Assembly: GCF_011045195.1 (NCBI RefSeq)
Contig: NZ_CP049199.1
Location: 1,612,001 to 1,676,000, forward strand
Direction of reading: 5' to 3'
Source of the DNA: Caulobacter soli
GTDB lineage: Bacteria > Pseudomonadota > Alphaproteobacteria > Caulobacterales > Caulobacteraceae
DNA length: 64,000 nucleotides
Shown: piece by piece, positions 1-64,000 of the stretch
Position numbering within the stretch: position 1 is the stretch's first letter
Layout: each line of letters opens with the position of its first letter
Program-made: the position numbers and the translations under genes
The notes under the pieces: model-generated
What the model saw: the letters and a program-made list of their open reading frames with translations, nothing else
Databases searched by the model: none
What the model was told of the DNA's origin: nothing

Positions 1-407
1 AGCGTCACGACCTTGGTCATCAGCAAGTCTCGCGCGCGGCGTCGTCGCGCGCTTGGGCGCACAGGCCTTGGGCGCGCAGAACGTCAGGCCGCCGTGCGCG
101 CTTGCAGACCGGCAGGGCGTGATCCCAGTCACCGCGATGCGCCGTGGTCCCCATGGGCGAGTCCTTGCTTCAAAACTTGCGTCAAAACCTCTCTAGTTAA
201 GACGCTCGGGTGTGTGGCCGCCTCCAAGTTTCGGAGAAAGGTTTCCCGCTCCAGACCGAAAAATTCGATGACCAAGTGGACTACTGGCTGAATCGGTTCG
301 GGAATTTTGGTTAAATCAGGTAAAATCCACGAGGGGCCAGGATCGCATCGTGCGCGCTTGGCGTCCGACGGCGTCAGAGGGGCGCCCCGCTACAGGACGT
401 CCAAGTC
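1..407. other. Intergenic/unassigned left edge with regulatory repeat
   Basis: No well-supported gene lies here. A 44-codon frame on the minus strand (154 down to 20, starting ATG with an AAGGA-type site 7 bases upstream) is the only small candidate and has no recognisable family, so it is not called. The segment 160-330 is less GC-rich than its surroundings and contains the paired GGTNAA repeat described separately, so it probably holds the promoter of the downstream sigma factor gene. Confidence 0.4.
309..328 (+). promoter_or_regulatory. Two-copy 10-base direct repeat (GGTNAA element) upstream of ECF sigma gene
   Basis: Two adjacent 10-mers, GGTTAAATCA and GGTAAAATCC, form a tandem direct repeat ending 79 bases before the sigma factor start. 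The same pattern (GGTNAA every 10 bases) recurs in other gaps of this window up to 18.5 kb. Tandem 10-11 base repeats on one helix face are the typical target of OmpR/PhoB/CadC winged-helix regulators; which protein binds is inference. Confidence 0.5.
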
Positions 408-1001
408 GTGCCGCACCTTCGTCCGATCGACCAATGGTTCGTCGACCAGGTCTTGCCCCTGGAGCCGATGCTGCTGGCCTCTGCGCGCAAGCTGGTCGAG
501 GACGCCGACGCCGCCCGGGATTTGGTGCAGGATGCGTTCATGCGCGTGCTGGCGGTGGAAGGTTGCGTCGCGATCGAGGCGCCTCATCCCTACATGCTGC
601 GCATCATGAAGAACCTAGCGATCCAGAAGCTGCGTCGCGCGCGGATCGCGCGGTTCGAGCAGCTTTCCATGGTCGACGAGTTCGACCTCGTCGACGAGGC
701 GCCCGACGCCTTCCAGGTCATCGCCGGGCGAGAACAGCTGGCGCGGTTCAAGGCGGCCTTGCGGGACCTGCCCGAGCGATGCCAGAGCGTGTTCGTCATG
801 CGCCGCCTGGAGGAGCGCTCACCCCGGGAGATCGCCCAGCGCCTGGGCGTCAGTCCTTCGACTTTGGAAAAGCGGCTGGCGCGCGCCCATCATCTGATCG
901 CTCGGGCCCTGGCCGCCACGCCAGCCCGCGTCCTTGACGACGATCGCGCCAGCGAGGCGTCGACCGTCCCCGCCAAGACCCGGAGCGTCCAATCGTCATA
1001 G
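408..1001 (+). CDS. ECF (FecI-like) RNA polymerase sigma factor
   Basis: Alternative sigma factor expected to direct RNA polymerase to the neighbouring FecR/TonB receptor genes or a small regulon. The 197-residue product has a region 2 (about 15-80, with DADAARDLVQDAFMRVL, the FecI/RpoE-type core-binding helix) and a region 4 helix-turn-helix (about 120-170, SPREIAQRLGVSPSTLEKRL). The start is a GTG with AGGA about 10 bases upstream. The C-terminal 25 residues after region 4 look disordered. It begins a sigma/FecR/TonB-receptor module, the layout of ferric-citrate-type cell-surface signalling, although the receptor here has no recognised iron-chelate motif. Family assignment is firm; the inducing ligand is unknown. 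Confidence 0.9.
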   Translation: MPHLRPIDQWFVDQVLPLEPMLLASARKLVEDADAARDLVQDAFMRVLAVEGCVAIEAPHPYMLRIMKNLAIQKLRRARIARFEQLSMVDEFDLVDEAPDAFQVIAGREQLARFKAALRDLPERCQSVFVMRRLEERSPREIAQRLGVSPSTLEKRLARAHHLIARALAATPARVLDDDRASEASTVPAKTRSVQSS

Positions 1002-1059
1002 AGGCGTCACACAGGTTGGAGGCGCTGGCCCGTTCAATCGTCTTGTCTTGTGGGGGCAG

Positions 1060-2034
1060 GTGAGAAAGGCGGCTCCAGGCGTGTTCGCAAACGATCCATC
1101 ATCGAGTGGTCAGACGGACGACGCGGTCTTGCGCGAAGCGGCGCTATGGCTGGCGCGCGCCGATCTGGGGACGCTGGACGAGGTCGCGTTCGAGCGCTGG
1201 CGCGCCGATCCGCGTCACGCCCTGGCTTATCTGCGAGTCGTCGATGCGTCCGCGCGAACGGCCGCGGCCGTCACCGGTCAAGATGTGCGCTCGCCCCGGC
1301 GTAAGCTCGACGTCACGCGGCGAGCGGCGATGGCCCTGGGCCTTGGCGCCCTGTCGCTCGGCGGCGGCGTTCTGCTAGCGGGTCGGGTCAACGCCCGTAG
1401 CCGCGCCTCCACGCCCGTGGGCGGGTTGCGCAAGGTGGAGCTGCCGCGCACCGGGGCCCTGATCCTCAACACCGACAGCGCCGCGTCCTGGCGCAATGAC
1501 CGCCAAGGCGCGCGGCTGTGGTTGGAACGGGGGGAGATCGCCCTGGACCTGGCCGACCAAGCCCCGCCGTTGCGGCTGACGGCGGGACAGGGCCACGCGC
1601 GATTGGCGCCAGGACGCTACAACGCGCGGCTTCGTCTGGGCCTTCTGGACCTGACGATCCTTCGCGGAGAGGCAAGGGTGGACGATCTGGACGAAGGTGG
1701 AGGCGCCGTCATTCGTGGTCCGCGCGCGGTTATGCTCATGTCGGGAAGGACCCTGGTCCGAGACGTGTCCTCCGAGGATCTCGCCGCGACCCAGGCTTGG
1801 CAGGGCGGCGACATCCTATTCGTGAACACGCCGCTGGCGGCGGCCGTCGAGGACTATAATCGCCACCTGCGGCGCAAGATCCTCATCGCCGATCCGGCCT
1901 TGGGCGACCTGCACGTGGGGGGACGTTTCACGGCGGCCGATCCTAGCGCCTTCCTCGAAGCCCTCCAGCTGGGTCTGGGAATCGAGGTGACGACATCGGA
2001 ACAATCCGTCATCTTGTCGAAAAAACGTAGATAA
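1060..2034 (+). CDS. FecR family anti-sigma/regulatory membrane protein
   Basis: Inner-membrane regulator that relays receptor occupancy to the sigma factor encoded just upstream. It has an N-terminal DUF4880-type segment (LREAALWLARADLG... with FERWRADPRHALAYLRV), one hydrophobic helix near the middle (ALGLGALSLGGGVLLAG), a FecR jelly-roll-like periplasmic domain (GARLWLERGEIALDL; VRDVSSEDLAATQAW) and a C-terminal STN-like tail (YNRHLRRKILIAD...GGRFTAADPSAFLEAL) that typically contacts the receptor plug. I place the start at GTG 1060, just before the conserved DUF4880 region; the frame is open back to 934, which would overlap the sigma gene by about 70 bases. The start is therefore uncertain, the family is not. 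Confidence 0.85.
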   Translation: MRKAAPGVFANDPSSSGQTDDAVLREAALWLARADLGTLDEVAFERWRADPRHALAYLRVVDASARTAAAVTGQDVRSPRRKLDVTRRAAMALGLGALSLGGGVLLAGRVNARSRASTPVGGLRKVELPRTGALILNTDSAASWRNDRQGARLWLERGEIALDLADQAPPLRLTAGQGHARLAPGRYNARLRLGLLDLTILRGEARVDDLDEGGGAVIRGPRAVMLMSGRTLVRDVSSEDLAATQAWQGGDILFVNTPLAAAVEDYNRHLRRKILIADPALGDLHVGGRFTAADPSAFLEALQLGLGIEVTTSEQSVILSKKRR

Positions 2035-2099
2035 ATCCGTGCTGGGGAGCGCGCCGCATCGGCCGTCCTGGGGCGATGGGGGACGGGACGCGCTTGGCC

Positions 2100-5012
2100 A
2101 TGAAACGCCACGCCGAGGGGCAAGGAGCTCGCGCCGGAGCATGGCGGCTCACGGCGCTGCTGACGTCGTCCATCCTCCTGTTGGAGCCAGCCGCGAGCCT
2201 AGCCGCGCCAAAGGCCTTCAACATTCCCCGTCGCACAATGGGAGAGGCGCTCAATCTCTTCGCCCAACAGGCTGGCGTTCAGATCTTCTTTCCCGGCGAG
2301 ATGATCGCTGGTCGCCGGACGCCCGCCCTGCGCGGCGTCATGGAGCCGCGCGCGGCCCTGGACAGGCTTATCGCCGATGCGGGACTGACGGTGGTCAAGG
2401 ACGATGGCCGGGTGATCGTCTTGCGGGTCGTTGCGACGCCTGATCGGGCAGGGGGCGCGGCACGCGATCCGGATCCGCCGCGATCGCGGGCGGCCAGGCC
2501 CAACAGCGACGCGGCCACGCCGCTCGAGGAGGTCATCGTCACCAGCGGACCGCGGGCGGGCGACCTGAAGCGAGACAGCGACACAGTCGTCAACACCATC
2601 ACCCAGCTGGAAATCCAGCGCCTGCCCAACCTCGACATCTCCGACGTCCTGGCGCGCCTCCCGGGCATGCGGCGCAACGAGACCCAAAGCGGAGAGAACC
2701 GCTACGTCCAGATCCGTGGGCTCAACAATTCGGCGGCCTCCCAGTCGATCGATGGCGTGCTGCTGACCAACTACGCCAATCCCTCGCGCGCGACCCCGAC
2801 CGAGCTTCTTCCAGCCTACTTCGTCAAGGACATCACCGTGACCTCGACGGTGACGCCGGATCTCGACGAGAACGCCAATTCCGCCCACGTGGCCATCACC
2901 ACCATCAGCGGCCTGGACAACCAGGGCCGGCGGCTGGCCGATCTTCGGGCCTTCGTCGGCGACAACAATCGTTCGGGTGGCGCGCGAAGCACCGAGCGTC
3001 CTCTGCGGCTGGTCGGCGCCTGGAGGGGCGCGCTGGACGACGCGGGGCGTATCGGCCTGGCGCTCGGCGCCAGCCTCGACCATTTGGGTTCGCGCCAGGA
3101 CGCCACGTCGTTGTCCGGCTACAACGCCGTCAATGGCGTGCTAGTCCCGTTTGGCGCCCTCACCCGAGGCGAGACCTACACCCGCACTCGGCGGCTTTCG
3201 GCCACGGCGCGGCTGGATATCCGGCCTGACGAGCGCCTGTCCATGTTCGCCGAATACTTCTTCCTCAATCACGACTTCACGACCGAGCAACGCCTGGCGG
3301 CGGTGACGGTCGCGACCGCTGACGCCTCCAATGCGACCGACGGCGCGGGTCGGTTTGGCGCGGGCGCGGCCAATTTCGGTTTCTATCGCACCGAGGCCGA
3401 AGCGACCGGGCAACTTGTCCAACTGGGCGGCGACTATCGGATCGGGCCAAGCGACACCCTTTCGGCGCGCTTGGGCGTGACGTTCAACCGGGCCATCACC
3501 GGCCGGGACGGCGGCGCCTTCGCGCAGGCGGCCAGCGTGTTCACGACGCCGATCGGCTATGTCTACAGCCACAACCTACTCGACTTCACGTCGGGCGGCG
3601 GTGGGGCCTCAAGCGATCCGGCCAACTATCGTCTGACCGGAAAGTTCGCGTTGGGCGATACGCTTCTGCGCGATCAGAACTATTTCGCCAGGGTCGACTA
3701 CGCGCACAACATCGCGACCGCCGACCAAGGCCTGGGCGTCAAGTTGGGGGCGCAGTTGAAGACCTTGGACCGCAGCAACCTGCAGCGCGGCTACGCGCGC
3801 CTGGCGCCTGCGGAAGGGATTGCGCTGTCGGACGTCACCGACGCCCCGAGCCTGACCCTGTTTCGACCGATCGACTGGAAGCGCGACGCCTTCCTGGACC
3901 TGCTCAATCGGCGAGGCTCGCCAGCGCCCGACGCCAACGGCCTCTATGCGCTAGATCCCGCCGATGGCTACGGCCAGAACTTCAACGGTTCCGAGAGGGT
4001 CGGGGTCGGCTATGGGATCGTCTCGTACGGCGGCGCGCGCGGTCGTCTCTCGGCCGGGGTCCGCGCCGCTCACACCCATCGCGAACTCGATCAATACGAG
4101 CCCGATGCGGTCGGCCGTTATGTGCAGGCGCACTACGCCCAGGGCTATTGGCACGTTCTGCCCAGCGCCTACGGCGCGCTGGACGTGACCTCGAGATTGA
4201 AGCTGCGCGCGGCCTTCACCAAGACGCTGGAACGGCCTTCGGTCAATGCCGCCTCGCGTCGCTTGGTCATCAACTACGACACACCGATCACGCGGGTGAT
4301 CACCTATAGCGACCCCTATCTGATGCCGATCCGGTCTAGCAATTTCGACGCCGCCGCCGAGTACTACTACGGCCGCGGCGCCTATTTTTCGCTGGGCTCC
4401 TTCAGCAAGGACCTGCGCGACATTCCCGCCGTGAGCAGCACTCAATCGATCGCCGCCGATGGCGTGAGAGAGGTCACCACCTATACGAAGAACGTTCGCG
4501 AGGTGAACGGTAAGAAGGTCTACGGCCGCATCAACGGCTTGGAGGTGGTCTGGGCGGACCCGAGCCTGCCCTACCTGCCCGATCGGTGGGGCAATCTTGG
4601 CCTGACCCTGTCCTACACCTACACGGACTACCGCATCACCGCGATCAATGGCGGCAATGGCCAGGCCGCCACTAACACCCGTCTCGTCGACGCCGCGCCA
4701 CGGGACCTGTTCAACGCGTTCCTGGCCTACAACAAGGGGCCTTTCGCGGCCAACCTCTCAGCTCAGGAAATGTCTCCGCCGCCAGGCGCGGCCTACGACC
4801 CGGCCAATGACCGGCGCGCCAAATACGAATGGCTTGTCGACCTGCAGGCCAGTTGGCGCATCAGCGACGCGGCGCGGGTCCTGGTCGAGGGGCGCAACCT
4901 GTTCGACCAGGACATCACCGACCGCTACGGCGCCACCAACTATGGTCCGGCCTATCAGGTCCGGCACAACGGCCGCACGGTCTGGCTGGGCCTCCAGATG
5001 ACGCTGTTCTGA
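2100..5012 (+). CDS. TonB-dependent receptor with N-terminal STN signalling domain
   Basis: Outer-membrane gated beta-barrel for energised uptake of a scarce substrate. The 970-residue product has a signal peptide (about 1-37), a secretin/TonB N-terminal (STN) domain (about 40-115, starting AFNIPRRTMGEALNLFAQQAG), a TonB-box-like stretch before the plug (PLEEVIVTS), a plug domain with LPNLDISDVLARLPGM and VQIRGL, and a barrel ending in the usual aromatic GLQMTLF. The plug style (DVLARLPGMRRNE.., DGVLLTNY) resembles the Caulobacter/Xanthomonas receptor subfamily, often used for oligosaccharides or peptides rather than siderophores. STN plus upstream sigma and FecR shows it can signal as well as transport. 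An in-frame ATG at 2076 is possible, but 2100 begins a standard signal peptide. The adjacent peptidase-like hydrolase may act on the imported ligand (inference). Confidence 0.9.
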   Translation: MKRHAEGQGARAGAWRLTALLTSSILLLEPAASLAAPKAFNIPRRTMGEALNLFAQQAGVQIFFPGEMIAGRRTPALRGVMEPRAALDRLIADAGLTVVKDDGRVIVLRVVATPDRAGGAARDPDPPRSRAARPNSDAATPLEEVIVTSGPRAGDLKRDSDTVVNTITQLEIQRLPNLDISDVLARLPGMRRNETQSGENRYVQIRGLNNSAASQSIDGVLLTNYANPSRATPTELLPAYFVKDITVTSTVTPDLDENANSAHVAITTISGLDNQGRRLADLRAFVGDNNRSGGARSTERPLRLVGAWRGALDDAGRIGLALGASLDHLGSRQDATSLSGYNAVNGVLVPFGALTRGETYTRTRRLSATARLDIRPDERLSMFAEYFFLNHDFTTEQRLAAVTVATADASNATDGAGRFGAGAANFGFYRTEAEATGQLVQLGGDYRIGPSDTLSARLGVTFNRAITGRDGGAFAQAASVFTTPIGYVYSHNLLDFTSGGGGASSDPANYRLTGKFALGDTLLRDQNYFARVDYAHNIATADQGLGVKLGAQLKTLDRSNLQRGYARLAPAEGIALSDVTDAPSLTLFRPIDWKRDAFLDLLNRRGSPAPDANGLYALDPADGYGQNFNGSERVGVGYGIVSYGGARGRLSAGVRAAHTHRELDQYEPDAVGRYVQAHYAQGYWHVLPSAYGALDVTSRLKLRAAFTKTLERPSVNAASRRLVINYDTPITRVITYSDPYLMPIRSSNFDAAAEYYYGRGAYFSLGSFSKDLRDIPAVSSTQSIAADGVREVTTYTKNVREVNGKKVYGRINGLEVVWADPSLPYLPDRWGNLGLTLSYTYTDYRITAINGGNGQAATNTRLVDAAPRDLFNAFLAYNKGPFAANLSAQEMSPPPGAAYDPANDRRAKYEWLVDLQASWRISDAARVLVEGRNLFDQDITDRYGATNYGPAYQVRHNGRTVWLGLQMTLF

Positions 5013-5023
5013 GGGTGGCGGAC

Positions 5024-5061
5024 CTGGCGACGGCGCGCCCTTGCGTACGCGCCGTCGCCAG
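5024..5061. terminator. Bidirectional terminator hairpin between convergent genes
   Basis: A perfect 14-base inverted repeat (arms 5024-5037 and 5048-5061, 10-base loop) lies in the short gap between the TonB receptor stop and the oppositely oriented hydrolase stop. It is very GC-rich with only short T tracts, so it probably serves both strands. Confidence 0.75.
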
Positions 5062-5068
5062 GCGCGTT

Positions 5069-6046
5069 CTAGGCCTTGGCCAGGAAATTGCGGACCAGGG
5101 TGTTATAGGCGGCAGGCTGTTCGACCATGTTCATGTGCGAACAGCCTGGCATCACCACCATCTGGCGCCGCCCGGCGACGCCGTCGCGGATGGCCTCATG
5201 GCAATCGAGGGTGATCTCGTCGAACTCGCCGGTGACGATCAGGGTGTCCTGGGTGATCGCCTTCAAATCCTTTCGGCGGTCCCAGTCCTTCATCACGCCC
5301 GTGATCGTGAACTCGTTGGGTCCGTTCAACACCTTGTAGGCGATGGACTTGCCCAGGGCCTCGAACGACACCAAGGCGTCCGGCGTCGGGGCCACGCGCA
5401 TCAGGTGGGCGTCATAGAAGGCCTGGACCAGGGCCGCGTATTCGGGCGTGCCCATCTTGCCCGTCTCCTCCATGCCGCGCAGCTTGCCGGCGAAGCCGTC
5501 GGGCATGGCGTCGATCAGACGATGGAAGCCGGCGACGGCCTGGGGAATGCTGGCCAAGGCGCCGCTGAGAACCAGCTTCTCGACCCCCTTGCCGCGACCC
5601 TGGCACAGATACTCAATGGCCAGGAGCGTGCCCCACGAGTGGCCATAGAGGATGACCTTGTCCAGGCCCAGCGCCCGCCGCACCGCCTCCAGCTCGTCGA
5701 CCGAGCGCTGAATGGTGTAGAGGCTCTCGTCGGCCGGGGCGTCGGCCTTTCCGCAACCCAGCTGATCATAGAAGATCACCGGGCGCTCATCGGCCAGGGC
5801 CGCCATCGACAGCAGGTAGTTGTGGGCCGCGCCGGGGCCGCCGTGCAGGGTCAGCAGCGGCGTCTTGCCGCCCGCGCCGAACTTGCGCCAGTAGATCTTG
5901 CCGCCGGGAACGGCTGTGTAGCCCTCGGCTTGCGGGATGGCGGCGAACGCCCGGCCCGTCCCGCCGGCGGCGGCCAGGCCCGCGCCGATCATCGCCGCGC
6001 CCGCCTTGAGCGCCGTGCGGCGGGTCCAGTTTCCGGTCGTGGTCAT
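5069..6046 (-). CDS. Tat-exported alpha/beta hydrolase, proline iminopeptidase-like
   Basis: Predicted serine hydrolase of the prolyl aminopeptidase (S33) type, which releases N-terminal proline or related residues from small peptides. It has a twin-arginine-like leader (WTRRTALKAGAAMIGAGLAA), an oxyanion HGGPG motif (TLHGGPGAAHNYL), the nucleophile elbow GHSWG, a later Asp (GEFDEI) and a C-terminal His (PGCSHMNM). Length (325 residues) fits the family. Export to the periplasm suggests it processes peptides after outer-membrane uptake; the neighbouring TonB receptor is a plausible partner but transcribed convergently. Upstream, a paired GGTNAA repeat sits about 90 bases from the start in the same orientation. 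Confidence 0.85.
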   Translation of the reverse strand: MTTTGNWTRRTALKAGAAMIGAGLAAAGGTGRAFAAIPQAEGYTAVPGGKIYWRKFGAGGKTPLLTLHGGPGAAHNYLLSMAALADERPVIFYDQLGCGKADAPADESLYTIQRSVDELEAVRRALGLDKVILYGHSWGTLLAIEYLCQGRGKGVEKLVLSGALASIPQAVAGFHRLIDAMPDGFAGKLRGMEETGKMGTPEYAALVQAFYDAHLMRVAPTPDALVSFEALGKSIAYKVLNGPNEFTITGVMKDWDRRKDLKAITQDTLIVTGEFDEITLDCHEAIRDGVAGRRQMVVMPGCSHMNMVEQPAAYNTLVRNFLAKA

Positions 6047-6131
6047 GTCGTTACTCCTTGGTCACTGAGGCGCGGCTTGCCGCCGGAGGCGCTCTAGACC
6101 GAAGCGAGGCGGCGCGCGACGGCGTGAAGGC

Positions 6132-6151
6132 AGGATTCACCAGATTTTACC
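6132..6151 (-). promoter_or_regulatory. Two-copy 10-base direct repeat (GGTNAA element) upstream of hydrolase
   Basis: On the minus strand the sequence reads GGTAAAATCT then GGTGAATCCT, an exact 10-base period, 86 bases before the hydrolase start and pointing toward it. It matches the element at 309-328 closely (shared GGTAAAATC core). Confidence 0.5.
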
Positions 6152-6232
6152 GGAGCGGGGGCGTGTGGTTGCGCGCGGTATCTCTAGTGGGAAAGATTCG
6201 ATCTCTACGCCGCGCGCCAAGGGCCTATGCCT

Positions 6233-6266
6233 GGCTCGCGCCGGTCGATCCTGACCGGCGCGAGCC
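6233..6266. terminator. Hairpin downstream of the alcohol dehydrogenase gene
   Basis: Perfect 14-base inverted repeat (arms 6233-6246 and 6253-6266, 6-base loop) 25 bases beyond the stop of the minus-strand dehydrogenase gene. No T-run follows on the minus strand, so the terminator call rests on stem strength and position. Confidence 0.6.
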
Positions 6267-6290
6267 CTTTCGTCGTGCTGGACTGGCCGA

Positions 6291-7343
6291 TCAGAAGGTC
6301 ATCACCGCCCGGCCCAGGATGTCGCCGACACGCAGCCGGTCGATGTACTCGTTGATCTGCTCGAACTTGAACAGCTCGACGGTGTGTTTGATCTTGTCCT
6401 GCGCCGCCAACGCCATGATCTCCATCAGGTCGGCGTTGTTGCCCCAGAACGAGCCTTGGAAGGTCTGTTCGCGCGACACCCGTGGGAACAGCGGTACGTC
6501 GATCCGATCGCCGACCAGGCCCACGTCGACATAGTGGCCGCTGATCGACAGCAGGCTGAAGGCCAGCTGCATCATTTCCGGCGCGCCGGCGCAGTCGATG
6601 ATCGCGTCGAGCTCGGGCTGGCCGACTGCTTGGTTCAGTTCCTTGGCGATGTCGGCGTGCGTCTTGTCGCCGACCGCGATCGTGTGCTCGACCCCGTATT
6701 GCTTGGCGATCGCCAGTTTGTCCTCGCTGCGGGCGAAGGCCACGACCTTGGCGCCGCCGCCCAGAAGTTGGGCGTACTGGACGGCGTACTGGCCAAGGCC
6801 GCCGACGCCGAACACGCCCAGCACCCGATCGGGGCCCAGGGCGCCGGCGTTGCGCAGTTTCTTGACGCCGCGATAGGGCGTCATGCCCGCGTCGGTCAGT
6901 GGGGCCAGTTGTTCGAACTTCAGATGTTTGGCGACCTTGATGACATAGCGCGCCGGAACAGGGATGAACTCGGCGAACCCGCCCCACTTGCCAAAGCCCG
7001 GCCAGCGCACGTTCGGACAGATCTGGGTGTTGCCGACCGCGCAATGGCGGCAGGTGCCATCGCCCCAGCCCGGAGCGACCACCACGTGGTCGCCTTCCTC
7101 GAACGCGCCCTTGGGGACAGCGCCGCCCAGCTGGTGGACAACCCCGGTGATCTCGTGGCCGACGATGATCGGCGGCGGAATGTCCGCGTAGGGGCGGAAG
7201 TAGCCGTCGATCAACTGGACGTCCGAGCGGCACATGCCGCAGGCCTTGACCTGGACCAGGACCTCGTCGGCGGCGATCTCGGGGACCGGAACGTCGTCCA
7301 GGACGAGCGGCTTGCCGTATTCGAGCAGTCGGGCGGCTTTCAT
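6291..7343 (-). CDS. Zinc-dependent, NAD(P)-linked alcohol dehydrogenase (MDR family)
   Basis: Oxidises alcohols to aldehydes/ketones or the reverse with NAD(P). The 350-residue product shows the MDR catalytic zinc site (CGMCRSDVQ; GHEITGVV), a structural-zinc-like Cys cluster near GDGTCRHCAVGNTQICPN, the Rossmann glycine motif (VLGVFGVGGLGQYAVQYAQ) and the C-terminal VGDILGRAVMTF typical of the class. The frame stays open to 7661, but the ATG at 7343 has an AAGGAG site six bases upstream and begins the conserved MKAARLLEYG; an ATG at 7349 abuts the Shine-Dalgarno and is less likely. It is divergent from the GlcG-like gene; the shared gap carries several GGTNAA repeats. Confidence 0.9.
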   Translation of the reverse strand: MKAARLLEYGKPLVLDDVPVPEIAADEVLVQVKACGMCRSDVQLIDGYFRPYADIPPPIIVGHEITGVVHQLGGAVPKGAFEEGDHVVVAPGWGDGTCRHCAVGNTQICPNVRWPGFGKWGGFAEFIPVPARYVIKVAKHLKFEQLAPLTDAGMTPYRGVKKLRNAGALGPDRVLGVFGVGGLGQYAVQYAQLLGGGAKVVAFARSEDKLAIAKQYGVEHTIAVGDKTHADIAKELNQAVGQPELDAIIDCAGAPEMMQLAFSLLSISGHYVDVGLVGDRIDVPLFPRVSREQTFQGSFWGNNADLMEIMALAAQDKIKHTVELFKFEQINEYIDRLRVGDILGRAVMTF

Positions 7344-7507
7344 GGACATCTCCTTATGAAGAACGGGAACCAGGGGGGACAGGCTAGGCCCCGGGCGCTC
7401 AGTCGCTTTGGCCTTGGCGTCGGACGGGCCGAGGCCGACGTCCCGCGCCAGGCATGGCGCAAGCGCCCGTTGCCAGGAGAAGGCTAGCAACGGGCCGGGT
7501 TGGCGGG

Positions 7508-7618
7508 GGTCAAAAGGGGTAAAAGATCGCGGCCAGGCCCCGGGCCTGGGTGAACAACGGTAAATCCCGTCGCGTCTTGGCCCACCGGAAGGCCTGCGCC
7601 ATTTGACCGCGATTAACA
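7508..7618. promoter_or_regulatory. Cluster of three GGTNAA direct-repeat pairs in a divergent promoter region
   Basis: Within the 432-base divergent gap are three 10-base-period pairs: 7508-7527 plus strand (GGTCAAAAGG, GGTAAAAGAT), 7549-7568 plus strand (GGTGAACAAC, GGTAAATCCC) and 7599-7618 minus strand (TGTTAATCGC, GGTCAAATGG). Plus-strand pairs point to the GlcG-like gene, the minus-strand pair to the dehydrogenase, as expected for coordinated control of both. The rest of the gap (7350-7507 and 7619-7775) holds no visible gene. Confidence 0.5.
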
Positions 7619-7775
7619 GGTCGGGCGCGCCCAGCCGGACTAGCCTTCTCCTGGTCGTCACGCCTCAGGGGGCGCAGAGCGCGACCATCGGCGCGATTTT
7701 CGCGCGTCGATCGCAAGTCGAGCCCCGCCCCGTGCGCCGCGGCCGTGGCCGCTCGCGGCTGCGAAGGAGACCAGG

Positions 7776-8204
7776 ATGCCCAGAACGTTCCAGACCCTCA
7801 CCCTCGACGACGCCAGGACGATGCTGGTGGCCGCAGAGGCGAAGGCCGCGACCTTCGGCCTGCCTTACAATATCGCCGTCGTCGACGCAGGCGGCCACCT
7901 GATCGCCTTCGTGCGCCAGGACGGCGCGTTGATCGGCAGCATCGATCTGGCCATCGACAAGGCCATGACCGCGCGGATTTTCGACAAGCCTACCGACCTG
8001 TTGGCCGAATTGGCCGCGCCGGGCCGCCCCCTGTTTGGGATCGACCAGAGCAATGGCGGCAAGGTGGTGATCTTCGGCGGCGGGCTGCCCGTCACGGTGG
8101 AAGACGCGGTCATCGGCGCGGTGGGCGCCAGCGCCGGATCCGTCGAACAGGACATCGCCGTCGCCCGGGCCGCCGTGGACGCACTGTCGGCGTCTCTCGC
8201 CTAG
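7776..8204 (+). CDS. GlcG/HbpS-like heme-binding-fold protein
   Basis: Small cytoplasmic protein of the GlcG/HbpS (PF03928) family, 142 residues. Seen are the conserved helix (LTLDDARTMLVAAEAKA), the central strand motif PYNIAVVDAGGHLIAFVRQDGA, and the family loop FGGGLPVTVEDAVIGAVGASAGSVEQD. Members bind heme or act as cofactors/sensors near redox enzymes; many have no proven activity. A strong GAAGGAG site precedes the ATG. It sits divergent to an alcohol dehydrogenase, a frequent type of neighbour for this family, so a role in alcohol/aldehyde or redox metabolism is plausible (inference). Confidence 0.85.
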   Translation: MPRTFQTLTLDDARTMLVAAEAKAATFGLPYNIAVVDAGGHLIAFVRQDGALIGSIDLAIDKAMTARIFDKPTDLLAELAAPGRPLFGIDQSNGGKVVIFGGGLPVTVEDAVIGAVGASAGSVEQDIAVARAAVDALSASLA

Positions 8205-8226
8205 AGCGGATAACGGGAACCCTACC

Positions 8227-8647
8227 ATGCACGCGCACGCCAAACCCCGTCTCAAGCGAAGGATCGCCGATGGCCTGGACCTGTCCGCGGTCGGGCTTTC
8301 GCTGCTGTGCATGCTGCATTGCCTGGCGGTTCCGGCCCTGGCCCTGACGCTGCCGGCTCTGGGCGCCCTGGCCAACGCCGAATGGGTTCATCTGGCGCTG
8401 CTGGTGGTCGCCGCGCCCATCGCGCTTATCGTGTTCGTCGACCTTCGCGCGCGCAGCCCTCGTCACGGGTGGATGTTGGGCTCTGGCGCTCGCCGGGCTG
8501 GCGCTGATGCTGGCGGGCGCGCTCGAATTTCCCAATCGCGATTGGGACCGGCCGCTGACCTTGGTGGGTGGGGTGGCTCTGGCATGCGCGCATTTGGCCA
8601 ACTGGCGGCGACTGCACGCCCTGTCGCATCGCCTAGGCGGGAGCTGA
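8227..8647 (+). pseudogene. MerC-domain membrane protein gene with a +1 frameshift
   Basis: MerC-type small inner-membrane protein (mercuric-ion transport family; many non-mer homologues). The first part reads MerC-like, including the Cys/His signature in SLLCMLHCLAVPAL and a second hydrophobic helix to about 8455. After that, the same frame becomes non-hydrophobic and Arg/Gly-rich, while the next frame (from about 8462) encodes the missing transmembrane segments (WALALAGLALMLAGALEF; LTLVGGVALACAHLANWRRL) and stops at 8645-8647. Removing one G from the GGG run near 8466-8469 restores a single reading frame of about 140 codons. Left unrepaired, the first frame runs through into the next gene and would produce a spurious 255-residue fusion. 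This is a real mutation or a sequencing error; the sequence alone cannot tell. Confidence 0.75.
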
Positions 8648-8649
8648 CG

Positions 8650-8994
8650 ATGGAACCTCAGGCGCCTCACCTGACCTATGTGCTGGAGGGCCGCGACGTC
8701 GTCGCCGAGCCCGACACTCGGCGCTGGGACGACTGGATGCGGGCGGCCCGCTCGCGCGACGGCCTCGTCGTCGAGCGCACCCGGATGACGCCGGGCCTGG
8801 CGGTCGTGACGCTCTTCATGGGCATCGATCACAATCTGGTCGCGCCCACTGACGACGGGCCTGCGAAGGTCTTCGAGACCATGGTCCTGAGGGATGGCGA
8901 GATCGGCGATCAGAGACTTTATGCGACCTGGGAGGCCGCCGCCCTTGGCCATCGCCAAGTCGTCGCGGCGCTACGAGCCGAGGCCTGGCTCTAG
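8650..8994 (+). CDS. Conserved-looking hypothetical protein (114 residues)
   Basis: I do not recognise a family. The ATG is preceded by GGGAG and lies three bases after the repaired MerC stop, so the two genes look translationally coupled. The product is soluble, acidic-basic mixed, with no signal peptide or membrane helix; it contains RRWDDWMRAARSRDG near the start and TLFMGIDHNL followed by PAKVFETMVL in the middle, giving an overall alpha/beta impression. It shares its frame with the 5-prime part of merC, which is why an unedited reading merges them. Confidence 0.6.
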   Translation: MEPQAPHLTYVLEGRDVVAEPDTRRWDDWMRAARSRDGLVVERTRMTPGLAVVTLFMGIDHNLVAPTDDGPAKVFETMVLRDGEIGDQRLYATWEAAALGHRQVVAALRAEAWL

Positions 8995-9101
8995 ATACGA
9001 CCACGCCGGGACGAATACGCTGGATTTGTGCAAGTCCGCGCGGAGGCCCCTGGTGTTGTCTGGCCGCGGTCCCGACACACGGGCGCAGTCTGGAGAGCAA
9101 G

Positions 9102-9533
9102 ATGAAGATCGTCAGAACCGGTTCGGCGGCCTGGAGCGGTGGCATCAAGGATGGCAAGGGCTCGATCTCGACCGAGAGCGGCGCCCTGCAGGACTATCCC
9201 TACGGTTTTTCCAGCCGTTTCGAGGGGCAGCCGGGCTCCAATCCCGAGGAGCTGATCGCCGCGGCCCATTCGGCCTGCTTCACCATGGCCCTGTCGCTGA
9301 TCCTGGGCGAAGCGGGCCTGCGCGCCGATCGCATGGACACCTCGGCCAAGGTCAGCCTTGAACAGGTCGAGGGGGGATATGCGATCACCGCCTCGCACCT
9401 GACCCTGAAGGCCAGCATCCCTGGCGTCGATCAAGCCCAATTCGAGGAACTGGCCGCCAAGGCCAAGGCCGGCTGTCCGGTTTCCAAGCTCCTCAACGCC
9501 GAGATTAGCCTGGACGCCAGCTTGGTCGACTAG
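9102..9533 (+). CDS. OsmC-family peroxiredoxin
   Basis: Thiol peroxidase that detoxifies organic hydroperoxides. The 143-residue protein matches OsmC closely: N-terminal GSAAWSGGIKDGKGSIST, FEGQPGSNPEELIAAAHSACFTMALS carrying the peroxidatic Cys, and the C-terminal GCPVSKLL carrying the resolving Cys. GGAGAG lies 5-10 bases before the ATG. No regulator such as OhrR is adjacent; control, if any, would come from the 107-base upstream gap, in which I see no GGTNAA repeat. Confidence 0.92.
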   Translation: MKIVRTGSAAWSGGIKDGKGSISTESGALQDYPYGFSSRFEGQPGSNPEELIAAAHSACFTMALSLILGEAGLRADRMDTSAKVSLEQVEGGYAITASHLTLKASIPGVDQAQFEELAAKAKAGCPVSKLLNAEISLDASLVD

Positions 9534-9638
9534 CCGCCCGCCGGCGACGGCAGGGGCCACCAGCCTTTGCCGTCACTTGCCCAACCCTGAGCTATGGCGT
9601 CGTCCTACGCGAGGCGTCGGCCCGCGCGGAGGTTATCC

Positions 9639-10271
9639 TTGAGCCGGTACAGCTTCCTGGACCTGGCCAGTTCGGCCAGCGTGAAGGCCGCCCAGGCGGA
9701 GATGGGCGCCGATCAGCTATGGACGCCCGGCGCGGTCGACCGCCAGTCCGAGCGTTTCACGCCCGACGAGGTCGCCTTCATCGCCAGCCGTGACACCTTC
9801 TATATGGCGAGCGTCTCCGAGACGGGCTGGCCCTATGTGCAGCATCGCGGCGGGCCACCGGGGTTCTTGAAGGTGCTGGACGAGGTGACCCTGGCCTTCG
9901 CCGACTACCGTGGCAATCGCCAGTACATCAGCATGGGAAATCTCGACGCCAACGATCGCGTGGCCCTGATCCTCGTCGACTATCCCCGGCGGGCGCGGCT
10001 GAAGATCCTGGCTCATGCGGAGCGGCTATCCCTCGACGCCGATCCGGCCCTGCTGGCGCAAGTGACGACGCCGGGCTACCGCGCCAGGCCCGAGCGAATT
10101 TTCCGGCTGCGCCTTGCCGCGTTCGATTGGAACTGTCCGCAACACATCGTGCCCCGCTTCACGGAGGGTGAGATCGAGCAGGCGGTCGAACCGCTTCGCG
10201 AGCGCCTCGAGTCGCTCGAGGCGGAGAACCGGCGATTGCGCGAGCGTCTCGCGCGCCAGGATCCGACGTAG
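9639..10271 (+). CDS. Pyridoxamine-5-phosphate-oxidase-fold (flavin-binding split barrel) protein
   Basis: Member of the PNPOx-like FMN-binding split-barrel family. Seen are FIASRDTFYMASVSETGWPYVQ, the HRGGPPGFLKVLDE flavin-site-like segment, LAFADYRGNRQYISMGNLDANDRVALIL, and a C-terminal Leu/Glu/Arg heptad region (about 175-210) that looks like a short coiled coil. A frame extends upstream to 9594, but TTG 9639 has GGAGG six bases upstream and is preferred. Substrate unknown; homologues of this length reduce or sequester flavin/F420-type cofactors. It converges with the SLAC1-like gene, with stops five bases apart. Confidence 0.8.
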   Translation: MSRYSFLDLASSASVKAAQAEMGADQLWTPGAVDRQSERFTPDEVAFIASRDTFYMASVSETGWPYVQHRGGPPGFLKVLDEVTLAFADYRGNRQYISMGNLDANDRVALILVDYPRRARLKILAHAERLSLDADPALLAQVTTPGYRARPERIFRLRLAAFDWNCPQHIVPRFTEGEIEQAVEPLRERLESLEAENRRLRERLARQDPT

Positions 10272-10275
10272 TCGT

Positions 10276-11220
10276 CTAGGCGACGGCGGGCTTGGTCCGC
10301 ATCGCGCGAAAGAAGCCCCGCGCCGCAACGGCGGCGACGCCCAAGACCACGACATTGGCCGCCACGAAACAGGCAACCGCCAAACCCTGCTCGCCGGGGC
10401 TCCGCGCCAGCCGGATGGTCGCCGTGGCCAGGGCCGTGGCGCCGAAGGTGAAGGCCCAGTAGCCGGGTCCCAGCGGTTGCTCGCCGATCCAGCGGGCCAG
10501 ACGCACAAGGATCAGGGCCTGCAGCACGCCATAGCCCACCAGGGCGTGGGCCAGGAGGTCGGGCTGGCCTCCGTTGACCGACAGATAGGCCACCGCGCCG
10601 ACGACGGGTGGGGCCAACTGAATGCCCAGGGTCGGGCGCAGCGCGGGCGGCAACTGCGGGCCCGTGTAAAGCCGACGCAGCAGCACCGACTCGATAGCCA
10701 GCCACGCAAAGAGGCCGCCGCCGAACGCGAGCTTGCCAAGTTCGCCAAAGCCCAGGGCGGCCGCGACCGTCGCGGTCACGAAGGAGCCGGCGACCACGGG
10801 CAGATAGAGCACCGGCGTGGTGGTCGCCTCATCGCGCTCGCCGCGCCACAGCGCGCCAGTGCGCCAGATCGCAAAGCCCAGGGTGAAGGCCGAGCCTGCG
10901 ACAAACAACGCCAGGGCGGCCGCGCGCCAGTAGGGGCTCACGCACAGCGCCACCAGCATGGTCGCCACGCCGACCAGGCCAATGAAGCAGCACATCACCG
11001 GATGGCGCGCCTCCTCGCGGGCCGCATCCGGGGCTCGCAGCCATTTGGCGGCGTAGAGGATAAGCAGCGCCAGCCAGGTCGCTGTCGCCAGCAGGGCCAG
11101 AGCCTCACCAGGCGCGGCGGACAAGGCCCAGGCGTGGTGGGCGGCGCGCCAGGCGTTGGCCAGTCCCGCCAGCCCCAGGACCGCGCCGAAGTATGAAGCC
11201 GGGATCTTGGGAAGCGACAT
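10276..11220 (-). CDS. SLAC1/TehA-type anion channel family membrane protein
   Basis: Inner-membrane protein of the C4-dicarboxylate transporter/tellurite-resistance TehA-SLAC1 family. The 314-residue product has about ten hydrophobic helices (for example ASYFGAVLGLAGLANAW, VMCCFIGLVGVATMLVAL, LGPGYWAFTFGATALATATI) with the family start MSLPKIPASYFG. I take ATG 11220, with CAGGA eight bases upstream, over ATG 11229, which abuts the Shine-Dalgarno. It is probably the last gene of a minus-strand group with the isochorismatase-fold hydrolase. Transport substrate cannot be told from sequence; tellurite resistance is only one possibility. Confidence 0.85.
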   Translation of the reverse strand: MSLPKIPASYFGAVLGLAGLANAWRAAHHAWALSAAPGEALALLATATWLALLILYAAKWLRAPDAAREEARHPVMCCFIGLVGVATMLVALCVSPYWRAAALALFVAGSAFTLGFAIWRTGALWRGERDEATTTPVLYLPVVAGSFVTATVAAALGFGELGKLAFGGGLFAWLAIESVLLRRLYTGPQLPPALRPTLGIQLAPPVVGAVAYLSVNGGQPDLLAHALVGYGVLQALILVRLARWIGEQPLGPGYWAFTFGATALATATIRLARSPGEQGLAVACFVAANVVVLGVAAVAARGFFRAMRTKPAVA

Positions 11221-11326
11221 GGAATGCATCCTGAGAAAAGTGGATCTGGCCACGCGCCTGGCGCCTGGATCATAGCCTGGACTGGCCATAGTCTAGTGTC
11301 CACGCGCGCGGCCTTGGAGATCGAGG

Positions 11327-12064
11327 CTAGCCCTTGGCGGCCTGGAGGCGCGCGATAGCCTGATCGGTCGTCCACAGCTCGCTGGCCAGCCAGCGGAAGT
11401 TGGTCAGGGCCGCCAAGTAGCCATCGCCCTCGGGGATCTTGCTGGCGGCGGTGGCGTCGCGCACGACCACCACCTCGAAGCCGTGCTCGACGAAGTCGCG
11501 AAGATGAGATTCCACGCAGAAATTGGCGGCCATGCCCGCCAGGATCACCTGGTCGATGCGATGCTTGCGCAGTTGGAAGAGCACGTCGTTGGTCTGCGGC
11601 CCGGCGATCTTGTGCGGCGAGCAGACGATGGTCCGGCCGTCCTCGATCATCGTCTTGTACTCGGGCATCCAGTCGGCGCCCGAACCTTCGAAGCCCTCCA
11701 GCGAGAGCGGATCACAGCGGTCGAACATCCGCATCTTGTGCATCAGCGCTTCGCCGGGGGCCGTGAAGTCCCACTTGTAGTCGTGCGGATAGTAGTAGTG
11801 GGGCGAGACCACCACGGGAATGTCGATCGCCTTGGCCGCTGCGATCAGGCGACCCAGGTTGGGCACGGTGTCCAACTCGGTGATGTTCTCGCCGAAAGCC
11901 CCCCAGGCCGCGCCCTGTGGACTGAGGAAATCGATCTGCGGATCGGTGACGACCAGGGCCGTTCGCTTCAGGTCCAGCGTGACGGGCGTGGCCGGCAGGA
12001 CGGGGTTTTGCGGGTCGGCGTAGCGAGGATCAAGGCCCGCGGGCGTCGAGGCGGTGTCGGTCAT
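11327..12064 (-). CDS. Isochorismatase-family cysteine hydrolase
   Basis: Cysteine hydrolase of the isochorismatase/nicotinamidase superfamily (245 residues), hydrolysing amides or vinyl ethers of small molecules. The triad is visible: Asp in VVTDPQIDFLSP, Lys in CSPHKIAG, Cys in GMAANFCVESHLRD, with the cis-peptide neighbourhood ILAGMAAN. The frame is open to 12124, but ATG 12064 begins the natural N-terminus. It lies 142 bases downstream of the alpha/beta hydrolase on the same strand, with a hairpin between them, so co-transcription is possible but not certain. Homologues are often annotated as induced by stress or involved in catabolism of N-containing compounds; substrate unknown here. 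Confidence 0.85.
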   Translation of the reverse strand: MTDTASTPAGLDPRYADPQNPVLPATPVTLDLKRTALVVTDPQIDFLSPQGAAWGAFGENITELDTVPNLGRLIAAAKAIDIPVVVSPHYYYPHDYKWDFTAPGEALMHKMRMFDRCDPLSLEGFEGSGADWMPEYKTMIEDGRTIVCSPHKIAGPQTNDVLFQLRKHRIDQVILAGMAANFCVESHLRDFVEHGFEVVVVRDATAASKIPEGDGYLAALTNFRWLASELWTTDQAIARLQAAKG

Positions 12065-12088
12065 GATGATTGCTTTCCAGATCGGTGG

Positions 12089-12109
12089 GACGGCGCGCTC
12101 CGCGCCGTC
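12089..12109 (-). terminator. Short GC hairpin between hydrolase genes
   Basis: Perfect 9-base inverted repeat (12089-12097 and 12101-12109) with a 3-base loop, downstream of the minus-strand alpha/beta hydrolase and just upstream of the isochorismatase-like start. No T-run; may be an attenuator or partial terminator. Confidence 0.45.
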
Positions 12110-12206
12110 TAGGGAGGGCGCCACTTGGTATGGTGATGATCGGGTCCTGGCCTGACGGTCTCGCCCTTGGTCGGCGCGGCCGTCGGGCCTTCTTGATCGA
12201 CGTCAG

Positions 12207-13193
<987 letters not shown>

Positions 13194-13283
13194 GGAAATT
13201 GCCTTTTCGAAGAGGCTCGCCAGCCATCGCGTCGCCGCAGGCGCGACAACGGGCTCGGTGGAGCGGGTTTGCGGATGTGAAGT

Positions 13284-13330
13284 CAAAACCCGCCGGGCCG
13301 GGTGCGGGGGGGAGGGGCGGCCCGGCGGGT
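13284..13330 (-). terminator. Rho-independent terminator of the small peptide gene
   Basis: Perfect 13-base inverted repeat (13288-13300 and 13318-13330, 17-base loop). On the minus strand the stem is followed at once by TTTT. It begins 10 bases after the stop codon of the 33-codon peptide gene, strong support that this small gene is a transcription unit. Confidence 0.8.
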
Positions 13331-13340
13331 GAGCCGGCCC

Positions 13341-13442
13341 TTAGGCCGGCGCCGCGGCGACCTCGAGCATATCGAGGGCTGCGGACACGATGGGAGGCTC
13401 AAAAGCTCGGAGATTCAAAATAAGGATCTTCTCTTTGCTCAT
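13341..13442 (-). CDS. Small peptide gene, 33 residues, strong ribosome binding site
   Basis: Not a family I recognise. The ATG at 13442 is preceded by AGGAGGAGG five bases away, one of the best Shine-Dalgarno sites in the window, and the stop is followed by an intrinsic terminator. The peptide starts MSKEKILILNLRAFEPP and ends with an Ala/Pro tail (EVAAAPA); it has no transmembrane segment, no Cys and no classic lasso or double-Gly leader motif. An upstream in-frame ATG (13553) would give 70 residues but lacks a comparable site. It could be a short leader/regulatory peptide, a ribosomally made peptide precursor or a small-protein partner of the hydrolase or the winged-helix regulator next to it; none is proven. 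Confidence 0.6.
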   Translation of the reverse strand: MSKEKILILNLRAFEPPIVSAALDMLEVAAAPA

Positions 13443-13558
13443 TGCACCTCCTCCTATCAAGAATACGTCACCGCCGTGTCCTGGGGGTGAGTTGCGACGT
13501 GCCTGAATTTCGTCCTTCAGGCGCACCTTCAACTTATGGGGAATTCGGATCACGTCGC

Positions 13559-13599
13559 GTAAATTCCTGTTAAACGCGGTTCTGATCAGGTGAATCCCT
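13559..13599 (+). promoter_or_regulatory. GGTNAA-type repeat array between the peptide gene and the winged-helix regulator
   Basis: Four half-sites follow each other: CGTAAATTCC, TGTTAAACGC, GGTTCTGATC and GGTGAATCCC, with steps of 10, 10 and 11 bases. It lies in the divergent gap (13443-13870) between the small peptide gene (117 bases away) and the winged-helix regulator (272 bases away). The array is more degenerate than the others; the third copy lacks the AA. The rest of the gap shows no gene. Confidence 0.4.
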
Positions 13600-13870
13600 G
13601 TTCGGAGCGCCGGCGGGGGCCATCATGGGTTTGGCCGCTTGCAGGCCCATGCTCCCTGGGAAAGGCGTAGGCAGGGGCTAGTCGAGGCGACCCTGACGGC
13701 GCGCATTTGCGCCCAGGCGAGCCGGTACCCGATCGGGTGGGCCTGGCGTCCCGATCGGGCGATGCGTGGCGTCGCGACAGGCCATAGCGTGGTGGTGGGC
13801 CACAAGGCTCGTCCTTGATGAGCCCTTGCGGTTTCATCGCCCAAGACAGTCCACTGAGGAGGTCTGGAAA

Positions 13871-14395
13871 ATGCTGGTCCCCGCCGCTTGCGCGCCCGCG
13901 CCTCGATCCTTCCTGTTCGGACCATTCACGCTGCAGCCCGAACGGCAGCTGCTTCTAAGGGACGACAAGCCGATCCGCATCGGCGGACGCGCCCTGGATC
14001 TGCTCACCGCTCTGGTCGAACGGCCGGGCGAGGTCTTGAGCAAGAAGGATCTGGTGTCGCGCGCCTGGCCAAATCTCTACATCGAGGAATGCAATCTTAA
14101 GGTGAACATAGCGGCTCTGCGCCGTCTTCTCGGCGAGACCCACGCAGCGCGCCAGTACATCGCGACCGTGACCGGCAGAGGCTACCGCTTCATCGCTCCC
14201 GTCCAAACGCCCGGCGCGGCGCGGGATAGGTCCAACGAAACGGAACAATTGGTCTTCACCGCCGGCGGGCACGGCGCGCGGCTGATGTCGCTCTATGCCC
14301 GATATTCGTTCCACCTCGAGCCACGGTCGGGGAGCAGGTCATGGTCGGACGCCGACCCTAACGCTCGATATAGCCCCGACGCGCCGCCACCGTGA
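13871..14395 (+). CDS. Small winged-helix (OmpR/CadC-type) DNA-binding regulator
   Basis: Transcription factor of the Trans_reg_C winged-helix type, 174 residues. The DNA-binding domain occupies about 15-110: FLFGPFTLQPERQLLLRDD, the RALDLLTALVERPGEVLSK helix, LVSRAWPNLYIEECNLKVNI recognition region, and the wing VTGRGYRFIAPV. There is no receiver domain, and the C-terminal 60 residues carry no transmembrane helix or TPR, so it is shorter than typical CadC-like or ATPase-fused regulators; it could be a stand-alone or truncated form. GAGGAGG lies 8 bases before ATG 13871. It overlaps the end of the convergent response-regulator gene by 38 bases. It is the obvious local candidate to bind the GGTNAA 10-base direct repeats (inference). 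Confidence 0.85.
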   Translation: MLVPAACAPAPRSFLFGPFTLQPERQLLLRDDKPIRIGGRALDLLTALVERPGEVLSKKDLVSRAWPNLYIEECNLKVNIAALRRLLGETHAARQYIATVTGRGYRFIAPVQTPGAARDRSNETEQLVFTAGGHGARLMSLYARYSFHLEPRSGSRSWSDADPNARYSPDAPPP

Positions 14396-14990
14396 CCGCG
14401 TGGGTGCGATCATCGACGCCCAGCTTGGCATAGAGGGTCTTCAGGTGCGACTTGATCGTGTCGGTGGAGAGGTCCAGCCGGTAACCGACTTCCTTGTTGG
14501 CGTGGCCATCGGCCAAGAGGCGAAGGATTGTCAGTTCCCGATCGGTCAGCGGCTCGTCCAGCGCGTGGGTGGCGAGCTGATGAGCGATCTCGGCGCTGAT
14601 GTAGCGGCCGCCGCCATGGACGGTGCGGATGGCGTCAAGCAACTCTCGGCGGATGCAGCTTTTGAGGAGATAGCCGGCCGCGCCCGCCCGGATCGCCCGG
14701 ATCGCCTGAGCGTCGCCCGAATAGGTCGTCAGCACCAGAATGCGAGCTTGGGGGGATAGGCGGCGAATGGCTTCGGTGGCTTCCAGCCCGCCCGCGCCCC
14801 GCATCTGGACATCCATCAGGGTCACGTCGGGCGCCAGCGCCCTAAATTGAGCCAGGGCTTCGGCGCCGTCGGCCGCTTCGCCGACCGCCTCCATGTCGGG
14901 CTGGCGCTCCAGTAACGCGGCGACGCCGTCGCGGACCACGGCATGATCATCCACGATCAGGACACGGATAGGCGCTTTCGCGAGCATCAT
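14358..14990 (-). CDS. NarL/LuxR-family response regulator
   Basis: Two-component response regulator, 210 residues. The receiver (about 8-125) has the acidic pair VDD, the phospho-acceptor Asp at residue 60 in VTLMDVQM, and Lys in YLLKSC; the C-terminal LuxR-type helix-turn-helix (about 145-205) has LTDRELTILRLLADGHANKE and KSHLKTLYAKLGVDDRT. Its start overlaps the stop of the kinase gene by four bases (ATGA), so the two are translationally coupled and form a cognate pair. Confidence 0.95.
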   Translation of the reverse strand: MMLAKAPIRVLIVDDHAVVRDGVAALLERQPDMEAVGEAADGAEALAQFRALAPDVTLMDVQMRGAGGLEATEAIRRLSPQARILVLTTYSGDAQAIRAIRAGAAGYLLKSCIRRELLDAIRTVHGGGRYISAEIAHQLATHALDEPLTDRELTILRLLADGHANKEVGYRLDLSTDTIKSHLKTLYAKLGVDDRTHAVTVAARRGYIER

Positions 14991-17900
14991 CGTCCAATCC
15001 CAAGCCGCGCCAGCCAGCGCTGTCCACCCGTCGCGTAGGCGATTGCGCCGGGAAGGGTCAACGTCACCTCGGTTCCGCCTTCCGGCAGTCGCCGGACCCT
15101 GAGCTCTCCGCGTAGCTTCGACGCCCGCTCGCGCATGCCCACGACGCCGAAATGACCATCCTTACCGCGCTCGGCGATCTGCGGATCGATGCCGGCGCCG
15201 TCGTCGGCGACCCGAAGGCTAAAGTCTGGGCCGTAGCGCGTCTCGATCGTCAGGCGGCTGGCGTTGGCATGTCGCCAAACGTTGAAAATCGCCTCGCTGG
15301 CGATCTGGCCGACCTCGTCCAGCACCAGCGGGGCAAGCGCACGCGGCGCGCCGTCGGTCGCCACGGATATGACGACGCCGGGATCGAACGCCTGTGCGGC
15401 CACGATATCGGCGAGAAGCGGCTCAAGGTCGGTCCGGTCGTGGCTGGAGCGCAGGTCGTGGACGCGGTTGCGGCCCTGGGCGATGACCTCGTCCGCGCGA
15501 TCGATCGCCGCCTCCAGCGCCGGGCGCGCGCGCGCCGTCTTGGGGAGGTCGTCCACCGCCAACTGGAAGCGCAGGGTAAGGGTCTGCACCGACTGCAGCA
15601 GCGTGTCGTGGAGGTCTCGGGCGATGCGCTCGCGCTCCTCGACGCGTTCGGCCATCCGTGCGCGGATGCGCGCGGTGACGACGCGCATCCGCAGCCGGTA
15701 GGCCAACCACAACAGTCCCAGCAGCGCTACGCCGCACAAGGCCTTGAACGGCCAAGCCTGGAAGAAGGTGGGGCGGATTTCGAAGTCGAGCGTCGCGCCG
15801 GTGTTGTTCCAGGTCCCGTCGTTATTCGCCGCGATCACCCGGAAGCGGTAGCGGCCGGGTCCGAGGTTGGAATAGGAGGCCAGGCGCCGTGACCCAGGAT
15901 CGACCCAGTCGGCGTCGACACCCTCCAGTCGATAGCGAAATTGGACGCGCTGGGGCACGGCCAAGCTGAGGCCGGCATAGGCAATCTCGATGGAGCGAGA
16001 GCCTGGCGGCAACACCAGCGTCTTGGGATCGCGATAGACCTTGCCGCCGCTGGCCAGCCACCGGATCGCTACGGGCGGTGGCAGGGCGTTGCGCTGCAGG
16101 CGGAGCGGATCGAAATAGGCCGCCCCCTCGCGGTTCAGGAACCAGACCCGCCCATCGCCGCCAACGGCGACCTGTATTCCCGCGAACCCGACGTGCTGAG
16201 CCGTGCTCGTCAAGCCGTCGTGAGAGTCGTAGACCCTGGCGTCGATCCGTGCGCCGGGGTCGTCGAAGGCGCGGTCGAGATCTGAGGTCGCGATCCTGGC
16301 GACGCCTCGCGGACTCACCAACCACGTCTCACCTTGCGGCGTTTGGACAAGACCTCGCAGGCGTACGGCCCAGGGAAACCGCGTTCCATCCAGTTGTTTG
16401 ATCTGGATGCCGCGCACGCGCAACAGCCCTCCGCTTCCGCCGACGAAGAGGTCTTGCACGCCGGGTGCGAGCAAGGTCGGATAGCCGAGCTTGAAGTCGG
16501 CCAGTTTGGTGACCGCGTAGCGATCACCGGTCATCGTCGCGAGATCCGCGGGGATCGTGGCGGCCAGATCGCCGGCAGGCGTCGTCACCATGTCCCAAAC
16601 GCGAGCCTTCGCCGCCTCGCCTTGAACCTGATGCCAGCCTTGCTCGTCTCGCCAAGCCAAATGGCTGCTGGACAGGGTCACCCACAGGCGACCCTGGCGA
16701 TCCTCGGCGCAACTGATCGGCAGATCGTCTCCGGGAGGAGGCGGCCCGGACACCCGGACATGATCATCCCGGATTTTCGCAATTTGCGAGCCTTGGATAT
16801 GCCAAACGCCGCCGTCTCGGGCGGCGCACAGCGACGCACTCTCCGAGCCGGTCTTTGCGATCTCGCGGGGCGGATGACCTGGCAGCGCCCGGAAGAGGAC
16901 CTGGTTCGACTGGAGATAGACGCTTCCGTCCTTGGCGGCGGCGATGGAGAGGCCTTGCGCCGGAGCGGCGGGAACGCTGACCTCCTGCAGGGCGCTGGCC
17001 GGGCGAAACTGGTCAATGCCCAGTTCGGTGGCGATCCAGACACTGCCTTCGCGATCGATCAGGGGCTTGAAGGCGATATCGGATGTCAGGCCGTCGACCG
17101 CACGGAACTGCCCGATCTTGCCGCCCCCCAAGGCTGTGGGGGCTGGAATATGGAAGATGCCGACGGATTCGGTGGTTCCCCAGAGACCGCCCTCGCGGTC
17201 GAACGCGATCGTGGCGGCGCGAAGATCGGGGAGGGATGGGTATGCCAGCGCCGGCGAGGTCGGCTTGCCGGCTCGATCAAGCACCTTGCGGGTGCCCGTC
17301 GCGTCGGAGAGCCAGAGGGCTCCGGCGCCATCGATCTGAGCGCGCGGCCTGCCGGCAAGGCGATACGGCGTTTGCTGAAAGCGCTTTGCGCCCGCGGGCA
17401 GATAGGCAAGGCCGCCGCTCGCGCCGCCTGGATACGAGAGCGGAATCCACAGGTCGCCGTTCGGGGCCGGGCTCAGGCCCACGGCGACGCCGGCGGGCAA
17501 GCCGAAGGTTTCGTCCGCCTGCTCCCAGCGCCCGTTGGCGAAGCGTCGCAGCCGATCCGAATTCATCCCGGATAATGTCCAGATCGCGCCGTCCGCCGTC
17601 TGCGCCAATCGCGCCACGACACGTGGCGGGTTCGGCATCTTCATGTCCTGGAGGCCGCCGTTGCGATACACGGCCACTCCCGTGGCGTCGCGGAAGCCGA
17701 CCCATAGTTCCCCTGCGCGGCTGACCATCAGCGTCGCGGGCGCCGCGCGCTCCATGGGTGAGCCCGCCGGCGCGGCGATGCGTTCGAACGTCACGCCGTC
17801 GAACCGGTACAGGGCATCGGCGGAGAGCCACAGATATCCATCGGGCGTCTGGACGATGTCGGTAATGCCGAACGGCGCGCCGTCGTCAGCGGTCCAGCGC

Positions 17901-18055
17901 CGGTGTTTGAACTGGCCGAAATCTGGACGCTGAGCCTGTGCGTGGGCGTCCGGCGAGACCGCCAAGACAGTCAGGCCGACAACGGCCAGCGTCAGAACAA
18001 TGCGGCGCAGCCATGCGCGCGTCATGTCTTTGAAGGCCATCCCCACGTCCCGCAT
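14987..18055 (-). CDS. Propeller-type sensor histidine kinase (Reg_prop, Y_Y_Y, HisKA_3)
   Basis: Large membrane sensor kinase, 1022 residues. Order: signal/anchor (about 1-40), a periplasmic two-component-regulator beta-propeller to about residue 680 (repeats such as TPDGYLWLSADALYRFDG and DREGSVWIATELGIDQF), a Y_Y_Y immunoglobulin-like domain (FRYRLEGVDADWVDPGSRR, LGPGRYRFRVIAANNDG), one transmembrane helix (AWPFKALCGVALLGLLWLAY), a HisKA_3 dimerisation segment with the phospho-His in ERIARDLHDTLLQSV, and HATPase_c with VADDGAGIDP and HFGVVGMRERA near the C-terminus. Such propellers sense oligosaccharides in Bacteroidetes and occur in Caulobacter with diverse ligands. The upstream gap carries a 30-base palindrome and a four-copy GGTNAA array. 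Confidence 0.93.
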   Translation of the reverse strand: MRDVGMAFKDMTRAWLRRIVLTLAVVGLTVLAVSPDAHAQAQRPDFGQFKHRRWTADDGAPFGITDIVQTPDGYLWLSADALYRFDGVTFERIAAPAGSPMERAAPATLMVSRAGELWVGFRDATGVAVYRNGGLQDMKMPNPPRVVARLAQTADGAIWTLSGMNSDRLRRFANGRWEQADETFGLPAGVAVGLSPAPNGDLWIPLSYPGGASGGLAYLPAGAKRFQQTPYRLAGRPRAQIDGAGALWLSDATGTRKVLDRAGKPTSPALAYPSLPDLRAATIAFDREGGLWGTTESVGIFHIPAPTALGGGKIGQFRAVDGLTSDIAFKPLIDREGSVWIATELGIDQFRPASALQEVSVPAAPAQGLSIAAAKDGSVYLQSNQVLFRALPGHPPREIAKTGSESASLCAARDGGVWHIQGSQIAKIRDDHVRVSGPPPPGDDLPISCAEDRQGRLWVTLSSSHLAWRDEQGWHQVQGEAAKARVWDMVTTPAGDLAATIPADLATMTGDRYAVTKLADFKLGYPTLLAPGVQDLFVGGSGGLLRVRGIQIKQLDGTRFPWAVRLRGLVQTPQGETWLVSPRGVARIATSDLDRAFDDPGARIDARVYDSHDGLTSTAQHVGFAGIQVAVGGDGRVWFLNREGAAYFDPLRLQRNALPPPVAIRWLASGGKVYRDPKTLVLPPGSRSIEIAYAGLSLAVPQRVQFRYRLEGVDADWVDPGSRRLASYSNLGPGRYRFRVIAANNDGTWNNTGATLDFEIRPTFFQAWPFKALCGVALLGLLWLAYRLRMRVVTARIRARMAERVEERERIARDLHDTLLQSVQTLTLRFQLAVDDLPKTARARPALEAAIDRADEVIAQGRNRVHDLRSSHDRTDLEPLLADIVAAQAFDPGVVISVATDGAPRALAPLVLDEVGQIASEAIFNVWRHANASRLTIETRYGPDFSLRVADDGAGIDPQIAERGKDGHFGVVGMRERASKLRGELRVRRLPEGGTEVTLTLPGAIAYATGGQRWLARLGIGR

Positions 18056-18132
18056 TGCCCCGACGTCCTTCAGGTTTTCGCGCCTGTCAGATCAAGGTCG
18101 CCAGATCCCCGCGCCGGTTTTCGTCCTAACCG

Positions 18133-18162
18133 CGCGATGATCCGCTTTAGCGGATCATCGCG
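18133..18162. promoter_or_regulatory. Perfect 30-base dyad (14-base arms, 2-base centre)
   Basis: Arms 18133-18146 and 18149-18162 are exact reverse complements around TT, 78 bases upstream of the sensor-kinase start. With only two central bases it is better viewed as a dimer-binding operator than as a terminator, and no gene ends here. Confidence 0.45.
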
Positions 18163-18193
18163 GTGAGCTTACGCGGCTCGCGAAATGACGTTC

Positions 18194-18233
18194 GGTGATA
18201 AGTGGTGAAGAGCGGTGAAGACTGGTGAAAACC
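18194..18233 (+). repeat. Four-copy tandem 10-base repeat (GGTGAA array)
   Basis: Four consecutive 10-mers without gaps: GGTGATAAGT, GGTGAAGAGC, GGTGAAGACT, GGTGAAAACC. It is the longest and most regular of the GGTNAA arrays, 139 bases upstream of the sensor-kinase start and in the divergent region toward the DJ-1-like gene. A 10-base step puts every copy on the same DNA face, as in OmpR/PhoB-family operators. Confidence 0.6.
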
Positions 18234-18338
18234 TCCCGTGGCCACCCTTCGGATAGAAGCGTGAGGTCCTGGTCGGTGGCGACGCGCCCGGGCGGCCTCG
18301 TCCGGGGCTAATCGCTTCGGGCCGCAAGCGCTCGCAGT

Positions 18339-18358
18339 GGTAAAAGCAAGTAAAAATC
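18339..18358 (+). promoter_or_regulatory. Two-copy 10-base direct repeat (GGTNAA element)
   Basis: GGTAAAAGCA followed directly by AGTAAAAATC, plus strand, within the same 558-base divergent gap as the four-copy array; points toward the DJ-1-like gene. Confidence 0.4.
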
Positions 18359-18446
18359 CGTAGTCGATCTGGCGACCGCATTTGACCCATGCTCAACCGT
18401 CGAGTTGCGGAAAAAATCCATGAAAAACATCATAATGAGGGGGCGG

Positions 18447-18466
18447 AGGCTTTACCTCTATTTACC
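18447..18466 (-). promoter_or_regulatory. Two-copy 10-base direct repeat (GGTNAA element), minus strand
   Basis: Read on the minus strand: GGTAAATAGA then GGTAAAGCCT, exact 10-base period, about 150 bases before the DJ-1-like start. No gene is visible in the remaining gap 18056-18613. Confidence 0.45.
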
Positions 18467-18613
18467 GGTGTCGCGCTGCGTTCACGCCTAAGGTCTTGTG
18501 GACGCGCCTTGAAAGCTCATGGTCGATCGCAGCACCATCTCAGTCTCTCTGTGGTGAGTTTGCGGGTCGGCTTCAATTCATGGCGCGCCATCTCTTTAGC
18601 CATGGAGCGTGTC

Positions 18614-19291
18614 ATGACCCAGCATGTATTGTTCATCGTCACCAATGCCCCGGTGATCGGTCCTCTCAACCGAAAGACCGGATTCTTCTTCGCCGAAGTC
18701 GCTCACCCCTTCGATGTTCTGGACAAGGCGGGTATCGCGGTGGAGTTCGCCTCGCCCGCCGGCGGGTGGACGCCCTACGACGCCTACGACGAGAAAGACC
18801 CGGCTCAGAAGGCGTTTCTCGAGAGCAAGGCGTTTCGCCGGCTCAATCGCAGCCGCAAGCTGTCGGAAGTCGATGCGGCCAGCTACGACGCCATTCTGAT
18901 CCCCGGCGGGCTCGGCCCGATGGTGGACATCCAACGCAATCCGGACGTCCAGAAGGCCGTCGTGCGCGCCTGGACCACGGGCAAGATCGTCAGCGCCGTC
19001 TGCCACGGTCCGTGCGGACTGCTGGGCGTGGACCTCGGCGACGGCACCCCGTTCGTGCGCGGCAAGAAGGTCACCGGGTTCTCGGTGAAGGAAGAGCTCG
19101 ACTACGCTCGTGAGGACGTGCCCTACGAGCTCGAAGAAGCGCTGAGGGCGGAGGGCGCCGACTATTCGTCCGTGGCCAACTGGCAACCCCACGTCGTCGT
19201 CGACGGCCGTCTCATCACTGGCCAGAATCCCGCGTCGGCGGGGCCGTTGGCCAAGGAAGTGCTGGCCGCGCTTGGGCGTGCGGGTCAGTAA
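18614..19291 (+). CDS. DJ-1/PfpI (class I glutamine amidotransferase-like) protein
   Basis: Cytoplasmic protein of the DJ-1/PfpI superfamily close to the Hsp31-like/glyoxalase III-type branch, 225 residues. Seen are the conserved Glu (KTGFFFAEVAHPFDVLDKAG), the substrate-shaping region FASPAGGWTPYD, the backbone ILIPGGLGPMVD, and the nucleophile elbow Cys in AVCHGPCGLL. Likely activities are glutathione-independent methylglyoxal removal or chaperone-like protection. ATG 18614 has GGAG six bases upstream; an ATG at 18602 is in frame, and the frame is open further to 18389 without start signals. The gene follows the GGTNAA-rich divergent gap shared with the sensor kinase. Confidence 0.9.
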   Translation: MTQHVLFIVTNAPVIGPLNRKTGFFFAEVAHPFDVLDKAGIAVEFASPAGGWTPYDAYDEKDPAQKAFLESKAFRRLNRSRKLSEVDAASYDAILIPGGLGPMVDIQRNPDVQKAVVRAWTTGKIVSAVCHGPCGLLGVDLGDGTPFVRGKKVTGFSVKEELDYAREDVPYELEEALRAEGADYSSVANWQPHVVVDGRLITGQNPASAGPLAKEVLAALGRAGQ

Positions 19292-19324
19292 AGGCTCGCC
19301 AGCCGCATAAGCTACATCAGGCCG

Positions 19325-19358
19325 CGTTAGAGCGGCGCGTCATAGCGCCGCTCTAACG
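19325..19358. terminator. Bidirectional terminator hairpin
   Basis: Perfect 14-base inverted repeat (19325-19338 and 19345-19358, 6-base loop) between the convergent DJ-1-like and hemerythrin genes. A second, weaker stem (GCCCTC with GAGGGC) follows near 19381-19404. Confidence 0.75.
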
Positions 19359-19426
19359 CCACCTATGGCCGCTCGATCGCGCCCTCGGGAGATTCTGAGG
19401 GCGTTGTCGTGCAGGATGCATGGCGG

Positions 19427-20035
19427 CTACGCAATCGGCTTTAGTGCGATTTTCTTCTCGATCGTGGCAGCCGCCTTTTCGGCTTTCTTCCGACGATTGA
19501 ACACTTTCTGCATGTAGCGTTGATCCTGCTCAGATAGTGTTTTCTCGGCTTCAACAAACTGCTCGGTCTCTTCTTCGAGAATGTGTTCGAGATACTCTTC
19601 TTTTAGAGCCGCGAAATGGGTGAGCCAGCCTGGCGCGGTGATGTCTCGGGCAGCCGCATCCGCCATCAGCTTGTCTAGCTTATGATGGTCACCTACCGCG
19701 TGCCGCGCAAACTCGGTCGTCTCGGGGTTCCGCATGACGGTGGACCACAGTGCTTGCTCCTCCGCCGCAGCATGGCCATGAACGTCTCGAACGAACTCTT
19801 CAAACAGGGTCTTTCGCGCAGGATCGTTCGGGCTGGTTGCGTCGATCATCGCCAACAGAGCACGATGCTTGTCGTGATCCTCGACAAGACGCCCGAAAAT
19901 CGCTGGATTGCCGCGGAATTTCGTGGCGGGCGTTGAGCCAATCCGAACTGGCACCTCCGGAGCAATTGAGCGCGCTTGGGCGATCGCCGCGACCTTTGCC
20001 TCCGTCTGCTTTGCTTGGCTCGCAGGTTTGGTCAT
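19427..20035 (-). CDS. Hemerythrin HHE domain protein
   Basis: Di-iron four-helix-bundle protein, 202 residues, binding O2/NO or buffering iron in stress. The iron ligands are visible as His/Glu sets: VEDHDKHRALL, HGHAAAEEQALW, VGDHHKLDKLM and EYLEHILEEETEQF, between about residues 45 and 165. The N-terminal 40 residues are Ala/Lys-rich and the C-terminus is a basic Lys-rich tail (RRKKAEKAAATIEKKI), both probably extended. Such proteins are often part of the general stress response of alphaproteobacteria; I did not find a clear EcfG-type promoter upstream. Confidence 0.9.
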   Translation of the reverse strand: MTKPASQAKQTEAKVAAIAQARSIAPEVPVRIGSTPATKFRGNPAIFGRLVEDHDKHRALLAMIDATSPNDPARKTLFEEFVRDVHGHAAAEEQALWSTVMRNPETTEFARHAVGDHHKLDKLMADAAARDITAPGWLTHFAALKEEYLEHILEEETEQFVEAEKTLSEQDQRYMQKVFNRRKKAEKAAATIEKKIALKPIA

Positions 20036-20562
20036 GGATGGTCCTCAAATCGTGGGCGGCGCACGCTGTGGGCGCGACGGCTTAGCTCGCTTAACCCGAG
20101 GAACGCACAAGCGCCGCGAAAGCTGCGCTGCCGCACCAGTGCTCTGCTAGGTCTGGATTCGACACCTCATGCGGCGATGGGCATGTCGCTGTTCCCAAAA
20201 AGATTGCTCAACAACGAACCGTTTAGCGCAACAACTTCTGTCGCGTAGGCGACAAAGCGCAGGTCATTCTTGCTCAATTTAAAGTAGTCTTTCGTTCCCG
20301 GCGTGAAGGGAAGTGTCGGGACAGCTGTTGGGCATCGCTCACCGAGAGGCCTGCTATTTGATGTTCTCGGGACCGGCGCCGCTGAAATCGACCATGGCGA
20401 TCAAAGGAGCGGCTAAGGCAAAGGGTCGAAGATCCCGAAGGTGGTGGGCAGAGCAATTTGCCGCTTCGGAGAAACCTTGGCTTTAGCTCGGGGTTATCTC
20501 CGCTGGGTGGGCTGCGAAGGCGTCCGCCTCAAGGGTCCGTCGACCCGTTGCCAGGAGCGTGC
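20036..20562. other. Divergent intergenic region, possible small basic ORF
   Basis: The 527-base gap between the hemerythrin gene and the KaiC-like gene contains one small frame of interest: 20361-20486, 41 codons, encoding a Lys/Arg/Trp-rich peptide (GAAKAKGRRSRRWWAEQF) with an inner ATG at 20394. Its Shine-Dalgarno (GAGG) is 12 bases from the ATG, so it is only a weak candidate. A 23-codon frame at 20177-20248 is even weaker. No repeat or clear promoter was identified. Confidence 0.3.
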
Positions 20563-22066
20563 ATGCCGATCGATTTGACCATCCCCCGGGCCGAGGCGCG
20601 CGTCGTCACGGGCGTGCCTGGCCTGGACGAAATTCTGGGCGGTGGCCTGACCCGTGATCGCATCTATCTGGTCGAAGGCACGCCGGGTTCGGGCAAGACG
20701 ACCCTGGCCCTGCAATTCCTGCTCAAGGGGCGCGAGCTTGGCGAAAGCGGGCTCTACATCACCCTATCCGAAACTGAGACCGAGCTGCGCGCCGCCGCCG
20801 CCAGCCATGGCTGGTCGCTCGACGGCATCGATCTCTTCGAACTGGTCAGCGAGGAGGGCCTGGATCCCGACAGCGAGCAATCGGTTCTGCACCCTTCCGA
20901 TGTCGAGCTTGGCGAAACCACGCGCGGGGTCATGACACAGGTCGAGGAAACCAAGCCCATGCGTGTGGTGTTCGACAGCCTGTCGGAAATGCGGCTACTG
21001 GCCCAGAACCCGTTGCGCCACCGCCGCCAGATCCTGGCGCTCAAGCACTTTTTCGCCACGCGCCAATGCACCGTCCTGCTTCTGGACGACCAAACCGCCG
21101 AGCACGGCGACCTGCAACTGCACAGCATCGCCCACGGCGTTATCAGCCTGCAACGCACGCCGCAGGAATATGGCTCTCAGCGCCGCCGACTCGAGGTGGT
21201 GAAGATGCGCGGCATCAAATACCGCGGCGGCTTCCACGATTTCGAGCTCGACACCGGCGGCATCAGGGTTTTCGAGCGCCTGGTCGCCGCGCGCCATCAC
21301 GCCGACTTCACCGAGGAACTGGTGTCTACCGGCACGCCGGGACTGGACGCACTGATCGGTGGCGGTCTATCACGCGGCACCAATACCCTGATCAGCGGCC
21401 CTTCGGGCGTCGGCAAAACGACCACGGCCATACGCTGCGCGCTCAGCGCCTTGGAGCGCGGGGAGAAGGTCGCCTACTACCTGTTCGACGAGGGCCTTCC
21501 GACCCTGTTGGCGCGCTCCAAGTCCCTGGGCATGAGCCTGCGTCCCTACGTCGATAGCGGCCAGTTGCTGATCCGGGCCATCGACCCGGCCGAGCTCTCA
21601 CCAGGAGAGTTTGCCTTCCAGGTTCGCGACGCGGTCGAGCAAGGGGCCGCGCGCCTGGTCGTCATAGACAGTCTCAACGCCTATCTTCAGGCCATGCCGG
21701 GGCAGAAGTTCCTGCTGCTGCAGATGCACGAGCTGCTGACCTATCTGAACCAGCAAGGCGTGGTCACCCTGCTGATCCTGGGCCAGCACGGCTTTATCGG
21801 CGAGGTCCGCAGCGACATCGATCTGAGCTATCTGAGCGACGGCATCCTGCTGTTCCGCTTCTTCGAGGCTGCGGGCTCTATCCGAACGGCGATCTCGGCG
21901 GTCAAGAGCCGCACCACCGAGCACGAAAAGACCATTCGCGAGATCCGCTTGACCAGCGAAGGCATCGAGGTTGGCGAGGCCTTGAGTGACTTTCAGGGCG
22001 TGATGTCGGGGTTGCCGTCCTACGAGGGCAAGATGGCGATGCTCGGCGACGGCGAGCCCCCCGCGC

Positions 22067-22074
<8 letters not shown>
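20563..22074 (+). CDS. KaiC-like double-domain RecA-family ATPase
   Basis: KaiC-superfamily ATPase, 503 residues, with two tandem RecA-like domains. Walker A motifs are EGTPGSGKTTLAL (about 39-50) and SGPSGVGKTTTAI (about 278-290); Walker B-like strands MRVVFDSLSEMRLLA and RLVVIDSLNAYLQAM follow in each half, and each domain opens with a GVPGLDEILGGGL / GTPGLDALIGGGL turn. In non-cyanobacteria these proteins are stress/light signalling ATPases paired with histidine kinases, and here the next gene overlaps by eight bases and is a hybrid kinase. ATG 20563 has AGGAG five bases upstream; the frame is open to 20458 without such a site. Confidence 0.92.
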
Positions 22075-24097
<2,023 letters not shown>

Positions 24098-24434
24098 TCG
24101 GTGATCCTCGTGGAAGTCCGTCTGGCTTCGCTACCATGCACGATAAGTTCTGGCGTTCGATTTCCCGTCCCAACGGCGTGAGTGCAAGGGGGTAGAAATG
24201 GGGGTAGAAGTCTATCGAAATTTGCTAAGTATCAGAAAAATATGAATCAAGAAAAGTTCTTGAGCAGACTCTGTCTTCGCCATCCCTTCTAAGCTATTGA
24301 TCTACTTCTTCTGGCGGCGGAGGAGCCGTGTCCGCCGTACGTCGCTTGCCAGGTAACTGCGAGGATAGCTGGCCGTCTTCGGCGGGCGGCCATAGAGTGG
24401 GCTCACGACGAGCCGACGCCAGATCGCTGGCGAT
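24098..24434. other. Intergenic region with AT-rich patch
   Basis: No gene seen. The part 24190-24300 is AT-rich and holds two GGGTAGAA copies 12 bases apart (24186-24210), resembling but not matching the 10-base GGTNAA element. Probably the promoter region of rsgA. Confidence 0.35.
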
Positions 24435-25520
24435 GTGGAAGCCCCTGACTTGATCAAGCAATATGGATGGTCCGATCTGTTGATGCGGGCCTTCGCGCCG
24501 CATGCGAGCGCAGGCCACATCCCTGGGCGCGTCGTCGTCCAGCAGCGAAACGGCTATCTGGTGGCCACCGACGAGGGCGAGCTGCGCGCCAAGCCCTCCG
24601 GACGCTTGCGGCACGAGGCGCGAGAGGCCGGTCACCCGGCGGTCGGCGACTGGGTGGCGCTGTCGACGAACCTCGCCGAACGCACCGCCACCATTCACGC
24701 CATCCTGCCGCGCCGCACCGCCTTCGTGCGCCGGGCGGCCGACAGCACGCAGACGCCGCAGGTGGTCGCCGCCAACATCGACCTGGCCTTCATCGTCACC
24801 TCGATGAACGCCGACCTCAATCCGCGTCGGATCGAGCGCTATCTGGCCGCCGCCTGGCAGAGCGGCGCGCGTCCCGTGGTGGTGCTGACCAAGTCGGATC
24901 TCTTGGCCGAACCGCATCCTCGGGCCGCTGAGTTGGAGAGCCTGGCGCCCGGCTGCCCCGTCGTCATGGTGTCGGCGCGGCAAGGCCTGGGTCTCGAGAC
25001 CTTGCTGGCTCATTTGGCGCCGGGCGAGACCTGCGTACTGATCGGTTCGTCCGGGGTCGGAAAGTCGACGCTGGTCAATGTCCTGCTGGGCGAACAGCGC
25101 ATGGCGACCCAGGCGATCCGTGAGGGCGACGATCAGGGCCGCCACACCACCAGCCACCGCCAGTTGGTGTTGCTGCCCGGCGGCGGCTTGATCGTCGACA
25201 CGCCCGGCGTCCGTGAAGTCGGGCTGATCGACGCCGACGAAGGGCTGAGCGCGGTGTTCGACGATATCGAGCGCCTGGCCGAGGCCTGCCGGTTCAACAA
25301 CTGCGGCCACGCGAACGAGCCCGGCTGCGCAGTGCGCGGCGCGCTGGAGAGCGGGGCTCTGGACCCTGACCGCTGGGCGCATTTCCAGAAGCTCGGGCTG
25401 GAGCTGGCCGCGGTGGAAGACAAGGCGGATCGCGCGGCCAGGGAGGCCGAACGCCGCCGCCTGGGCGGGCTTCAGAAGAAATACCGCGCCACGAAGAAGA
25501 ACGATCGGGGCGCGGACTGA
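24435..25520 (+). CDS. rsgA: Ribosome small-subunit-dependent GTPase A
   Basis: Circularly permuted GTPase assisting late 30S subunit maturation. The 361-residue product has an N-terminal OB-fold (about 20-105), then the permuted G domain: G4-like VVLTKSDLL, G5 VSARQG, G1 GSSGVGKSTLVN (about 204-215), G2/switch GDDQGRHTTSHRQL, G3 DTPGVRE, and a C-terminal zinc-binding segment CRFNNCGHANEPGC from residue 285. Length and domain order match the family. The start is a GTG at 24435; TTG 24450 is an alternative, and neither has a strong Shine-Dalgarno. Confidence 0.95.
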   Translation: MEAPDLIKQYGWSDLLMRAFAPHASAGHIPGRVVVQQRNGYLVATDEGELRAKPSGRLRHEAREAGHPAVGDWVALSTNLAERTATIHAILPRRTAFVRRAADSTQTPQVVAANIDLAFIVTSMNADLNPRRIERYLAAAWQSGARPVVVLTKSDLLAEPHPRAAELESLAPGCPVVMVSARQGLGLETLLAHLAPGETCVLIGSSGVGKSTLVNVLLGEQRMATQAIREGDDQGRHTTSHRQLVLLPGGGLIVDTPGVREVGLIDADEGLSAVFDDIERLAEACRFNNCGHANEPGCAVRGALESGALDPDRWAHFQKLGLELAAVEDKADRAAREAERRRLGGLQKKYRATKKNDRGAD

Positions 25521-25635
25521 TCTTCAGGCCGTTCCAGGAGGCTTGTCGCCGCGAGAGGAAAGTTTTTTCAGAATATAGCCCGCTTCGTCGAACGAACGGG
25601 GCTAGGTGAGAGATCTAGCCTTAAGAGAGATGCCA

Positions 25636-25962
25636 ATGCCCGCGTTCACCATCGTTACGACCAGTGCGACCCAAGGCAGCGACGCGGTGGAGGTGAGTTC
25701 GCTTGCGGATGAGTTCATCAACGAGAGCGAAGCGTTGGGCTACTCGCGCCGAATGGCTGAAGAGATGGTCGGTCTCGCCCATCAGCTGTCGCTGGACTTC
25801 GACTACAGCAATGTCGGCCTCTACGAAGGCGACCTGATCGACGAGGATCTCGATCCGGCCCACGCCGCCTTCATGGGCGCGTGGGTGCTGGACGAAGAGG
25901 GCGTGGCGTTCGTGCCCGCGGATGAATTCCGTGAAGGTGAGACGGAGTCCGAGCTTCCCTAA
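25636..25962 (+). CDS. Small acidic hypothetical protein
   Basis: I do not recognise a family. The 108-residue product is strongly acidic with no signal peptide or membrane segment. It contains SLADEFINESEALGYSRRMA, a Leu-rich amphipathic stretch (EEMVGLAHQLSLDFD) and a C-terminus rich in Glu/Asp. AAGAGAG precedes the ATG at 25636 by about six bases; ATG 25630 is also possible. It is solitary between rsgA and a convergent exported protein, with a T-rich run (about 25562-25568) in the upstream gap. Confidence 0.6.
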   Translation: MPAFTIVTTSATQGSDAVEVSSLADEFINESEALGYSRRMAEEMVGLAHQLSLDFDYSNVGLYEGDLIDEDLDPAHAAFMGAWVLDEEGVAFVPADEFREGETESELP

Positions 25963-25983
25963 CCCTAGTGTCAGCCTGGGGTT

Positions 25984-27903
25984 CTAAGTTTGGGCCGTAA
26001 GGCGAAGTTCGGCGACGCCGTCGGGCGCCAGGGGCAGGGCCAGTTCGAGGGCCTCGAAGCCCGGGACGAGATTGAAAATCCGCGCCGGCCCAAGGGGCTC
26101 GAAGTCCGTGGCCAGGCTGGCCACGGTGACGACGCCTCGTGGCTTGGCGATCGTCACCATCCGGGCGTTCGACCGCTGAGCCGTTTCGCTGGCTGAAGAG
26201 ACGATCGGAAGGATCAGTCGCGCCAATTGGCCCGGCGCCACATTGGAGACGCGGGCCGTCAGGACCAGACTGGTCTCGTCAAGCCGATAGGTCAGGGTGT
26301 AACGCGCATCGCTCCGGGGCCCCTTGCCGTCGGGCGTCAGAAGCCGGCCTTGGGCGGACACCTTCACGCCGTCGCCGTCGCGATCCACCGTCATCACCGC
26401 CGCCAGGTCGCTGAGGCTGGTGAAGGTGTCGCCGTCGACCAGTTCGATGCGGAGCGTGAGCGGGCGATGGAGATCGTCGATCGGGGTCTGCTGGTTGCCG
26501 GTCTCCACCACCTTGTAGCGCGTCATGCTGGCCGCCAGGATCGGACCCAGCGTCTGGTGATGCAGCAGGGAGAGCGTTCCGCCTGAGGCGTGACCGCCCC
26601 CGCCCGGCGCCAGGTAGTCGAAGTCGTTGTCGGTGAAGGTCGCGCGCCACGGGCCGACGGCCGCCAGGTGCGTGCCGATTTCCGGAAAGCTCTTGAAGCC
26701 ATAGGCGGCGTCGCGGGGCAGGGCGGCGCGCGTGACGGGGTTTGATCCGGCCAGGTCTACGACGGTCGCCAAGGCCTTGGCGTGGGCGAAGGCGTGGTGG
26801 ATGCACGGCAGGTAGCCGCGCTGGCGGTAGTGCGGTCCGCCGTACAGCAGGCCTTCGTGGGTGCAGGCCTGCATCAGGGCCAGGTTGCGCGCCGAGACCT
26901 CGGCGAAACGCGGGTCCCTGTCGGCCAGCAGGCGATAGGCGGGATGGCATCCGTCGCTGGTCCGGCTGCCCCACCAGGTCCACTTGTAGTTCCGCGATCC
27001 CCAGCTGTTGTCCCAGGCCCCGTCGGGCAGCATGAATTCCATGTGGGCGCGCAACGACGCCGTCACCTGGTCCAGCACCACCTCGTCGCGAGCGCGCAGG
27101 CCGTACATCGCCAGGGCGGGAAGGGATTCCTCGATGTTGTAGCCGAGGTCGACCGGCCGTCGACCCTTGGGGGTGACGCTGCGTTGCGGATGGCCCTCGC
27201 CAAACAGCAGGCCGTTCGGCGTGAAGTAGTCGAGGCAGGCGTGGGCCAGGGCCTTGGCTCTGTCCTCGTAGTCGGGGCGACCCAGCACTTCGGCGCCCAG
27301 CGAGAAGGCGTAGGCCGCCGAGACCGGATAGTTGATGTTGCCGGTGTCGATGGTGATGTAGCCCTCGAGGAACCCGTAGGCGGCCGCCAGCCGGGTGCGC
27401 CAGGCCTCGCGCGTCGCGGTGTCGAGCAGGTCGCCGTGATGCAGCAGCGCCTCGGCCAGGGCGATGGCGCGAAACACCGTGATGCCCTTCCAGTCGCTGA
27501 ACACCGCGTCGTTGACCCAACTGCCGTCGGCGCGACTGACGTGGCGTTCGCTCCACTCCTGCACCGCGACGGCGGCGCGGACATAACGGGCGTCGCCGGT
27601 GGTGCGGGCCACGCGCAGCAGCGGATAGACCGCGTCGGCGCTGCGGCCATGGACCAGCCCGCAACCCGGGCACAGAAAGCCGCCGCTGGCGCCGGCGCCG
27701 CGCAGGCCCTGGACCTGATTGTCCAGCAGACCATCGCACCAGGTCTTCAGCAGGGAAGAGTAGGCGGTCAGTTCCGGGCGCGGCGGGCTGGGCGCCGCCC
27801 GGCCTACGCGCGGCGCGACGGCGAGGCCCGCGGCGACCATCGAGAGGCCCAGAACCCCGCGACGCGGCAAGCCGCCTAAAGTCATGTCATCGGCCTTGGC
27901 CAT
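25984..27903 (-). CDS. Tat-exported alpha/alpha-toroid protein, probably carbohydrate-active
   Basis: Exported 639-residue protein with a twin-arginine-type leader (GLPRRGVLGLSMVAAGLAVA). The body to about residue 400 is helical with recurring aromatic/His-rich turns (LCPGCGLVHGRSADAVYPLL, GYITIDTGNINYPVSAAYAF, WDNSWGSRNYKWTWWGSRTS, GPHYRQRGYLPCIHHAF), resembling six-hairpin glycosidase or heparinase/alginate-lyase-like toroids; the C-terminal third is beta-rich, as in lyase C-terminal sandwiches. No catalytic residue can be assigned with certainty. Position next to a TonB receptor/FecR/sigma module on the same strand supports glycan degradation coupled to uptake. An ATG at 27885 is an alternative start. 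Confidence 0.7.
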   Translation of the reverse strand: MAKADDMTLGGLPRRGVLGLSMVAAGLAVAPRVGRAAPSPPRPELTAYSSLLKTWCDGLLDNQVQGLRGAGASGGFLCPGCGLVHGRSADAVYPLLRVARTTGDARYVRAAVAVQEWSERHVSRADGSWVNDAVFSDWKGITVFRAIALAEALLHHGDLLDTATREAWRTRLAAAYGFLEGYITIDTGNINYPVSAAYAFSLGAEVLGRPDYEDRAKALAHACLDYFTPNGLLFGEGHPQRSVTPKGRRPVDLGYNIEESLPALAMYGLRARDEVVLDQVTASLRAHMEFMLPDGAWDNSWGSRNYKWTWWGSRTSDGCHPAYRLLADRDPRFAEVSARNLALMQACTHEGLLYGGPHYRQRGYLPCIHHAFAHAKALATVVDLAGSNPVTRAALPRDAAYGFKSFPEIGTHLAAVGPWRATFTDNDFDYLAPGGGGHASGGTLSLLHHQTLGPILAASMTRYKVVETGNQQTPIDDLHRPLTLRIELVDGDTFTSLSDLAAVMTVDRDGDGVKVSAQGRLLTPDGKGPRSDARYTLTYRLDETSLVLTARVSNVAPGQLARLILPIVSSASETAQRSNARMVTIAKPRGVVTVASLATDFEPLGPARIFNLVPGFEALELALPLAPDGVAELRLTAQT

Positions 27904-27948
27904 GATGTTTGCTTCCGTCGGCCGTCGTCACGTTCAAGCTACCCCAAA

Positions 27949-27980
27949 AAGGCGGCTGGACCCGGCGAACCGGGTCCAGC
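27949..27980 (-). terminator. Rho-independent terminator after the TonB receptor gene
   Basis: Perfect 11-base stem (27955-27965 and 27970-27980) with a 4-base loop; on the minus strand it is followed by CGCC and a run of five T. It lies 14 bases past the receptor stop, so the exported toroid-protein gene downstream probably has its own promoter. Confidence 0.85.
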
Positions 27981-27993
27981 ACGCAGGGGGGGA

Positions 27994-30600
27994 TCAGAAG
28001 TTCACGTCCAGGCGCGCTCCGGCGTAGCGGAAGGAGTCGCGGCCGGGGAACCAATTGGTGCCGACGGTGGTCACGCCCGGCGCGCTGAAGCCCGCGGTGC
28101 CGTTGCCCAGACCCTGGGCGTAGCGCTTGTCGAAGAGGTTGTTGGCGAAGACGCTGAACTTGTACTTGCCGTCGCGGTCGCTGATCCCGGCGCTGAGGTC
28201 GAAAACCCCGTAGGCCGACTGGACCTGCAGCGGATCCTGGCTCAGCGCGAAATTGACCCGGCTCTGCCAGCGATAGGCGAAGGCCACGAAGCCGTCGAAG
28301 GGCAGGGTGGCCAGCGGCACGTCGTACTGGCCGCCGACATTGAACTTCCACTCCGGCGTGTTGTTCAGGCGCTCGCCGGCCAGGTCCTGGACGCGGCTGT
28401 TGGTGTTGTCGAGATGGCAACCGCCCGCCGACAGCGGCTGGTTGTTGTAGCAAGGGCCATTGGGGAAATCGATCACCGTGGCGTCGGTATAGGCGCCGGC
28501 CGCGTTGAGGCGCAGGCGCGAGGTGATGCGCGCCAGGGCGTCGACCTCCACGCCGCGGGTGCGCAGATGGCCCACGCTGTTGAGGGCGGTCAGGAAGGTG
28601 CCATCCGGCAGGGTGGCGGTGATGGTGGTCTGGAAGCCGTAGAAGTCGGCGTTGAAGGCGGTGACGTTCAGATAGAGCCGACGGTCAAAGAGCGTGCTCT
28701 TCATGCCGATCTCGTAGTTCTTGGCGGTCTCGGCCGGCACCGGCATCTGGCTGGCGGTGCGCGCGTCGAACGCGCTGACCAGGTCGTAGGCCTGGCCCTT
28801 GTAGCCGGTTGAATAGGTGGCGAACGTCATGATGTCCGACGTCCACTTGTGCTGCAGGCCGATCTTGCCGGTGACCGCGTCGTCCTGGTCGGCCTTGCCG
28901 TACAGCTGGCGGCCGGTCGCCGTGATGCCGGTGAAGATGGTCTTGTCGAAGCTGTAGTCGATCTTCTGACGATTGAGCCGCGCGCCGCCAATCAGGCTGG
29001 TCTTGTCGGTCAGGTCATAGGTCGCCTGGACGTAGGCCGCGTAGTTGGTGTTGCTCGACTGGGCCAGGTAGCGCGCCGGGATCAGGCCGGGGCCGCGGTC
29101 GAAGAAGCGGTCCAGGTCGTTCTTGGCGTACCAGAGGCCGGCCACGTAGCGCAGTTTCTGGTCCGACGCAGAGGTCAGGCGCAGTTCCTGGGTCACCGAG
29201 TTGGTGTGGAAGTAGCCGTTGCCGTGCGCGCCGCCGGCGATGCCGGTCGGGGTGGCGACCGGATAGTAGAGCAGGAACGGGGAGTCGTTCCCGTCTGTGT
29301 CCTGGTAGTCCATCATCTTGTAGCGGTCGTAGGCGGTGATCGACGACAGGGTGGCCGCGCCCAGGATCGAGTCCGCGTCGAGCGTATAGTTGGCGCGGAA
29401 GGTCGCGCCGACGGTCTCGGAATCGCCGCCGTCGCGATCGTCGTTCCGGATGTAGTGGTTGGACTTGTCGTTATAGGGGATGCCCGCGAGCAGCTGCGAC
29501 GACGGCAGGTTGGGCAGGCCCTGATAGAAGACGTTGGGCGTCAGCGAGGTGATGGGGCTGACGCAGCAGGTGGCGTGGGTGTTGTTATAGCGTGGCGCCA
29601 GGCTGAACTGCAGGTTTTCGGTCGGATCCCATTCCAGCTTGCCGGTCAGGGTGAAGCCTCGGCTGCCGTTGACCTTCTTGCCCGTGGTCAGGTTGGTGAC
29701 GTTGCCGTCGTAGTTGCTCTGGGCGGCGGTCAGGCGAAAGCGCAGGGTGTCGCTGATCGGGCCCGAAACCGTGAAGCCCAGGCGGCGCTCGCTGTCGTCG
29801 GTGGCCAGGGCGGTCGCCTTGCCCGTGAAGGTCGAGGTCGGGGCCTGGGTGGCGATGTTCAGCACGCCGGCGATGGCGCTCTTGCCGAACAGGGTGCTCT
29901 GCGGACCGCGCAGCACCTCGACGCGCTCGATATCGATCAGGTCCTTGAAGGCGGCGGCCTGGAAGCCGACCGGCACGTCATCGATGACCACGGCCACATC
30001 CGACTCGACGGCGATGCCGCCCGAGAAGGTGCCGATGCCGCGCATGTTGATGCTGAAGTTGCCCGGCTGGGTACCGTAGCTGATCACCAGACCCGGCGCG
30101 AGCTTCACCAGGTCGCCCAGTTCGCGGACGTTGTTGCGTTCCAGTACATCCTTGGTCACGGCGGTCACCGAGACCGGCACGTCCTGCAGGCGCTCGGCGC
30201 GCTTGGAGGAGGTGACGATGATCTCCTCGAGCTGGGCGTTGCCGTCATCCGCCTGGGCCGGAGCCGAGGCGGGGACGAGCTGGGGGGACGGTTCGGCCTT
30301 CACGATGGCCACGGCGCCGGACGGGTCGTGGCGCACGACCAGGTTGGCGCCGGCCAGGATCTGCGTCAGGGCCGTGTCGGGCGACAGCGCCCCGCGGACG
30401 CCCGACGTGCGCACGCCGCGCACGTCCTCGAGGCGGTAGATCAGGTGGACGCCCGATTGCTTGGCGTAGCTGTCCAGCCCGGCCTTCAACTCGCCCTGGG
30501 GCACGTTGAAGGTCTTGGTCTGCGCCACGGCGGAGCCGGCCAGCACAAGGGCGCAGGCGCTTCCGGCCAGCATCGACATCAGAATTTTGGAACGAACCAT
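27994..30600 (-). CDS. TonB-dependent receptor with STN domain
   Basis: Outer-membrane receptor, 868 residues: signal peptide (to about 26, ending AVAQ), STN domain (about 30-95, FNVPQGELKAGLDSYAKQSG, DVRGVRTSGVRGALSPDTAL), TonB-box-like EEIIVTSSKRAERLQDVPVS, plug with RGIGTF and the VEVLRGPQSTLFGKSAIAG signature, and a barrel ending with a terminal Phe (RYAGARLDVNF). The plug signature (GPQSTLFGKSA) is the sphingomonad/Caulobacter type common in uptake of plant or algal organics. With FecR and ECF sigma genes upstream on the same strand it forms a signalling uptake module; the ligand is probably a saccharide given the adjacent exported toroid protein (inference). Confidence 0.93.
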   Translation of the reverse strand: MVRSKILMSMLAGSACALVLAGSAVAQTKTFNVPQGELKAGLDSYAKQSGVHLIYRLEDVRGVRTSGVRGALSPDTALTQILAGANLVVRHDPSGAVAIVKAEPSPQLVPASAPAQADDGNAQLEEIIVTSSKRAERLQDVPVSVTAVTKDVLERNNVRELGDLVKLAPGLVISYGTQPGNFSINMRGIGTFSGGIAVESDVAVVIDDVPVGFQAAAFKDLIDIERVEVLRGPQSTLFGKSAIAGVLNIATQAPTSTFTGKATALATDDSERRLGFTVSGPISDTLRFRLTAAQSNYDGNVTNLTTGKKVNGSRGFTLTGKLEWDPTENLQFSLAPRYNNTHATCCVSPITSLTPNVFYQGLPNLPSSQLLAGIPYNDKSNHYIRNDDRDGGDSETVGATFRANYTLDADSILGAATLSSITAYDRYKMMDYQDTDGNDSPFLLYYPVATPTGIAGGAHGNGYFHTNSVTQELRLTSASDQKLRYVAGLWYAKNDLDRFFDRGPGLIPARYLAQSSNTNYAAYVQATYDLTDKTSLIGGARLNRQKIDYSFDKTIFTGITATGRQLYGKADQDDAVTGKIGLQHKWTSDIMTFATYSTGYKGQAYDLVSAFDARTASQMPVPAETAKNYEIGMKSTLFDRRLYLNVTAFNADFYGFQTTITATLPDGTFLTALNSVGHLRTRGVEVDALARITSRLRLNAAGAYTDATVIDFPNGPCYNNQPLSAGGCHLDNTNSRVQDLAGERLNNTPEWKFNVGGQYDVPLATLPFDGFVAFAYRWQSRVNFALSQDPLQVQSAYGVFDLSAGISDRDGKYKFSVFANNLFDKRYAQGLGNGTAGFSAPGVTTVGTNWFPGRDSFRYAGARLDVNF

Positions 30601-30711
30601 TCGCGTTTCCCCCAGAGGCTCATTGTCGGCCTTCTGACGACTGAGACAGCCGCGCGCGCGAAACCCGTAACAGGCCTGACCAATTATTTTAAAAAGGCCT
30701 GACCAGTGCCG

Positions 30712-31668
30712 TTAGCTCGAGATCTTCGCGACCGCGCCGTCGTCGTCGATCTTCAACCCATAGGCCTGCTGCAGCAGGCGCAGGAAGGCGTCGACGTCGG
30801 TCGCCTCGAAGTTTCCGCCGATCCGCATGCGAGCCAGTTCCGCGTCATCGACCACGACCTGCTTGCGATTGTAGCGGTTGAACTCCCGCGCCGCCTCGCC
30901 CAGCGTGGACTGGTCGAAATAGATCACGCCCTGCCGCCAGCCCAGTTCGCTGGTCACGCGGTCGACCGACTTCTCGGCCACCAGCGTCGATGGGCCCTGG
31001 GCGATGACGATCTCGCCGCGCGTCAGATCCGGCGCCGGGGCGGGCGAGTGGGTCGGGCGGCTGTCGGCCACGCGCACTCGTCCTTCGACGACGGCCACCT
31101 CGACGCGGTCGCCCTCGCGGCGCACCGAGAACTTGGTGCCCAGCACGGTTACCGTCTTGGTCCCGGCATGGACGACGAAGGGGCGGCTCTTGTCGTGAGC
31201 GACCTCGAAATAGGCCTCGCCGCGATCGAGCCAGACCTCGCGGGTCTTGCTGTGCACCGCCGCCCTCAGCCGGGTGGCGGTGTTGAGCTCGACCTTGCTG
31301 CCGTCGGGCAGCGGCACGACCGCCCGACCGCCGACTTCGGTGGCGTAGGACTTTTCGACCGGAAGATAGGCGCGAGACACCAGGGTTCCGCCCAACACCA
31401 GCATGACGGCGCAGGCGGCCGCCAGGGCGGCCGGCCGCCATGCAAGGAGGGCGCGTGGCGAGGGAGCGACGGAGGCGGGCGCACGCAAGGCGGCCAGCCG
31501 GTCGAGCCTTTGCCAGCCTTGTTCCAGGCGCCAATAGGCGACCTTGTGAGCGGGGGCGGCGTCGAGCCAGGCGTCGAGCCGCGCCTGGTCTTCGGCGGAC
31601 CAGTCTGCGTCCTCGCGGCGCAGCAGCCATCGCGCGGCGGTCGCTTCGATCTGGTTGGCGGCGCTCAT
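30712..31668 (-). CDS. FecR family transmembrane regulator
   Basis: Anti-sigma/regulatory protein, 318 residues: DUF4880 segment (ATAARWLLRREDADWSAEDQ, HKVAYWRLEQGWQRLDRL), single transmembrane helix (about 78-100, PAALAAACAVMLVLGGTLVS), FecR domain (VEVAVVEGRVRVAD, KSVDRVTSELGWRQGVIYFDQ), and a C-terminal STN-like tail (FNRYNRKQVVVDD, GGNFEATDVDAFLRLLQ). Its start overlaps the sigma stop by four bases (ATGA), so stoichiometric synthesis with the sigma factor is likely. It would signal occupancy of the downstream TonB receptor. Confidence 0.93.
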   Translation of the reverse strand: MSAANQIEATAARWLLRREDADWSAEDQARLDAWLDAAPAHKVAYWRLEQGWQRLDRLAALRAPASVAPSPRALLAWRPAALAAACAVMLVLGGTLVSRAYLPVEKSYATEVGGRAVVPLPDGSKVELNTATRLRAAVHSKTREVWLDRGEAYFEVAHDKSRPFVVHAGTKTVTVLGTKFSVRREGDRVEVAVVEGRVRVADSRPTHSPAPAPDLTRGEIVIAQGPSTLVAEKSVDRVTSELGWRQGVIYFDQSTLGEAAREFNRYNRKQVVVDDAELARMRIGGNFEATDVDAFLRLLQQAYGLKIDDDGAVAKISS

Positions 31669-32237
31669 GGCCGCACCGCCTTGGTCGCCCGACGCCGGGC
31701 GGCGGGGCGCTGGATCTTGCCCGAGCCGCCCAGCATGAAGTCCGCCAAGGCCCGCATGCCGTGGACCATCTGCTGTTCGACGGTGTCGACGCCGACGCCG
31801 AGACGCGCCGCGACTTCCCGGGTCGAAAGACCTTCGATCTTGCGCAGCATGACCACTTCGCGGCAGCGGGGCGGCAACCGGTCAAGGCCCGCCTGAACCA
31901 GGCGAAGCTCGTCGCGCGCGCTGAGGCTGCGTTCCGGGGTCAGGGTGTCCACGGCGAAAGACGAGGCCTCCAGGTCGGCGACATGCTCGAACGAAACGAT
32001 CTGACCTCGCTTGGCGGTGTTGATCAGGTGGTTGCGCGCCGTCGTGAACAGGAACGGCTTGGCCTGCAGCGGCAGGTGTTCACGGGCTGAGGCGTAGACT
32101 CGGGCGTAGATCTCCTGCCGCAGGTCCGCGATGTCCGACAGGTTGCGCCAGTTGCGGCGGATGAACCGCGTAAGCGCCGCCTCCAGCGGGAAAATCTCCG
32201 CGAAGAACCAGGCCCTGAGGGTCTCGTCGTCGATCAT
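31665..32237 (-). CDS. ECF (FecI-like) RNA polymerase sigma factor
   Basis: Sigma factor of 190 residues with region 2 (about 20-90; LSDIADLRQEIYARVY, LQAKPFLFTTARNHLINTAK) and region 4 (about 110-165; LDRLPPRCREVVMLRKIEGL, STREVAARLGVGVDTVEQQM). The basic tail (RRRATKAVRP) is probably disordered. First gene of the sigma-FecR-receptor unit on the minus strand; GGCGAG precedes the ATG. No GGTNAA repeat is visible upstream, unlike the module at the left edge. Confidence 0.93.
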   Translation of the reverse strand: MIDDETLRAWFFAEIFPLEAALTRFIRRNWRNLSDIADLRQEIYARVYASAREHLPLQAKPFLFTTARNHLINTAKRGQIVSFEHVADLEASSFAVDTLTPERSLSARDELRLVQAGLDRLPPRCREVVMLRKIEGLSTREVAARLGVGVDTVEQQMVHGMRALADFMLGGSGKIQRPAARRRATKAVRP

Positions 32238-32346
32238 GGGTCTCGCCGCCGCGGCCGATGCGGGCTTCCAGAGACTTAGACAATCCAGCCGGCAAAGTCC
32301 TCAACACCAAAGTGTCGAGAGCTATCCGCAGGCGGAGAACCTTCCG

Positions 32347-32937
32347 TCAGGCCGGAAGGGCGTGCAACGCGCGGTCGTAGGCGACCAGGGGCGCGCCGGG
32401 CCGGATCGTGACGTGGGTGGCGGTGACCAGAACGATGGTGTGACCGCCCGCGTCGATGGTCTGGTCGATCACGCAGGCCGTGGAGGTCAGGCCCGCGTGC
32501 AGCCGAGGGGCGCTGGGCGTGGCGAGATCCCAGCGCGGGTCGGTGAAGCGCTCATGAGCCTGGGCGGGTAGGGCGAAGCGCAGGGCCTCGGCCTCGTCGT
32601 CGGCCGCCAGGATCGTGACCCCGCAGGCGCCGGCCGCCAGCAGGGCGTCGTGACTGGACGCTTCCTTCCGGACACAGAACAGGAAGCGCGGCGGTTCGAC
32701 CGACAGGCCGGTGATCGAGCTGACCAGCAGGCCACGCGGGGTGGCGCCGTCCCAGCACGAGACGATGGCCACGCCGCTGGCCAGCCGCGCCAGGGCGTCC
32801 TTGAACGCCGCCGGGTCCACCGGCGGCGTGTGAAGATCGTAAGGCGGCTCGGCGCCCGATGAGGCGTCCACGACCGGCCAGGTCGGAGCCTGCCAAGCGG
32901 CGTCGCCCAGCCAGCGCGGATCCGCGTCGAACGCCAT
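32347..32937 (-). CDS. Flavin reductase family protein (FMN reductase partner)
   Basis: FMN/FAD reductase of the flavin-reductase-like split-barrel family, 196 residues, supplying reduced flavin to a two-component monooxygenase. Seen are LARLASGVAIVSCWDG, RGLLVSSITGLSVEPPRFLFCV, and the C-terminal DQTIDAGGHTIVLVTATHVT, all conserved in HpaC/SsuE-like diffusible reductases of this fold. It is four bases downstream of the SsuD-like monooxygenase gene, which is the expected electron acceptor. It closes the sulfur operon; a small inverted repeat (CCTTCCG/CGGAAGG) overlaps the stop. Confidence 0.9.
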   Translation of the reverse strand: MAFDADPRWLGDAAWQAPTWPVVDASSGAEPPYDLHTPPVDPAAFKDALARLASGVAIVSCWDGATPRGLLVSSITGLSVEPPRFLFCVRKEASSHDALLAAGACGVTILAADDEAEALRFALPAQAHERFTDPRWDLATPSAPRLHAGLTSTACVIDQTIDAGGHTIVLVTATHVTIRPGAPLVAYDRALHALPA

Positions 32938-32941
32938 CGCC

Positions 32942-34036
32942 CTAGCTCGCCGCGGCGGCCGGCTGGGCGTCGCGCTGGGCGACCAGCTCGCGGACCAGCG
33001 GGATCAGGTCGCGGCCATAGGCGACCGCGTCGTTCAGCGGATCGAAGCCGCGGATCAGGAAGGTCGTGACGCCCAGGTCGTAATAGTCGAGCAGGGCCTC
33101 GGCCACCTGTTGCGGCGTGCCCACCAGGCCGGTGGAGTTGCCGGCCGCGCCGGTGACGGCGGCGACGCCGGTCCACAGGCGCTTGTCCAGGCGCGTGCCC
33201 TGCTTGGCGGCGTCGAGCAGGCGCTGCGAGCCGGCGTTGGGCGGCGTATGTCCCGAGGTTGGCAGGCCGGCCTTTTCGCGCAGGACCTTGGCCTCGGCGG
33301 CGATCGCGTCGGCCTTGGCCCAGGCGGCTTCCTCCGTCTCGGCGATCACCGGGCGTAGCGACAGCGAGAACCGCACCTGGCGGCCGTGCTTGGCGGCGGC
33401 GTGGCGCACCCGGGCGATGGTCTCGGCGACCTGGGCCTGGGTCTCGCCCCACAGGGCGAAGATGTCGGCGTGCTTGCCGGCCACCGGGATGGCGGCGTCG
33501 GACGAACCGCCGAAATAGACCGGGATCTGCGGCTTCTGGTGCGGCTTCACCGCGCCGAACGCCTGGATGACGTTGTAGTAGTCGCCCTTGTAGTCGAACG
33601 GCTTTTCGCTGGTCCATTCCTGGCGGACGATGTCGAGATACTCGCTGGCGCGGGCGTAGCGCTCGTCCTTGGTCAGGTGGTCGCCGTCCTTGGCCATCTC
33701 GTCATCGGCGCCGCCGGTGATGATATGCACGGCGATGCGGCCGCCGGTGAACTGGTCCAGCGTCGCCAGCTGACGCGCCGCGACCGTCGGGGCGGTGAAG
33801 CCGGGGCGGTGGGCGATCATGAAGTTCAGGCGCTTGGTCACCGAGGCGGCGTGGGCCACGACCAGCTGGCTTTCCGGCGAGGTCGAACCGAAGGCCACCA
33901 AGGCGCGGTCGAAGCCGCCTTCATCGTGGGCGATGGCGATGGCCTCGACATAGTCGCGATCGATGACCGGCCCGGCGGCCGGATGGATTTCGGACTGATG
34001 TTGCGTGCCGATGATGCCGATGAATTCGACGGGCAT
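32942..34036 (-). CDS. SsuD-like FMNH2-dependent monooxygenase (LLM class)
   Basis: Luciferase-like two-component monooxygenase, 364 residues, expected to desulfonate alkanesulfonates or oxidise sulfones. Seen are VEFIGIIGTQHQSEIHP, FGSTSPESQLVVAHAASVTKRL, MIAHRPGFTAPTVAARQLAT with GGRIAVHIITGGADDE, and PQIPVYFGGSSDAAIPVAGKHAD, all matching the SsuD/SfnG group; the ligand-gating Arg-rich loop is near SGHTPPNAGSQRLLD. The adjacent flavin reductase, ABC sulfonate-type transporter and thiol enzymes support a role in organosulfur assimilation under sulfate limitation. Exact substrate (alkanesulfonate or dimethylsulfone) cannot be decided. Confidence 0.92.
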   Translation of the reverse strand: MPVEFIGIIGTQHQSEIHPAAGPVIDRDYVEAIAIAHDEGGFDRALVAFGSTSPESQLVVAHAASVTKRLNFMIAHRPGFTAPTVAARQLATLDQFTGGRIAVHIITGGADDEMAKDGDHLTKDERYARASEYLDIVRQEWTSEKPFDYKGDYYNVIQAFGAVKPHQKPQIPVYFGGSSDAAIPVAGKHADIFALWGETQAQVAETIARVRHAAAKHGRQVRFSLSLRPVIAETEEAAWAKADAIAAEAKVLREKAGLPTSGHTPPNAGSQRLLDAAKQGTRLDKRLWTGVAAVTGAAGNSTGLVGTPQQVAEALLDYYDLGVTTFLIRGFDPLNDAVAYGRDLIPLVRELVAQRDAQPAAAAS

Positions 34037-34128
34037 GGGGAGGCTCCAATCTGGATTGGCGGGAATCTGAGGGGTGGGCGGGCGCTAAAAAAGCGAGGCT
34101 TTCTCAAGGGTTCGATCAGGACAGCTCA

Positions 34129-34782
34129 TCAGGCGGCGACCTTGGCGGAGGCTTCCTTCTGGAGGGCGCGCTTGACCGACGGGCGCGCCAGGGCCCGGGC
34201 GGCCTTGGCGCTCCAGGCGGGATAGGCGGCGGTGTCGATCTGGCGTCGTTCCGCCCAGCGCCAGATGACCAGGGCGTAGGCGTCGACGGCGGTGAAGGTC
34301 TCGCCCAGCAACCAAGGGCCGGGGCCTTGAGCCAGGCGCTCGATGTCGTTGAGCGTGCGGGCGAAGCGGGCTTCGCCAGGCGTGGCCAGGGCGGCCTTGA
34401 TCGTGTCGTCGTCGGCGAAACGCTCGGGCCGAGCGATCTGCGAAAAGGCCACGTGCACCGTGCTGGCGAACCAGCTCATCACCTCGTAGGCGTGGGCCAG
34501 TTTCAGCGGGTCGGCCAGGGGCAGCAGCTCGCTGTGAGGGTGGGCGTGGGCCAGGTAGGTCAGGATGGCCAGCACCTCGGTGACCGGCTCGCCATCCACC
34601 GCCAGGGTCGGCACCCGGCCGCGCGGATTGACCTTCAGATACTCGGGGCGGCGCTGCTCGCCAGCGGCGAGATCCAGGCGATGGACGTCATAGGCGACGC
34701 CCAGTTCCTCCAGGGCGATCAGCGGCGCGAAGGCGGAGGAGCCGGGCGCGAAATAGAGCTTGAGGGCGGTTTGAGAAGGCAT
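34129..34782 (-). CDS. Glutathione S-transferase family protein
   Basis: Cytosolic GST, 217 residues: thioredoxin-fold N-terminal domain (LKLYFAPGSSAFAPLIALEELG, NPRGRVPTLAVDGEPVTEV with the cis-Pro GRVPTL) and helical C-terminal domain (PGPWLLGETFTAVDAYALVIWRWAE, the N-capping box). The Ser-rich active-site segment PGSSAFAP suggests a Ser-type GST. It lies between the four-domain rhodanese and the SsuD-like gene, so it may use glutathione on an organosulfur intermediate (inference). Confidence 0.92.
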   Translation of the reverse strand: MPSQTALKLYFAPGSSAFAPLIALEELGVAYDVHRLDLAAGEQRRPEYLKVNPRGRVPTLAVDGEPVTEVLAILTYLAHAHPHSELLPLADPLKLAHAYEVMSWFASTVHVAFSQIARPERFADDDTIKAALATPGEARFARTLNDIERLAQGPGPWLLGETFTAVDAYALVIWRWAERRQIDTAAYPAWSAKAARALARPSVKRALQKEASAKVAA

Positions 34783-34792
34783 GGGGCGGGCC

Positions 34793-36370
34793 TCAGATCA
34801 CGAAGAAGCCGTGCGAGCCGTCGCGGGCCAGCTGGTCGACCAGGCCGAACTCCCAGTCCAGATAGGCCTGCATCGCTTCGGCGGCGTTGTCGGTGCCCTC
34901 GTACGGGCGCTTGTAGACGTCCTCCGGGTCGGAGGCGGCGCGGACCAGGCCGGTGTCCAGCCGGCGGCCGGTCTCGGCCCAGGCCTGGGTGCCGCCCGCG
35001 AGCACGCGGACGGGATGATCGGAGATCTCCTCGACCTCGGCCGCCGCCAAGGCGGCCAGGCGGCCGTCGGGCGAGGTCAGGACGATCGGCAGGCCTTCGG
35101 GAATGCGCTCAAAGGCCTCGGCCAGCCGGGCGCGGATGGCGAACCAGGCGCCGGGCACGTGACCCTTGCGATGAGCGGGGCTGGGGGCCAGGTCGAGCAC
35201 CACCACCGAGCCCTCGCCAAGCGCCACGGCCAGGTCTTCGGGGCTGATCGTTTCGACGGTCGGGATCGCCAGCGAGGCTGGTTGCCACCCGCCGGTCTCC
35301 AGCTCGCCGTCGAAGCCGCCGTCCAGCACGTAGACGTCCCAACCCAGCTGGGCCAGCCAGGAGGCGCTCATGTCGGCGCGGGGACCGAGGTCGTCGGCCA
35401 GCACGATGCGAGCGCCGCGCACCGGCGCGAAGACGTCGGTCTCCTGCACCAATTGGCCGCCAGGGGCCGAGCGGAAGCCGGGCAGGTGGCCGGCGGCGTA
35501 TTCCTCGGGCGTGCGCACGTCGAAGCGGTAGAGGGTGCGCTTGCGGTCCTGGGCGAGGTCGACCAGGCCCTCGGTGTCGATCCGCCGGACGCCGGCGCGA
35601 TAGGCCACGTCGCGCGCCTTGGTCCGCGCCTCGTCCAGGGTTTGGTTCGAGACGGCGGGGAAGCGGCGGCTCTGGCCGTGCTCGAGAGTCTGCTGGGCCA
35701 GGGTCCAGCCGATGGTGCCGTTGCGCAGGGCGAAGACCGGGTTGGGCACGCCGGCGTTCAGCAGGGACTGGGCGCCGATCAGGCTGCGGGTGCGGCCCGC
35801 GCAGTTGACGATGATCGTGGTGGCGGGGTCGGGCGCCAGTTCACGGGCCCGCAGCACCAGTTCGGCGCCCGGGGTGCTGATCCCGCCGGGGATGCTCATG
35901 GTGGCGTATTCCTCGAACCGGCGACTATCGAGGATCACCTGGTCGGCCTTGGCGTCGATGCGGGCCTGGACCTCCTGGGCCGGCAGGGACGGGGTGTGCC
36001 GCCGCGCCTCGACCAGTTCGCCGAACGCCTTGCTGTAGGAATTGACGTCCTGGAACAGTTCGTAGCCGGCGTCCTTCCAGCCCTGGAGTCCGCCAGCCAG
36101 CGCGCGGATCTGCGTGTAGCCCAAGGCCGCCAGCCGCTTGCCGGCGGGAGACACCAGACCCTCGCCATTGTCGTAGAGCACGATCTTGGCGTCCTTGCGG
36201 GGCACGCGATCCTGGATCTCCAGCTCCAGCCGCGAGAGCGGCAGCTGCGAGGCGAACAGCGGGTGGGCCCGGGCGAAGGGATCCTCCTCGCGCAGGTCCA
36301 GCAGGGCGATCTCGCGGCGGGCGATCCAGTCCTGGCGGACCTCGCGCGGGGTGACGGTAAGCAGGGTCAT
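34793..36370 (-). CDS. Four-rhodanese-domain sulfurtransferase
   Basis: Multi-domain rhodanese protein, 525 residues, with four tandem rhodanese folds (about 5-110, 130-235, 265-365, 375-480). Only the second keeps the active-site Cys (residue 190, TIIVNCAGRTRSLIGAQ). The others have Asp (IVLYDNGEG), Asp (IVLADDLGPRADMSA) and Ser/Pro (IVLTSPDGR) in that loop and are probably structural or substrate-binding. Single-Cys multi-rhodanese proteins handle persulfide or thiosulfate sulfur. Its start overlaps the stop of the thiol dioxygenase-like gene by four bases, suggesting the dioxygenase and the sulfurtransferase act on consecutive sulfur intermediates. Confidence 0.9.
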   Translation of the reverse strand: MTLLTVTPREVRQDWIARREIALLDLREEDPFARAHPLFASQLPLSRLELEIQDRVPRKDAKIVLYDNGEGLVSPAGKRLAALGYTQIRALAGGLQGWKDAGYELFQDVNSYSKAFGELVEARRHTPSLPAQEVQARIDAKADQVILDSRRFEEYATMSIPGGISTPGAELVLRARELAPDPATTIIVNCAGRTRSLIGAQSLLNAGVPNPVFALRNGTIGWTLAQQTLEHGQSRRFPAVSNQTLDEARTKARDVAYRAGVRRIDTEGLVDLAQDRKRTLYRFDVRTPEEYAAGHLPGFRSAPGGQLVQETDVFAPVRGARIVLADDLGPRADMSASWLAQLGWDVYVLDGGFDGELETGGWQPASLAIPTVETISPEDLAVALGEGSVVVLDLAPSPAHRKGHVPGAWFAIRARLAEAFERIPEGLPIVLTSPDGRLAALAAAEVEEISDHPVRVLAGGTQAWAETGRRLDTGLVRAASDPEDVYKRPYEGTDNAAEAMQAYLDWEFGLVDQLARDGSHGFFVI

Positions 36371-36984
36371 CGAGCGGCCTCGGCCAAGACGGGTTTGGAG
36401 CGATCCCAGAGGTTGGGCAGGGTGGTGTTGGCGTAGCCGGAGACGAACCGCTTGGGCCGGCCGGCGGCGTCGTAGGTCGAGCGTTCCACGGCGCCGATAT
36501 TGGCCCCGTAGACGTGGATGCTGATCGAGACACGGTCGTCGAAGGCGTTGGTCACCTGGTGGACGTCGCCGACCGTGGGAGACACCGCCTCGACCTCGCC
36601 GCGTTCCAGGCGGTGGACGGGGCCGATCGCCGCGAAGGCTCCGGCGCGACGCTCGAACCGTTGCGACAGCTCGGCGCCGCGCAGCACGCCGACCAGGCCC
36701 CAGACCGTGTGATCATGCACTGGGGTCGCCTGGCCCGGACCCCAGACGAAGCTGACCACGCTGAACCGCTCGCGGCTGTCGCAATGCAGCAGGTACTGCT
36801 GGTAGCGGGTCGGGTCGGGCTTGGCGTAGGCGTCCGGCAGCCAGTCGTCGCGGGCGATCAGCCCCGCCAGCAACCGCCCGCCCTCGGCGAGGATCAGGTC
36901 CTCGTCCGAAGTGGTGTCGACCAGCGTCCCGAGGGCGCCGACGAAGTCCGCCAATTTTGCGAGAGGGGGGCGGGGCTGGCTCAT
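36367..36984 (-). CDS. Cysteine/3-mercaptopropionate-type thiol dioxygenase (cupin)
   Basis: Mononuclear non-haem iron dioxygenase of the CDO family, 205 residues, oxidising a small thiol to a sulfinate with O2. The cupin iron ligands are visible: His-x-His in ATPVHDHTVWGLVGVL, and the third His in VGDVHQVTNAF; the fold also shows RFSVVSFVWGPG. Bacterial members use cysteine or 3-mercaptopropionate; the choice needs the active-site loop compared with characterised enzymes. It lies just downstream of the TonB receptor and upstream of rhodanese, GST and monooxygenase genes. Confidence 0.88.
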   Translation of the reverse strand: MSQPRPPLAKLADFVGALGTLVDTTSDEDLILAEGGRLLAGLIARDDWLPDAYAKPDPTRYQQYLLHCDSRERFSVVSFVWGPGQATPVHDHTVWGLVGVLRGAELSQRFERRAGAFAAIGPVHRLERGEVEAVSPTVGDVHQVTNAFDDRVSISIHVYGANIGAVERSTYDAAGRPKRFVSGYANTTLPNLWDRSKPVLAEAAR

Positions 36985-36988
36985 CGGA

Positions 36989-39181
36989 TCACAGCGCGTA
37001 TTTCAGCGTGACCAGCCAGGTCCGCGGGTCCGGGAAGTTCTGGTAATAGACCGCGGTCGAGGGCGTGTAGGTGACGGTGATCGGCTTGTCGGAGTCGAGC
37101 AGGTTGCGCCCCGACAGCTGCACGCTCCAGCGCGGGTCCGGGGTCTGCCAGGTGACCGTGCCGTTCAGGAAGGTCTGGGCCGGCGCCTCGTCCTGCGGAC
37201 GCTGCAGGGCGTTGTAGTAGGTTTTGGTCTGATACTGAGCGTTCAGCCCGATCCGGACCTCGCCCGGAACCTTGATCGGCACGTCATAGGTGATCGCGCC
37301 CGACAGGCTCCAGCGCGGCGAGTTCAGCAGGCGGTGCCCGTCGGCGTCGACGCCCAGGCCGCCAGCGTTCTTGTACTTGTCGTAGACCGCGAACAGGTAG
37401 CCGGCGGTGGCCTGCAGGCTCAGGCGTTCGGTGGCGCGGACATCGGTCTCCAACTCCACGCCATAGGTGTGGGCCTTGCCGGCGTTGCCCCGCACCGAAT
37501 TGCCGGGATAGGCCGGGTCGGTATAGGCGACCTGCAAATCCTTGTAGTCGTTGTAGAACGCCGCCAGGTTCACCCGCGCGCGGTGGTCGAACAGCTCGGT
37601 CTTCAGGCCGGTCTCGTAGGTGTCGACGTTCTCGGGCGCGAACGGCCGGGTCGCCAGGTCCAGCCGCGTGGCGCGGTTGTCGAACCCGCCCGACTTGAAG
37701 CCCTTGGACCAGGTCACGTACTGTAGGACGTCGCCCGTCCACTGGAACTGGGCCGACAGCTTGGGCGTGACGGCCGAGAAAATCTTGTCGGCCTGGCCGG
37801 CGATCGATTGGCCAGTCACCTGGCCTTGCAGGTTCAGGGCCTTGTTGTCGAAGGTAAATTCCTTTTCCTCGTTGGTCCAGCGCAGGCCGCCGGTGACGCT
37901 GAGGCGGTCGTTCAGCGCATAGGTCGCCTCGCCGAACACCGCGTAGGCTTCGGTGTTGGTGATGTTGTGGGCGCGGGCGAAGCCATAGTTGCCGGGCGTC
38001 GCCACGGGATCGGTCGGCAGGGCGTTCCTGCGGCTGTAACCGTCGCGCTGAACGAAGAACCGCTCGTGCAGATAGAACAGGCCGCTGGTGAAGGTCAGCT
38101 TGCCGTAGTCGCCGTTCAGCTGGACTTCCTGGGTGACGTACTGATCGTTGTAGTGGATCAGGTTCTTCTGAATCAGCGCCGCCTCGCCGTCGTTGTCGTA
38201 GTTGACGGGGTTGAGGTTGAAGCCGCCGTACGAGGTGACCGACTTCAGTTTCAGGTTGTCGTTCAGTGTGTACTGCACCCGCAGGGCGCCGCTGATCTGG
38301 TCCAGGTCCTGTTTGGGCTCGACCTCGGAATAGGAACGATCGGTGCGGTGTTCGCCGTTCGGCTGCTTGACCGGCACGTAGCTGCGGCTGTCGCTGCGGT
38401 CCTTCAGGGCGTTGAGCGTCAGCAGCACGTCCAGCCGGTCGGTCGGCGTCCAGCGCAGCTTGCCGCGATAGGCGTCTAGGTCGATGCGGTTGACATCGTG
38501 GTTCAGCGTCGGGTCGAAGGTGACGCCGTCGCGGCTGTGATGGATGTAGGACAGGCTGCCGGCCAGCTTGCCCTCGACCAGCGGGCCTTCGATCAGGCCG
38601 CGCACGTCGACCGCGCCGTAGTTTCCGAGGCCGACCTCGGCCTTGGCGCGAAAGGCGTCGCCCGGATCGCGGGTGATGATCCGCAGGGCGCCGGCGCTGG
38701 AATTGCGGCCGTACAGCGTGCCTTGCGGACCGCGCAGCACCTCGACCCGCTCCAGGTCGTTGAATTCGACCATCGAGCCGATCTGGCGGGGGATGTAGAC
38801 GTCGTCGACATAGACCGCCAGCACCGGTTCCTGGATCGGATCGCTCTCGCCCACGCCGCGCAGGGCGTAGGTCTGGGTGGTGTGGCTGATGGTGACGCGG
38901 CTGATGCTGAAGTTGGGGATCTGGCCCGACAGATCACGGATGCTGTCGACCTTGCGATCCTTCAGCAACTGTTGGCTGAAGGCCGAGATGGCGATGGCGG
39001 TTTTCTGCAGGTCGGTGGCCCGGCGCTCGGCGGTGACCACCACCTGCTCGACGGCCGGGGCGGCGTTGGCGTCGGCCTCGGCGGCGACCGCAGGAGCGGG
39101 TGTCGCGGCGTGGGCGGCGCTCGCCAACGCCAGCGCTGATGTTCCGGAAATCCAGTAGAGAGAAATAGAGCGCAACGACAT
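36989..39181 (-). CDS. TonB-dependent receptor of a sulfur-acquisition operon
   Basis: Outer-membrane receptor, 730 residues, without an STN domain: signal peptide (to about 30), TonB box EQVVVTAERRATDLQKTAIA, plug with SIRDLSGQIPNFSISRV and VEVLRGPQGTLYGRNSSAG, and a barrel ending WLVTLKYAL. It leads a minus-strand operon of thiol dioxygenase, rhodanese, GST, SsuD-like monooxygenase and flavin reductase, so a sulfonate or other organosulfur ligand is likely. ATG 39181 has GGGGA five bases upstream; ATG 39193 is an alternative. The promoter region shares a 13-base element with the ABC transporter operon. No FecR/sigma genes are adjacent, so regulation is probably by the LysR protein. Confidence 0.92.
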   Translation of the reverse strand: MSLRSISLYWISGTSALALASAAHAATPAPAVAAEADANAAPAVEQVVVTAERRATDLQKTAIAISAFSQQLLKDRKVDSIRDLSGQIPNFSISRVTISHTTQTYALRGVGESDPIQEPVLAVYVDDVYIPRQIGSMVEFNDLERVEVLRGPQGTLYGRNSSAGALRIITRDPGDAFRAKAEVGLGNYGAVDVRGLIEGPLVEGKLAGSLSYIHHSRDGVTFDPTLNHDVNRIDLDAYRGKLRWTPTDRLDVLLTLNALKDRSDSRSYVPVKQPNGEHRTDRSYSEVEPKQDLDQISGALRVQYTLNDNLKLKSVTSYGGFNLNPVNYDNDGEAALIQKNLIHYNDQYVTQEVQLNGDYGKLTFTSGLFYLHERFFVQRDGYSRRNALPTDPVATPGNYGFARAHNITNTEAYAVFGEATYALNDRLSVTGGLRWTNEEKEFTFDNKALNLQGQVTGQSIAGQADKIFSAVTPKLSAQFQWTGDVLQYVTWSKGFKSGGFDNRATRLDLATRPFAPENVDTYETGLKTELFDHRARVNLAAFYNDYKDLQVAYTDPAYPGNSVRGNAGKAHTYGVELETDVRATERLSLQATAGYLFAVYDKYKNAGGLGVDADGHRLLNSPRWSLSGAITYDVPIKVPGEVRIGLNAQYQTKTYYNALQRPQDEAPAQTFLNGTVTWQTPDPRWSVQLSGRNLLDSDKPITVTYTPSTAVYYQNFPDPRTWLVTLKYAL

Positions 39182-39246
39182 AACTATCCCCATTCTTGTT
39201 ATTGGGGATAAAGGTCGAATGATCGACCTGTCTCAATCCATATAAA

Positions 39247-39275
39247 ATCTATAGACTTACAGATCGCCTCATATC
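39247..39275 (-). promoter_or_regulatory. Shared sulfur-operon operator/promoter element, copy 1
   Basis: Minus strand reads GATATGA, nine bases, then TAAGTCTATAGAT, 66 bases upstream of the receptor start. The same arrangement (GATATGA, ten bases, TAAGTCTATTGAT) lies upstream of the ABC transporter operon. Surroundings are AT-rich. Likely a LysR-type (CysB/Cbl-like) site; see copy 2. Confidence 0.6.
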
Positions 39276-39304
39276 GAGATCGTGAATATGATCTATGAAT
39301 ATTG

Positions 39305-40291
39305 CTAAGCATTGGGAAGGGCGCTGTTCAGGCGATCGTCCCACAGGGGGCGGACATCGACCTTGGCGGGGATCAGGCCCGCGGTCGCGAAGGCGTCGGC
39401 GACGCCTTGCTGCGAGGCGATGGCGGCGTCGCTGATCTTCACCAGGCGCGTGAGCGCGCTGCGTTCCTTGAACTCGCGCAGATAGAGCGCCGCCGGCACG
39501 CCGGTGGCGGCGCTCCGGGCCTGCGCCCAGCGCGCGTCGTCGGCGTTCGACCATTCGACCACCTTGGCGTAGCGACCCAGATAGTCGCCCAGCGCTTGGC
39601 GTTTGAGCGGATCGTCGAGCGCCGACTTGGCGGCGGCGACCAGATAGTTGCCCGACAGGATGCCCAGGGCCGTGCGCAATACCCGCGCTCCGGCCTGACG
39701 GGCCTGCTGAACGATGACGCCGTAGATCACCCAGGCGTCGATCGCTCCGCTGGAGAAGGCGGCCAGTCCGTCCTGCGGCGACAGGGCCACGGGTTGGATA
39801 TCGGTCCATTTCAGGCCGGCTTCGTCGAGCAGGCGCAGCAGGATGTAGTGCGAGGTCGTGGCCTTCACGTAGCCGATGCGCTTGCCCTTCAGGTCGGCGA
39901 AGACCTGTGCCTTGCTGTCCTTGGGGACCAGCACGACCTGGTTGTTCACGTCGCCCTGCAGCACCGCGACGATGCGCACCTGGTTGCCCGGCGCGCCGGC
40001 CACGAAGATCGGCGGGATCTCGCTCATGCCGCCGATATCCAGGGCCCCGGCGTTGATGGCCTCGGCGATCAGGTTGCCGCCGGCGAACTCCGACTTGGCC
40101 ACCTTGTAGGGTGTGTCGGCGACGCCGGCCTGCTGGAAGAAGGCGTCCAGATTGCCGCGATAGGTCGCCGCGCGCAGGGTCAGGTCTTCAAGCGAGCCGG
40201 ACTTGACGGTCTTGGGCGAGCAGGCGGCGAGCGCCGAAAGGCCGGCGACGGACAAGCCGCCGGCGAGAAGGTGGCGACGGGAAAGGATCAT
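39305..40291 (-). CDS. Sulfonate-type ABC transporter substrate-binding lipoprotein
   Basis: Periplasmic solute-binding protein of the SsuA/TauA-like family, 328 residues. The leader combines a twin-arginine-like RRHLLAGG with a lipobox-type LSALAAC, so it is probably a lipoprotein. Typical features: SEFAGGNLIAEAINAGALDIGG (ligand-pocket turn), DLKGKRIGYVKATTSHYILLRLL (hinge segment) and SSGAIDAWVIYGVIVQQA. The start ATG overlaps the class II aldolase stop (TGATG). It is the last gene of the operon whose first genes are the permease and ATPase, an unusual order that still allows one transcript. Confidence 0.9.
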   Translation of the reverse strand: MILSRRHLLAGGLSVAGLSALAACSPKTVKSGSLEDLTLRAATYRGNLDAFFQQAGVADTPYKVAKSEFAGGNLIAEAINAGALDIGGMSEIPPIFVAGAPGNQVRIVAVLQGDVNNQVVLVPKDSKAQVFADLKGKRIGYVKATTSHYILLRLLDEAGLKWTDIQPVALSPQDGLAAFSSGAIDAWVIYGVIVQQARQAGARVLRTALGILSGNYLVAAAKSALDDPLKRQALGDYLGRYAKVVEWSNADDARWAQARSAATGVPAALYLREFKERSALTRLVKISDAAIASQQGVADAFATAGLIPAKVDVRPLWDDRLNSALPNA

Positions 40292-41133
40292 CAGTCGAAC
40301 AGGTCCGGTTCTTCTTCGGTGATCACGTCCCAATAGGGTTGGAAGGCCCAGAAGCCGCCGGCTTCGCCGCCCACTTGGCCGGCGGTGTGCTTGGCCACCT
40401 CGGGCGGCATCGGCTTGGTCGGACCGGCGGCCTCCGCCAAAAGTTGAGTCTGGCAGGCGTTTTCCAGGGCCAGGTACCGCCAGACGGCGGCTTCCACGGA
40501 CTGCCCGACGGTCAGGATCCCGTGGTTCTGCAGGATCACCGCCTTCTTCGAGCCCAGGGCCTTGGCGATCTTCTGGCCTTCGCTGGTGTCGAGCACCACG
40601 CCCGAGAACTCCTCGAACAGGGCGTGGTCTTCGTAGAAGGCCGCCGAGTCCTGGGTCAGCGGATCCAGCAGCCGGCCCAGGGCCGACCAAGCCTTGCCGT
40701 ACAGCGAGTGCGAGTGGGCGGCGGCGACCACGTCGGGCCGGGCTTCGTGCAGCTGGGAATGGATGGCGAAGGCGGCGCGGTTCAGGCGGGCGGGGACCTT
40801 GGCCGGCGGCTGGACGATTTCGCCGGCATGGCTGACCAGCATCAGGTCCGAGACCTTGATCCGGGAGAAGTGGACGCCGAACGGATTGACCCAGAAGTGG
40901 TCGGTCAGTTCCGGGTCGCGGGCGGTGATGTGACCGGCGCCGCCCATGTCGAAGCCATTGCGACCAAACAGCCGGTACGAAGCGGCCAGGCGTTGCTTGC
41001 GATAGAGCCGCTCCTGCTCGTGGGTGGGCTGGGCCGGCAGCTCGCGCGAGCCGAACTCGGGCAGCACGGTCTCGATCTTGGCCGGGTGAGGGCCGTGGGC
41101 TTGGAAAGCCCGGGAAGGGCTGATGGCGGTCAT
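40291..41133 (-). CDS. Class II aldolase/adducin family protein
   Basis: Zn-dependent class II aldolase-fold protein, 280 residues, which can act as aldolase, decarboxylase or epimerase on small hydroxy acids. Seen are GFDMGGAGHITARDPE, the metal-binding His pair in VVAAAHSHSLYGKAWSALG, DHALFEEF and the C-terminal His in VILQNHGILTVG. It sits between hydroxyacid dehydrogenase and substrate-binding protein genes, so it may process the carbon skeleton freed from an organosulfur compound (inference). The frame is open to 41340 but ATG 41133 is the natural N-terminus. Confidence 0.9.
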   Translation of the reverse strand: MTAISPSRAFQAHGPHPAKIETVLPEFGSRELPAQPTHEQERLYRKQRLAASYRLFGRNGFDMGGAGHITARDPELTDHFWVNPFGVHFSRIKVSDLMLVSHAGEIVQPPAKVPARLNRAAFAIHSQLHEARPDVVAAAHSHSLYGKAWSALGRLLDPLTQDSAAFYEDHALFEEFSGVVLDTSEGQKIAKALGSKKAVILQNHGILTVGQSVEAAVWRYLALENACQTQLLAEAAGPTKPMPPEVAKHTAGQVGGEAGGFWAFQPYWDVITEEEPDLFD

Positions 41134-41146
41134 CGGAAAATGTCCT

Positions 41147-42097
41147 TCAGTAGCCGCGCGACAGGTCGACGACGTCGGCCAGGGGCGCGCCGGACCGGAA
41201 GCGGGCGAGGTTCTCGGCGAAACGGGTCGCCAGATTGATGCGGGTGTCGGGGGTGTGAACCGAGGTGTGCGGCGACAGGCGGACCTTGGGATGGCTGTAG
41301 AACGGATGGCCTTCGCCCAGCGGTTCGGGATGGGTGACATCCAGGCTGGCGCGGGCTACGCGGCCGTCTTCCAGAGCTTCGAGCAAGGCGTCGTCGTCGA
41401 TCAACGCGCCGCGGGCGATGTTGATCAGGTGCAGGCCGGGCTTGGCGGTGGCCAGCACCTCGCGGTCGATCAGCCGCTGGGTCTCCGCGGTGGCCGGAGC
41501 TGCCAGCACCACGTGGTCGCTTCGGGCGAACAGGGTCTGCAGGTCGGCCACGCGCTCGACGCCCGGGGTCGGGATCGGCTTGTCCGAGCGGCGGGTGGCG
41601 ATGACGTTCAGGCCCAGGGCCTGGGCGCGTGGGGCCAGGGCCTCGCCGATCGCCCCGAAGCCGACCAGGCCCAACGTCGTGCCGGCGACCAGCTTCAACG
41701 GTTGCGGCGCCCAGCGTTCGGCCTTGTCGATCCAGATGTCGGGCAGGCGCTTGGCGTCGGCCAGGATGGCGGCCAGGGCGAACTCGGCCAGCGCAACGGC
41801 CGAAGAGCCGCGGGCCGAGGTCACGACGGGGCCGTCGAACAGCCAGTCCGGATAGAAGTCGATGCCGACCGACACCAGTTGCACCCACTTCACGTCATAG
41901 GGCCAGCCGGGCGGCGGCTCGGCGGGCAGCACGCCGCCGGCCTTGCGAAACGGGGCGGCGACCAGGACCTTGGCGTCGTTGGGCAGGGGCGCGTGCAGGC
42001 CCGGCGGTACGGCGATGATCTCGGCGTCGCCGACATGCTGGGCGAAGACGTTGTTGAACAGCTCGGGCAGTTGGCTGGCGACGACCAGGCGGCTCAT
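41147..42097 (-). CDS. D-isomer-specific 2-hydroxyacid dehydrogenase
   Basis: NAD(P)-dependent dehydrogenase reducing 2-keto acids to D-2-hydroxyacids or the reverse, 316 residues. The Rossmann motif GLVGFGAIGEALAPRAQALG, catalytic Arg in NIARGALIDDDALL, Glu in VTHPEPLGEGHPF and His in SPHTSVHTP are all present. ATG 42097 overlaps the preceding stop by four bases, so it is translationally coupled to the acyl-CoA-dehydrogenase-like gene. Likely handles the keto or hydroxy acid formed in the sulfur pathway (inference). Confidence 0.92.
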   Translation of the reverse strand: MSRLVVASQLPELFNNVFAQHVGDAEIIAVPPGLHAPLPNDAKVLVAAPFRKAGGVLPAEPPPGWPYDVKWVQLVSVGIDFYPDWLFDGPVVTSARGSSAVALAEFALAAILADAKRLPDIWIDKAERWAPQPLKLVAGTTLGLVGFGAIGEALAPRAQALGLNVIATRRSDKPIPTPGVERVADLQTLFARSDHVVLAAPATAETQRLIDREVLATAKPGLHLINIARGALIDDDALLEALEDGRVARASLDVTHPEPLGEGHPFYSHPKVRLSPHTSVHTPDTRINLATRFAENLARFRSGAPLADVVDLSRGY

Positions 42098-43278
42098 TTC
42101 GCGGTCTCGTAAGCCGCGAAGGCGGCCTTGCCGGCGCTGGTCAGGACCACGTCCGATTGGGGCGTGTGAACCCGACCGCACAGCACGTCGCGGTGATGGC
42201 GCTCCAGGTCGTTGTGGCGGGTCAGGCCGGGATTGCCCGTCAACTTCAGGGCCTTTTCGACCACGGTGATGGCGTTCTCGGTGACTAGGTGCTTGACCAG
42301 GCTGGCCTCGACCCCGCCGACCTCGCCACGCGCGGCCGTGTCGAGCAGCACGCGGTTGCTCAGCAGCAGCCCGTCGATGTCGCCGACCGCTTCCTGGAAG
42401 CGGGGCAAGGTGGAAAGCGCCGCGCCCAGATTGGCTGGCTTGCGGTTGGCCAGAAAATCGACCAGCCAGTCGCGGGCGGCGCGGGCCTGGGCGTCGTAGA
42501 TCGCCGCCGTCAGCACCGCCGACCAGGCCGCGAAGCTGGCCGGATAGGGCGGCGGCGCGCCGACCGGCTGCGGGTCCAGGGCGTGGTCCAACGGAACCAG
42601 GACGTCCTCGAACACCACGTCGTGGCTGGCGCTGGCGCGCAGACCCAGGTGGTCCCAGGTCTCCTCGATGACCACGCCGGGCGTATCGGCGCGGACCAGC
42701 CAGCCGCCGACCAGGGGCCCATTCTGATCCTGCTCGTCGTCGATGCGGGCCCAGACCACGAACCAGGTCAGGGCGGTAGAGCCGGTGGAGTAGATCTTGC
42801 GGCCGCTGATCCGCCAGCCCTCGGGCGTGCGGCGAGCCACCGTGGCGGGCAGGCCCCCGCGCGCGGGGGTGCCGAGATCGGGTTCAACCCGCAGGGCGTT
42901 GATCAAGGCGCCGTCGGTGATGGCCTCGCCGATCACCCGCTGCTTCAGGTGCTCGGGCCAACCGGAGCGGCCCTCGACCGAAGCGTGGAACAGGTACTGC
43001 ATGACCAGCACCAGCGCCGTGGCCGGCTCGCCCCGGGCGACGGCCGAGATCACCTTCAACGCGGTCGGCAGGTCGGACTCGAGGCCGCCCAGACGCTTGG
43101 GCGCGGTCAAGGCCAACAGGCCGGCGTCGCGCAGGGCTTCGAAATTGGCGGTCGGGAAGCTGGCTTCGCGGTCATGCCGCCCCGCCGTGGCGGCGAAGGC
43201 GGCGGTCAGGCCGGGCAGGATCGCGTCGAGATCCGGCAGGGCGGGTTGCTCGGCCAGTCGCAGGGCGGCCGTGCTCAC
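42094..43278 (-). CDS. Acyl-CoA-dehydrogenase-fold flavoprotein (SfnB/DszC-like)
   Basis: Flavin-dependent member of the acyl-CoA dehydrogenase superfamily, 394 residues. Typical features: FEALRDAGLLALTAPKRLGG, RTPEGWRISGRKIYSTGSTA, LGLRASASHDVVFEDVLVPL and the C-terminal LTGNPGLTRHNDLERHHRDV. Members near sulfonate/sulfone transport (SfnB, DszC-like) are reduced-flavin monooxygenases rather than dehydrogenases. The GTG start at 43278 overlaps the ATPase gene stop by four bases. A flavin-reductase gene exists in the neighbouring operon and could supply FMNH2. Confidence 0.88.
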   Translation of the reverse strand: MSTAALRLAEQPALPDLDAILPGLTAAFAATAGRHDREASFPTANFEALRDAGLLALTAPKRLGGLESDLPTALKVISAVARGEPATALVLVMQYLFHASVEGRSGWPEHLKQRVIGEAITDGALINALRVEPDLGTPARGGLPATVARRTPEGWRISGRKIYSTGSTALTWFVVWARIDDEQDQNGPLVGGWLVRADTPGVVIEETWDHLGLRASASHDVVFEDVLVPLDHALDPQPVGAPPPYPASFAAWSAVLTAAIYDAQARAARDWLVDFLANRKPANLGAALSTLPRFQEAVGDIDGLLLSNRVLLDTAARGEVGGVEASLVKHLVTENAITVVEKALKLTGNPGLTRHNDLERHHRDVLCGRVHTPQSDVVLTSAGKAAFAAYETAK

Positions 43279-44081
43279 AGCACGACCTCGCCTGTCGGGA
43301 AGGCGACCAGGGCCGGCGCGGCGGCGGGCTGCGGCGCGGGGGCTTCGACGCCCAGGCGGCTCAGCAGTCGGCGACGAACGGCGTGGAAGCGGGCGTCCGG
43401 AACGCGTGGGCGCTCCAGGGTGATCCGCTCCTCGACGGCGATCTTGCCCTTGTCCAGCACCAGCACGCGATCGGCCAGGGCGATCGCCTCGTCGACGTCG
43501 TGGGTGACCAGCAGCACGGAGGGCTTGTGCTCGCGCCACAGCGACAGCACCAGATCGTGCATCTTCAGGCGGGTCAGGGCGTCCAGGGCCGCGAACGGTT
43601 CGTCCAGCAGCAGCAGGGCCGGTTCGCGGACCAGGGCGCGGGCCAGGGCCGTACGCTGGGCCTCGCCGCCGGACAAGGTGGCGGGCCAGGCGTCCAGACG
43701 GTGACCGAGGCCGACTTCCTTCAGCGCCGCCTCGGCGCGGGTCCGGACGTCGGCGCCCTTCAGGCCCAGGGCGACATTGCGCCAGACCTTTTTCCACGGC
43801 AGCAGGCGGGCGTCCTGAAACACCACGGCCCGGGCGTCCGGCGTGGTGACGTTTTGACCGCCCACGGGATCCAGGCCCGCAAGAGTGCGCAGCAGGGTGG
43901 TCTTGCCCGAGCCGCTGGCGCCCAGCAGGGCGACGAACTCGCCCGGCGCGATGGTCAGGTCCAGGCCGTCGATGACGACATTGTCGCCGAACCGGCGGGT
44001 GAAGCCCTTGAGCTGGACGGTCGGGGTTTCGGATACGAGGTTGGCCGGAACGGCGCGGATGCTGGGCTGGGCCATGATCAT
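43275..44081 (-). CDS. Sulfonate/taurine-type ABC transporter ATP-binding protein
   Basis: ATPase subunit energising the neighbouring permease, 268 residues. Walker A (LLGASGSGKTTLLRTLAG), Q-loop (VVFQDARLLPW, characteristic of SsuB/TauB), ABC signature (ATLSGGEAQRTALA), Walker B (ALLLLDEPFAALD) and the switch His (LLVTHDVDEAI) are present. A 35-residue C-terminal tail rich in Ala/Pro follows. ATG 44081 overlaps the permease stop by four bases; a longer frame to 44846 exists but is not protein-like. Confidence 0.95.
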   Translation of the reverse strand: MIMAQPSIRAVPANLVSETPTVQLKGFTRRFGDNVVIDGLDLTIAPGEFVALLGASGSGKTTLLRTLAGLDPVGGQNVTTPDARAVVFQDARLLPWKKVWRNVALGLKGADVRTRAEAALKEVGLGHRLDAWPATLSGGEAQRTALARALVREPALLLLDEPFAALDALTRLKMHDLVLSLWREHKPSVLLVTHDVDEAIALADRVLVLDKGKIAVEERITLERPRVPDARFHAVRRRLLSRLGVEAPAPQPAAAPALVAFPTGEVVL

Positions 44082-44887
44082 TGTTCCACGAGGCTGGGGC
44101 GCCACGCCAGCGCCTTGCGCTCCAGCGTGCGGACGAGAGCGTCGGCGGCGAGGCCGAGCAGGGCGTAGACGAGCAGGCAGACGACGATGATGTCGGTGCG
44201 CATGAAGTCGCGGGCGTTGTTGATCAGGTGGCCAAGACCCGCCTGGGCGTTGATCTGCTCGGCGATCACCAGCATCACCACGCTGATGCTCAGCGAATAG
44301 CGCAGGCCCACGAAGAAGGAGGGCAGGGCGCCGGGCAGGATCACGTTGGTGATCAGGTCGCGGCCGGACAGGCCGAAGCTGCGCGCCGCCTCGACCAGGC
44401 GCACGTCCACCCCGCGGATGCCGGCGAACAGATTGAGGTACAGCGGAAAGACGGCGGCGGTGGCGATCAGGGCGACCTTCGGGACCTCGCCTATGCCGAA
44501 CCAGACGATGAACAGCGGCGTCAGGGCCACCACGGGCAGGGTCCGCTTGATCTGCATCAGGGGGTCGACCAGCGTCTCGCCCCAACGCGACAGGCCCGAG
44601 GCCAGGCCGAGGGTGACGGCGATGATCAGGGCCAGGCTCAGGCCGGCGCCGGCTCGGCTGAGCGAGACCGCCAGATTGGCCGGAAGCTCGCCGGAAAGGG
44701 TCATCGCCCAGAAGGTCTCGGCCACCGTGGAGGGCGCCGCGAGGACCCGAGCCGGGATCAAGCCCAGCCGCGAACCGGCTTCCCACAGCAGCAGCAGCAC
44801 CGTCGGCGACAGCCAGCGCGCGTTCGCCAGGCTGGGCCAACGCCATGGTCGCGCTTGAGAATTTCTAAGGGTGACCGCCAAAGACAT
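44078..44887 (-). CDS. Sulfonate/taurine-type ABC transporter permease
   Basis: Inner-membrane permease of the SsuC/TauC family, 269 residues, six hydrophobic helices, with the ATPase-contacting EAA-like loop (VEAARSFGLSGRDLITNVILPGALPSFFVGLR). First gene of the operon transcribed away from the LysR gene; the 130-base gap holds the shared TAAGTCTATNGAT element. ATG 44887 is taken; the frame is open to 44968. Confidence 0.94.
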   Translation of the reverse strand: MSLAVTLRNSQARPWRWPSLANARWLSPTVLLLLWEAGSRLGLIPARVLAAPSTVAETFWAMTLSGELPANLAVSLSRAGAGLSLALIIAVTLGLASGLSRWGETLVDPLMQIKRTLPVVALTPLFIVWFGIGEVPKVALIATAAVFPLYLNLFAGIRGVDVRLVEAARSFGLSGRDLITNVILPGALPSFFVGLRYSLSISVVMLVIAEQINAQAGLGHLINNARDFMRTDIIVVCLLVYALLGLAADALVRTLERKALAWRPSLVEQ

Positions 44888-44963
44888 GGGGGTGAGCCGT
44901 CCCGTGAACCGTTGCGGCGCAAGCGCCTTTGCTCCACAGAGAAAGGCGTTGAAACCCCACTGG

Positions 44964-44993
44964 ATCAATAGACTTATCCTCAGGGGTCATATC
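44964..44993 (-). promoter_or_regulatory. Shared sulfur-operon operator/promoter element, copy 2
   Basis: Minus strand reads GATATGA, ten bases, then TAAGTCTATTGAT, 77 bases upstream of the permease start and between it and the divergent LysR gene. Compared with copy 1 (39247-39275), 12 of 13 bases of the second block and all 7 of the first are identical. Position next to a LysR gene and palindromic-like spacing fit a LysR/CysB-type binding site. Confidence 0.62.
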
Positions 44994-45017
44994 AGAGTTT
45001 CTTATAGGCGAGGCGCG

Positions 45018-45851
45018 ATGGCCACCAACCTGCCGACCGAACTGCTGCGAAGCTTCGTGGCGATCGTCGACTCCGGTTCGATGCTGAAGGCCACCGAGCG
45101 GGTGTTCGTCACCCAGTCGGCGCTCAGCCTGCAGATGAAGCGGTTGGAGGAGACGGTGCTGACGCCGTTGTTCCATCGCGACGGTCGCCGCCTGGTGCTG
45201 ACGCCGGCGGGTCAGACCCTGCTGGGCCATGCTCGCGAAATCCTGGCTCTCAACGATCGGGCGGTCGTGGCCCTGACCGGCGACGCCCTGGTCGGACCGG
45301 TGCGGGTGGGCCTGGTCCAGGACTTCGCCGAGACCTTGTTGTCAGGCGTGCTGGCTCGGTTCAGCCAGCTGAATCCCGACGTCCAGCTGGAAGTGCGGGT
45401 GGCCGGTTCGCCGGAATTGCTGGATCTGCTGAACGGCGACCGGCTGGACGTGGTGCTGTGCATGGGCGCGGCGGACGATCCGCACGCAGCCCGGGTCGAG
45501 CCGATGGTCTGGCACGGCGACGCCGAACTGACCGAGCTGCCGGTCCTGCCCTTGGCGATCCTGGCGCCGCCCTGCCGGTTCCGAGACGCGGCGCTGGCGG
45601 CGCTGGAGCGCGAGGGACGGCCGTTCCGCGTGGCGCTGGAGACGCCCAGCCTGTCGGCCTTGCGGGCGGCGGTCGAGGCTGGGCTGGCCGTCACCTGCCG
45701 CACGGCGCTGTTCCGGCCCAACACCCCGCCGATCGAGTCAGGCCTGCCGGCCGTGCCCCAGGTCGCCTATGTCCGGCGCGTGGGTCCCGCGCCGCATCCG
45801 TCGATCGCCAAGCTGTCGGAGCTTATCCACACCGCCGCGCTAGAGCTGTAA
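45018..45851 (+). CDS. LysR-family transcriptional regulator
   Basis: LysR-type regulator, 277 residues: N-terminal winged helix-turn-helix (LLRSFVAIVDSGSMLKATERVFVTQSALSLQMKRLEE) and a periplasmic-binding-protein-like effector domain (GPVRVGLVQDFAETLLSGVLARFSQLNPDVQLEVRV). It is divergent from the ABC operon, the classic arrangement, and is the likely regulator of both sulfur operons through TAAGTCTATNGAT (inference). The effector domain is shorter than CysB's, so it is not simply CysB. ATG 45018 has GGCGAGG upstream. Confidence 0.93.
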   Translation: MATNLPTELLRSFVAIVDSGSMLKATERVFVTQSALSLQMKRLEETVLTPLFHRDGRRLVLTPAGQTLLGHAREILALNDRAVVALTGDALVGPVRVGLVQDFAETLLSGVLARFSQLNPDVQLEVRVAGSPELLDLLNGDRLDVVLCMGAADDPHAARVEPMVWHGDAELTELPVLPLAILAPPCRFRDAALAALEREGRPFRVALETPSLSALRAAVEAGLAVTCRTALFRPNTPPIESGLPAVPQVAYVRRVGPAPHPSIAKLSELIHTAALEL

Positions 45852-47199
45852 GCACGCTCGCCGCCGCCTGGGCCGCCTGGACGCGGATGTCGGGCACGGC
45901 GTTGATCTCCCACAGCGCGCCCCGGGTGATGGGGCCGACCGCGAACAGGGTTTCATGGGTTCGGCCGTCGGCGCGCAGGGCCCGATGGTCGGTATCGATG
46001 TCCAGTCCCAGCCGCAGGGGATCGGCGCGGATCAGGCCCGCGCCGACCAGGGCGGCGATCAACGGCTCGGTCGAGCGTTCGATGTCGGCCGACGGGCCCG
46101 TGCAATTGACCAGCATGTCGACCTCCAGGCGCCAGGTCGCGGTTTCGCCGCGCGGCCGCCAGATCACACCGATCCGCCCGCCCTCCAGGAGGTCGACACG
46201 GTCGAGTTTGCCGGCCAGCACCCGCAGGCCGCCGTCGGCCCGCATGCGCGCCAACCGCTCGGCGACCACGGGCGAGAGGCGGTGGCGATGGACGTCCCAG
46301 AAGGCGCGGGCGTGGCGCAGGAAAGCGGCGCGTCGCTTCAGGCTCCAGCCGCGCCACAAGTTTTGGGTCGCGGGCCGAACGGCGTCGATGGCGGTGCGCC
46401 AGCCGTGGTGTTCGGCGGTGGCGCGCAGCCAGGCCAGGGCGGCCAGTGGCGACAATGAGGACGGCGGCGCCGCCGGCGTTGGCGAGGGCGGTGCGCCCTG
46501 ATGTTCACGCGGGACCAGGCCTCGGCGCGACAGAGCGATCAGCGGCCGTCCGGGCGCGAGGCGATCCAGCGACAGCGCCGCATCGATCATCGTCAGGCCG
46601 CTGCCCAGCAGCAGGATCGGGCCTTCACCCTCCGGCGCGGTGTCCACGCTCCAGCGCCAGGGATCGGCTACATAGAGATTGGAAGCTTCCAGGTCGGGAC
46701 CGACCGCCTCAGGCGCGCGGGGCGGCGGATTGCCCAGGGCCAGCACGACGGCGTCGGCCGAGATCGTCCTTCCCATCGCGCAGGTCAGCGTCCAGCCGTC
46801 CCCGTCCGGTGCGATCGCGGTGATCTCGTCAGGCGTGATCATCAACCGGCCGGCGGCCTCGGGACTTCCGGCGAAGCTGGACAGCATGCCTTGCAGGTAG
46901 CGTCCGTAGTCGCCTCGCGTCGCGAAACCACCGGAGCCGATGTCCAGGTCCTGATCCTTCAGCCAGGCGACAAAGTCGTCGGGTTGGTCGGGCCAGGCGC
47001 TCATGTTGCCGGCTCGCACGTTCAGCCGGTGGGCCGGATCGTCGGTGGCGTAGGCGGCTCCGAGGCCAATGGGGCTGCGCCGCTCCACCAGCACTACCTT
47101 CACCGCCTCGGCATGGCGCAGCAGATGCAGGGCGGTCATCACGCCGCTGAAGCCAGCGCCGATCACGGCGACAACGGGCGGGATGTTGTGTTCGGTCAT
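45823..47199 (-). CDS. FAD/NAD(P)-binding protein (HpyO family)
   Basis: Flavoprotein of the FAD-NAD(P)-binding HpyO family, 458 residues. The N-terminal dinucleotide fold reads VVAVIGAGFSGVMTALHLLR; a second nucleotide motif is ILLLGSGLTMIDAALSLDR, and the FAD-binding end (HETLFAVGPITRGALWEINAVPDIRVQ) is typical. Homologues are N-hydroxylases, heteroatom or sulfur oxidoreductases, often linked to sulfur starvation in this context. ATG 47199 is used; the frame is open far upstream. It overlaps the convergent LysR stop by 29 bases. Confidence 0.87.
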   Translation of the reverse strand: MTEHNIPPVVAVIGAGFSGVMTALHLLRHAEAVKVVLVERRSPIGLGAAYATDDPAHRLNVRAGNMSAWPDQPDDFVAWLKDQDLDIGSGGFATRGDYGRYLQGMLSSFAGSPEAAGRLMITPDEITAIAPDGDGWTLTCAMGRTISADAVVLALGNPPPRAPEAVGPDLEASNLYVADPWRWSVDTAPEGEGPILLLGSGLTMIDAALSLDRLAPGRPLIALSRRGLVPREHQGAPPSPTPAAPPSSLSPLAALAWLRATAEHHGWRTAIDAVRPATQNLWRGWSLKRRAAFLRHARAFWDVHRHRLSPVVAERLARMRADGGLRVLAGKLDRVDLLEGGRIGVIWRPRGETATWRLEVDMLVNCTGPSADIERSTEPLIAALVGAGLIRADPLRLGLDIDTDHRALRADGRTHETLFAVGPITRGALWEINAVPDIRVQAAQAAASVLTALARRCG

Positions 47200-47926
47200 A
47201 GCCGACTTATTAGGTAGGGTTTCCTGCTTAATCCAGCCGGACGTTCGTGCTCGTGACAAGCAACGAGCGGGCGATCTTGATCGCCCTGTCGAACGACGAA
47301 TTCGACCGATGGCCCCATCAAGCGAGGCGATCCGCCGTTTCGAATAGTCCTGACTGTAAGCCGGTCTCCCATCCGAGGCGATCGCATGTCGACCTGCGGG
47401 TCCGCCGCCGTCCGGGAAGAGTTCTGCGTCCACCTGGCTTTCGGGCAACTTGCCTGTTCGTGCGCTGGCGGTTTCGCCAGGCTCGCGATCGCAAGGCGTG
47501 GGGTGTGCTGAGAGCGGCTCGATCTGGCTTCGGCGCTGAGGTGTCGATAAATTCAAAACACAACTAATACGTTTATTCTGGCCGTCAGCGGGTTAAGCAA
47601 AGTTTCGTGGTGAGCGGCGTGAATACGTCGTTGTGAAGTTAAATTGCAATATAATAATCTCCAATTCCCTTTCCATGGGTGTCGTTTCGGATGGATTATT
47701 AGTTGTCTATGGCAAAAAGTGCCAAGTAAATGGATCTAACTTTGCTGTATATGTCTATACAAAGATTGTGTACGTGAAAATTTATGTGAAATTCCACGTG
47801 ATAATTGCTTCTAGGTGTAATCCCTATGTTGGGATCTAGGTAAAATCCTAGCTTTTCATTTATGGGAATTCGGCCTTAAGTGCAGCGGGACGTCTTTGGG
47901 TTGTGCTTGGGTGGGCGGTCACGAAA
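47200..47926. other. Long gap ahead of the contractile-injection cluster, AT-rich at its right half
   Basis: No gene is supported. From about 47560 to 47880 the base composition changes to AT-rich, unlike the rest of the window, and includes the palindrome GTATATGTCTATAC, a triple 12-base repeat (listed separately), and CTAGGTAAAATCCTAG just before the first tail gene. This is probably a promoter with a silencer or curved-DNA region, as for genes kept off by nucleoid proteins. Confidence 0.5.
47772..47807 (+). repeat. Triple 12-base tandem repeat in AT-rich leader
   Basis: Three copies: ACGTGAAAATTT, ATGTGAAATTCC, ACGTGATAATTG, strictly 12 bases apart, in the promoter region of the injection cluster. 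Each shares the core ACGTGA/ATGTGA plus an A/T-rich end. Likely cis-regulatory; the step differs from the 10-base GGTNAA element. Confidence 0.5.
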
Positions 47927-48610
47927 ATGCCTGAGGGGCTGGAAGGAGCGGCGCGCGACTTGATCGACTGGACCCAGGAGGTCCTGCCCGACCGCGTCGT
48001 CGTCGCCCGGTCCCTGAGTGATCGCGACTGCGGGGAAGGGGTCGATCTGCGCCTGATCGGCCTGACCCCGCAGGCGACGCCGCGTACGATTTCGCCGCCG
48101 CTGACCCTGACCGCCGACTATCTGCTCACCGTCCGCGCCACCGATCCCATCGCGGAGCAGACGGGCGCCATGGCGCTGATGTTCGCGGCGATGGAGCACG
48201 AGGAGACCGAGGTGGTTGCGGGGCGCGACGCGTTGAAGCTCTGCGCGGACCTGGGCCTGCCCCCCGGACCCGGCTTTGTGTTGCGCGCCACGGTCACGAT
48301 CGCGCGGCGCCGTCCGGCCGATCGGGCGCCGCTGGTCCGCTTCCCGCTGACGATCGCCGCCGGTGAGCTCGGCGTCCTGCAGGGCTCGGTCCTGGGGCCG
48401 GGCGACACGCCGGTCGCCGGCGCCGTGGTGCGCGTCGAGGGCGTGGATCGCACCGCCCAGACCGACGCGTTCGGCCGCTTTCGCCTCCACGGTCCGGTCG
48501 GTGGCAAGAACAAACCCGTCCGTCTCAACGTCCGCGCTCGCGGGGTCGAGATCGACAGCGAGGTCGAGACCGACAGCCCCGTGATCCTTCGTCTACCGCT
48601 GGAGATTTGA
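47927..48610 (+). CDS. First gene of injection cluster: putative tail terminator with transthyretin-like C-terminal domain
   Basis: 227 residues, with no confident family for the N-terminal half (about 1-140): it contains YLLTVRATDPIAEQTGAMAL and FVLRATVTIARRR, beta/alpha mixed, of the size of small tail-terminator or cap proteins (Pvc16-like role). The C-terminal 80 residues resemble a carboxypeptidase-regulatory/transthyretin-like beta domain (LQGSVLGPGDTPVAGAVVRV, DAFGRFRLHGPVGG). It starts the co-directional contractile gene set and lies 1 base before the sheath start. GTG 47903 is an alternative start; ATG 47927 is used. Confidence 0.55.
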   Translation: MPEGLEGAARDLIDWTQEVLPDRVVVARSLSDRDCGEGVDLRLIGLTPQATPRTISPPLTLTADYLLTVRATDPIAEQTGAMALMFAAMEHEETEVVAGRDALKLCADLGLPPGPGFVLRATVTIARRRPADRAPLVRFPLTIAAGELGVLQGSVLGPGDTPVAGAVVRVEGVDRTAQTDAFGRFRLHGPVGGKNKPVRLNVRARGVEIDSEVETDSPVILRLPLEI

Positions 48611-48611
48611 C

Positions 48612-49838
48612 ATGCCGTCCTATTTGAGCCCCGGCGTCTACGTCGAGGAGATCGACTCTGGAACCCGTCCGATCGAGGCGGTGGGAACATCGACCGCCGG
48701 GTTCGTGGGAACCGCGCCCAATCCCGACGCCTTCGTCGACGAGGCCGTCGCGATCAACAACTGGAGCGAGTTCCGGCGACGCTACGTGCGCGACGGCGAC
48801 AAGGGCACCGACCTCGCCAACGCCGTCTACGGCTTCTTCCTGAATGGCGGTTCGCGCTGCTACGTGGTCAACACCAAGGCCGACGGGGCCATCGCGGGCA
48901 AGGGCAGGGGGCTGGACGCCCTGGCGGCCATCGACGAGATCGCCATCATCGCCGCCCCGGGGCGTACGGACCCGGCCTCGCACGGCGCCTTGCTGGACGC
49001 GGCGGAGTCGCTGAAGGACCGCGTGGCGATCCTGGACGCGCCGCCCCGCGTCGATGACGTCGAGGTCCTGACCCGCGCCGCCGACGGCAGCGCCGCGCCG
49101 CCCACGACCCCAGCCGCCGACGGTGACACGACCGCTTCGACACCGGCGCGCGGCAAAGGCCCCAAGCCGGGTCTTCGCCCCCGCGACTCCGACGGTGGCT
49201 ACGGCGCCTGCTACTTCCCCTGGCTGAAGGGCCGCGACGCGGTCGATCCCGACGCCCTCGCCCAAATCCCGCCCTCGGGCCACATGGCCGGTATCTACGC
49301 CCGCACCGACAGCGAGCGCGGTGTGCACAAGGCGCCCGCCAATGTCACGATCCGCGGCGCCGAAGGCCTGACCCAGATGCTGTCGCGGGCCGAGCAGGAC
49401 GTGCTCAATCCGGTCGGCGTCAATTGCATCCGGTTCTTCACCCGCGAGGGCGTGCGGGTCTGGGGCGCTCGGACCTTGGCGCCCAGCGCCAGCAACTGGC
49501 GCTACCTGAACGTCCGTCGGCTGTTCAACATGATCGAGGAGTCGATCGCCATCAGCACGCGCTGGGTGGTGTTCGAGCCCAACGCCGGCCCGCTGTGGAA
49601 GGATATCCAGCGCGACGTCGGGGCCTTCCTGACCCTGCTGTGGCGCCAAGGCGCTTTGGCTGGCGCGCGGCCCGAGGACGCCTTCTTCGTCAAGTGCGAC
49701 GCCGAAACCAACCCGCCCGAGGTGGTCGACGCCGGCCAGGTGGTGGTGGTCATCGGCATCGCGCCGGTGAAGCCCGCCGAATTCGTCATCTTCCGCATCG
49801 GCCAGACGGCGGTCGGATCCACCGTCGAAACCGCCTGA
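48612..49838 (+). CDS. Contractile tail sheath protein
   Basis: Sheath subunit, 408 residues. The N-terminus MPSYLSPGVYVEEIDSGTRP is the universal sheath opening (arm that links subunits), followed by GTSTAGFVGTAP; the C-terminal domain has NVRRLFNMIEESIAISTRWV, FEPNAGPLWKDIQRDVGAFL and VVVVIGIAPVKPAEFVIFRI, all standard for Pvc/Afp and phage sheaths. A low-complexity Ala/Thr/Pro insertion (about 156-192) probably faces outward. Only one sheath gene is present, unlike the several in Pvc/Afp systems. Confidence 0.95.
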   Translation: MPSYLSPGVYVEEIDSGTRPIEAVGTSTAGFVGTAPNPDAFVDEAVAINNWSEFRRRYVRDGDKGTDLANAVYGFFLNGGSRCYVVNTKADGAIAGKGRGLDALAAIDEIAIIAAPGRTDPASHGALLDAAESLKDRVAILDAPPRVDDVEVLTRAADGSAAPPTTPAADGDTTASTPARGKGPKPGLRPRDSDGGYGACYFPWLKGRDAVDPDALAQIPPSGHMAGIYARTDSERGVHKAPANVTIRGAEGLTQMLSRAEQDVLNPVGVNCIRFFTREGVRVWGARTLAPSASNWRYLNVRRLFNMIEESIAISTRWVVFEPNAGPLWKDIQRDVGAFLTLLWRQGALAGARPEDAFFVKCDAETNPPEVVDAGQVVVVIGIAPVKPAEFVIFRIGQTAVGSTVETA

Positions 49839-49863
49839 CCCCAAACCTTAGAGAGGATCCGTC

Positions 49864-50334
49864 ATGGCCACCAAGCCAGAAGAAGCAGCGGCGGCGCCCA
49901 AGGTTGGCGCTCTGCCCGACGTCTATCGCAACTACAACTTCATGCTTTCGTCCCGCGAGATGGGCGATGTGCGGTTCACCGAGTGCTTCGGCCTGGGCGT
50001 GCGGATCCATCCGATCCGTTATCGCGAGTCCGGCAGCGGCCAGATCGTGCGGACCCTGCCAGGCCCCGTCGAATACGCCGAGGTCACGCTGCGCTATGGC
50101 CTGACCAAGACCCCGGCGCTGTGGGATTGGCTCAAGGAAGTCCTGGCCGGCGGGACGCCGCGTCGCAACATCTCGATCGCGATGATGGATGTGAAGGGCA
50201 CGGCCGAGGTCCTGCGCTGGAACCTCGACAACGCCTGGCCCTGCGAATGGAGCGGCGTGTCGTTCGACGCCCTCGGCCGCGAAGTGGCGATCGAGGAACT
50301 CAAGCTGTCCTTCGACACCCTGACCCGAGCCTAG
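49864..50334 (+). CDS. Tail tube protein (gp19/Pvc1-like)
   Basis: Inner tube subunit, 156 residues. The family signature is visible: YRNYNFMLSSREMGDVRFTE, followed by GLTKTPALWDWLKEVLAG and ALGREVAIEELKLSFDTL, as in phage T4 gp19-type tubes of contractile injection systems. GAGAGGA precedes the ATG. One tube gene only; it directly follows the sheath. Confidence 0.93.
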   Translation: MATKPEEAAAAPKVGALPDVYRNYNFMLSSREMGDVRFTECFGLGVRIHPIRYRESGSGQIVRTLPGPVEYAEVTLRYGLTKTPALWDWLKEVLAGGTPRRNISIAMMDVKGTAEVLRWNLDNAWPCEWSGVSFDALGREVAIEELKLSFDTLTRA

Positions 50335-50337
50335 GCC

Positions 50338-51834
50338 ATGGCCCTTCGCCGCCTGCTGTCGGGTTGGCTGATCGCCATGGCCGCCCTGGCCCGCTCCGTG
50401 GCCCAGGCCCTGGAGCGCGCCTCGGAGGATCGGTCTCAGCTGGCGCCTGATCCCGTCATGGACGCCTTGGCCGAGCGCTATCCCGGCGCGCCGGCCCATT
50501 GGCTGGCGCACGTGGCCCAGCGGACGGTCGAACTGGCGAATGCGGGTGAGGCGCCGTTGTCGCTGAACAGCGATCCGACGGCCTGGCCCGTCAGGCCGGA
50601 CAGCTTGACGCCGCTCGCGACGCCGCCGCTGCCGGAGCGCCCGCCCGTCGTGCGTGAGCCGGCTCCGGCCCGGCGTGACGCCGTGGTCCCGACCCTGGCC
50701 GCGCTACGCGATCGATCCTCCGAAGTCTGGCGCAGGCCCGACGACGCGCCGAGACGGCGACCCCGGCCGGTGTTCGCCGCCTCGGAGCCCGCGCCCATGC
50801 GGCCCGCGCGGGCGGTGTCGACGTCCGGCGCAGCACGTCGACCGCGTGTGACATTGACCGTGGTCAGTGCGCCGTCTCAAGCGGCTCCGATTGCGTCGGA
50901 AGGCACGGCGCCGGCGCCCAGCGTCTCCTCGACCGAGAGGTCCCCGCTTGGAACGGCGTGGTCGCAAGCGCCGGCGCCGCCTTCGTCAAAGGCGCAACCC
51001 ACAGCTCCTGGACCGGCGGAAACGCCACCGGCGGGCCACGTCTTTTCGCCAGCGCCTGTGATCGATCCGGGAAAGGCGCGGTTGGAGACGAACCCAGAAC
51101 GAGTCGATCCGTCATCCGTCGCTCGTCGGCGAAAGCCATGGTTCTTCGCCAGGCCTCGACCTTCAACGGCTCCGAAGCGGCGTAGGGCAGGGGACGAAGC
51201 GGAAGCAGTCGAGGTCGATCCTGTATCGACGCCTCGCGCCGCCTTCACCGTCTCGACCTCGGACCCTCATGCCGTTTCGCCCGAACCGGCTCGGTCGAAC
51301 CGGACGCCGTCGACCGCGCGGCGCTCGATCTTCCGGTCTCTTGCCGGGTTAGGGGCCGGGCGACCGCGACGCGTCGAGCGCTTTCGGGTTTCGGGTCCAG
51401 TCGTCTCGAAGGCAGGGCCATCGATCGACGCGGCCTTGTCTGAGTTGGGCACGAACCGCCCCGCGTCCTCCTTCGCGCCGTCGCCACTAAGGTCGTCGCC
51501 CCGTGCCGCGGTCGGCTTTCCACGCTTCGGCTTGGCCGCGCCGGCGCGCGCGACCGAGGATCCGAAGTTCCAAACTCTTGTCGATCCATTGGCGCGCTGG
51601 CCTTCGAGCGCGTGGTCGCCTAATCGCGAACCAGACTCCGCCGACAAGCGACCGACCTACGCGACGTCGCGCCAGACGCCTTCGCGCCGCTCGCACTTCG
51701 CCGAGGTGTCGCCGGACGACCGCTGGCCGGCGCTGCCGCCATCCACATTTGCGCCGCCGCTCGCGGTGGAAGCCCCGACTCCGCGCTGGGATCAGTTGGC
51801 GCGTGAGCAGGAGGAGGGCCGATGGAGCGTGTAG
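50338..51834 (+). CDS. Large, mainly disordered cluster protein of unknown role
   Basis: 498 residues, starting 3 bases after the tube stop. Only the ends look ordered: an alpha-helical N-terminus (about 1-75: LSGWLIAMAALARSVAQALE, HWLAHVAQRTVELANAG) and a short Trp-rich C-terminal peptide (DDRWPALPPSTF; PRWDQLAREQEEGRWSV). The 380 residues between are Pro/Ala/Ser/Arg-rich, low complexity and presumably unstructured. I recognise no family. Its position (between tube and hub genes) is where contractile systems carry assembly or tape-measure-linked proteins; a flexible tether or length scaffold is possible. The following gene overlaps by 13 bases. Confidence 0.7.
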   Translation: MALRRLLSGWLIAMAALARSVAQALERASEDRSQLAPDPVMDALAERYPGAPAHWLAHVAQRTVELANAGEAPLSLNSDPTAWPVRPDSLTPLATPPLPERPPVVREPAPARRDAVVPTLAALRDRSSEVWRRPDDAPRRRPRPVFAASEPAPMRPARAVSTSGAARRPRVTLTVVSAPSQAAPIASEGTAPAPSVSSTERSPLGTAWSQAPAPPSSKAQPTAPGPAETPPAGHVFSPAPVIDPGKARLETNPERVDPSSVARRRKPWFFARPRPSTAPKRRRAGDEAEAVEVDPVSTPRAAFTVSTSDPHAVSPEPARSNRTPSTARRSIFRSLAGLGAGRPRRVERFRVSGPVVSKAGPSIDAALSELGTNRPASSFAPSPLRSSPRAAVGFPRFGLAAPARATEDPKFQTLVDPLARWPSSAWSPNREPDSADKRPTYATSRQTPSRRSHFAEVSPDDRWPALPPSTFAPPLAVEAPTPRWDQLAREQEEGRWSV

Positions 51835-52598
51835 CCTTCCTGCTGGAGCGGTCGGGCGAGCGGATCTCGTGCCTGCTCAATCCCGAGAACCTCGAAGCGC
51901 GGCGCACCGCCGGCGTGCGGACGCGGGCGGCCGGCGGCGGCTTCCTGACCGGGGTGGCGCGATCCGAGGACCCCCTGATCGCCACCGGCGGCGGGGTCAC
52001 CGAATACGACTTGAACCTGCTGTTCGACGTCGAGGTCGCCCGCGAAGGCCGCCCGTCGACCGCGCCGGAAGACGGCCAGGGCCCGGCCGAGGACGATGAC
52101 GTCCGAGCTTTGACCCGGCCACTTTGGGACCTCACCGAGAACGCCGTCGCGGCAGATGGTTTCGCCGCCCCGCCCACGGTGCGGTTCATCTGGGGCAAGT
52201 CCTGGAACATTCCCGGCGTGGTGCTGCACGTGTCCGAGCGCCTGGAGCGGTTCAACGCCGACGGTGCGCCTCGCCGTTCGTGGCTGAGCCTGCGCCTGCG
52301 ACGCGTCGAGGATTCCGAGCCGCGCCCGGCGCCCGCCCGCCCGGTCACCCCACAGTTCGAGGCGCCGTCCGATCTCGACGGTGGTTCGGTCGACCAATTT
52401 CCGGCCGTCGACATGCCGGTCGACAATGAAGGCCTGCCGCTGAAGCGCTTCGATCAAGTGGCCGACGACGGCTATGGCGATCCCGCCCTATGGCCCGACG
52501 TCGCCGCCTACAACGGTGTCGACGATCCCCTGAACATCCCGGAGGGCACGACCATCGTGCTGCCGTCCCTGACGACCCTGTTGGAGGCGCGGGCATGA
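51822..52598 (+). CDS. LysM-containing tube-initiator/hub protein (Pvc7/gp53-like)
   Basis: 258 residues resembling the contractile-system tube-initiator protein that joins tube to baseplate. The N-terminal part (MERVAFLLERSGERISCLLN, FDVEVAREGR, WNIPGVVLHVSERLERFNAD) has the CIS tube-initiator pattern, and the C-terminal 45 residues (PLKRFDQVADDGYGDPALWP, VDDPLNIPEGTTIVLP) form a LysM-like module typical of Pvc7/Afp7 and phage gp53. GGAGGAGGG lies just before the ATG. Confidence 0.85.
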   Translation: MERVAFLLERSGERISCLLNPENLEARRTAGVRTRAAGGGFLTGVARSEDPLIATGGGVTEYDLNLLFDVEVAREGRPSTAPEDGQGPAEDDDVRALTRPLWDLTENAVAADGFAAPPTVRFIWGKSWNIPGVVLHVSERLERFNADGAPRRSWLSLRLRRVEDSEPRPAPARPVTPQFEAPSDLDGGSVDQFPAVDMPVDNEGLPLKRFDQVADDGYGDPALWPDVAAYNGVDDPLNIPEGTTIVLPSLTTLLEARA

Positions 52599-54109
52599 CT
52601 TCGATCTTCGCCAATCGTCCGCTGCGGGCCCGCTTGGACGGCGCGCCACTGGACCCCGCCTTGGGGCGTTATGCGGTGTCGGCCTTCGTGCGCCAGGCCT
52701 TGAACGCCCCGGCCATGGCCGAACTGGTGTTCGCCGATCCGCCGGCCGATACGCTGACCAGCCTGCGCCTGGGCGCGGCGTTGGCCTTCGCGGTCGACGG
52801 CTCGGGCGATTTATTCGAGGGCGAGATCACCGCGGTGGAGTATCAGCACGACGCCGCTCAGGGGCGGGTCGTGCGGCTGCGCGCGCTCGACAAGCTGCAC
52901 AGGGCGCGTCTGCGCCAGCGGGCTCGGGCCGTGATCGACACGACGGTCGCGGATCTGGCGGGCCAGATGGCCAGCGACCTGGGTCTGGATTTCCACTGCG
53001 CCGAGCATCCGCCGACCCGCGCCCTGATCATCCAGCACGACCAGAACGACTTCGACCTGGTGGTCGACCTGGCGCGCGACGCCGGCCTCTATCTGGCGCT
53101 GGAGGGGGATGAGCTGCGGCTGATCAGTCTGGCCGGCGAGGGGGATCCGATCCCGCTGCGGATGCGGCGGGAGATCATCCAGGCCCGCGCCTCGGCGGGC
53201 GCGGATTCGCTCCGTCCCTGGACCGGCGCCCAGTCATGGGACCCCTCTCGCGCTGTCGCCGCCAACGCCCGGGCCGGACTGGCTCGCCAGGACGCCGAGG
53301 AACTGCGCGACGGCGGGCTGACGGCCTTTCCGGATCTGGGGGGGCGGACCTTGTTCAACCGCCTGGCCGCCGACGCCGCCGAGGCCGAGAGCCTGGCCCA
53401 GGCGGATCTCGACCGGGCCGTGGCTCGCGCCGTGCTGCTGGACGCGACGGTCGAGGGCGACACTCACCTGCGGCCCGGTCGGCCGGTGAACCTTGAGGGC
53501 GTCGGCGATCTGGTCGACGGCCGCTGCGTGGTGACCCGCGCCCTGCATCGGTTCGAGGAAGCGCGCGGCTATGTGGTCGAGATCTCGACCGAGCCGCCGA
53601 CACGTCCCGACCGTCCCCGCGCGCCGGCCTTTACCCTGGGTCGGGTGACCGACGCCGACGACCCGGCCGGTCTGGCGCGGGTGCGGGCTCGGCTGCCGGT
53701 GTTGGGCGATGTCGAGACCGGCTGGATGTCGGTGTTGCTGCTGGGCGCAGGCGCCGAGAAGGGCGTGGCGATCCTGCCGGAGCCGGACGACGACGTGCTG
53801 GTGGTGTTTCCGGACGGCGATCCGGCGCGCGGCGTGGTGCTGGGCGGTCTCTACGGCGAGCGTGTCGCGCCCGGCGTGCGCGGGGCCAGGGCGGCCGGCG
53901 CCCGAGCCTTCACCGTGCGGACGCCGGGCGGTCAGGTCTTGACCCTGGACAGTGTCGACGCCTTGGCCCGGCTGGAGACGCGCGCGGGCGGCTTGATCGA
54001 GTTCGGCCCCGGCGGCTCGCGCCTGCGGGCCAGTGGCGACCTGGTCATCGAGGCCCCGGGCCGCCGGCTGACCATCCGCGCCGCCGCCGTCGCGTTCGAG
54101 GAGGGCTGA
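52595..54109 (+). CDS. Spike protein (VgrG / gp27-gp5-like, Pvc8)
   Basis: Central spike, 504 residues: a gp27-type double beta-barrel (about 1-335: FEGEITAVEYQHDAAQGRVV, HDQNDFDLVVDLARDAGLYL) and a gp5 OB-fold (about 345-430: DPAGLARVRARLPVLGDVET, DDDVLVVFPDGDPARGVVLG), then a short beta-strand stem. There is no lysozyme domain. The ATG overlaps the previous stop by four bases. With the PAAR-like tip gene next, it forms the membrane-piercing needle. Confidence 0.93.
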   Translation: MTSIFANRPLRARLDGAPLDPALGRYAVSAFVRQALNAPAMAELVFADPPADTLTSLRLGAALAFAVDGSGDLFEGEITAVEYQHDAAQGRVVRLRALDKLHRARLRQRARAVIDTTVADLAGQMASDLGLDFHCAEHPPTRALIIQHDQNDFDLVVDLARDAGLYLALEGDELRLISLAGEGDPIPLRMRREIIQARASAGADSLRPWTGAQSWDPSRAVAANARAGLARQDAEELRDGGLTAFPDLGGRTLFNRLAADAAEAESLAQADLDRAVARAVLLDATVEGDTHLRPGRPVNLEGVGDLVDGRCVVTRALHRFEEARGYVVEISTEPPTRPDRPRAPAFTLGRVTDADDPAGLARVRARLPVLGDVETGWMSVLLLGAGAEKGVAILPEPDDDVLVVFPDGDPARGVVLGGLYGERVAPGVRGARAAGARAFTVRTPGGQVLTLDSVDALARLETRAGGLIEFGPGGSRLRASGDLVIEAPGRRLTIRAAAVAFEEG

Positions 54110-54111
54110 GC

Positions 54112-54456
54112 ATGCTGTGGTTGACCCAGGACGCGACGCTGGTCTGCGATCATGGCGGCCGGGTGGGCATCGCCCCGACTCAGACCCTGGTGCGGATCAA
54201 GGACCGGTTGGCGCTGGTGAACCCCAATCCGCAGTCGCGGCCGATCTCGGCCTGTCCGAACGCCAATCCGGTCATCGGCCTGCGACCCTGCCTGACGACC
54301 CTGGTCGTCAAGGAAGGCTATTCGCGCTTCGTCACCATCGGCGGTCGGGCGGTGTGCCTGGACTCGGTGACGGGACTTACCGACGGGTCGCCGCCGGGCA
54401 CGGTCAATTATCGCGTGGTCGACCCCGGCCAACGCCTCGTGGCGGCGGGAGGGTGA
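54112..54456 (+). CDS. PAAR-like spike-tip protein
   Basis: 114 residues, two bases after the spike gene. Beta-rich; it has several Cys/His that could bind a tip metal: TLVCDHGGRV near the start and ISACPNANPV, LRPCLTTLVV, GGRAVCLDSV later. Size and position match the PAAR-repeat cone that sharpens VgrG-type spikes. Family not matched directly, so called from context plus Cys/His pattern. Confidence 0.7.
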   Translation: MLWLTQDATLVCDHGGRVGIAPTQTLVRIKDRLALVNPNPQSRPISACPNANPVIGLRPCLTTLVVKEGYSRFVTIGGRAVCLDSVTGLTDGSPPGTVNYRVVDPGQRLVAAGG

Positions 54457-54458
54457 GC

Positions 54459-54896
54459 ATGAAGACCGTGCGGGGCATCCGGTTCGAGGGCGCGGAGCTG
54501 GGCGGGGCGACGTCCGAGCTGCGGCGGCCGGCGGGACTGATCCTGTCGCCGGCCGGGCGGCTGGCCGATGTCAGCGGTCACGACGCGGTGCGTCAGGCGA
54601 TCATCCTGCTGCTGACCACCATCCCCGGCGAGCGGGTCATGAGGCCCAGCTATGGCTGTCCGCTGCATCGGCTGATGTTCGCGCCCAACGACGCCACGAC
54701 GGCGGGGCTGGCCATCCACTATGTGCGCCAGTCGCTCAAGCGGTGGGAGCCGAGGATCGAGATCGTGCGGCTGGACGCCGGCGTCGATCCCGCCGCGCCC
54801 AGCCAGCTGGTGGTGTCGCTGGACTACCGGATGCGCAGCAGCAACCAGCCTGGCCAGCTGGAATTCGCCCTCGACCTGCGCGGGGAGGCCGCCTGA
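54459..54896 (+). CDS. Baseplate wedge protein gp25 (GPW/gp25 family)
   Basis: 145 residues, gp25-like: ILLLTTIPGERVMRPSYGCP carries the family LxT.xGER...YGC motif. Wedge component nucleating sheath attachment in contractile tails, conserved in T6SS (TssE), phages and eCIS. Overlaps the next gene start (TGATG). Confidence 0.94.
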   Translation: MKTVRGIRFEGAELGGATSELRRPAGLILSPAGRLADVSGHDAVRQAIILLLTTIPGERVMRPSYGCPLHRLMFAPNDATTAGLAIHYVRQSLKRWEPRIEIVRLDAGVDPAAPSQLVVSLDYRMRSSNQPGQLEFALDLRGEAA

Positions 54897-57427
54897 TGCC
54901 GCTGCCCACGCCCAAGCTGGACGACCGCAGCTTCGCCGATCTGATGGCCGACGCCGTCAAGGTCATTGATCGCTCGTGCCCGGAATGGACCGATCGCAAT
55001 CCCAGCGATCCGGGCATCACCCTGCTGGAGACTTTCGCCTATCTGACCGACACGATGCTGTACCGGCTCAATCGCGTGCCGGAGAAGCTCTACGTCAGCC
55101 TGCTGAACCTGGTCGGCGCCCAGGTCCACCCTCCGGCCGCGGCGGCGGCGACGCTGACCTTCACGCGCACCAACGGCAATGCGCGGGTCACGATCCCGGC
55201 TGGCGCGCGTATCGCAACCAGCGATGGCTCGGTGACCTTCGTGGTGACCCAGGCGGCGGTGCTGGCCGCCGACCAGAAGAGCGTCGACGCGCCAGCTCTC
55301 CACTGCGACCTGACCGAGGCGGAGTCGGTCGGAACAGGAACGGGCGCGCCCGGCCAGAGCGTGCAGATCAAGCGTCCTCCAATCATCGCCGCGTCGGGCG
55401 ACGGCCTGGACCTGATCGTCGGCGTCGAGGCGCAGAGCGCCGAATTGGCCGATGGGGCGGTGTCGCGCACCCTGGGCGACAGGAGCTATCGGATCTGGCG
55501 GGAGGTGGTCAGCTTCGCCGACGCCGCCCCGACCGACTGTGTCTATCGCGTCGATCGCGCCATGGGCCGCATCCAGTTCGCGCCCGCCGGGACCGGCGAG
55601 GGCTCGACGCCGCTGTCGGCCGTGCCCGCCCTGGGGCGTGACATCCGGGTCTGGTATCGCGGCGGCGGAGGACGGGCCGGCAATGTGGCGCCCGGCGCGC
55701 TCACGGTCTTCAAGACGCCGATCCCCGACCTGGCGGTGACCAACGCCAAGCGCGCCGCCGGCGGCGCCGACGCCGAGAGCATTCAGGCCGCGATGCGCCG
55801 TGGCCCTTTGGAGCTGACCTCGATGCGCTGCGCGGTTACGGCACGGGATTTCGAGCGCCTGGCGATCGCCGACCGCTCAGTGGCGCGGGCCAAGGCCTAC
55901 GCCCAATCGCAAGTCTGGGCCCATGCGGCGCCGGGCGTGGTGGAGATCCTGCTGGTGCCGGATGTGGATCTCACCAAGCTGCCCGACGGCGCGATCACGG
56001 CTCAGGCGGTGATCGACCAGCGTACCGAGGAGGTCCGGACGCGCGTGCAGGGCGCCGTCGACCAGCGTCGACCGCTGGGCGTGCAGACCTCGGTGGGCTG
56101 GGCGCGCGTGCGGCCGGTGTCGGTGGCGGCCCGCGTGGTGGTCAGCCGAGAGGAGGACGCGCCAGCGGTCGAGGCTCGGCTTCGCGTTCGCCTCAACAAG
56201 CTGTTCTCACCGCTGCGCGACGAGCCGTTCGGCCAGATGTTGCGCGCGTCGGATGTCTACGAGGCCATGCTGGCCGACCCCAGCGTGCGTTACGCCGACC
56301 AACTTAAGCTGACGATCGGCGAGGCGCCGGATCGGGACGTGTCGGACCTGCTGCGCGATCCCCATCAGGCGCGCACCTGGTTCGCGGCCACCAACCAGGG
56401 CCTGCACCGCAGCCTCGACGACGGCGGCACCTGGTCGGTGGTGTTCAAGGCCGACGGCGACCGGCCGCTGTTCGTGCGCCGTCATCGCGACCGGCCGGGC
56501 CTAGTCGCCCTGGGCGTTGTGCGCAAGGCTGGCGGCGCCATCCATGTGTCTCGTGACTGCGGCGAGACCTGGAAGACCGAGGCCGCGGTGTTCAACAGCG
56601 ACGTGTCGGACGCCGACTGGGTCGATCGCGAGGGCTCGCCCCTGCTGTTGATCGCCACGGGGGAGGGGCTGCGCCAGCTCAAGCCGTTCGGCGACGCCGG
56701 ACCGGCGCCTGTGGTGGTCGACAAGACTCGCGACACCAAGGGCTTCTACGCGGTGGCCACCTCGGTGTCGTCGGCCGGGGTCGTCCAGGTGGCGGTGGCC
56801 GCGCGGGTCAAGGGCGGGGTCTATCTGTCGGCCCTGGGCGGGGTGTCCGACAGCTTCCATTCGATCGGCCTTTCGGGACAGGACATCCGCAGCCTGTCGG
56901 TGCAGCGCTTCAACGCCCGCGACTTCTTGTGGGCGGGGGCGGCGGCCGAGGCGGGGCAGCAGGGCTCCGGCGCGTTCCGGGTGGAACTGCGCTCGGGCGG
57001 AGCCGACGATCCCGAGGGCTTCAAGCCGTTCAATGTCGGCTGGCAGGGCGGCTCTTGCGAAGGCCTGGCCTTCGCCGACCAGTGGGTGTTCGCCGGCTCG
57101 AACCGTGGAGGCGTGCTGGCGCTGGACACCACGGTGGCCGCGCCGGCCTGGCGCGCCGCGCCGCTCGACGCCGGTCTGCCGATCCGGGACACCGAGCGGT
57201 TGCTGCACGTGGTGTCCAGCGTGGCGGCGGCGCCCGTGGCGAGCGGGACGCCCATGGTGTTCGCCGGTGGTCCGATGGGCGTCTATCGCAGCCTGGACGG
57301 CGCGCTGCATTTCGCCACCGCCTCGGCCACGGTGTTCACCGACCGCATCCCGCTGCCGCCCAACTGGCTCTACTGCGCCGACGAGCACCACCTGTCGGTG
57401 GTGATCGACGACGATACGGGGGGCTGA
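54896..57427 (+). CDS. Baseplate J-like protein fused to a beta-propeller domain
   Basis: 843 residues. The first ~485 (LDDRSFADLMADAVKVIDRS, DPGITLLETFAYLTDTMLYR, then a double barrel to the TIGEAPDRDV region) are a baseplate J/gp6-like (Pvc11/Afp11) wedge protein. Residues ~490-843 are Asp-box/BNR-like propeller repeats: RTWFAATNQGLHRSLDDGGT, GGAIHVSRDCGETWKTEA, FAGGPMGVYRSLDGALHF. A baseplate subunit carrying a propeller is uncommon; each of the several copies per baseplate would display a possible glycan- or receptor-binding disc. Length is nearly double a normal gpJ. Confidence 0.88.
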   Translation: MPLPTPKLDDRSFADLMADAVKVIDRSCPEWTDRNPSDPGITLLETFAYLTDTMLYRLNRVPEKLYVSLLNLVGAQVHPPAAAAATLTFTRTNGNARVTIPAGARIATSDGSVTFVVTQAAVLAADQKSVDAPALHCDLTEAESVGTGTGAPGQSVQIKRPPIIAASGDGLDLIVGVEAQSAELADGAVSRTLGDRSYRIWREVVSFADAAPTDCVYRVDRAMGRIQFAPAGTGEGSTPLSAVPALGRDIRVWYRGGGGRAGNVAPGALTVFKTPIPDLAVTNAKRAAGGADAESIQAAMRRGPLELTSMRCAVTARDFERLAIADRSVARAKAYAQSQVWAHAAPGVVEILLVPDVDLTKLPDGAITAQAVIDQRTEEVRTRVQGAVDQRRPLGVQTSVGWARVRPVSVAARVVVSREEDAPAVEARLRVRLNKLFSPLRDEPFGQMLRASDVYEAMLADPSVRYADQLKLTIGEAPDRDVSDLLRDPHQARTWFAATNQGLHRSLDDGGTWSVVFKADGDRPLFVRRHRDRPGLVALGVVRKAGGAIHVSRDCGETWKTEAAVFNSDVSDADWVDREGSPLLLIATGEGLRQLKPFGDAGPAPVVVDKTRDTKGFYAVATSVSSAGVVQVAVAARVKGGVYLSALGGVSDSFHSIGLSGQDIRSLSVQRFNARDFLWAGAAAEAGQQGSGAFRVELRSGGADDPEGFKPFNVGWQGGSCEGLAFADQWVFAGSNRGGVLALDTTVAAPAWRAAPLDAGLPIRDTERLLHVVSSVAAAPVASGTPMVFAGGPMGVYRSLDGALHFATASATVFTDRIPLPPNWLYCADEHHLSVVIDDDTGG

Positions 57428-57429
57428 CG

Positions 57430-58008
57430 ATGGATCGCGCCCGTATCGCCCGCCTGCTGCCCGAGACTTACCAGGCGGCCATCCCGCCAGAGATACCGTC
57501 CAGCGACCCGGCCGCCGTGGTTCGGAAGAAGCCCCTGGCCGCGGTGCTGGAGGTGATGGAGGTGCTGCAGGCGCCGGCCGAGGAGGCCCTGGCGACCCTG
57601 GACGCCCGCATCGATCCGATGCGCGCGCCGCCAAGCTTCGCCCTGATGCTGGCGCGCTGGCTGGACCTGGACCGCTACCTGGACTGGACCGGCGGCCGCC
57701 CGGGCGAGGGCGCGCCGCGCTACGCCGCGGGGCTAGGCCGGCTGCGGTTGCTCTGCCTGGAGGCGGCCGAACTGGCGCGCTGGCGCGGCACCCGCCGAAC
57801 CCTCGAACGCATCCTGACCGTGGCGACCGGGGTATCCGGCTACGCGGTGCAGGAGAACCCGCCGGACCTCAAGGGCGTCGCCCGTAGCTTCCATCTGCGC
57901 GTCGTCGCCCCGGTGGCCGCGCGCCCTCTGGCCGACCTAGTGCGTCGAATCGTCGACGAAGAGCGTCCTGCTTACACGACCTACGAAATCGAATTTTCCG
58001 CAGCCTGA
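57430..58008 (+). CDS. Baseplate tail protein I-like (Pvc12/gpI)
   Basis: 192 residues, two bases after the J-like gene. Motifs RLLPETYQAAIPPE, PSFALMLARWLDLDRYLDWT and RWRGTRRTLERILTVATGVS are typical of tail protein I partners of J; C-terminal (VAPVAARPLADLVRRIVDEE) is the family end. Together J and I form the wedge around the spike. Confidence 0.88.
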   Translation: MDRARIARLLPETYQAAIPPEIPSSDPAAVVRKKPLAAVLEVMEVLQAPAEEALATLDARIDPMRAPPSFALMLARWLDLDRYLDWTGGRPGEGAPRYAAGLGRLRLLCLEAAELARWRGTRRTLERILTVATGVSGYAVQENPPDLKGVARSFHLRVVAPVAARPLADLVRRIVDEERPAYTTYEIEFSAA

Positions 58009-58031
58009 TCGCGAGCACGAGGACGAACGCC

Positions 58032-59420
58032 ATGCCGAGTTTCGAGATTCCGGACGGCCCCACGACCGTCGCCCTGAAGACGGAGGCCGGATTCCACAAG
58101 GGAACGGCCGTGTTCGGCGTCACCAACAAGACCGGAGAAGGGTTGACCGGCCGGTTCAGCGTTCAGGTCCAGGGTAACGGCAAGGCCGAATGGTATTCGG
58201 TGCAGGGCGAGCCCGAGCGGCCCGTCGCGGCCGGTGAGACCCAGACGGTCACGGTGGTGGCCAAGATCCCCGCCGCGACCCCGGCTGGCCAGCATCGGAT
58301 CAAGCTGAGAGCCACGAACGTCAACGATCCCGACAATGACAGCACCGAGAGCGCGGCGGCGATCGTCACGATCCCGGCCGTCGCCAAGCCGCCGGCCAAG
58401 AAGAAGCCCTTCCCGATGTGGATCCTGGCGGTGGTCGGCGGCGTGCTGGTGCTGGTGATCGGAGTGATCATCGCCGTCGTCGTGATGAACGGCGGTTCGA
58501 AGGTGCCGAAGGTCGTCGGGCTGGACTATCCCGCCGCCGTCGCCGCGCTGAAGGAGAAGGGCTACGCGGCCGAGCCGGAGATCAGGGAGGCCGCGCCGGA
58601 CAAGCCCTTGGACAAGGTGTTCAAGCAGGATCCCGAAGGCGGGACGAAGGCCGATCCCAAGACGGTGAAGGTCAAGCTGACCGTCGCGGGCGTGCCGACG
58701 GTCGCTGTGCCCGGCGTGACCGGACTGGATTATCCGACCGCTGTCGCCGCGCTGGAAAAGAGCGGCTTCAAGGCCGGACCGGCGATCGAGGAGGTCTCCA
58801 GCGACAAGAGCCCTGGCCTGGTGTTCAAGCAGGAACCGGCGGCGGATGAACAGGCCGATCCCAAGACGATCGAGGTCAAACTGACGGTGGCCGTCGGCGA
58901 GACGGTGGACGTGCCGGTCGTCCTCGGCAAGCCGTTCGTCGCCGCCCAAGCCCTGTTGGAGGATCGCGGGTTCACCGTCGCCTCGCCGGTGGTCGGACAG
59001 GCTTCGGGCAAGCAGCCGGACGCCGTGCTGGTTCAGGATCCGGTCGGCGACACCAAGGCCCCCAAGGGCAGCGTCGTGCGGCTGACCATCGATCCCGGCG
59101 TCATCGTGCCCAACCTGATCACCCCCCAGATCAACGGGATCGCGGGCATTCAGGCCCTGAAGAACGCCGGGGCTGACATCGGGTCGATCAGCTCCAGCTG
59201 CCGCGGGACGCCGAACATGATCGTCGCCCAGAGCATCGAGCCGAAGACCAAGGTCGCCCAGGGCACCAGGGTGAACATCACGATCGCCAGCGCCACGGCC
59301 AACATCAACGCCAGCGTGCTCTGCCGTTCGGTGGTGGACCTGCAGGTCCTGACCTTCAGCAACCAGGTGAGGGGAACCAAGGTGCTGACGCCCAACGTGA
59401 GGACCTTGCAGCCGAAGTGA
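58032..59420 (+). CDS. Membrane protein: cytoplasmic Ig-like domain, one TM helix, four PASTA domains
   Basis: 462 residues. No signal peptide: residues 1-115 form an Ig/FN3-like beta domain (TVALKTEAGFHKGTAVFGVT, WYSVQGEPERPVAAGETQTV), residues 120-127 are Lys-rich, and 129-152 is one TM helix (ILAVVGGVLVLVIGVIIAVV). Four PASTA repeats follow (about 157-220, 223-288, 291-355, 357-421; VPKVVGLDYPAAVAALKEKG and so on), facing the periplasm. PASTA binds muropeptide/beta-lactam-like ligands and is rare outside PASTA kinases and PBPs in Gram-positive bacteria. Topology copies a PknB-type kinase with the kinase replaced by an Ig domain. Likely an inner-membrane/peptidoglycan anchor or trigger of the contractile machine. 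Confidence 0.85.
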   Translation: MPSFEIPDGPTTVALKTEAGFHKGTAVFGVTNKTGEGLTGRFSVQVQGNGKAEWYSVQGEPERPVAAGETQTVTVVAKIPAATPAGQHRIKLRATNVNDPDNDSTESAAAIVTIPAVAKPPAKKKPFPMWILAVVGGVLVLVIGVIIAVVVMNGGSKVPKVVGLDYPAAVAALKEKGYAAEPEIREAAPDKPLDKVFKQDPEGGTKADPKTVKVKLTVAGVPTVAVPGVTGLDYPTAVAALEKSGFKAGPAIEEVSSDKSPGLVFKQEPAADEQADPKTIEVKLTVAVGETVDVPVVLGKPFVAAQALLEDRGFTVASPVVGQASGKQPDAVLVQDPVGDTKAPKGSVVRLTIDPGVIVPNLITPQINGIAGIQALKNAGADIGSISSSCRGTPNMIVAQSIEPKTKVAQGTRVNITIASATANINASVLCRSVVDLQVLTFSNQVRGTKVLTPNVRTLQPK

Positions 59421-59430
59421 CGACCCGCCG

Positions 59431-59457
59431 CGGAGCGGGCCAGGGGCTCGCTCCGCC
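59431..59457 (+). terminator. Short hairpin between the PASTA paralogues
   Basis: Inverted repeat arms 59431-59438 and 59450-59457 (8 bases each, 11-base loop), 10 bases after the stop of the first PASTA gene, followed by CTT only. Possibly a weak attenuator within the operon. Confidence 0.4.
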
Positions 59458-59481
59458 TTGGTGACAACGAGGGATCAACAC

Positions 59482-60543
59482 ATGCCGAGTTTCGAGATTC
59501 CGGACGGCCCCACGACCGTCGCCCTGAAGAAGGAGGGCGGTTTCCACAAGGGCAGCGCCGTCTTCGGCGTCACCAACAAGACCGGGGAGGGCCTGACCGC
59601 GCGGTTCAGCGTCCAGGTCCAGGGCGACGGCAAGCCCGAGTGGTATTCGGTCCAGGGGGAGCCGGAACGGCCGGTCGCGGCGGGTGAGAATCAGACGGTG
59701 ACCGTGGTCGCCAAGATCCCAGCCGCGACGCCGCCGGGCCAGCATCGGATCAAGCTGCGGGCGACCAATGTCAACGATCCCGACAACGACAGCACCGACA
59801 GCACGGCGGCGACGGTCACCGTTCCCGCCGCCAGCGCTCCGCCGCCAAAACCAAAGCCCTTCCCCTGGTGGATCCTGGCGGTGGTCGGTGGGGTGCTGGT
59901 GCTGGTGATCGGCGCGATCATCGCCATCGTGGTGCTGACCGGCGGATCCAAGGTTCCCAGCGTCGTGGGCCAACCCTATGCCGAGGCCGTCAAGGTGCTC
60001 GACAAGGCCGGCTACAAGACCGTCAAGCGAGCCGACAAGGAGACCGGCGAGAAGCCGCCCGAGACGGTGCTGGATCAGACGCCGGCCGCTGACACCAAGG
60101 CCAAGAAGACCGAGCCGGTGCAACTGACCGTCGCGACGCCTCTGCCGGTGGTCGTGCCGGAAGAACCGCCGACCGATCAGGCTAACGCCGTTTGCGACCC
60201 GGCGGTCGGAACCTGCATCGAGGGCTTCGTCTGGCGCGCGGGCGGTCCCGACGACCGGGTCTGCGTCACGCCGGAGTCGCGGTATCTGGCCGCCGTGGAA
60301 AACAGTCAGGCGGCCGCTCGTCGTAACCCGAACGGCGGTCCCTACGGCCCGGATACCTGCCTGATGGGCTATGTCTGGCGTGACGGCTTTCCCAACGACC
60401 ACGTCTGCGTGAGCGGTGAACGACGCACGGTGGTGGCCCAGGAGAACGCGGCGGGTCCGTCGCGCTATCAGGCCTGCAGGCCGAAGATCGTGCTGACGCC
60501 GCGACCGATTACGCGCCCGAAGATCGTCTTGACCCCGCGCTAG
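59482..60543 (+). CDS. Paralogous Ig-TM-PASTA protein with Cys-rich repeats
   Basis: 353 residues; its first ~155 (Ig domain, TM 129-152) are nearly the same as the preceding gene, and the first 48 bases match exactly, a recent tandem duplication. Then one PASTA repeat (about 157-226) is followed by a Cys-rich region with two copies of a short module (CIEGFVWRAGGPDDRVCV; CLMGYVWRDGFPNDHVCV), known from actinobacterial exported proteins, and a tail with the duplicated RPKIVLTPR. Likely a second anchor variant of the machine with different periplasmic reach. Confidence 0.85.
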   Translation: MPSFEIPDGPTTVALKKEGGFHKGSAVFGVTNKTGEGLTARFSVQVQGDGKPEWYSVQGEPERPVAAGENQTVTVVAKIPAATPPGQHRIKLRATNVNDPDNDSTDSTAATVTVPAASAPPPKPKPFPWWILAVVGGVLVLVIGAIIAIVVLTGGSKVPSVVGQPYAEAVKVLDKAGYKTVKRADKETGEKPPETVLDQTPAADTKAKKTEPVQLTVATPLPVVVPEEPPTDQANAVCDPAVGTCIEGFVWRAGGPDDRVCVTPESRYLAAVENSQAAARRNPNGGPYGPDTCLMGYVWRDGFPNDHVCVSGERRTVVAQENAAGPSRYQACRPKIVLTPRPITRPKIVLTPR

Positions 60544-60555
60544 CGCCCAACCGAC

Positions 60556-60579
60556 GGGCCCCGATGGCGAGCGGGGCCC
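60556..60579 (+). other. GC hairpin before the HExxH membrane protein start
   Basis: Inverted repeat arms 60556-60563 and 60572-60579 (8 bases, 8-base loop), between the PASTA paralogue stop and ATG 60597. The AAGGAG of the next gene lies right after it, so it could modulate translation or mark partial termination. Confidence 0.4.
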
Positions 60580-60596
60580 GCAAGGAGATCAAGTTC

Positions 60597-61574
60597 ATGG
60601 AGCGGATTTTCTCTCTCGAAGCGATCCTCGGATCGTTGGCGTTCGGCCTAGTCGGGGCGATCCTGGCCCTGATCGTCCGGCTGGTGAAAGGCGACGGCGC
60701 GGACTCGCTCTGGCGGGCGCTGGAGACTTTCCTCACGGCGACGTTCGGCGCCTTTCTGGCTAGGACCTTCATCAGCATCATGCTCAGCATCGGCGGGGAC
60801 TCCGATGCGGCGATTACGGTCACCAGTCTGCTGTTCTTCATCTGGCCGGGCGTGGTGAACCTGATCTCCCTGGGCTTCGGCCATCCGGTGATCGGGGTGG
60901 ACGCCCTGCTATGGATCGCCCTGGTGGTCGGGGGGCTTGTCGGCCTGTTCGACGGGCTGTGGGCGACCCACAAATGGCTGGGCCTGGGCGCGCCGGCCTT
61001 CCTGCTGGACGTCACCTGGGGGCTGGGCGGCAACACCAACGGCGTGCTGATGCACTTGATCAACTTCGCCTGGGGCAATCACGGCGACGACGCCACCGAA
61101 ATCCGCAAGGACGCCCACCGCTATGTGGATGGGTTCGCGGTGAAGCGGGGTTTCGCCTTCACCCAGGGCGCGGTGATGAGCAACACCGGCAGTTGGGGGC
61201 CGTCGTCGGATCTGTTCCGGCACGAGTCGATCCACATCTGGCAGAACCGGATTCTCGGGCCGTTCTTCTGGTTCTCCTATGTCGGCTGGATGGCGCTGAC
61301 CATCATCCCGGCGCTGATCGCGGGCCTGATCGATTCCAGCCGCCGGATCGGCGACGCCATCACCTGGTGGACCTATTTCGACAATCCGTGGGAGGTGATG
61401 GCCTACGGCATCGCCAATCCGTCGGACCGGACCGGCCAGGTATTCATGGACGGCAGCGGCACGGTGACGGGCTGGGTCTGCTGGCCCTGGCCGCTGGCGA
61501 TCGTCCTGTCGGTGGTCGGCGTGTTGGGTCTGGGGACCGCGTTCGTGGCGATCATGGTGGCCGGTTATGGCTGA
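60597..61574 (+). CDS. Polytopic membrane protein with HExxH zincin motif
   Basis: 325 residues with about six hydrophobic helices (four in the first 130 residues, two at the end). The loop between (about 130-225) has FAFTQGAVMSNTGSWGPSSD and then FRHESIHIWQ, where HESIH at residues 209-213 is an HExxH zinc-protease motif followed by WQ, as in DUF4157-type proteases common in eCIS clusters. The local pattern resembles DUF4157 (xFTxG, HExxHxxQ) but embedded in a membrane protein. AAGGAG nine bases upstream supports ATG 60597. Could be an effector or a maturation protease; activity unproven. Confidence 0.75.
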   Translation: MERIFSLEAILGSLAFGLVGAILALIVRLVKGDGADSLWRALETFLTATFGAFLARTFISIMLSIGGDSDAAITVTSLLFFIWPGVVNLISLGFGHPVIGVDALLWIALVVGGLVGLFDGLWATHKWLGLGAPAFLLDVTWGLGGNTNGVLMHLINFAWGNHGDDATEIRKDAHRYVDGFAVKRGFAFTQGAVMSNTGSWGPSSDLFRHESIHIWQNRILGPFFWFSYVGWMALTIIPALIAGLIDSSRRIGDAITWWTYFDNPWEVMAYGIANPSDRTGQVFMDGSGTVTGWVCWPWPLAIVLSVVGVLGLGTAFVAIMVAGYG

Positions 61575-61583
61575 GCCGCGTCG

Positions 61584-62198
61584 ATGAAGGTCGTCATCAT
61601 TGTCCTGATCCTGGTGGTCATCGGCTTCGTCGTGGCGATCGGCATGGCCGTCTATCGCGCCACCACGCCGCCCGCGCCGCCGTCGGCGCACGGGCCGCCC
61701 ACCAAGAGCAATGGCGAGATCGACGATGACGCCCTGGCGAGCTGGGAGCCGCCGCCCATGGCCGCGATCATGGGCCGCCTGTCGCGTCCGTTCGCGCCCA
61801 AGCTGCTGAAGACCCCGGTCGAGATCTCGGGCCAGGCCGGCTCGGGCCTCGAGGCCGACAAGCCCGGGCAGCTGGCGGTGGCGCCGGCCGACAAGGCCAT
61901 GCGCATCGCCCGTCTGCGGCTGGTGGCCGGCCGGGCGGCGATCGCGACCTATCATTGCGTGGCCGGGAAGGGGGAGACCTGTGATCAGGTCGTCTGTCTA
62001 TGCCCGCAGGACGCGGTCGTGGCAGCAGACGACGCCGAAGCTTGCGGCGATCCCTGGCGCAAGGCTCGCTCGATCGGCGACGACAAGCTGCGCTGCCGCA
62101 AGAACGACGATGACGTCTCGGCCGTGATCTATCGGACGGGCGGGGCGATCTCGGTCGTGCCGATGGGCGGCGAGACAGCGACGGTGTCGATCCGCTGA
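61584..62198 (+). CDS. Single-pass membrane protein with Cys-containing periplasmic domain
   Basis: I do not recognise a family. 204 residues: an N-terminal TM/uncleaved signal anchor (about 3-25, VVIIVLILVVIGFVVAIGMA), a Pro-rich linker, and a soluble domain with six Cys in 118-170 (YHCVAGKGETCDQVVCLCPQ, EACGDPWRKARS, KLRCRKNDDDVS), which may form disulfides. It closes the cluster, 9 bases after the HExxH gene, and converges with the next gene (7 bases apart). Confidence 0.7.
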   Translation: MKVVIIVLILVVIGFVVAIGMAVYRATTPPAPPSAHGPPTKSNGEIDDDALASWEPPPMAAIMGRLSRPFAPKLLKTPVEISGQAGSGLEADKPGQLAVAPADKAMRIARLRLVAGRAAIATYHCVAGKGETCDQVVCLCPQDAVVAADDAEACGDPWRKARSIGDDKLRCRKNDDDVSAVIYRTGGAISVVPMGGETATVSIR

Positions 62199-62205
62199 GT
62201 CGCGT

Positions 62206-62898
62206 TTAGACCCGCACCGTTCGGATCGCCGAGATCATCGCCAGCAGTGATCCGATCAGCAGGACCAGCAGCCAGACCGCGCCGACGATGGCGATGATCA
62301 GCGCGCCTATGGCGTCGGTGATGCTGGCCAGGAAGCCGGGCGGAAAGTCGATCAGGAACGACTGGAGCAGGGTCAGTCCGATCGACACGGCGCTCAGAAT
62401 GACGATGCCCTTGTTCTGCAGGAACCGCTGGTGGGCGAGGATCAGCAGGATGCAGAAGACGATCTTGAGGACCAGGATCAGCCCCAGGGTCGCCGTCGCC
62501 GCGCCGGTCGGAAAATCGGCGAAGGCGGCGAAATAGGCGATCGTTCCGAACGGCACCGCCACCAGCAGGGTGATCATCAGGATCAGCAGCCCCAGGGCCG
62601 CCAACGCCATGACGATCGCGCCCAGCAGACCAAAGAAGGCGATCACCAGGGTGACGATGCCTTGTATCCGTCCGATCACGCTGCGCGACAGCAGGATACC
62701 CAGGCCCATCAGCAGGACGGTGTAGAGGAGCAGGCCATCCAGCACCGGCAGGTAGCGAATGCCCAACCCTGGCGTGGAAGCTTCGAAGCCGGCCTGATGG
62801 ACGGCGGCGAGCATGAAGGCCGAGGCGCATTCTATGAGAAGGGCCACGAGCAGGACAAAGCCGGCCAGCCAGAAAAACGGCGCACGCAAACGGTCCAT
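62206..62898 (-). CDS. Polytopic membrane protein of unknown function
   Basis: 230 residues, about seven hydrophobic helices (for example FFWLAGFVLLVALLIECASA, LILMITLLVAVPFGTIAYFA, AIGALIIAIVGAVWLLVLLI). No family recognised. It is opposite in strand to the injection cluster and may be unrelated. ATG 62898 lacks a good Shine-Dalgarno; TTG 62952 would add 18 residues. Confidence 0.7.
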   Translation of the reverse strand: MDRLRAPFFWLAGFVLLVALLIECASAFMLAAVHQAGFEASTPGLGIRYLPVLDGLLLYTVLLMGLGILLSRSVIGRIQGIVTLVIAFFGLLGAIVMALAALGLLILMITLLVAVPFGTIAYFAAFADFPTGAATATLGLILVLKIVFCILLILAHQRFLQNKGIVILSAVSIGLTLLQSFLIDFPPGFLASITDAIGALIIAIVGAVWLLVLLIGSLLAMISAIRTVRV

Positions 62899-63183
62899 GG
62901 GGAGGTCCCGCGTTGAGGCATGAACCTTGCCTAATCTCCACCATCGCGACAAGATAAACCTTGTATTGATTTAAGGTTGAGCTTTAGCGATTACTGGCCC
63001 GCGGCGGCGCGTGGATCGGCGTGCATCGGGTGTTGCCCCAAAGCGTCATGATTTGAACGGTCACGCGGTTTCCGTACGCGGATCACGTTCGACAGACTCA
63101 CGAACCCTTGCTTAGCTTGGCTAACCGCCTACATGCCACCTGCCGGTCTCCGGCGGGTGACAGGAATGATTGGCGCGTTGGGC
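62899..63183. other. Intergenic region before mlaA-like gene
   Basis: 285 bases without a supported gene. It contains an A/T-rich part (62950-62990) next to the membrane-protein start, and GCCGGTCTCCGGCGGG near 63142-63157 with a short stem. Probably two divergent promoters. Confidence 0.35.
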
Positions 63184-64000
63184 ATGAAGATTCTGAGGAA
63201 AAATCAGCACTTGAGCGCGAATCTGCGAACCATGACGGCGGCTCTGGCCCTGCTTGTCGCGGGTGGTGTTTCAGCGACGGCATCGTCCGCGCACGCCCAA
63301 ACCGTCACCGAAACGCCAATCCCGCTAGTCGCGGCGCCGGATGCGGCCGCCGACGTGGCGCAGACGGCGTACGACCCGCTTGAGGGTTTCAACCGTGGCA
63401 GTTTCGCCTTGAGCATGGGCGTCGATCGCGCCGTGCTGCGTCCTCTTTCGCACGGCTACGTGGCCGTGACGCCAACGCCGCTTCGGCATCGGGTCAGCGC
63501 CGTCGTCTATAATCTGGGCGAGCCCAGCACGGTGCTGAACGACGTCCTGCAGGGCAAGCCCAAGCGGGCTGGCAGGTCTTCGGCGCGGTTCGTGATCAAT
63601 TCGACCATTGGCGTGCTGGGCTTGTTCGATGTCGCCTCCGGCATGGGCATCCGAGCCCATGACGCCGATTTCGGTCAGACTTTCGGCCGCTACGGGGTCA
63701 AGGCCGGACCTTATCTCTATGTGCCGGTCATCGGACCTTCCAACTTCCGCGACGGGGTCGGGCGCGTGTTCGATTTCTTCACCGATCCGGTCGGTATCGC
63801 CGGTGGCGGCTGGCGGACCACGTTCGGCGCGACGCGCCTGGTCGTGCAGACGATCGACACGCGCACCAACGCCGACGGCGCGTTCCGGGCGTTGGACGAC
63901 TCGGTCGATCCCTATATTACCGCCCGCTCGGCCTACGGGCAGCATCGCGAGGCCTTCGTGCGCGAGGCGACGGGCGAGGTGCAGGCGCTTCCCGACTTCG
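63184..64000 (+). CDS. mlaA: MlaA/VacJ family outer-membrane lipid-asymmetry protein (partial at window end)
   Basis: Removes mislocalised phospholipids from the outer leaflet and hands them to the MlaC carrier. The visible 272 codons have a signal peptide (AALALLVAGGVSATASSAHA), then the family signature AYDPLEGFNRGSFALSMGVD, RPLSHGYVAVTPTPLRHRVS, FVINSTIGVLGLFDVASGMG, DFGQTFGRYGVKAGPYLYVP and VIGPSNFRDGVGRVFDFFTD. There is no lipobox Cys at the signal-peptide end, so it may be a non-lipidated form. The start is ambiguous (ATG 63166 in frame; neither has a clear Shine-Dalgarno). The 3-prime end lies outside the window. Confidence 0.9.
   Translation, partial: MKILRKNQHLSANLRTMTAALALLVAGGVSATASSAHAQTVTETPIPLVAAPDAAADVAQTAYDPLEGFNRGSFALSMGVDRAVLRPLSHGYVAVTPTPLRHRVSAVVYNLGEPSTVLNDVLQGKPKRAGRSSARFVINSTIGVLGLFDVASGMGIRAHDADFGQTFGRYGVKAGPYLYVPVIGPSNFRDGVGRVFDFFTDPVGIAGGGWRTTFGATRLVVQTIDTRTNADGAFRALDDSVDPYITARSAYGQHREAFVREATGEVQALPDF

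What the first reader, a model, noticed from the sequence alone, without database searches (positions are those of the whole stretch)
47927..62198. A contractile injection system with built-in membrane and peptidoglycan anchors
Seen: co-directional sheath, tube, LysM hub, VgrG-like spike, PAAR-like tip, gp25, baseplate J and tail protein I genes, immediately followed on the same strand, mostly with overlaps or gaps under 65 bases, by two Ig-TM-PASTA proteins, a polytopic HExxH protein and a single-pass Cys-rich protein. Known: Pvc/Afp/MAC extracellular particles use an AAA+ ATPase, tape measure and tail fibres, none of which is visible here; there are no head genes either. Inference: a cell-anchored contractile machine (compare thylakoid- or membrane-linked CIS), in which PASTA domains sense or hold peptidoglycan. 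This combination is not one I know described.
Basis: partly seen in the sequence, partly recalled or inferred. Interest (0 to 1): 0.85.

Follow-up and report, generated by a model that had tools for sequence, protein, structure and literature searches.

The report
Contractile injection machine with wall-binding membrane anchors
A Caulobacter genome carries a compact phage-tail-like injection machine whose genes are followed, in relatives too, by membrane proteins with likely cell-wall-binding domains, which suggests a machine docked to the inside of its own cell envelope rather than released.

Summary
A 14-gene run (47903-62198) and a convergent membrane gene behind it encode a compact contractile injection system (CIS). 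In the slot where other CIS keep tail fibres lie two Ig-TM-PASTA proteins. The linkage is conserved: in 75 Caulobacter genomes, this sheath type and the Ig-PASTA protein occur in the same 7, and the same order recurs in Inquilinus, Polymorphobacter, Sphingomonas, Paracoccus, Rhodovulum and a Deinococcus plasmid. The CIS-type ATPase marker PF22977 is absent from this genome; one of the 7 genomes has it, beside another sheath. Baseplate J carries a predicted beta-propeller. The nearest working analogue is the Streptomyces cytoplasmic CIS, where the membrane protein CisA fills the same slot. Best explanation: a cytoplasmic CIS that docks at its own inner membrane through cytoplasmic Ig domains, with PASTA domains holding or reading peptidoglycan outside. 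Docking, trigger and target are inferred, not shown. New variant of a known kind.

The parts
47903..48610 (+). probable cap / tail terminator (Cis16, DUF4255-like) with a C-terminal carboxypeptidase-regulatory-like domain
   Evidence: profile comparison of 8 orthologues with 3 DUF4255 proteins: probability 88, E 3e-6; no Pfam DUF4255 hit; CarboxypepD_reg 3.7e-7, just below the Pfam cut-off; the Deinococcus counterpart is annotated carboxypeptidase-like
48612..49838 (+). contractile sheath (Cis2), short 408-aa type
   Evidence: Pfam PF04984/PF17482, PHROG 23; best solved relatives by profile 8bky and 8bl4, whose identical-sequence entries include 9gtp and 9gts, which are S. coelicolor
49864..50334 (+). 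inner tube protein (gp19 / TIGR02241); the only gp19 match in the genome
   Evidence: PF06841 2.6e-32; CIS5_fam 5e-24 and CIS1_fam 2.5e-6, both below cut-off; single match genome-wide
50338..51834 (+). Pro/Ala/Arg-rich, probably disordered 498-aa protein; conserved ends, divergent middle (294-527 aa in counterparts); role unknown (plug, ruler or cargo)
   Evidence: no Pfam/PHROG match; conserved N and C ends; outside Caulobacter tblastn finds it only in Inquilinus, elsewhere it is placed by slot and C-terminal motif
51822..52598 (+). LysM-type hub / tube initiator (Cis7)
   Evidence: PF19266 CIS_tube 4.8e-9; 9gtp_P LysM protein 8e-5
52595..54109 (+). VgrG-type spike (Cis8)
   Evidence: PF04717, PF05954; solved spikes, best 7aef_q then 9gtr_q
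54112..54456 (+). PAAR-like tip (Cis10 slot), named from position
   Evidence: no Pfam/PHROG/PDB hit; conserved at 45-65% identity outside Caulobacter
54459..54896 (+). gp25 baseplate wedge (Cis9)
   Evidence: PF04965 4.9e-25
54896..57427 (+). baseplate J (Cis11) with C-terminal beta-propeller (residues about 476-843)
   Evidence: PF04865, TIGR02243; 9gtp_1K 1.3e-55; AlphaFold2 best model mean pLDDT 79.5, Foldseek hits to propellers from E 3e-10
57430..58008 (+). tail protein I (Cis12-like, TIGR02242)
   Evidence: TIGR02242 3.2e-10, below cut-off; weak similarity to the S. clavuligerus gene in the same slot, 28% over 136 columns, E 1e-4 for that single comparison
58032..59420 (+). Ig-TM-PASTA protein 1: Ig/NEW3-like domain predicted cytoplasmic, TM 134-152, four PASTA domains outside
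   Evidence: PF03793 x4 2.1e-32, FixG_C 3e-6; topology
59482..60543 (+). Ig-TM-PASTA protein 2: same Ig and TM, one PASTA domain, Cys-containing tail
   Evidence: PF03793 3.4e-10; 54% identical to protein 1
60564..61574 (+). polytopic membrane protein with invariant HExxH and a later invariant Glu; candidate intramembrane zinc peptidase; accessory (absent from some cassettes)
   Evidence: invariant H209, E210, H213 and E266 in 47 rows; AlphaFold2 pLDDT 95.3; no Foldseek match in the PDB at E 0.001 or better
61584..62198 (+). small bitopic protein, N-terminal TM, outer domain with 6 Cys
   Evidence: TM 3-21; orthologues in Caulobacter, Inquilinus, Polymorphobacter, Sphingomonas and a MAG; Deinococcus, Paracoccus and Rhodovulum have an N-terminally anchored protein in the slot without detectable similarity
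62206..62952 (-). conserved polytopic membrane protein, convergent; part of the conserved cassette
   Evidence: found by tblastn in all 9 non-Caulobacter loci compared (39-64% identity; moved upstream in Paracoccus) and in the 8 Caulobacter stretches compared

Best explanation
A compact, host-encoded contractile injection system that assembles in the cytoplasm and docks at the inner face of the cell's own inner membrane. The Ig-TM-PASTA proteins take the place of tail fibres. Their N-terminal Ig-like domain faces the cytoplasm, where it can meet the baseplate: most plausibly the beta-propeller added to baseplate J (Cis11), otherwise the tail-I protein. Their PASTA domains lie in the periplasm, where they hold or read peptidoglycan. 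A wall or membrane signal passed through these proteins would trigger the baseplate; the sheath contracts and drives the spike-tipped tube through the cell's own envelope. The result is either programmed lysis or outward delivery; I think self-directed firing under envelope stress, as in Streptomyces, is somewhat more likely. Shown by sequence: components, conserved linkage, one-TM topology, lack of the CIS-type ATPase marker. Inferred: docking, propeller-Ig contact, peptidoglycan binding, trigger, direction and outcome.
For: Nearly complete CIS core, with cap and tip less certain. Sheath type and Ig-PASTA in exactly the same 7 of 75 Caulobacter genomes; the 15 other sheath-bearing genomes have none. 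Same order in Inquilinus, Polymorphobacter, Sphingomonas, Paracoccus, Rhodovulum and Deinococcus. All 5 plasmid records (three of them Rhodovulum) whose match covers 80% or more of baseplate J, propeller included, carry the PASTA gene. Topology: one TM, and 86 of 110 single-TM homologues have more K/R before it than after, so N-in. Published parallel: CisA, downstream of the baseplate genes in the usual fibre slot, is a membrane protein with cytoplasmic N-terminus, needed for firing, and Cis11 is its predicted partner (PMC12237407, passages).
Against: No localisation, interaction or structure data. PASTA domains here are untested for peptidoglycan binding. The K/R bias is modest: 24 of 110 tie or go the other way, and 10 of 120 were set aside. 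The Ig-PASTA proteins show no tblastn similarity to the S. clavuligerus CIS locus, so the CisA parallel is one of slot and topology. By sequence the tube is nearer to 9qgl, Afp1 and Pvc1 and the spike to 7aef than to the Streptomyces chains, and the sheath tree does not group this clade with S. clavuligerus. In Deinococcus the HExxH gene, not the PASTA gene, directly follows tail-I. Tail-I proteins are a modelled fibre docking site in other eCIS (PMC12923769, passages), so the propeller need not be the contact. The Ig-PASTA protein could also be a wall sensor merely co-regulated with the CIS.
Confidence: 0.58

Rival explanations
1. A released extracellular CIS (Afp/PVC-like) whose membrane proteins serve only assembly, immunity or export, and whose targeting protein is not recognised.
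For: Core proteins are homologous to Afp, Pvc and AlgoCIS proteins.
Against: No fibre family among the 14 + strand genes by Pfam at E 0.1; no PF22977 ATPase match in G000, while 5 of 75 Caulobacter genomes have one (4 over the cut-off), each within about 5.3 kb of a different, longer sheath. Lysis genes were not searched for as such.
Confidence: 0.15
2. A contact-dependent, T6SS-like device: docked at the membrane as proposed, but firing outward into neighbours, with the HExxH protein opening the wall or membrane.
For: An Ig-PASTA protein and the polytopic 62206-62952 protein recur in every cassette whose 3' flank was compared, and an N-terminally anchored small protein sits in the same slot; most hosts seen are Gram-negative.
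Against: No TssJ/L/M-like family in the cassette by Pfam (the rest of the genome was not searched for them); no effector-immunity pair recognised; HExxH gene missing from some cassettes.
Confidence: 0.2
3. A decaying or domesticated phage tail or tailocin, with the PASTA genes as unrelated neighbours.
For: Homology to phage tails; 1162 of 50,697 phage records have some sheath match.
Against: Tube 98-100% and baseplate J 91-93% identical in five Caulobacter cassettes; same gene order in two phyla; no phage record has a place covering 80% of the sheath; no head family among 22 window ORFs scanned outside the cassette, 7 of which had no family at all.
Confidence: 0.04
4. The Ig-PASTA proteins are loaded on or injected by the particle (needle or cargo) rather than anchoring it.
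For: [quoted passage not shown] a membrane-going cargo is reported for S. lividans SLP (PMC13277306, passages).
Against: Slot after the tail-I gene, where fibre genes lie in about 90% of cases (PMC12923769, passages); the N-terminal Ig part is the most constant part of the alignment.
Confidence: 0.1

Closest known systems
Streptomyces cytoplasmic CIS (CISSc, type IId) with membrane protein CisA
   Same: Best solved relatives of the sheath (by profile), of baseplate J and of the LysM hub; reported to lack fibres and tape measure; membrane protein directly after the baseplate genes with cytoplasmic N-terminus (PMC12237407, passages).
   Different: Here: one tube gene instead of two; no PF22977 ATPase (present in S. 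clavuligerus); Ig-PASTA in place of CisA with no detectable similarity; propeller on baseplate J (S. clavuligerus match stops at residue 472); further membrane proteins. Tube and spike are nearer to other CIS.
Thylakoid-anchored CIS of Anabaena (tCIS)
   Same: A CIS held in the producer's own membrane by a fibre-like protein and a baseplate extension (PMC8894136, passages).
   Different: There the anchor is Cis13 with a TM helix plus an extended Cis12, with a Cis19 crown; here it would be Ig-TM-PASTA and an extension of Cis11. No thylakoids.
Extracellular CIS (Afp, PVC, AlgoCIS)
   Same: Homologous sheath, tube and spike.
   Different: No recognised fibre or tape measure; no CIS-type ATPase marker in the genome.
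Type VI secretion system
   Same: Membrane-docked firing would be the same principle.
   Different: No TssJ/L/M-like family in the cassette by Pfam; tube, baseplate J and tail-I proteins match the eCIS-type TIGR02241/02243/02242 models.

Membership tests
Contractile injection system (core) | sheath, gp19 tube, Cis7 hub, VgrG spike, gp25, baseplate J, tail-I protein | tested here: met
   TIGR02242 and LysM are weak
Contractile injection system (core) | cap protein (Cis16 / DUF4255) | tested here: inconclusive
   hhalign probability 88, E 3e-6 with small profiles; no Pfam DUF4255 hit; no PDB cap protein among profile hits
Extracellular CIS (Afp/PVC-like) | AAA+ ATPase with winged-helix N domain (PF22977; the marker was taken from the S. 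clavuligerus ATPase) | tested here: not met
   0 matches in G000 and in 6 of the 7 cassette Caulobacter genomes; the seventh (G136) has one beside another sheath on another contig; 0 in 4 whole genomes (one of them among those 7) and 4 plasmids with the cassette, positive control found
Extracellular CIS (Afp/PVC-like) | tail fibre in the slot after tail-I | tested here: not met
   slot holds Ig-TM-PASTA; no fibre family in any of the 14 + strand genes by Pfam; profiles of fibre N-terminal domains (eBAP) were not available and structural search for a fibre was not done
Extracellular CIS (Afp/PVC-like) | tape measure | tested here: inconclusive
   no tape-measure family by Pfam or PHROGs; a 498-aa Pro-rich protein without family match sits before the hub
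Streptomyces type IId CIS with CisA | homologue of CisA | tested here: not met
   tblastn of both PASTA proteins against the S. clavuligerus locus gives no hit; the gene in the CisA slot there was taken as CisA from its position and TM
Streptomyces type IId CIS with CisA | two tube paralogues (Cis1a, Cis1b) | tested here: not met
   one PF06841 match in the genome
Streptomyces type IId CIS with CisA | particles cytoplasmic, firing depends on a membrane protein | not testable with these tools
   needs imaging and mutants
Thylakoid-anchored CIS | Cis13 with C-terminal TM helix, Cis12 extension, Cis19 crown | not tested
   no profile of these proteins was built; the tail-I protein has no hydrophobic stretch over the threshold
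Type VI secretion system | TssJ/L/M membrane complex and ClpV | not tested
   absent from the cassette by Pfam; the rest of the genome was not searched for them
Prophage / tailocin | head genes nearby | tested here: not met
   none among 22 window ORFs scanned outside the cassette; not every ORF of the window was scanned

The most novel reading that the evidence does not exclude
A distinct class of CIS, found in Alphaproteobacteria and Deinococcota, that has given up fibres, ATPase and release and is wired to the cell wall: PASTA domains monitor peptidoglycan, Ig domains couple to a propeller on Cis11, and wall damage makes the cell fire the machine through its own envelope, a wall-integrity death or defence switch.
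Probability: 0.3. Interest if true: 0.87.

Novelty: new variant of a known kind. Interest (0 to 1): 0.7.

Why it matters
How injection systems other than the T6SS reach and fire at the producer's own membrane is largely open; CisA in Streptomyces and the anchor in Anabaena are the worked cases I met. A conserved, unrelated membrane adaptor carrying a likely peptidoglycan-binding module, in a genus with good genetics and cryo-tomography (recalled), would make the question testable in a Gram-negative cell and would offer a wall signal as the trigger. It also suggests that a CIS can be kept, and carried on plasmids, without its usual ATPase nearby.

Tried and rejected
ATPase elsewhere: PF00004 gives 23 AAA matches in the genome. 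I fetched seven of those regions and read the longest frame of each. Four gave a recognisable AAA-type or P-loop frame; by eye (names recalled, not scanned) they look like a Pch2/TRIP13-type AAA protein, a MoxR-type protein, HslU and RadA. The longest frames of the other three (L046, L048, L050) were antisense to the match, so I did not name their genes; 16 of 23 matches were not looked at. The specific PF22977 search was then used and found none in G000.

Single origin of the label in a sheath tree: the 9 rows with known PASTA context fall inside one 24-row clade (98/99), but the other 15 rows of that clade are proteins with unknown neighbourhoods, so as coded the label needs 6 changes (at least 3 forced by starred branches), and nothing is claimed about gains or losses; several outgroup rows were long or truncated.

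Wider sampling added little. Class: 5 of 385 genomes have a sheath match at 1e-60, of which G000 and one sheath cut at a contig end (L041, 74%) are of this type. Sphingomonadaceae: 2 of 397, both already known; genus of S. horti: 1 of 6. In some searches only 4 candidates per genome were scored.


Full report
What is there. The window lies in a Caulobacter genome (close relatives of its proteins are named Caulobacter; assembly of 5.68 Mb in two contigs). Between 47903 and 62198 fourteen genes run on the + strand with gaps from -13 to +61 bases. The first ten form a compact contractile injection system: probable cap, sheath, one gp19-type tube protein, a Pro/Ala/Arg-rich protein, a hub protein, a VgrG-type spike, a PAAR-like protein, gp25, baseplate J and a TIGR02242 tail protein. 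Then come two Ig-TM-PASTA proteins, a polytopic protein with HExxH and a small bitopic protein. A convergent polytopic protein (62206-62952) closes the set. The next genes are ordinary chromosomal ones: an FAD-dependent oxidoreductase and a LysR regulator upstream, MlaA downstream. Of 19 further ORFs scanned in the window none has a phage head family; 7 of the 19 have no family.

The unit is conserved. A scan of one genome per species for the Ig-PASTA family returned 9 loci. In 8 of 9 the sheath-to-tail-I genes lie directly upstream in the same order (the Pro-rich gene is too divergent to be seen by tblastn in Polymorphobacter and Sphingomonas); the ninth (L036) starts at a contig edge with the end of a tail-I gene. 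Five of the nine are Caulobacter; the others are an alphaproteobacterial MAG, an Inquilinus MAG, Polymorphobacter multimanifer and Sphingomonas horti. In 75 Caulobacter genomes, 22 have some sheath match; 7 of these are full-length matches to this type (837 bits or more, the next best 255). The Ig-PASTA profile hits exactly those 7 and no other, on the same contigs as the sheaths. With unrelated genomes that coincidence would have odds of about 5e-10, but the genomes are related, so it is not 7 independent events. Plasmid records extend the range: the sheath query led to Deinococcus sp. AJ005 (60%), Paracoccus sp. MC1862 (56%) and Rhodovulum (48%), each with a gene annotated 'PASTA domain-containing protein' after the tail-I gene, with the HExxH gene in between in Deinococcus. 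Baseplate J matches in 54 plasmid records; only 5 cover 80% or more of it, and all 5 have the PASTA gene; three of the five are Rhodovulum, two of these near-identical. Three records with partial baseplate J matches were opened (S. clavuligerus, D. psychrotolerans, Nostoc) and list no PASTA gene in the stretch shown, nor does a Treponema stretch; the other 46 were not opened.

What varies. The PASTA gene is doubled in Caulobacter and Inquilinus and single in the other complete cassettes. The HExxH gene is present in Caulobacter, Inquilinus, the alphaproteobacterial MAG and Deinococcus, but not detected in the Polymorphobacter, Paracoccus or Rhodovulum loci; S. horti has only a distant relative (25%) on the other strand. 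The small bitopic protein has no detectable relative in Deinococcus, Paracoccus or Rhodovulum, where another N-terminally anchored protein holds the slot. The 62206-62952 protein was found in all 9 non-Caulobacter loci compared, moved upstream in Paracoccus. The Pro-rich protein keeps its ends (80-90% and 70-83% identity between the window and four Caulobacter relatives) but not its middle (37-42%), and its counterparts range from 294 to 527 aa.

No CIS ATPase. The ATPase of the S. clavuligerus CIS has a winged-helix domain PF22977 before its AAA domain. PF22977 has no match in this genome; 5 of 75 Caulobacter genomes have one (4 over the cut-off), each within about 5.3 kb of a longer sheath of another type. 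Only one of the 7 cassette genomes (G136) is among them, and its match lies beside its second sheath on another contig. Four whole genomes (one the L031 Caulobacter genome, already among the 75; one a MAG) and four plasmids with the cassette have none, while the S. clavuligerus record is found. The chromosomes behind the plasmids were not searched, and an ATPase of another family is not excluded. There is one sheath and one gp19 gene in the whole genome, so the tube and its adaptor layer are made by one protein or the adaptor is unrecognised.

Membrane proteins. The PASTA proteins have one strong hydrophobic stretch at residues 134-152 and no other. Of 120 listed homologues, 110 have one predicted TM in the first 260 residues, and 86 of these have more K/R in the 15 residues before it than after; 24 tie or go the other way, and 10 were set aside. 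This favours an Ig domain in the cytoplasm and PASTA domains outside. The HExxH protein models with pLDDT 95.3; H209, E210, H213 and E266 are invariant in 47 rows, which fits a zinc-peptidase site (motif knowledge recalled), and no solved structure matches it by Foldseek at E 0.001. The C-terminal part of baseplate J models as a beta-propeller (best of five models pLDDT 79.5, the others 45 to 69; 8 sequences in the alignment) and matches propellers in the PDB.

How it probably works. The best-studied parallel is S. coelicolor CISSc. From passages of PMC12237407: the cluster lacks fibres and a tape measure; [quoted passage not shown] it is a membrane protein with cytoplasmic N-terminus; contraction and function depend on it; Cis11 is its predicted partner. 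From passages of PMC8894136: in Anabaena a fibre-like protein with a TM helix and a baseplate extension anchor the CIS in thylakoids. From passages of PMC12923769: fibre genes lie after the tail-I and baseplate genes in about 90% of cases, and fibres may bind Afp12- or Afp11-type or tail-I proteins by modelling. The Caulobacter cassette puts a bitopic protein with an Ig domain inside and PASTA domains outside in that slot, and adds a propeller to Cis11. I infer that the Ig domain and the propeller (or the tail-I protein) meet, that PASTA domains grip or read peptidoglycan (known for PASTA in kinases and penicillin-binding proteins, recalled), and that firing crosses the cell's own envelope. 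None of these steps is shown.

What is new. By sequence it is a CIS. Sheath, hub and baseplate J are nearest, among solved structures, to the Streptomyces type, but tube and spike are nearer to other CIS, and the sheath tree does not join it to S. clavuligerus. It fails tested features of eCIS (ATPase marker, fibre by Pfam) and of the Streptomyces type (CisA homologue, two tube genes). I found no paper joining PASTA with CIS: 0 papers for 'contractile injection system' with 'PASTA domain', 3 for 'tail sheath' with 'PASTA domain', unrelated by title, 8 for 'eCIS' with 'PASTA', 7 listed and unrelated by title; the word does not occur in the main texts of four CIS papers searched. Subscription papers and preprints are not in the library, and the supplementary tables of eCIS catalogues were not read, so these loci may be listed there without comment.

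Noticed in passing
window 20458-24094: A KaiC-family ATPase gene followed by an overlapping hybrid histidine kinase / response regulator gene (Pfam).
   Followed up: no
window 50338-51834 and L060:20786-24934: In the S. clavuligerus CIS locus an unannotated open frame of 1383 codons, also Pro-rich, lies between the two tube genes; it may be the counterpart of the Pro-rich protein here.
   Followed up: partly
G000:C1:2511968-2512402 (L045): A Pch2/TRIP13-like AAA protein (by eye) elsewhere in the genome; possibly a defence system component.
   Followed up: no
Caulobacter genomes G101, G141, G196, G305, G311 and others: 15 of 75 Caulobacter genomes carry other sheath types only, mostly longer, several with two sheath genes close together; the genus holds several kinds of contractile tail.
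   Followed up: partly
L059:27537-27845 and L039:13269-13670: A small membrane protein of about 100-130 aa sits near the PASTA gene in Rhodovulum and near the distant HExxH relative in Sphingomonas horti, perhaps another accessory part.
   Followed up: no
HExxH family, P0291, P0295, P0308: HExxH homologues also occur in an Anaerolineae MAG and further Deinococcus species, so the system may reach a third phylum; neighbourhoods not seen.
   Followed up: no
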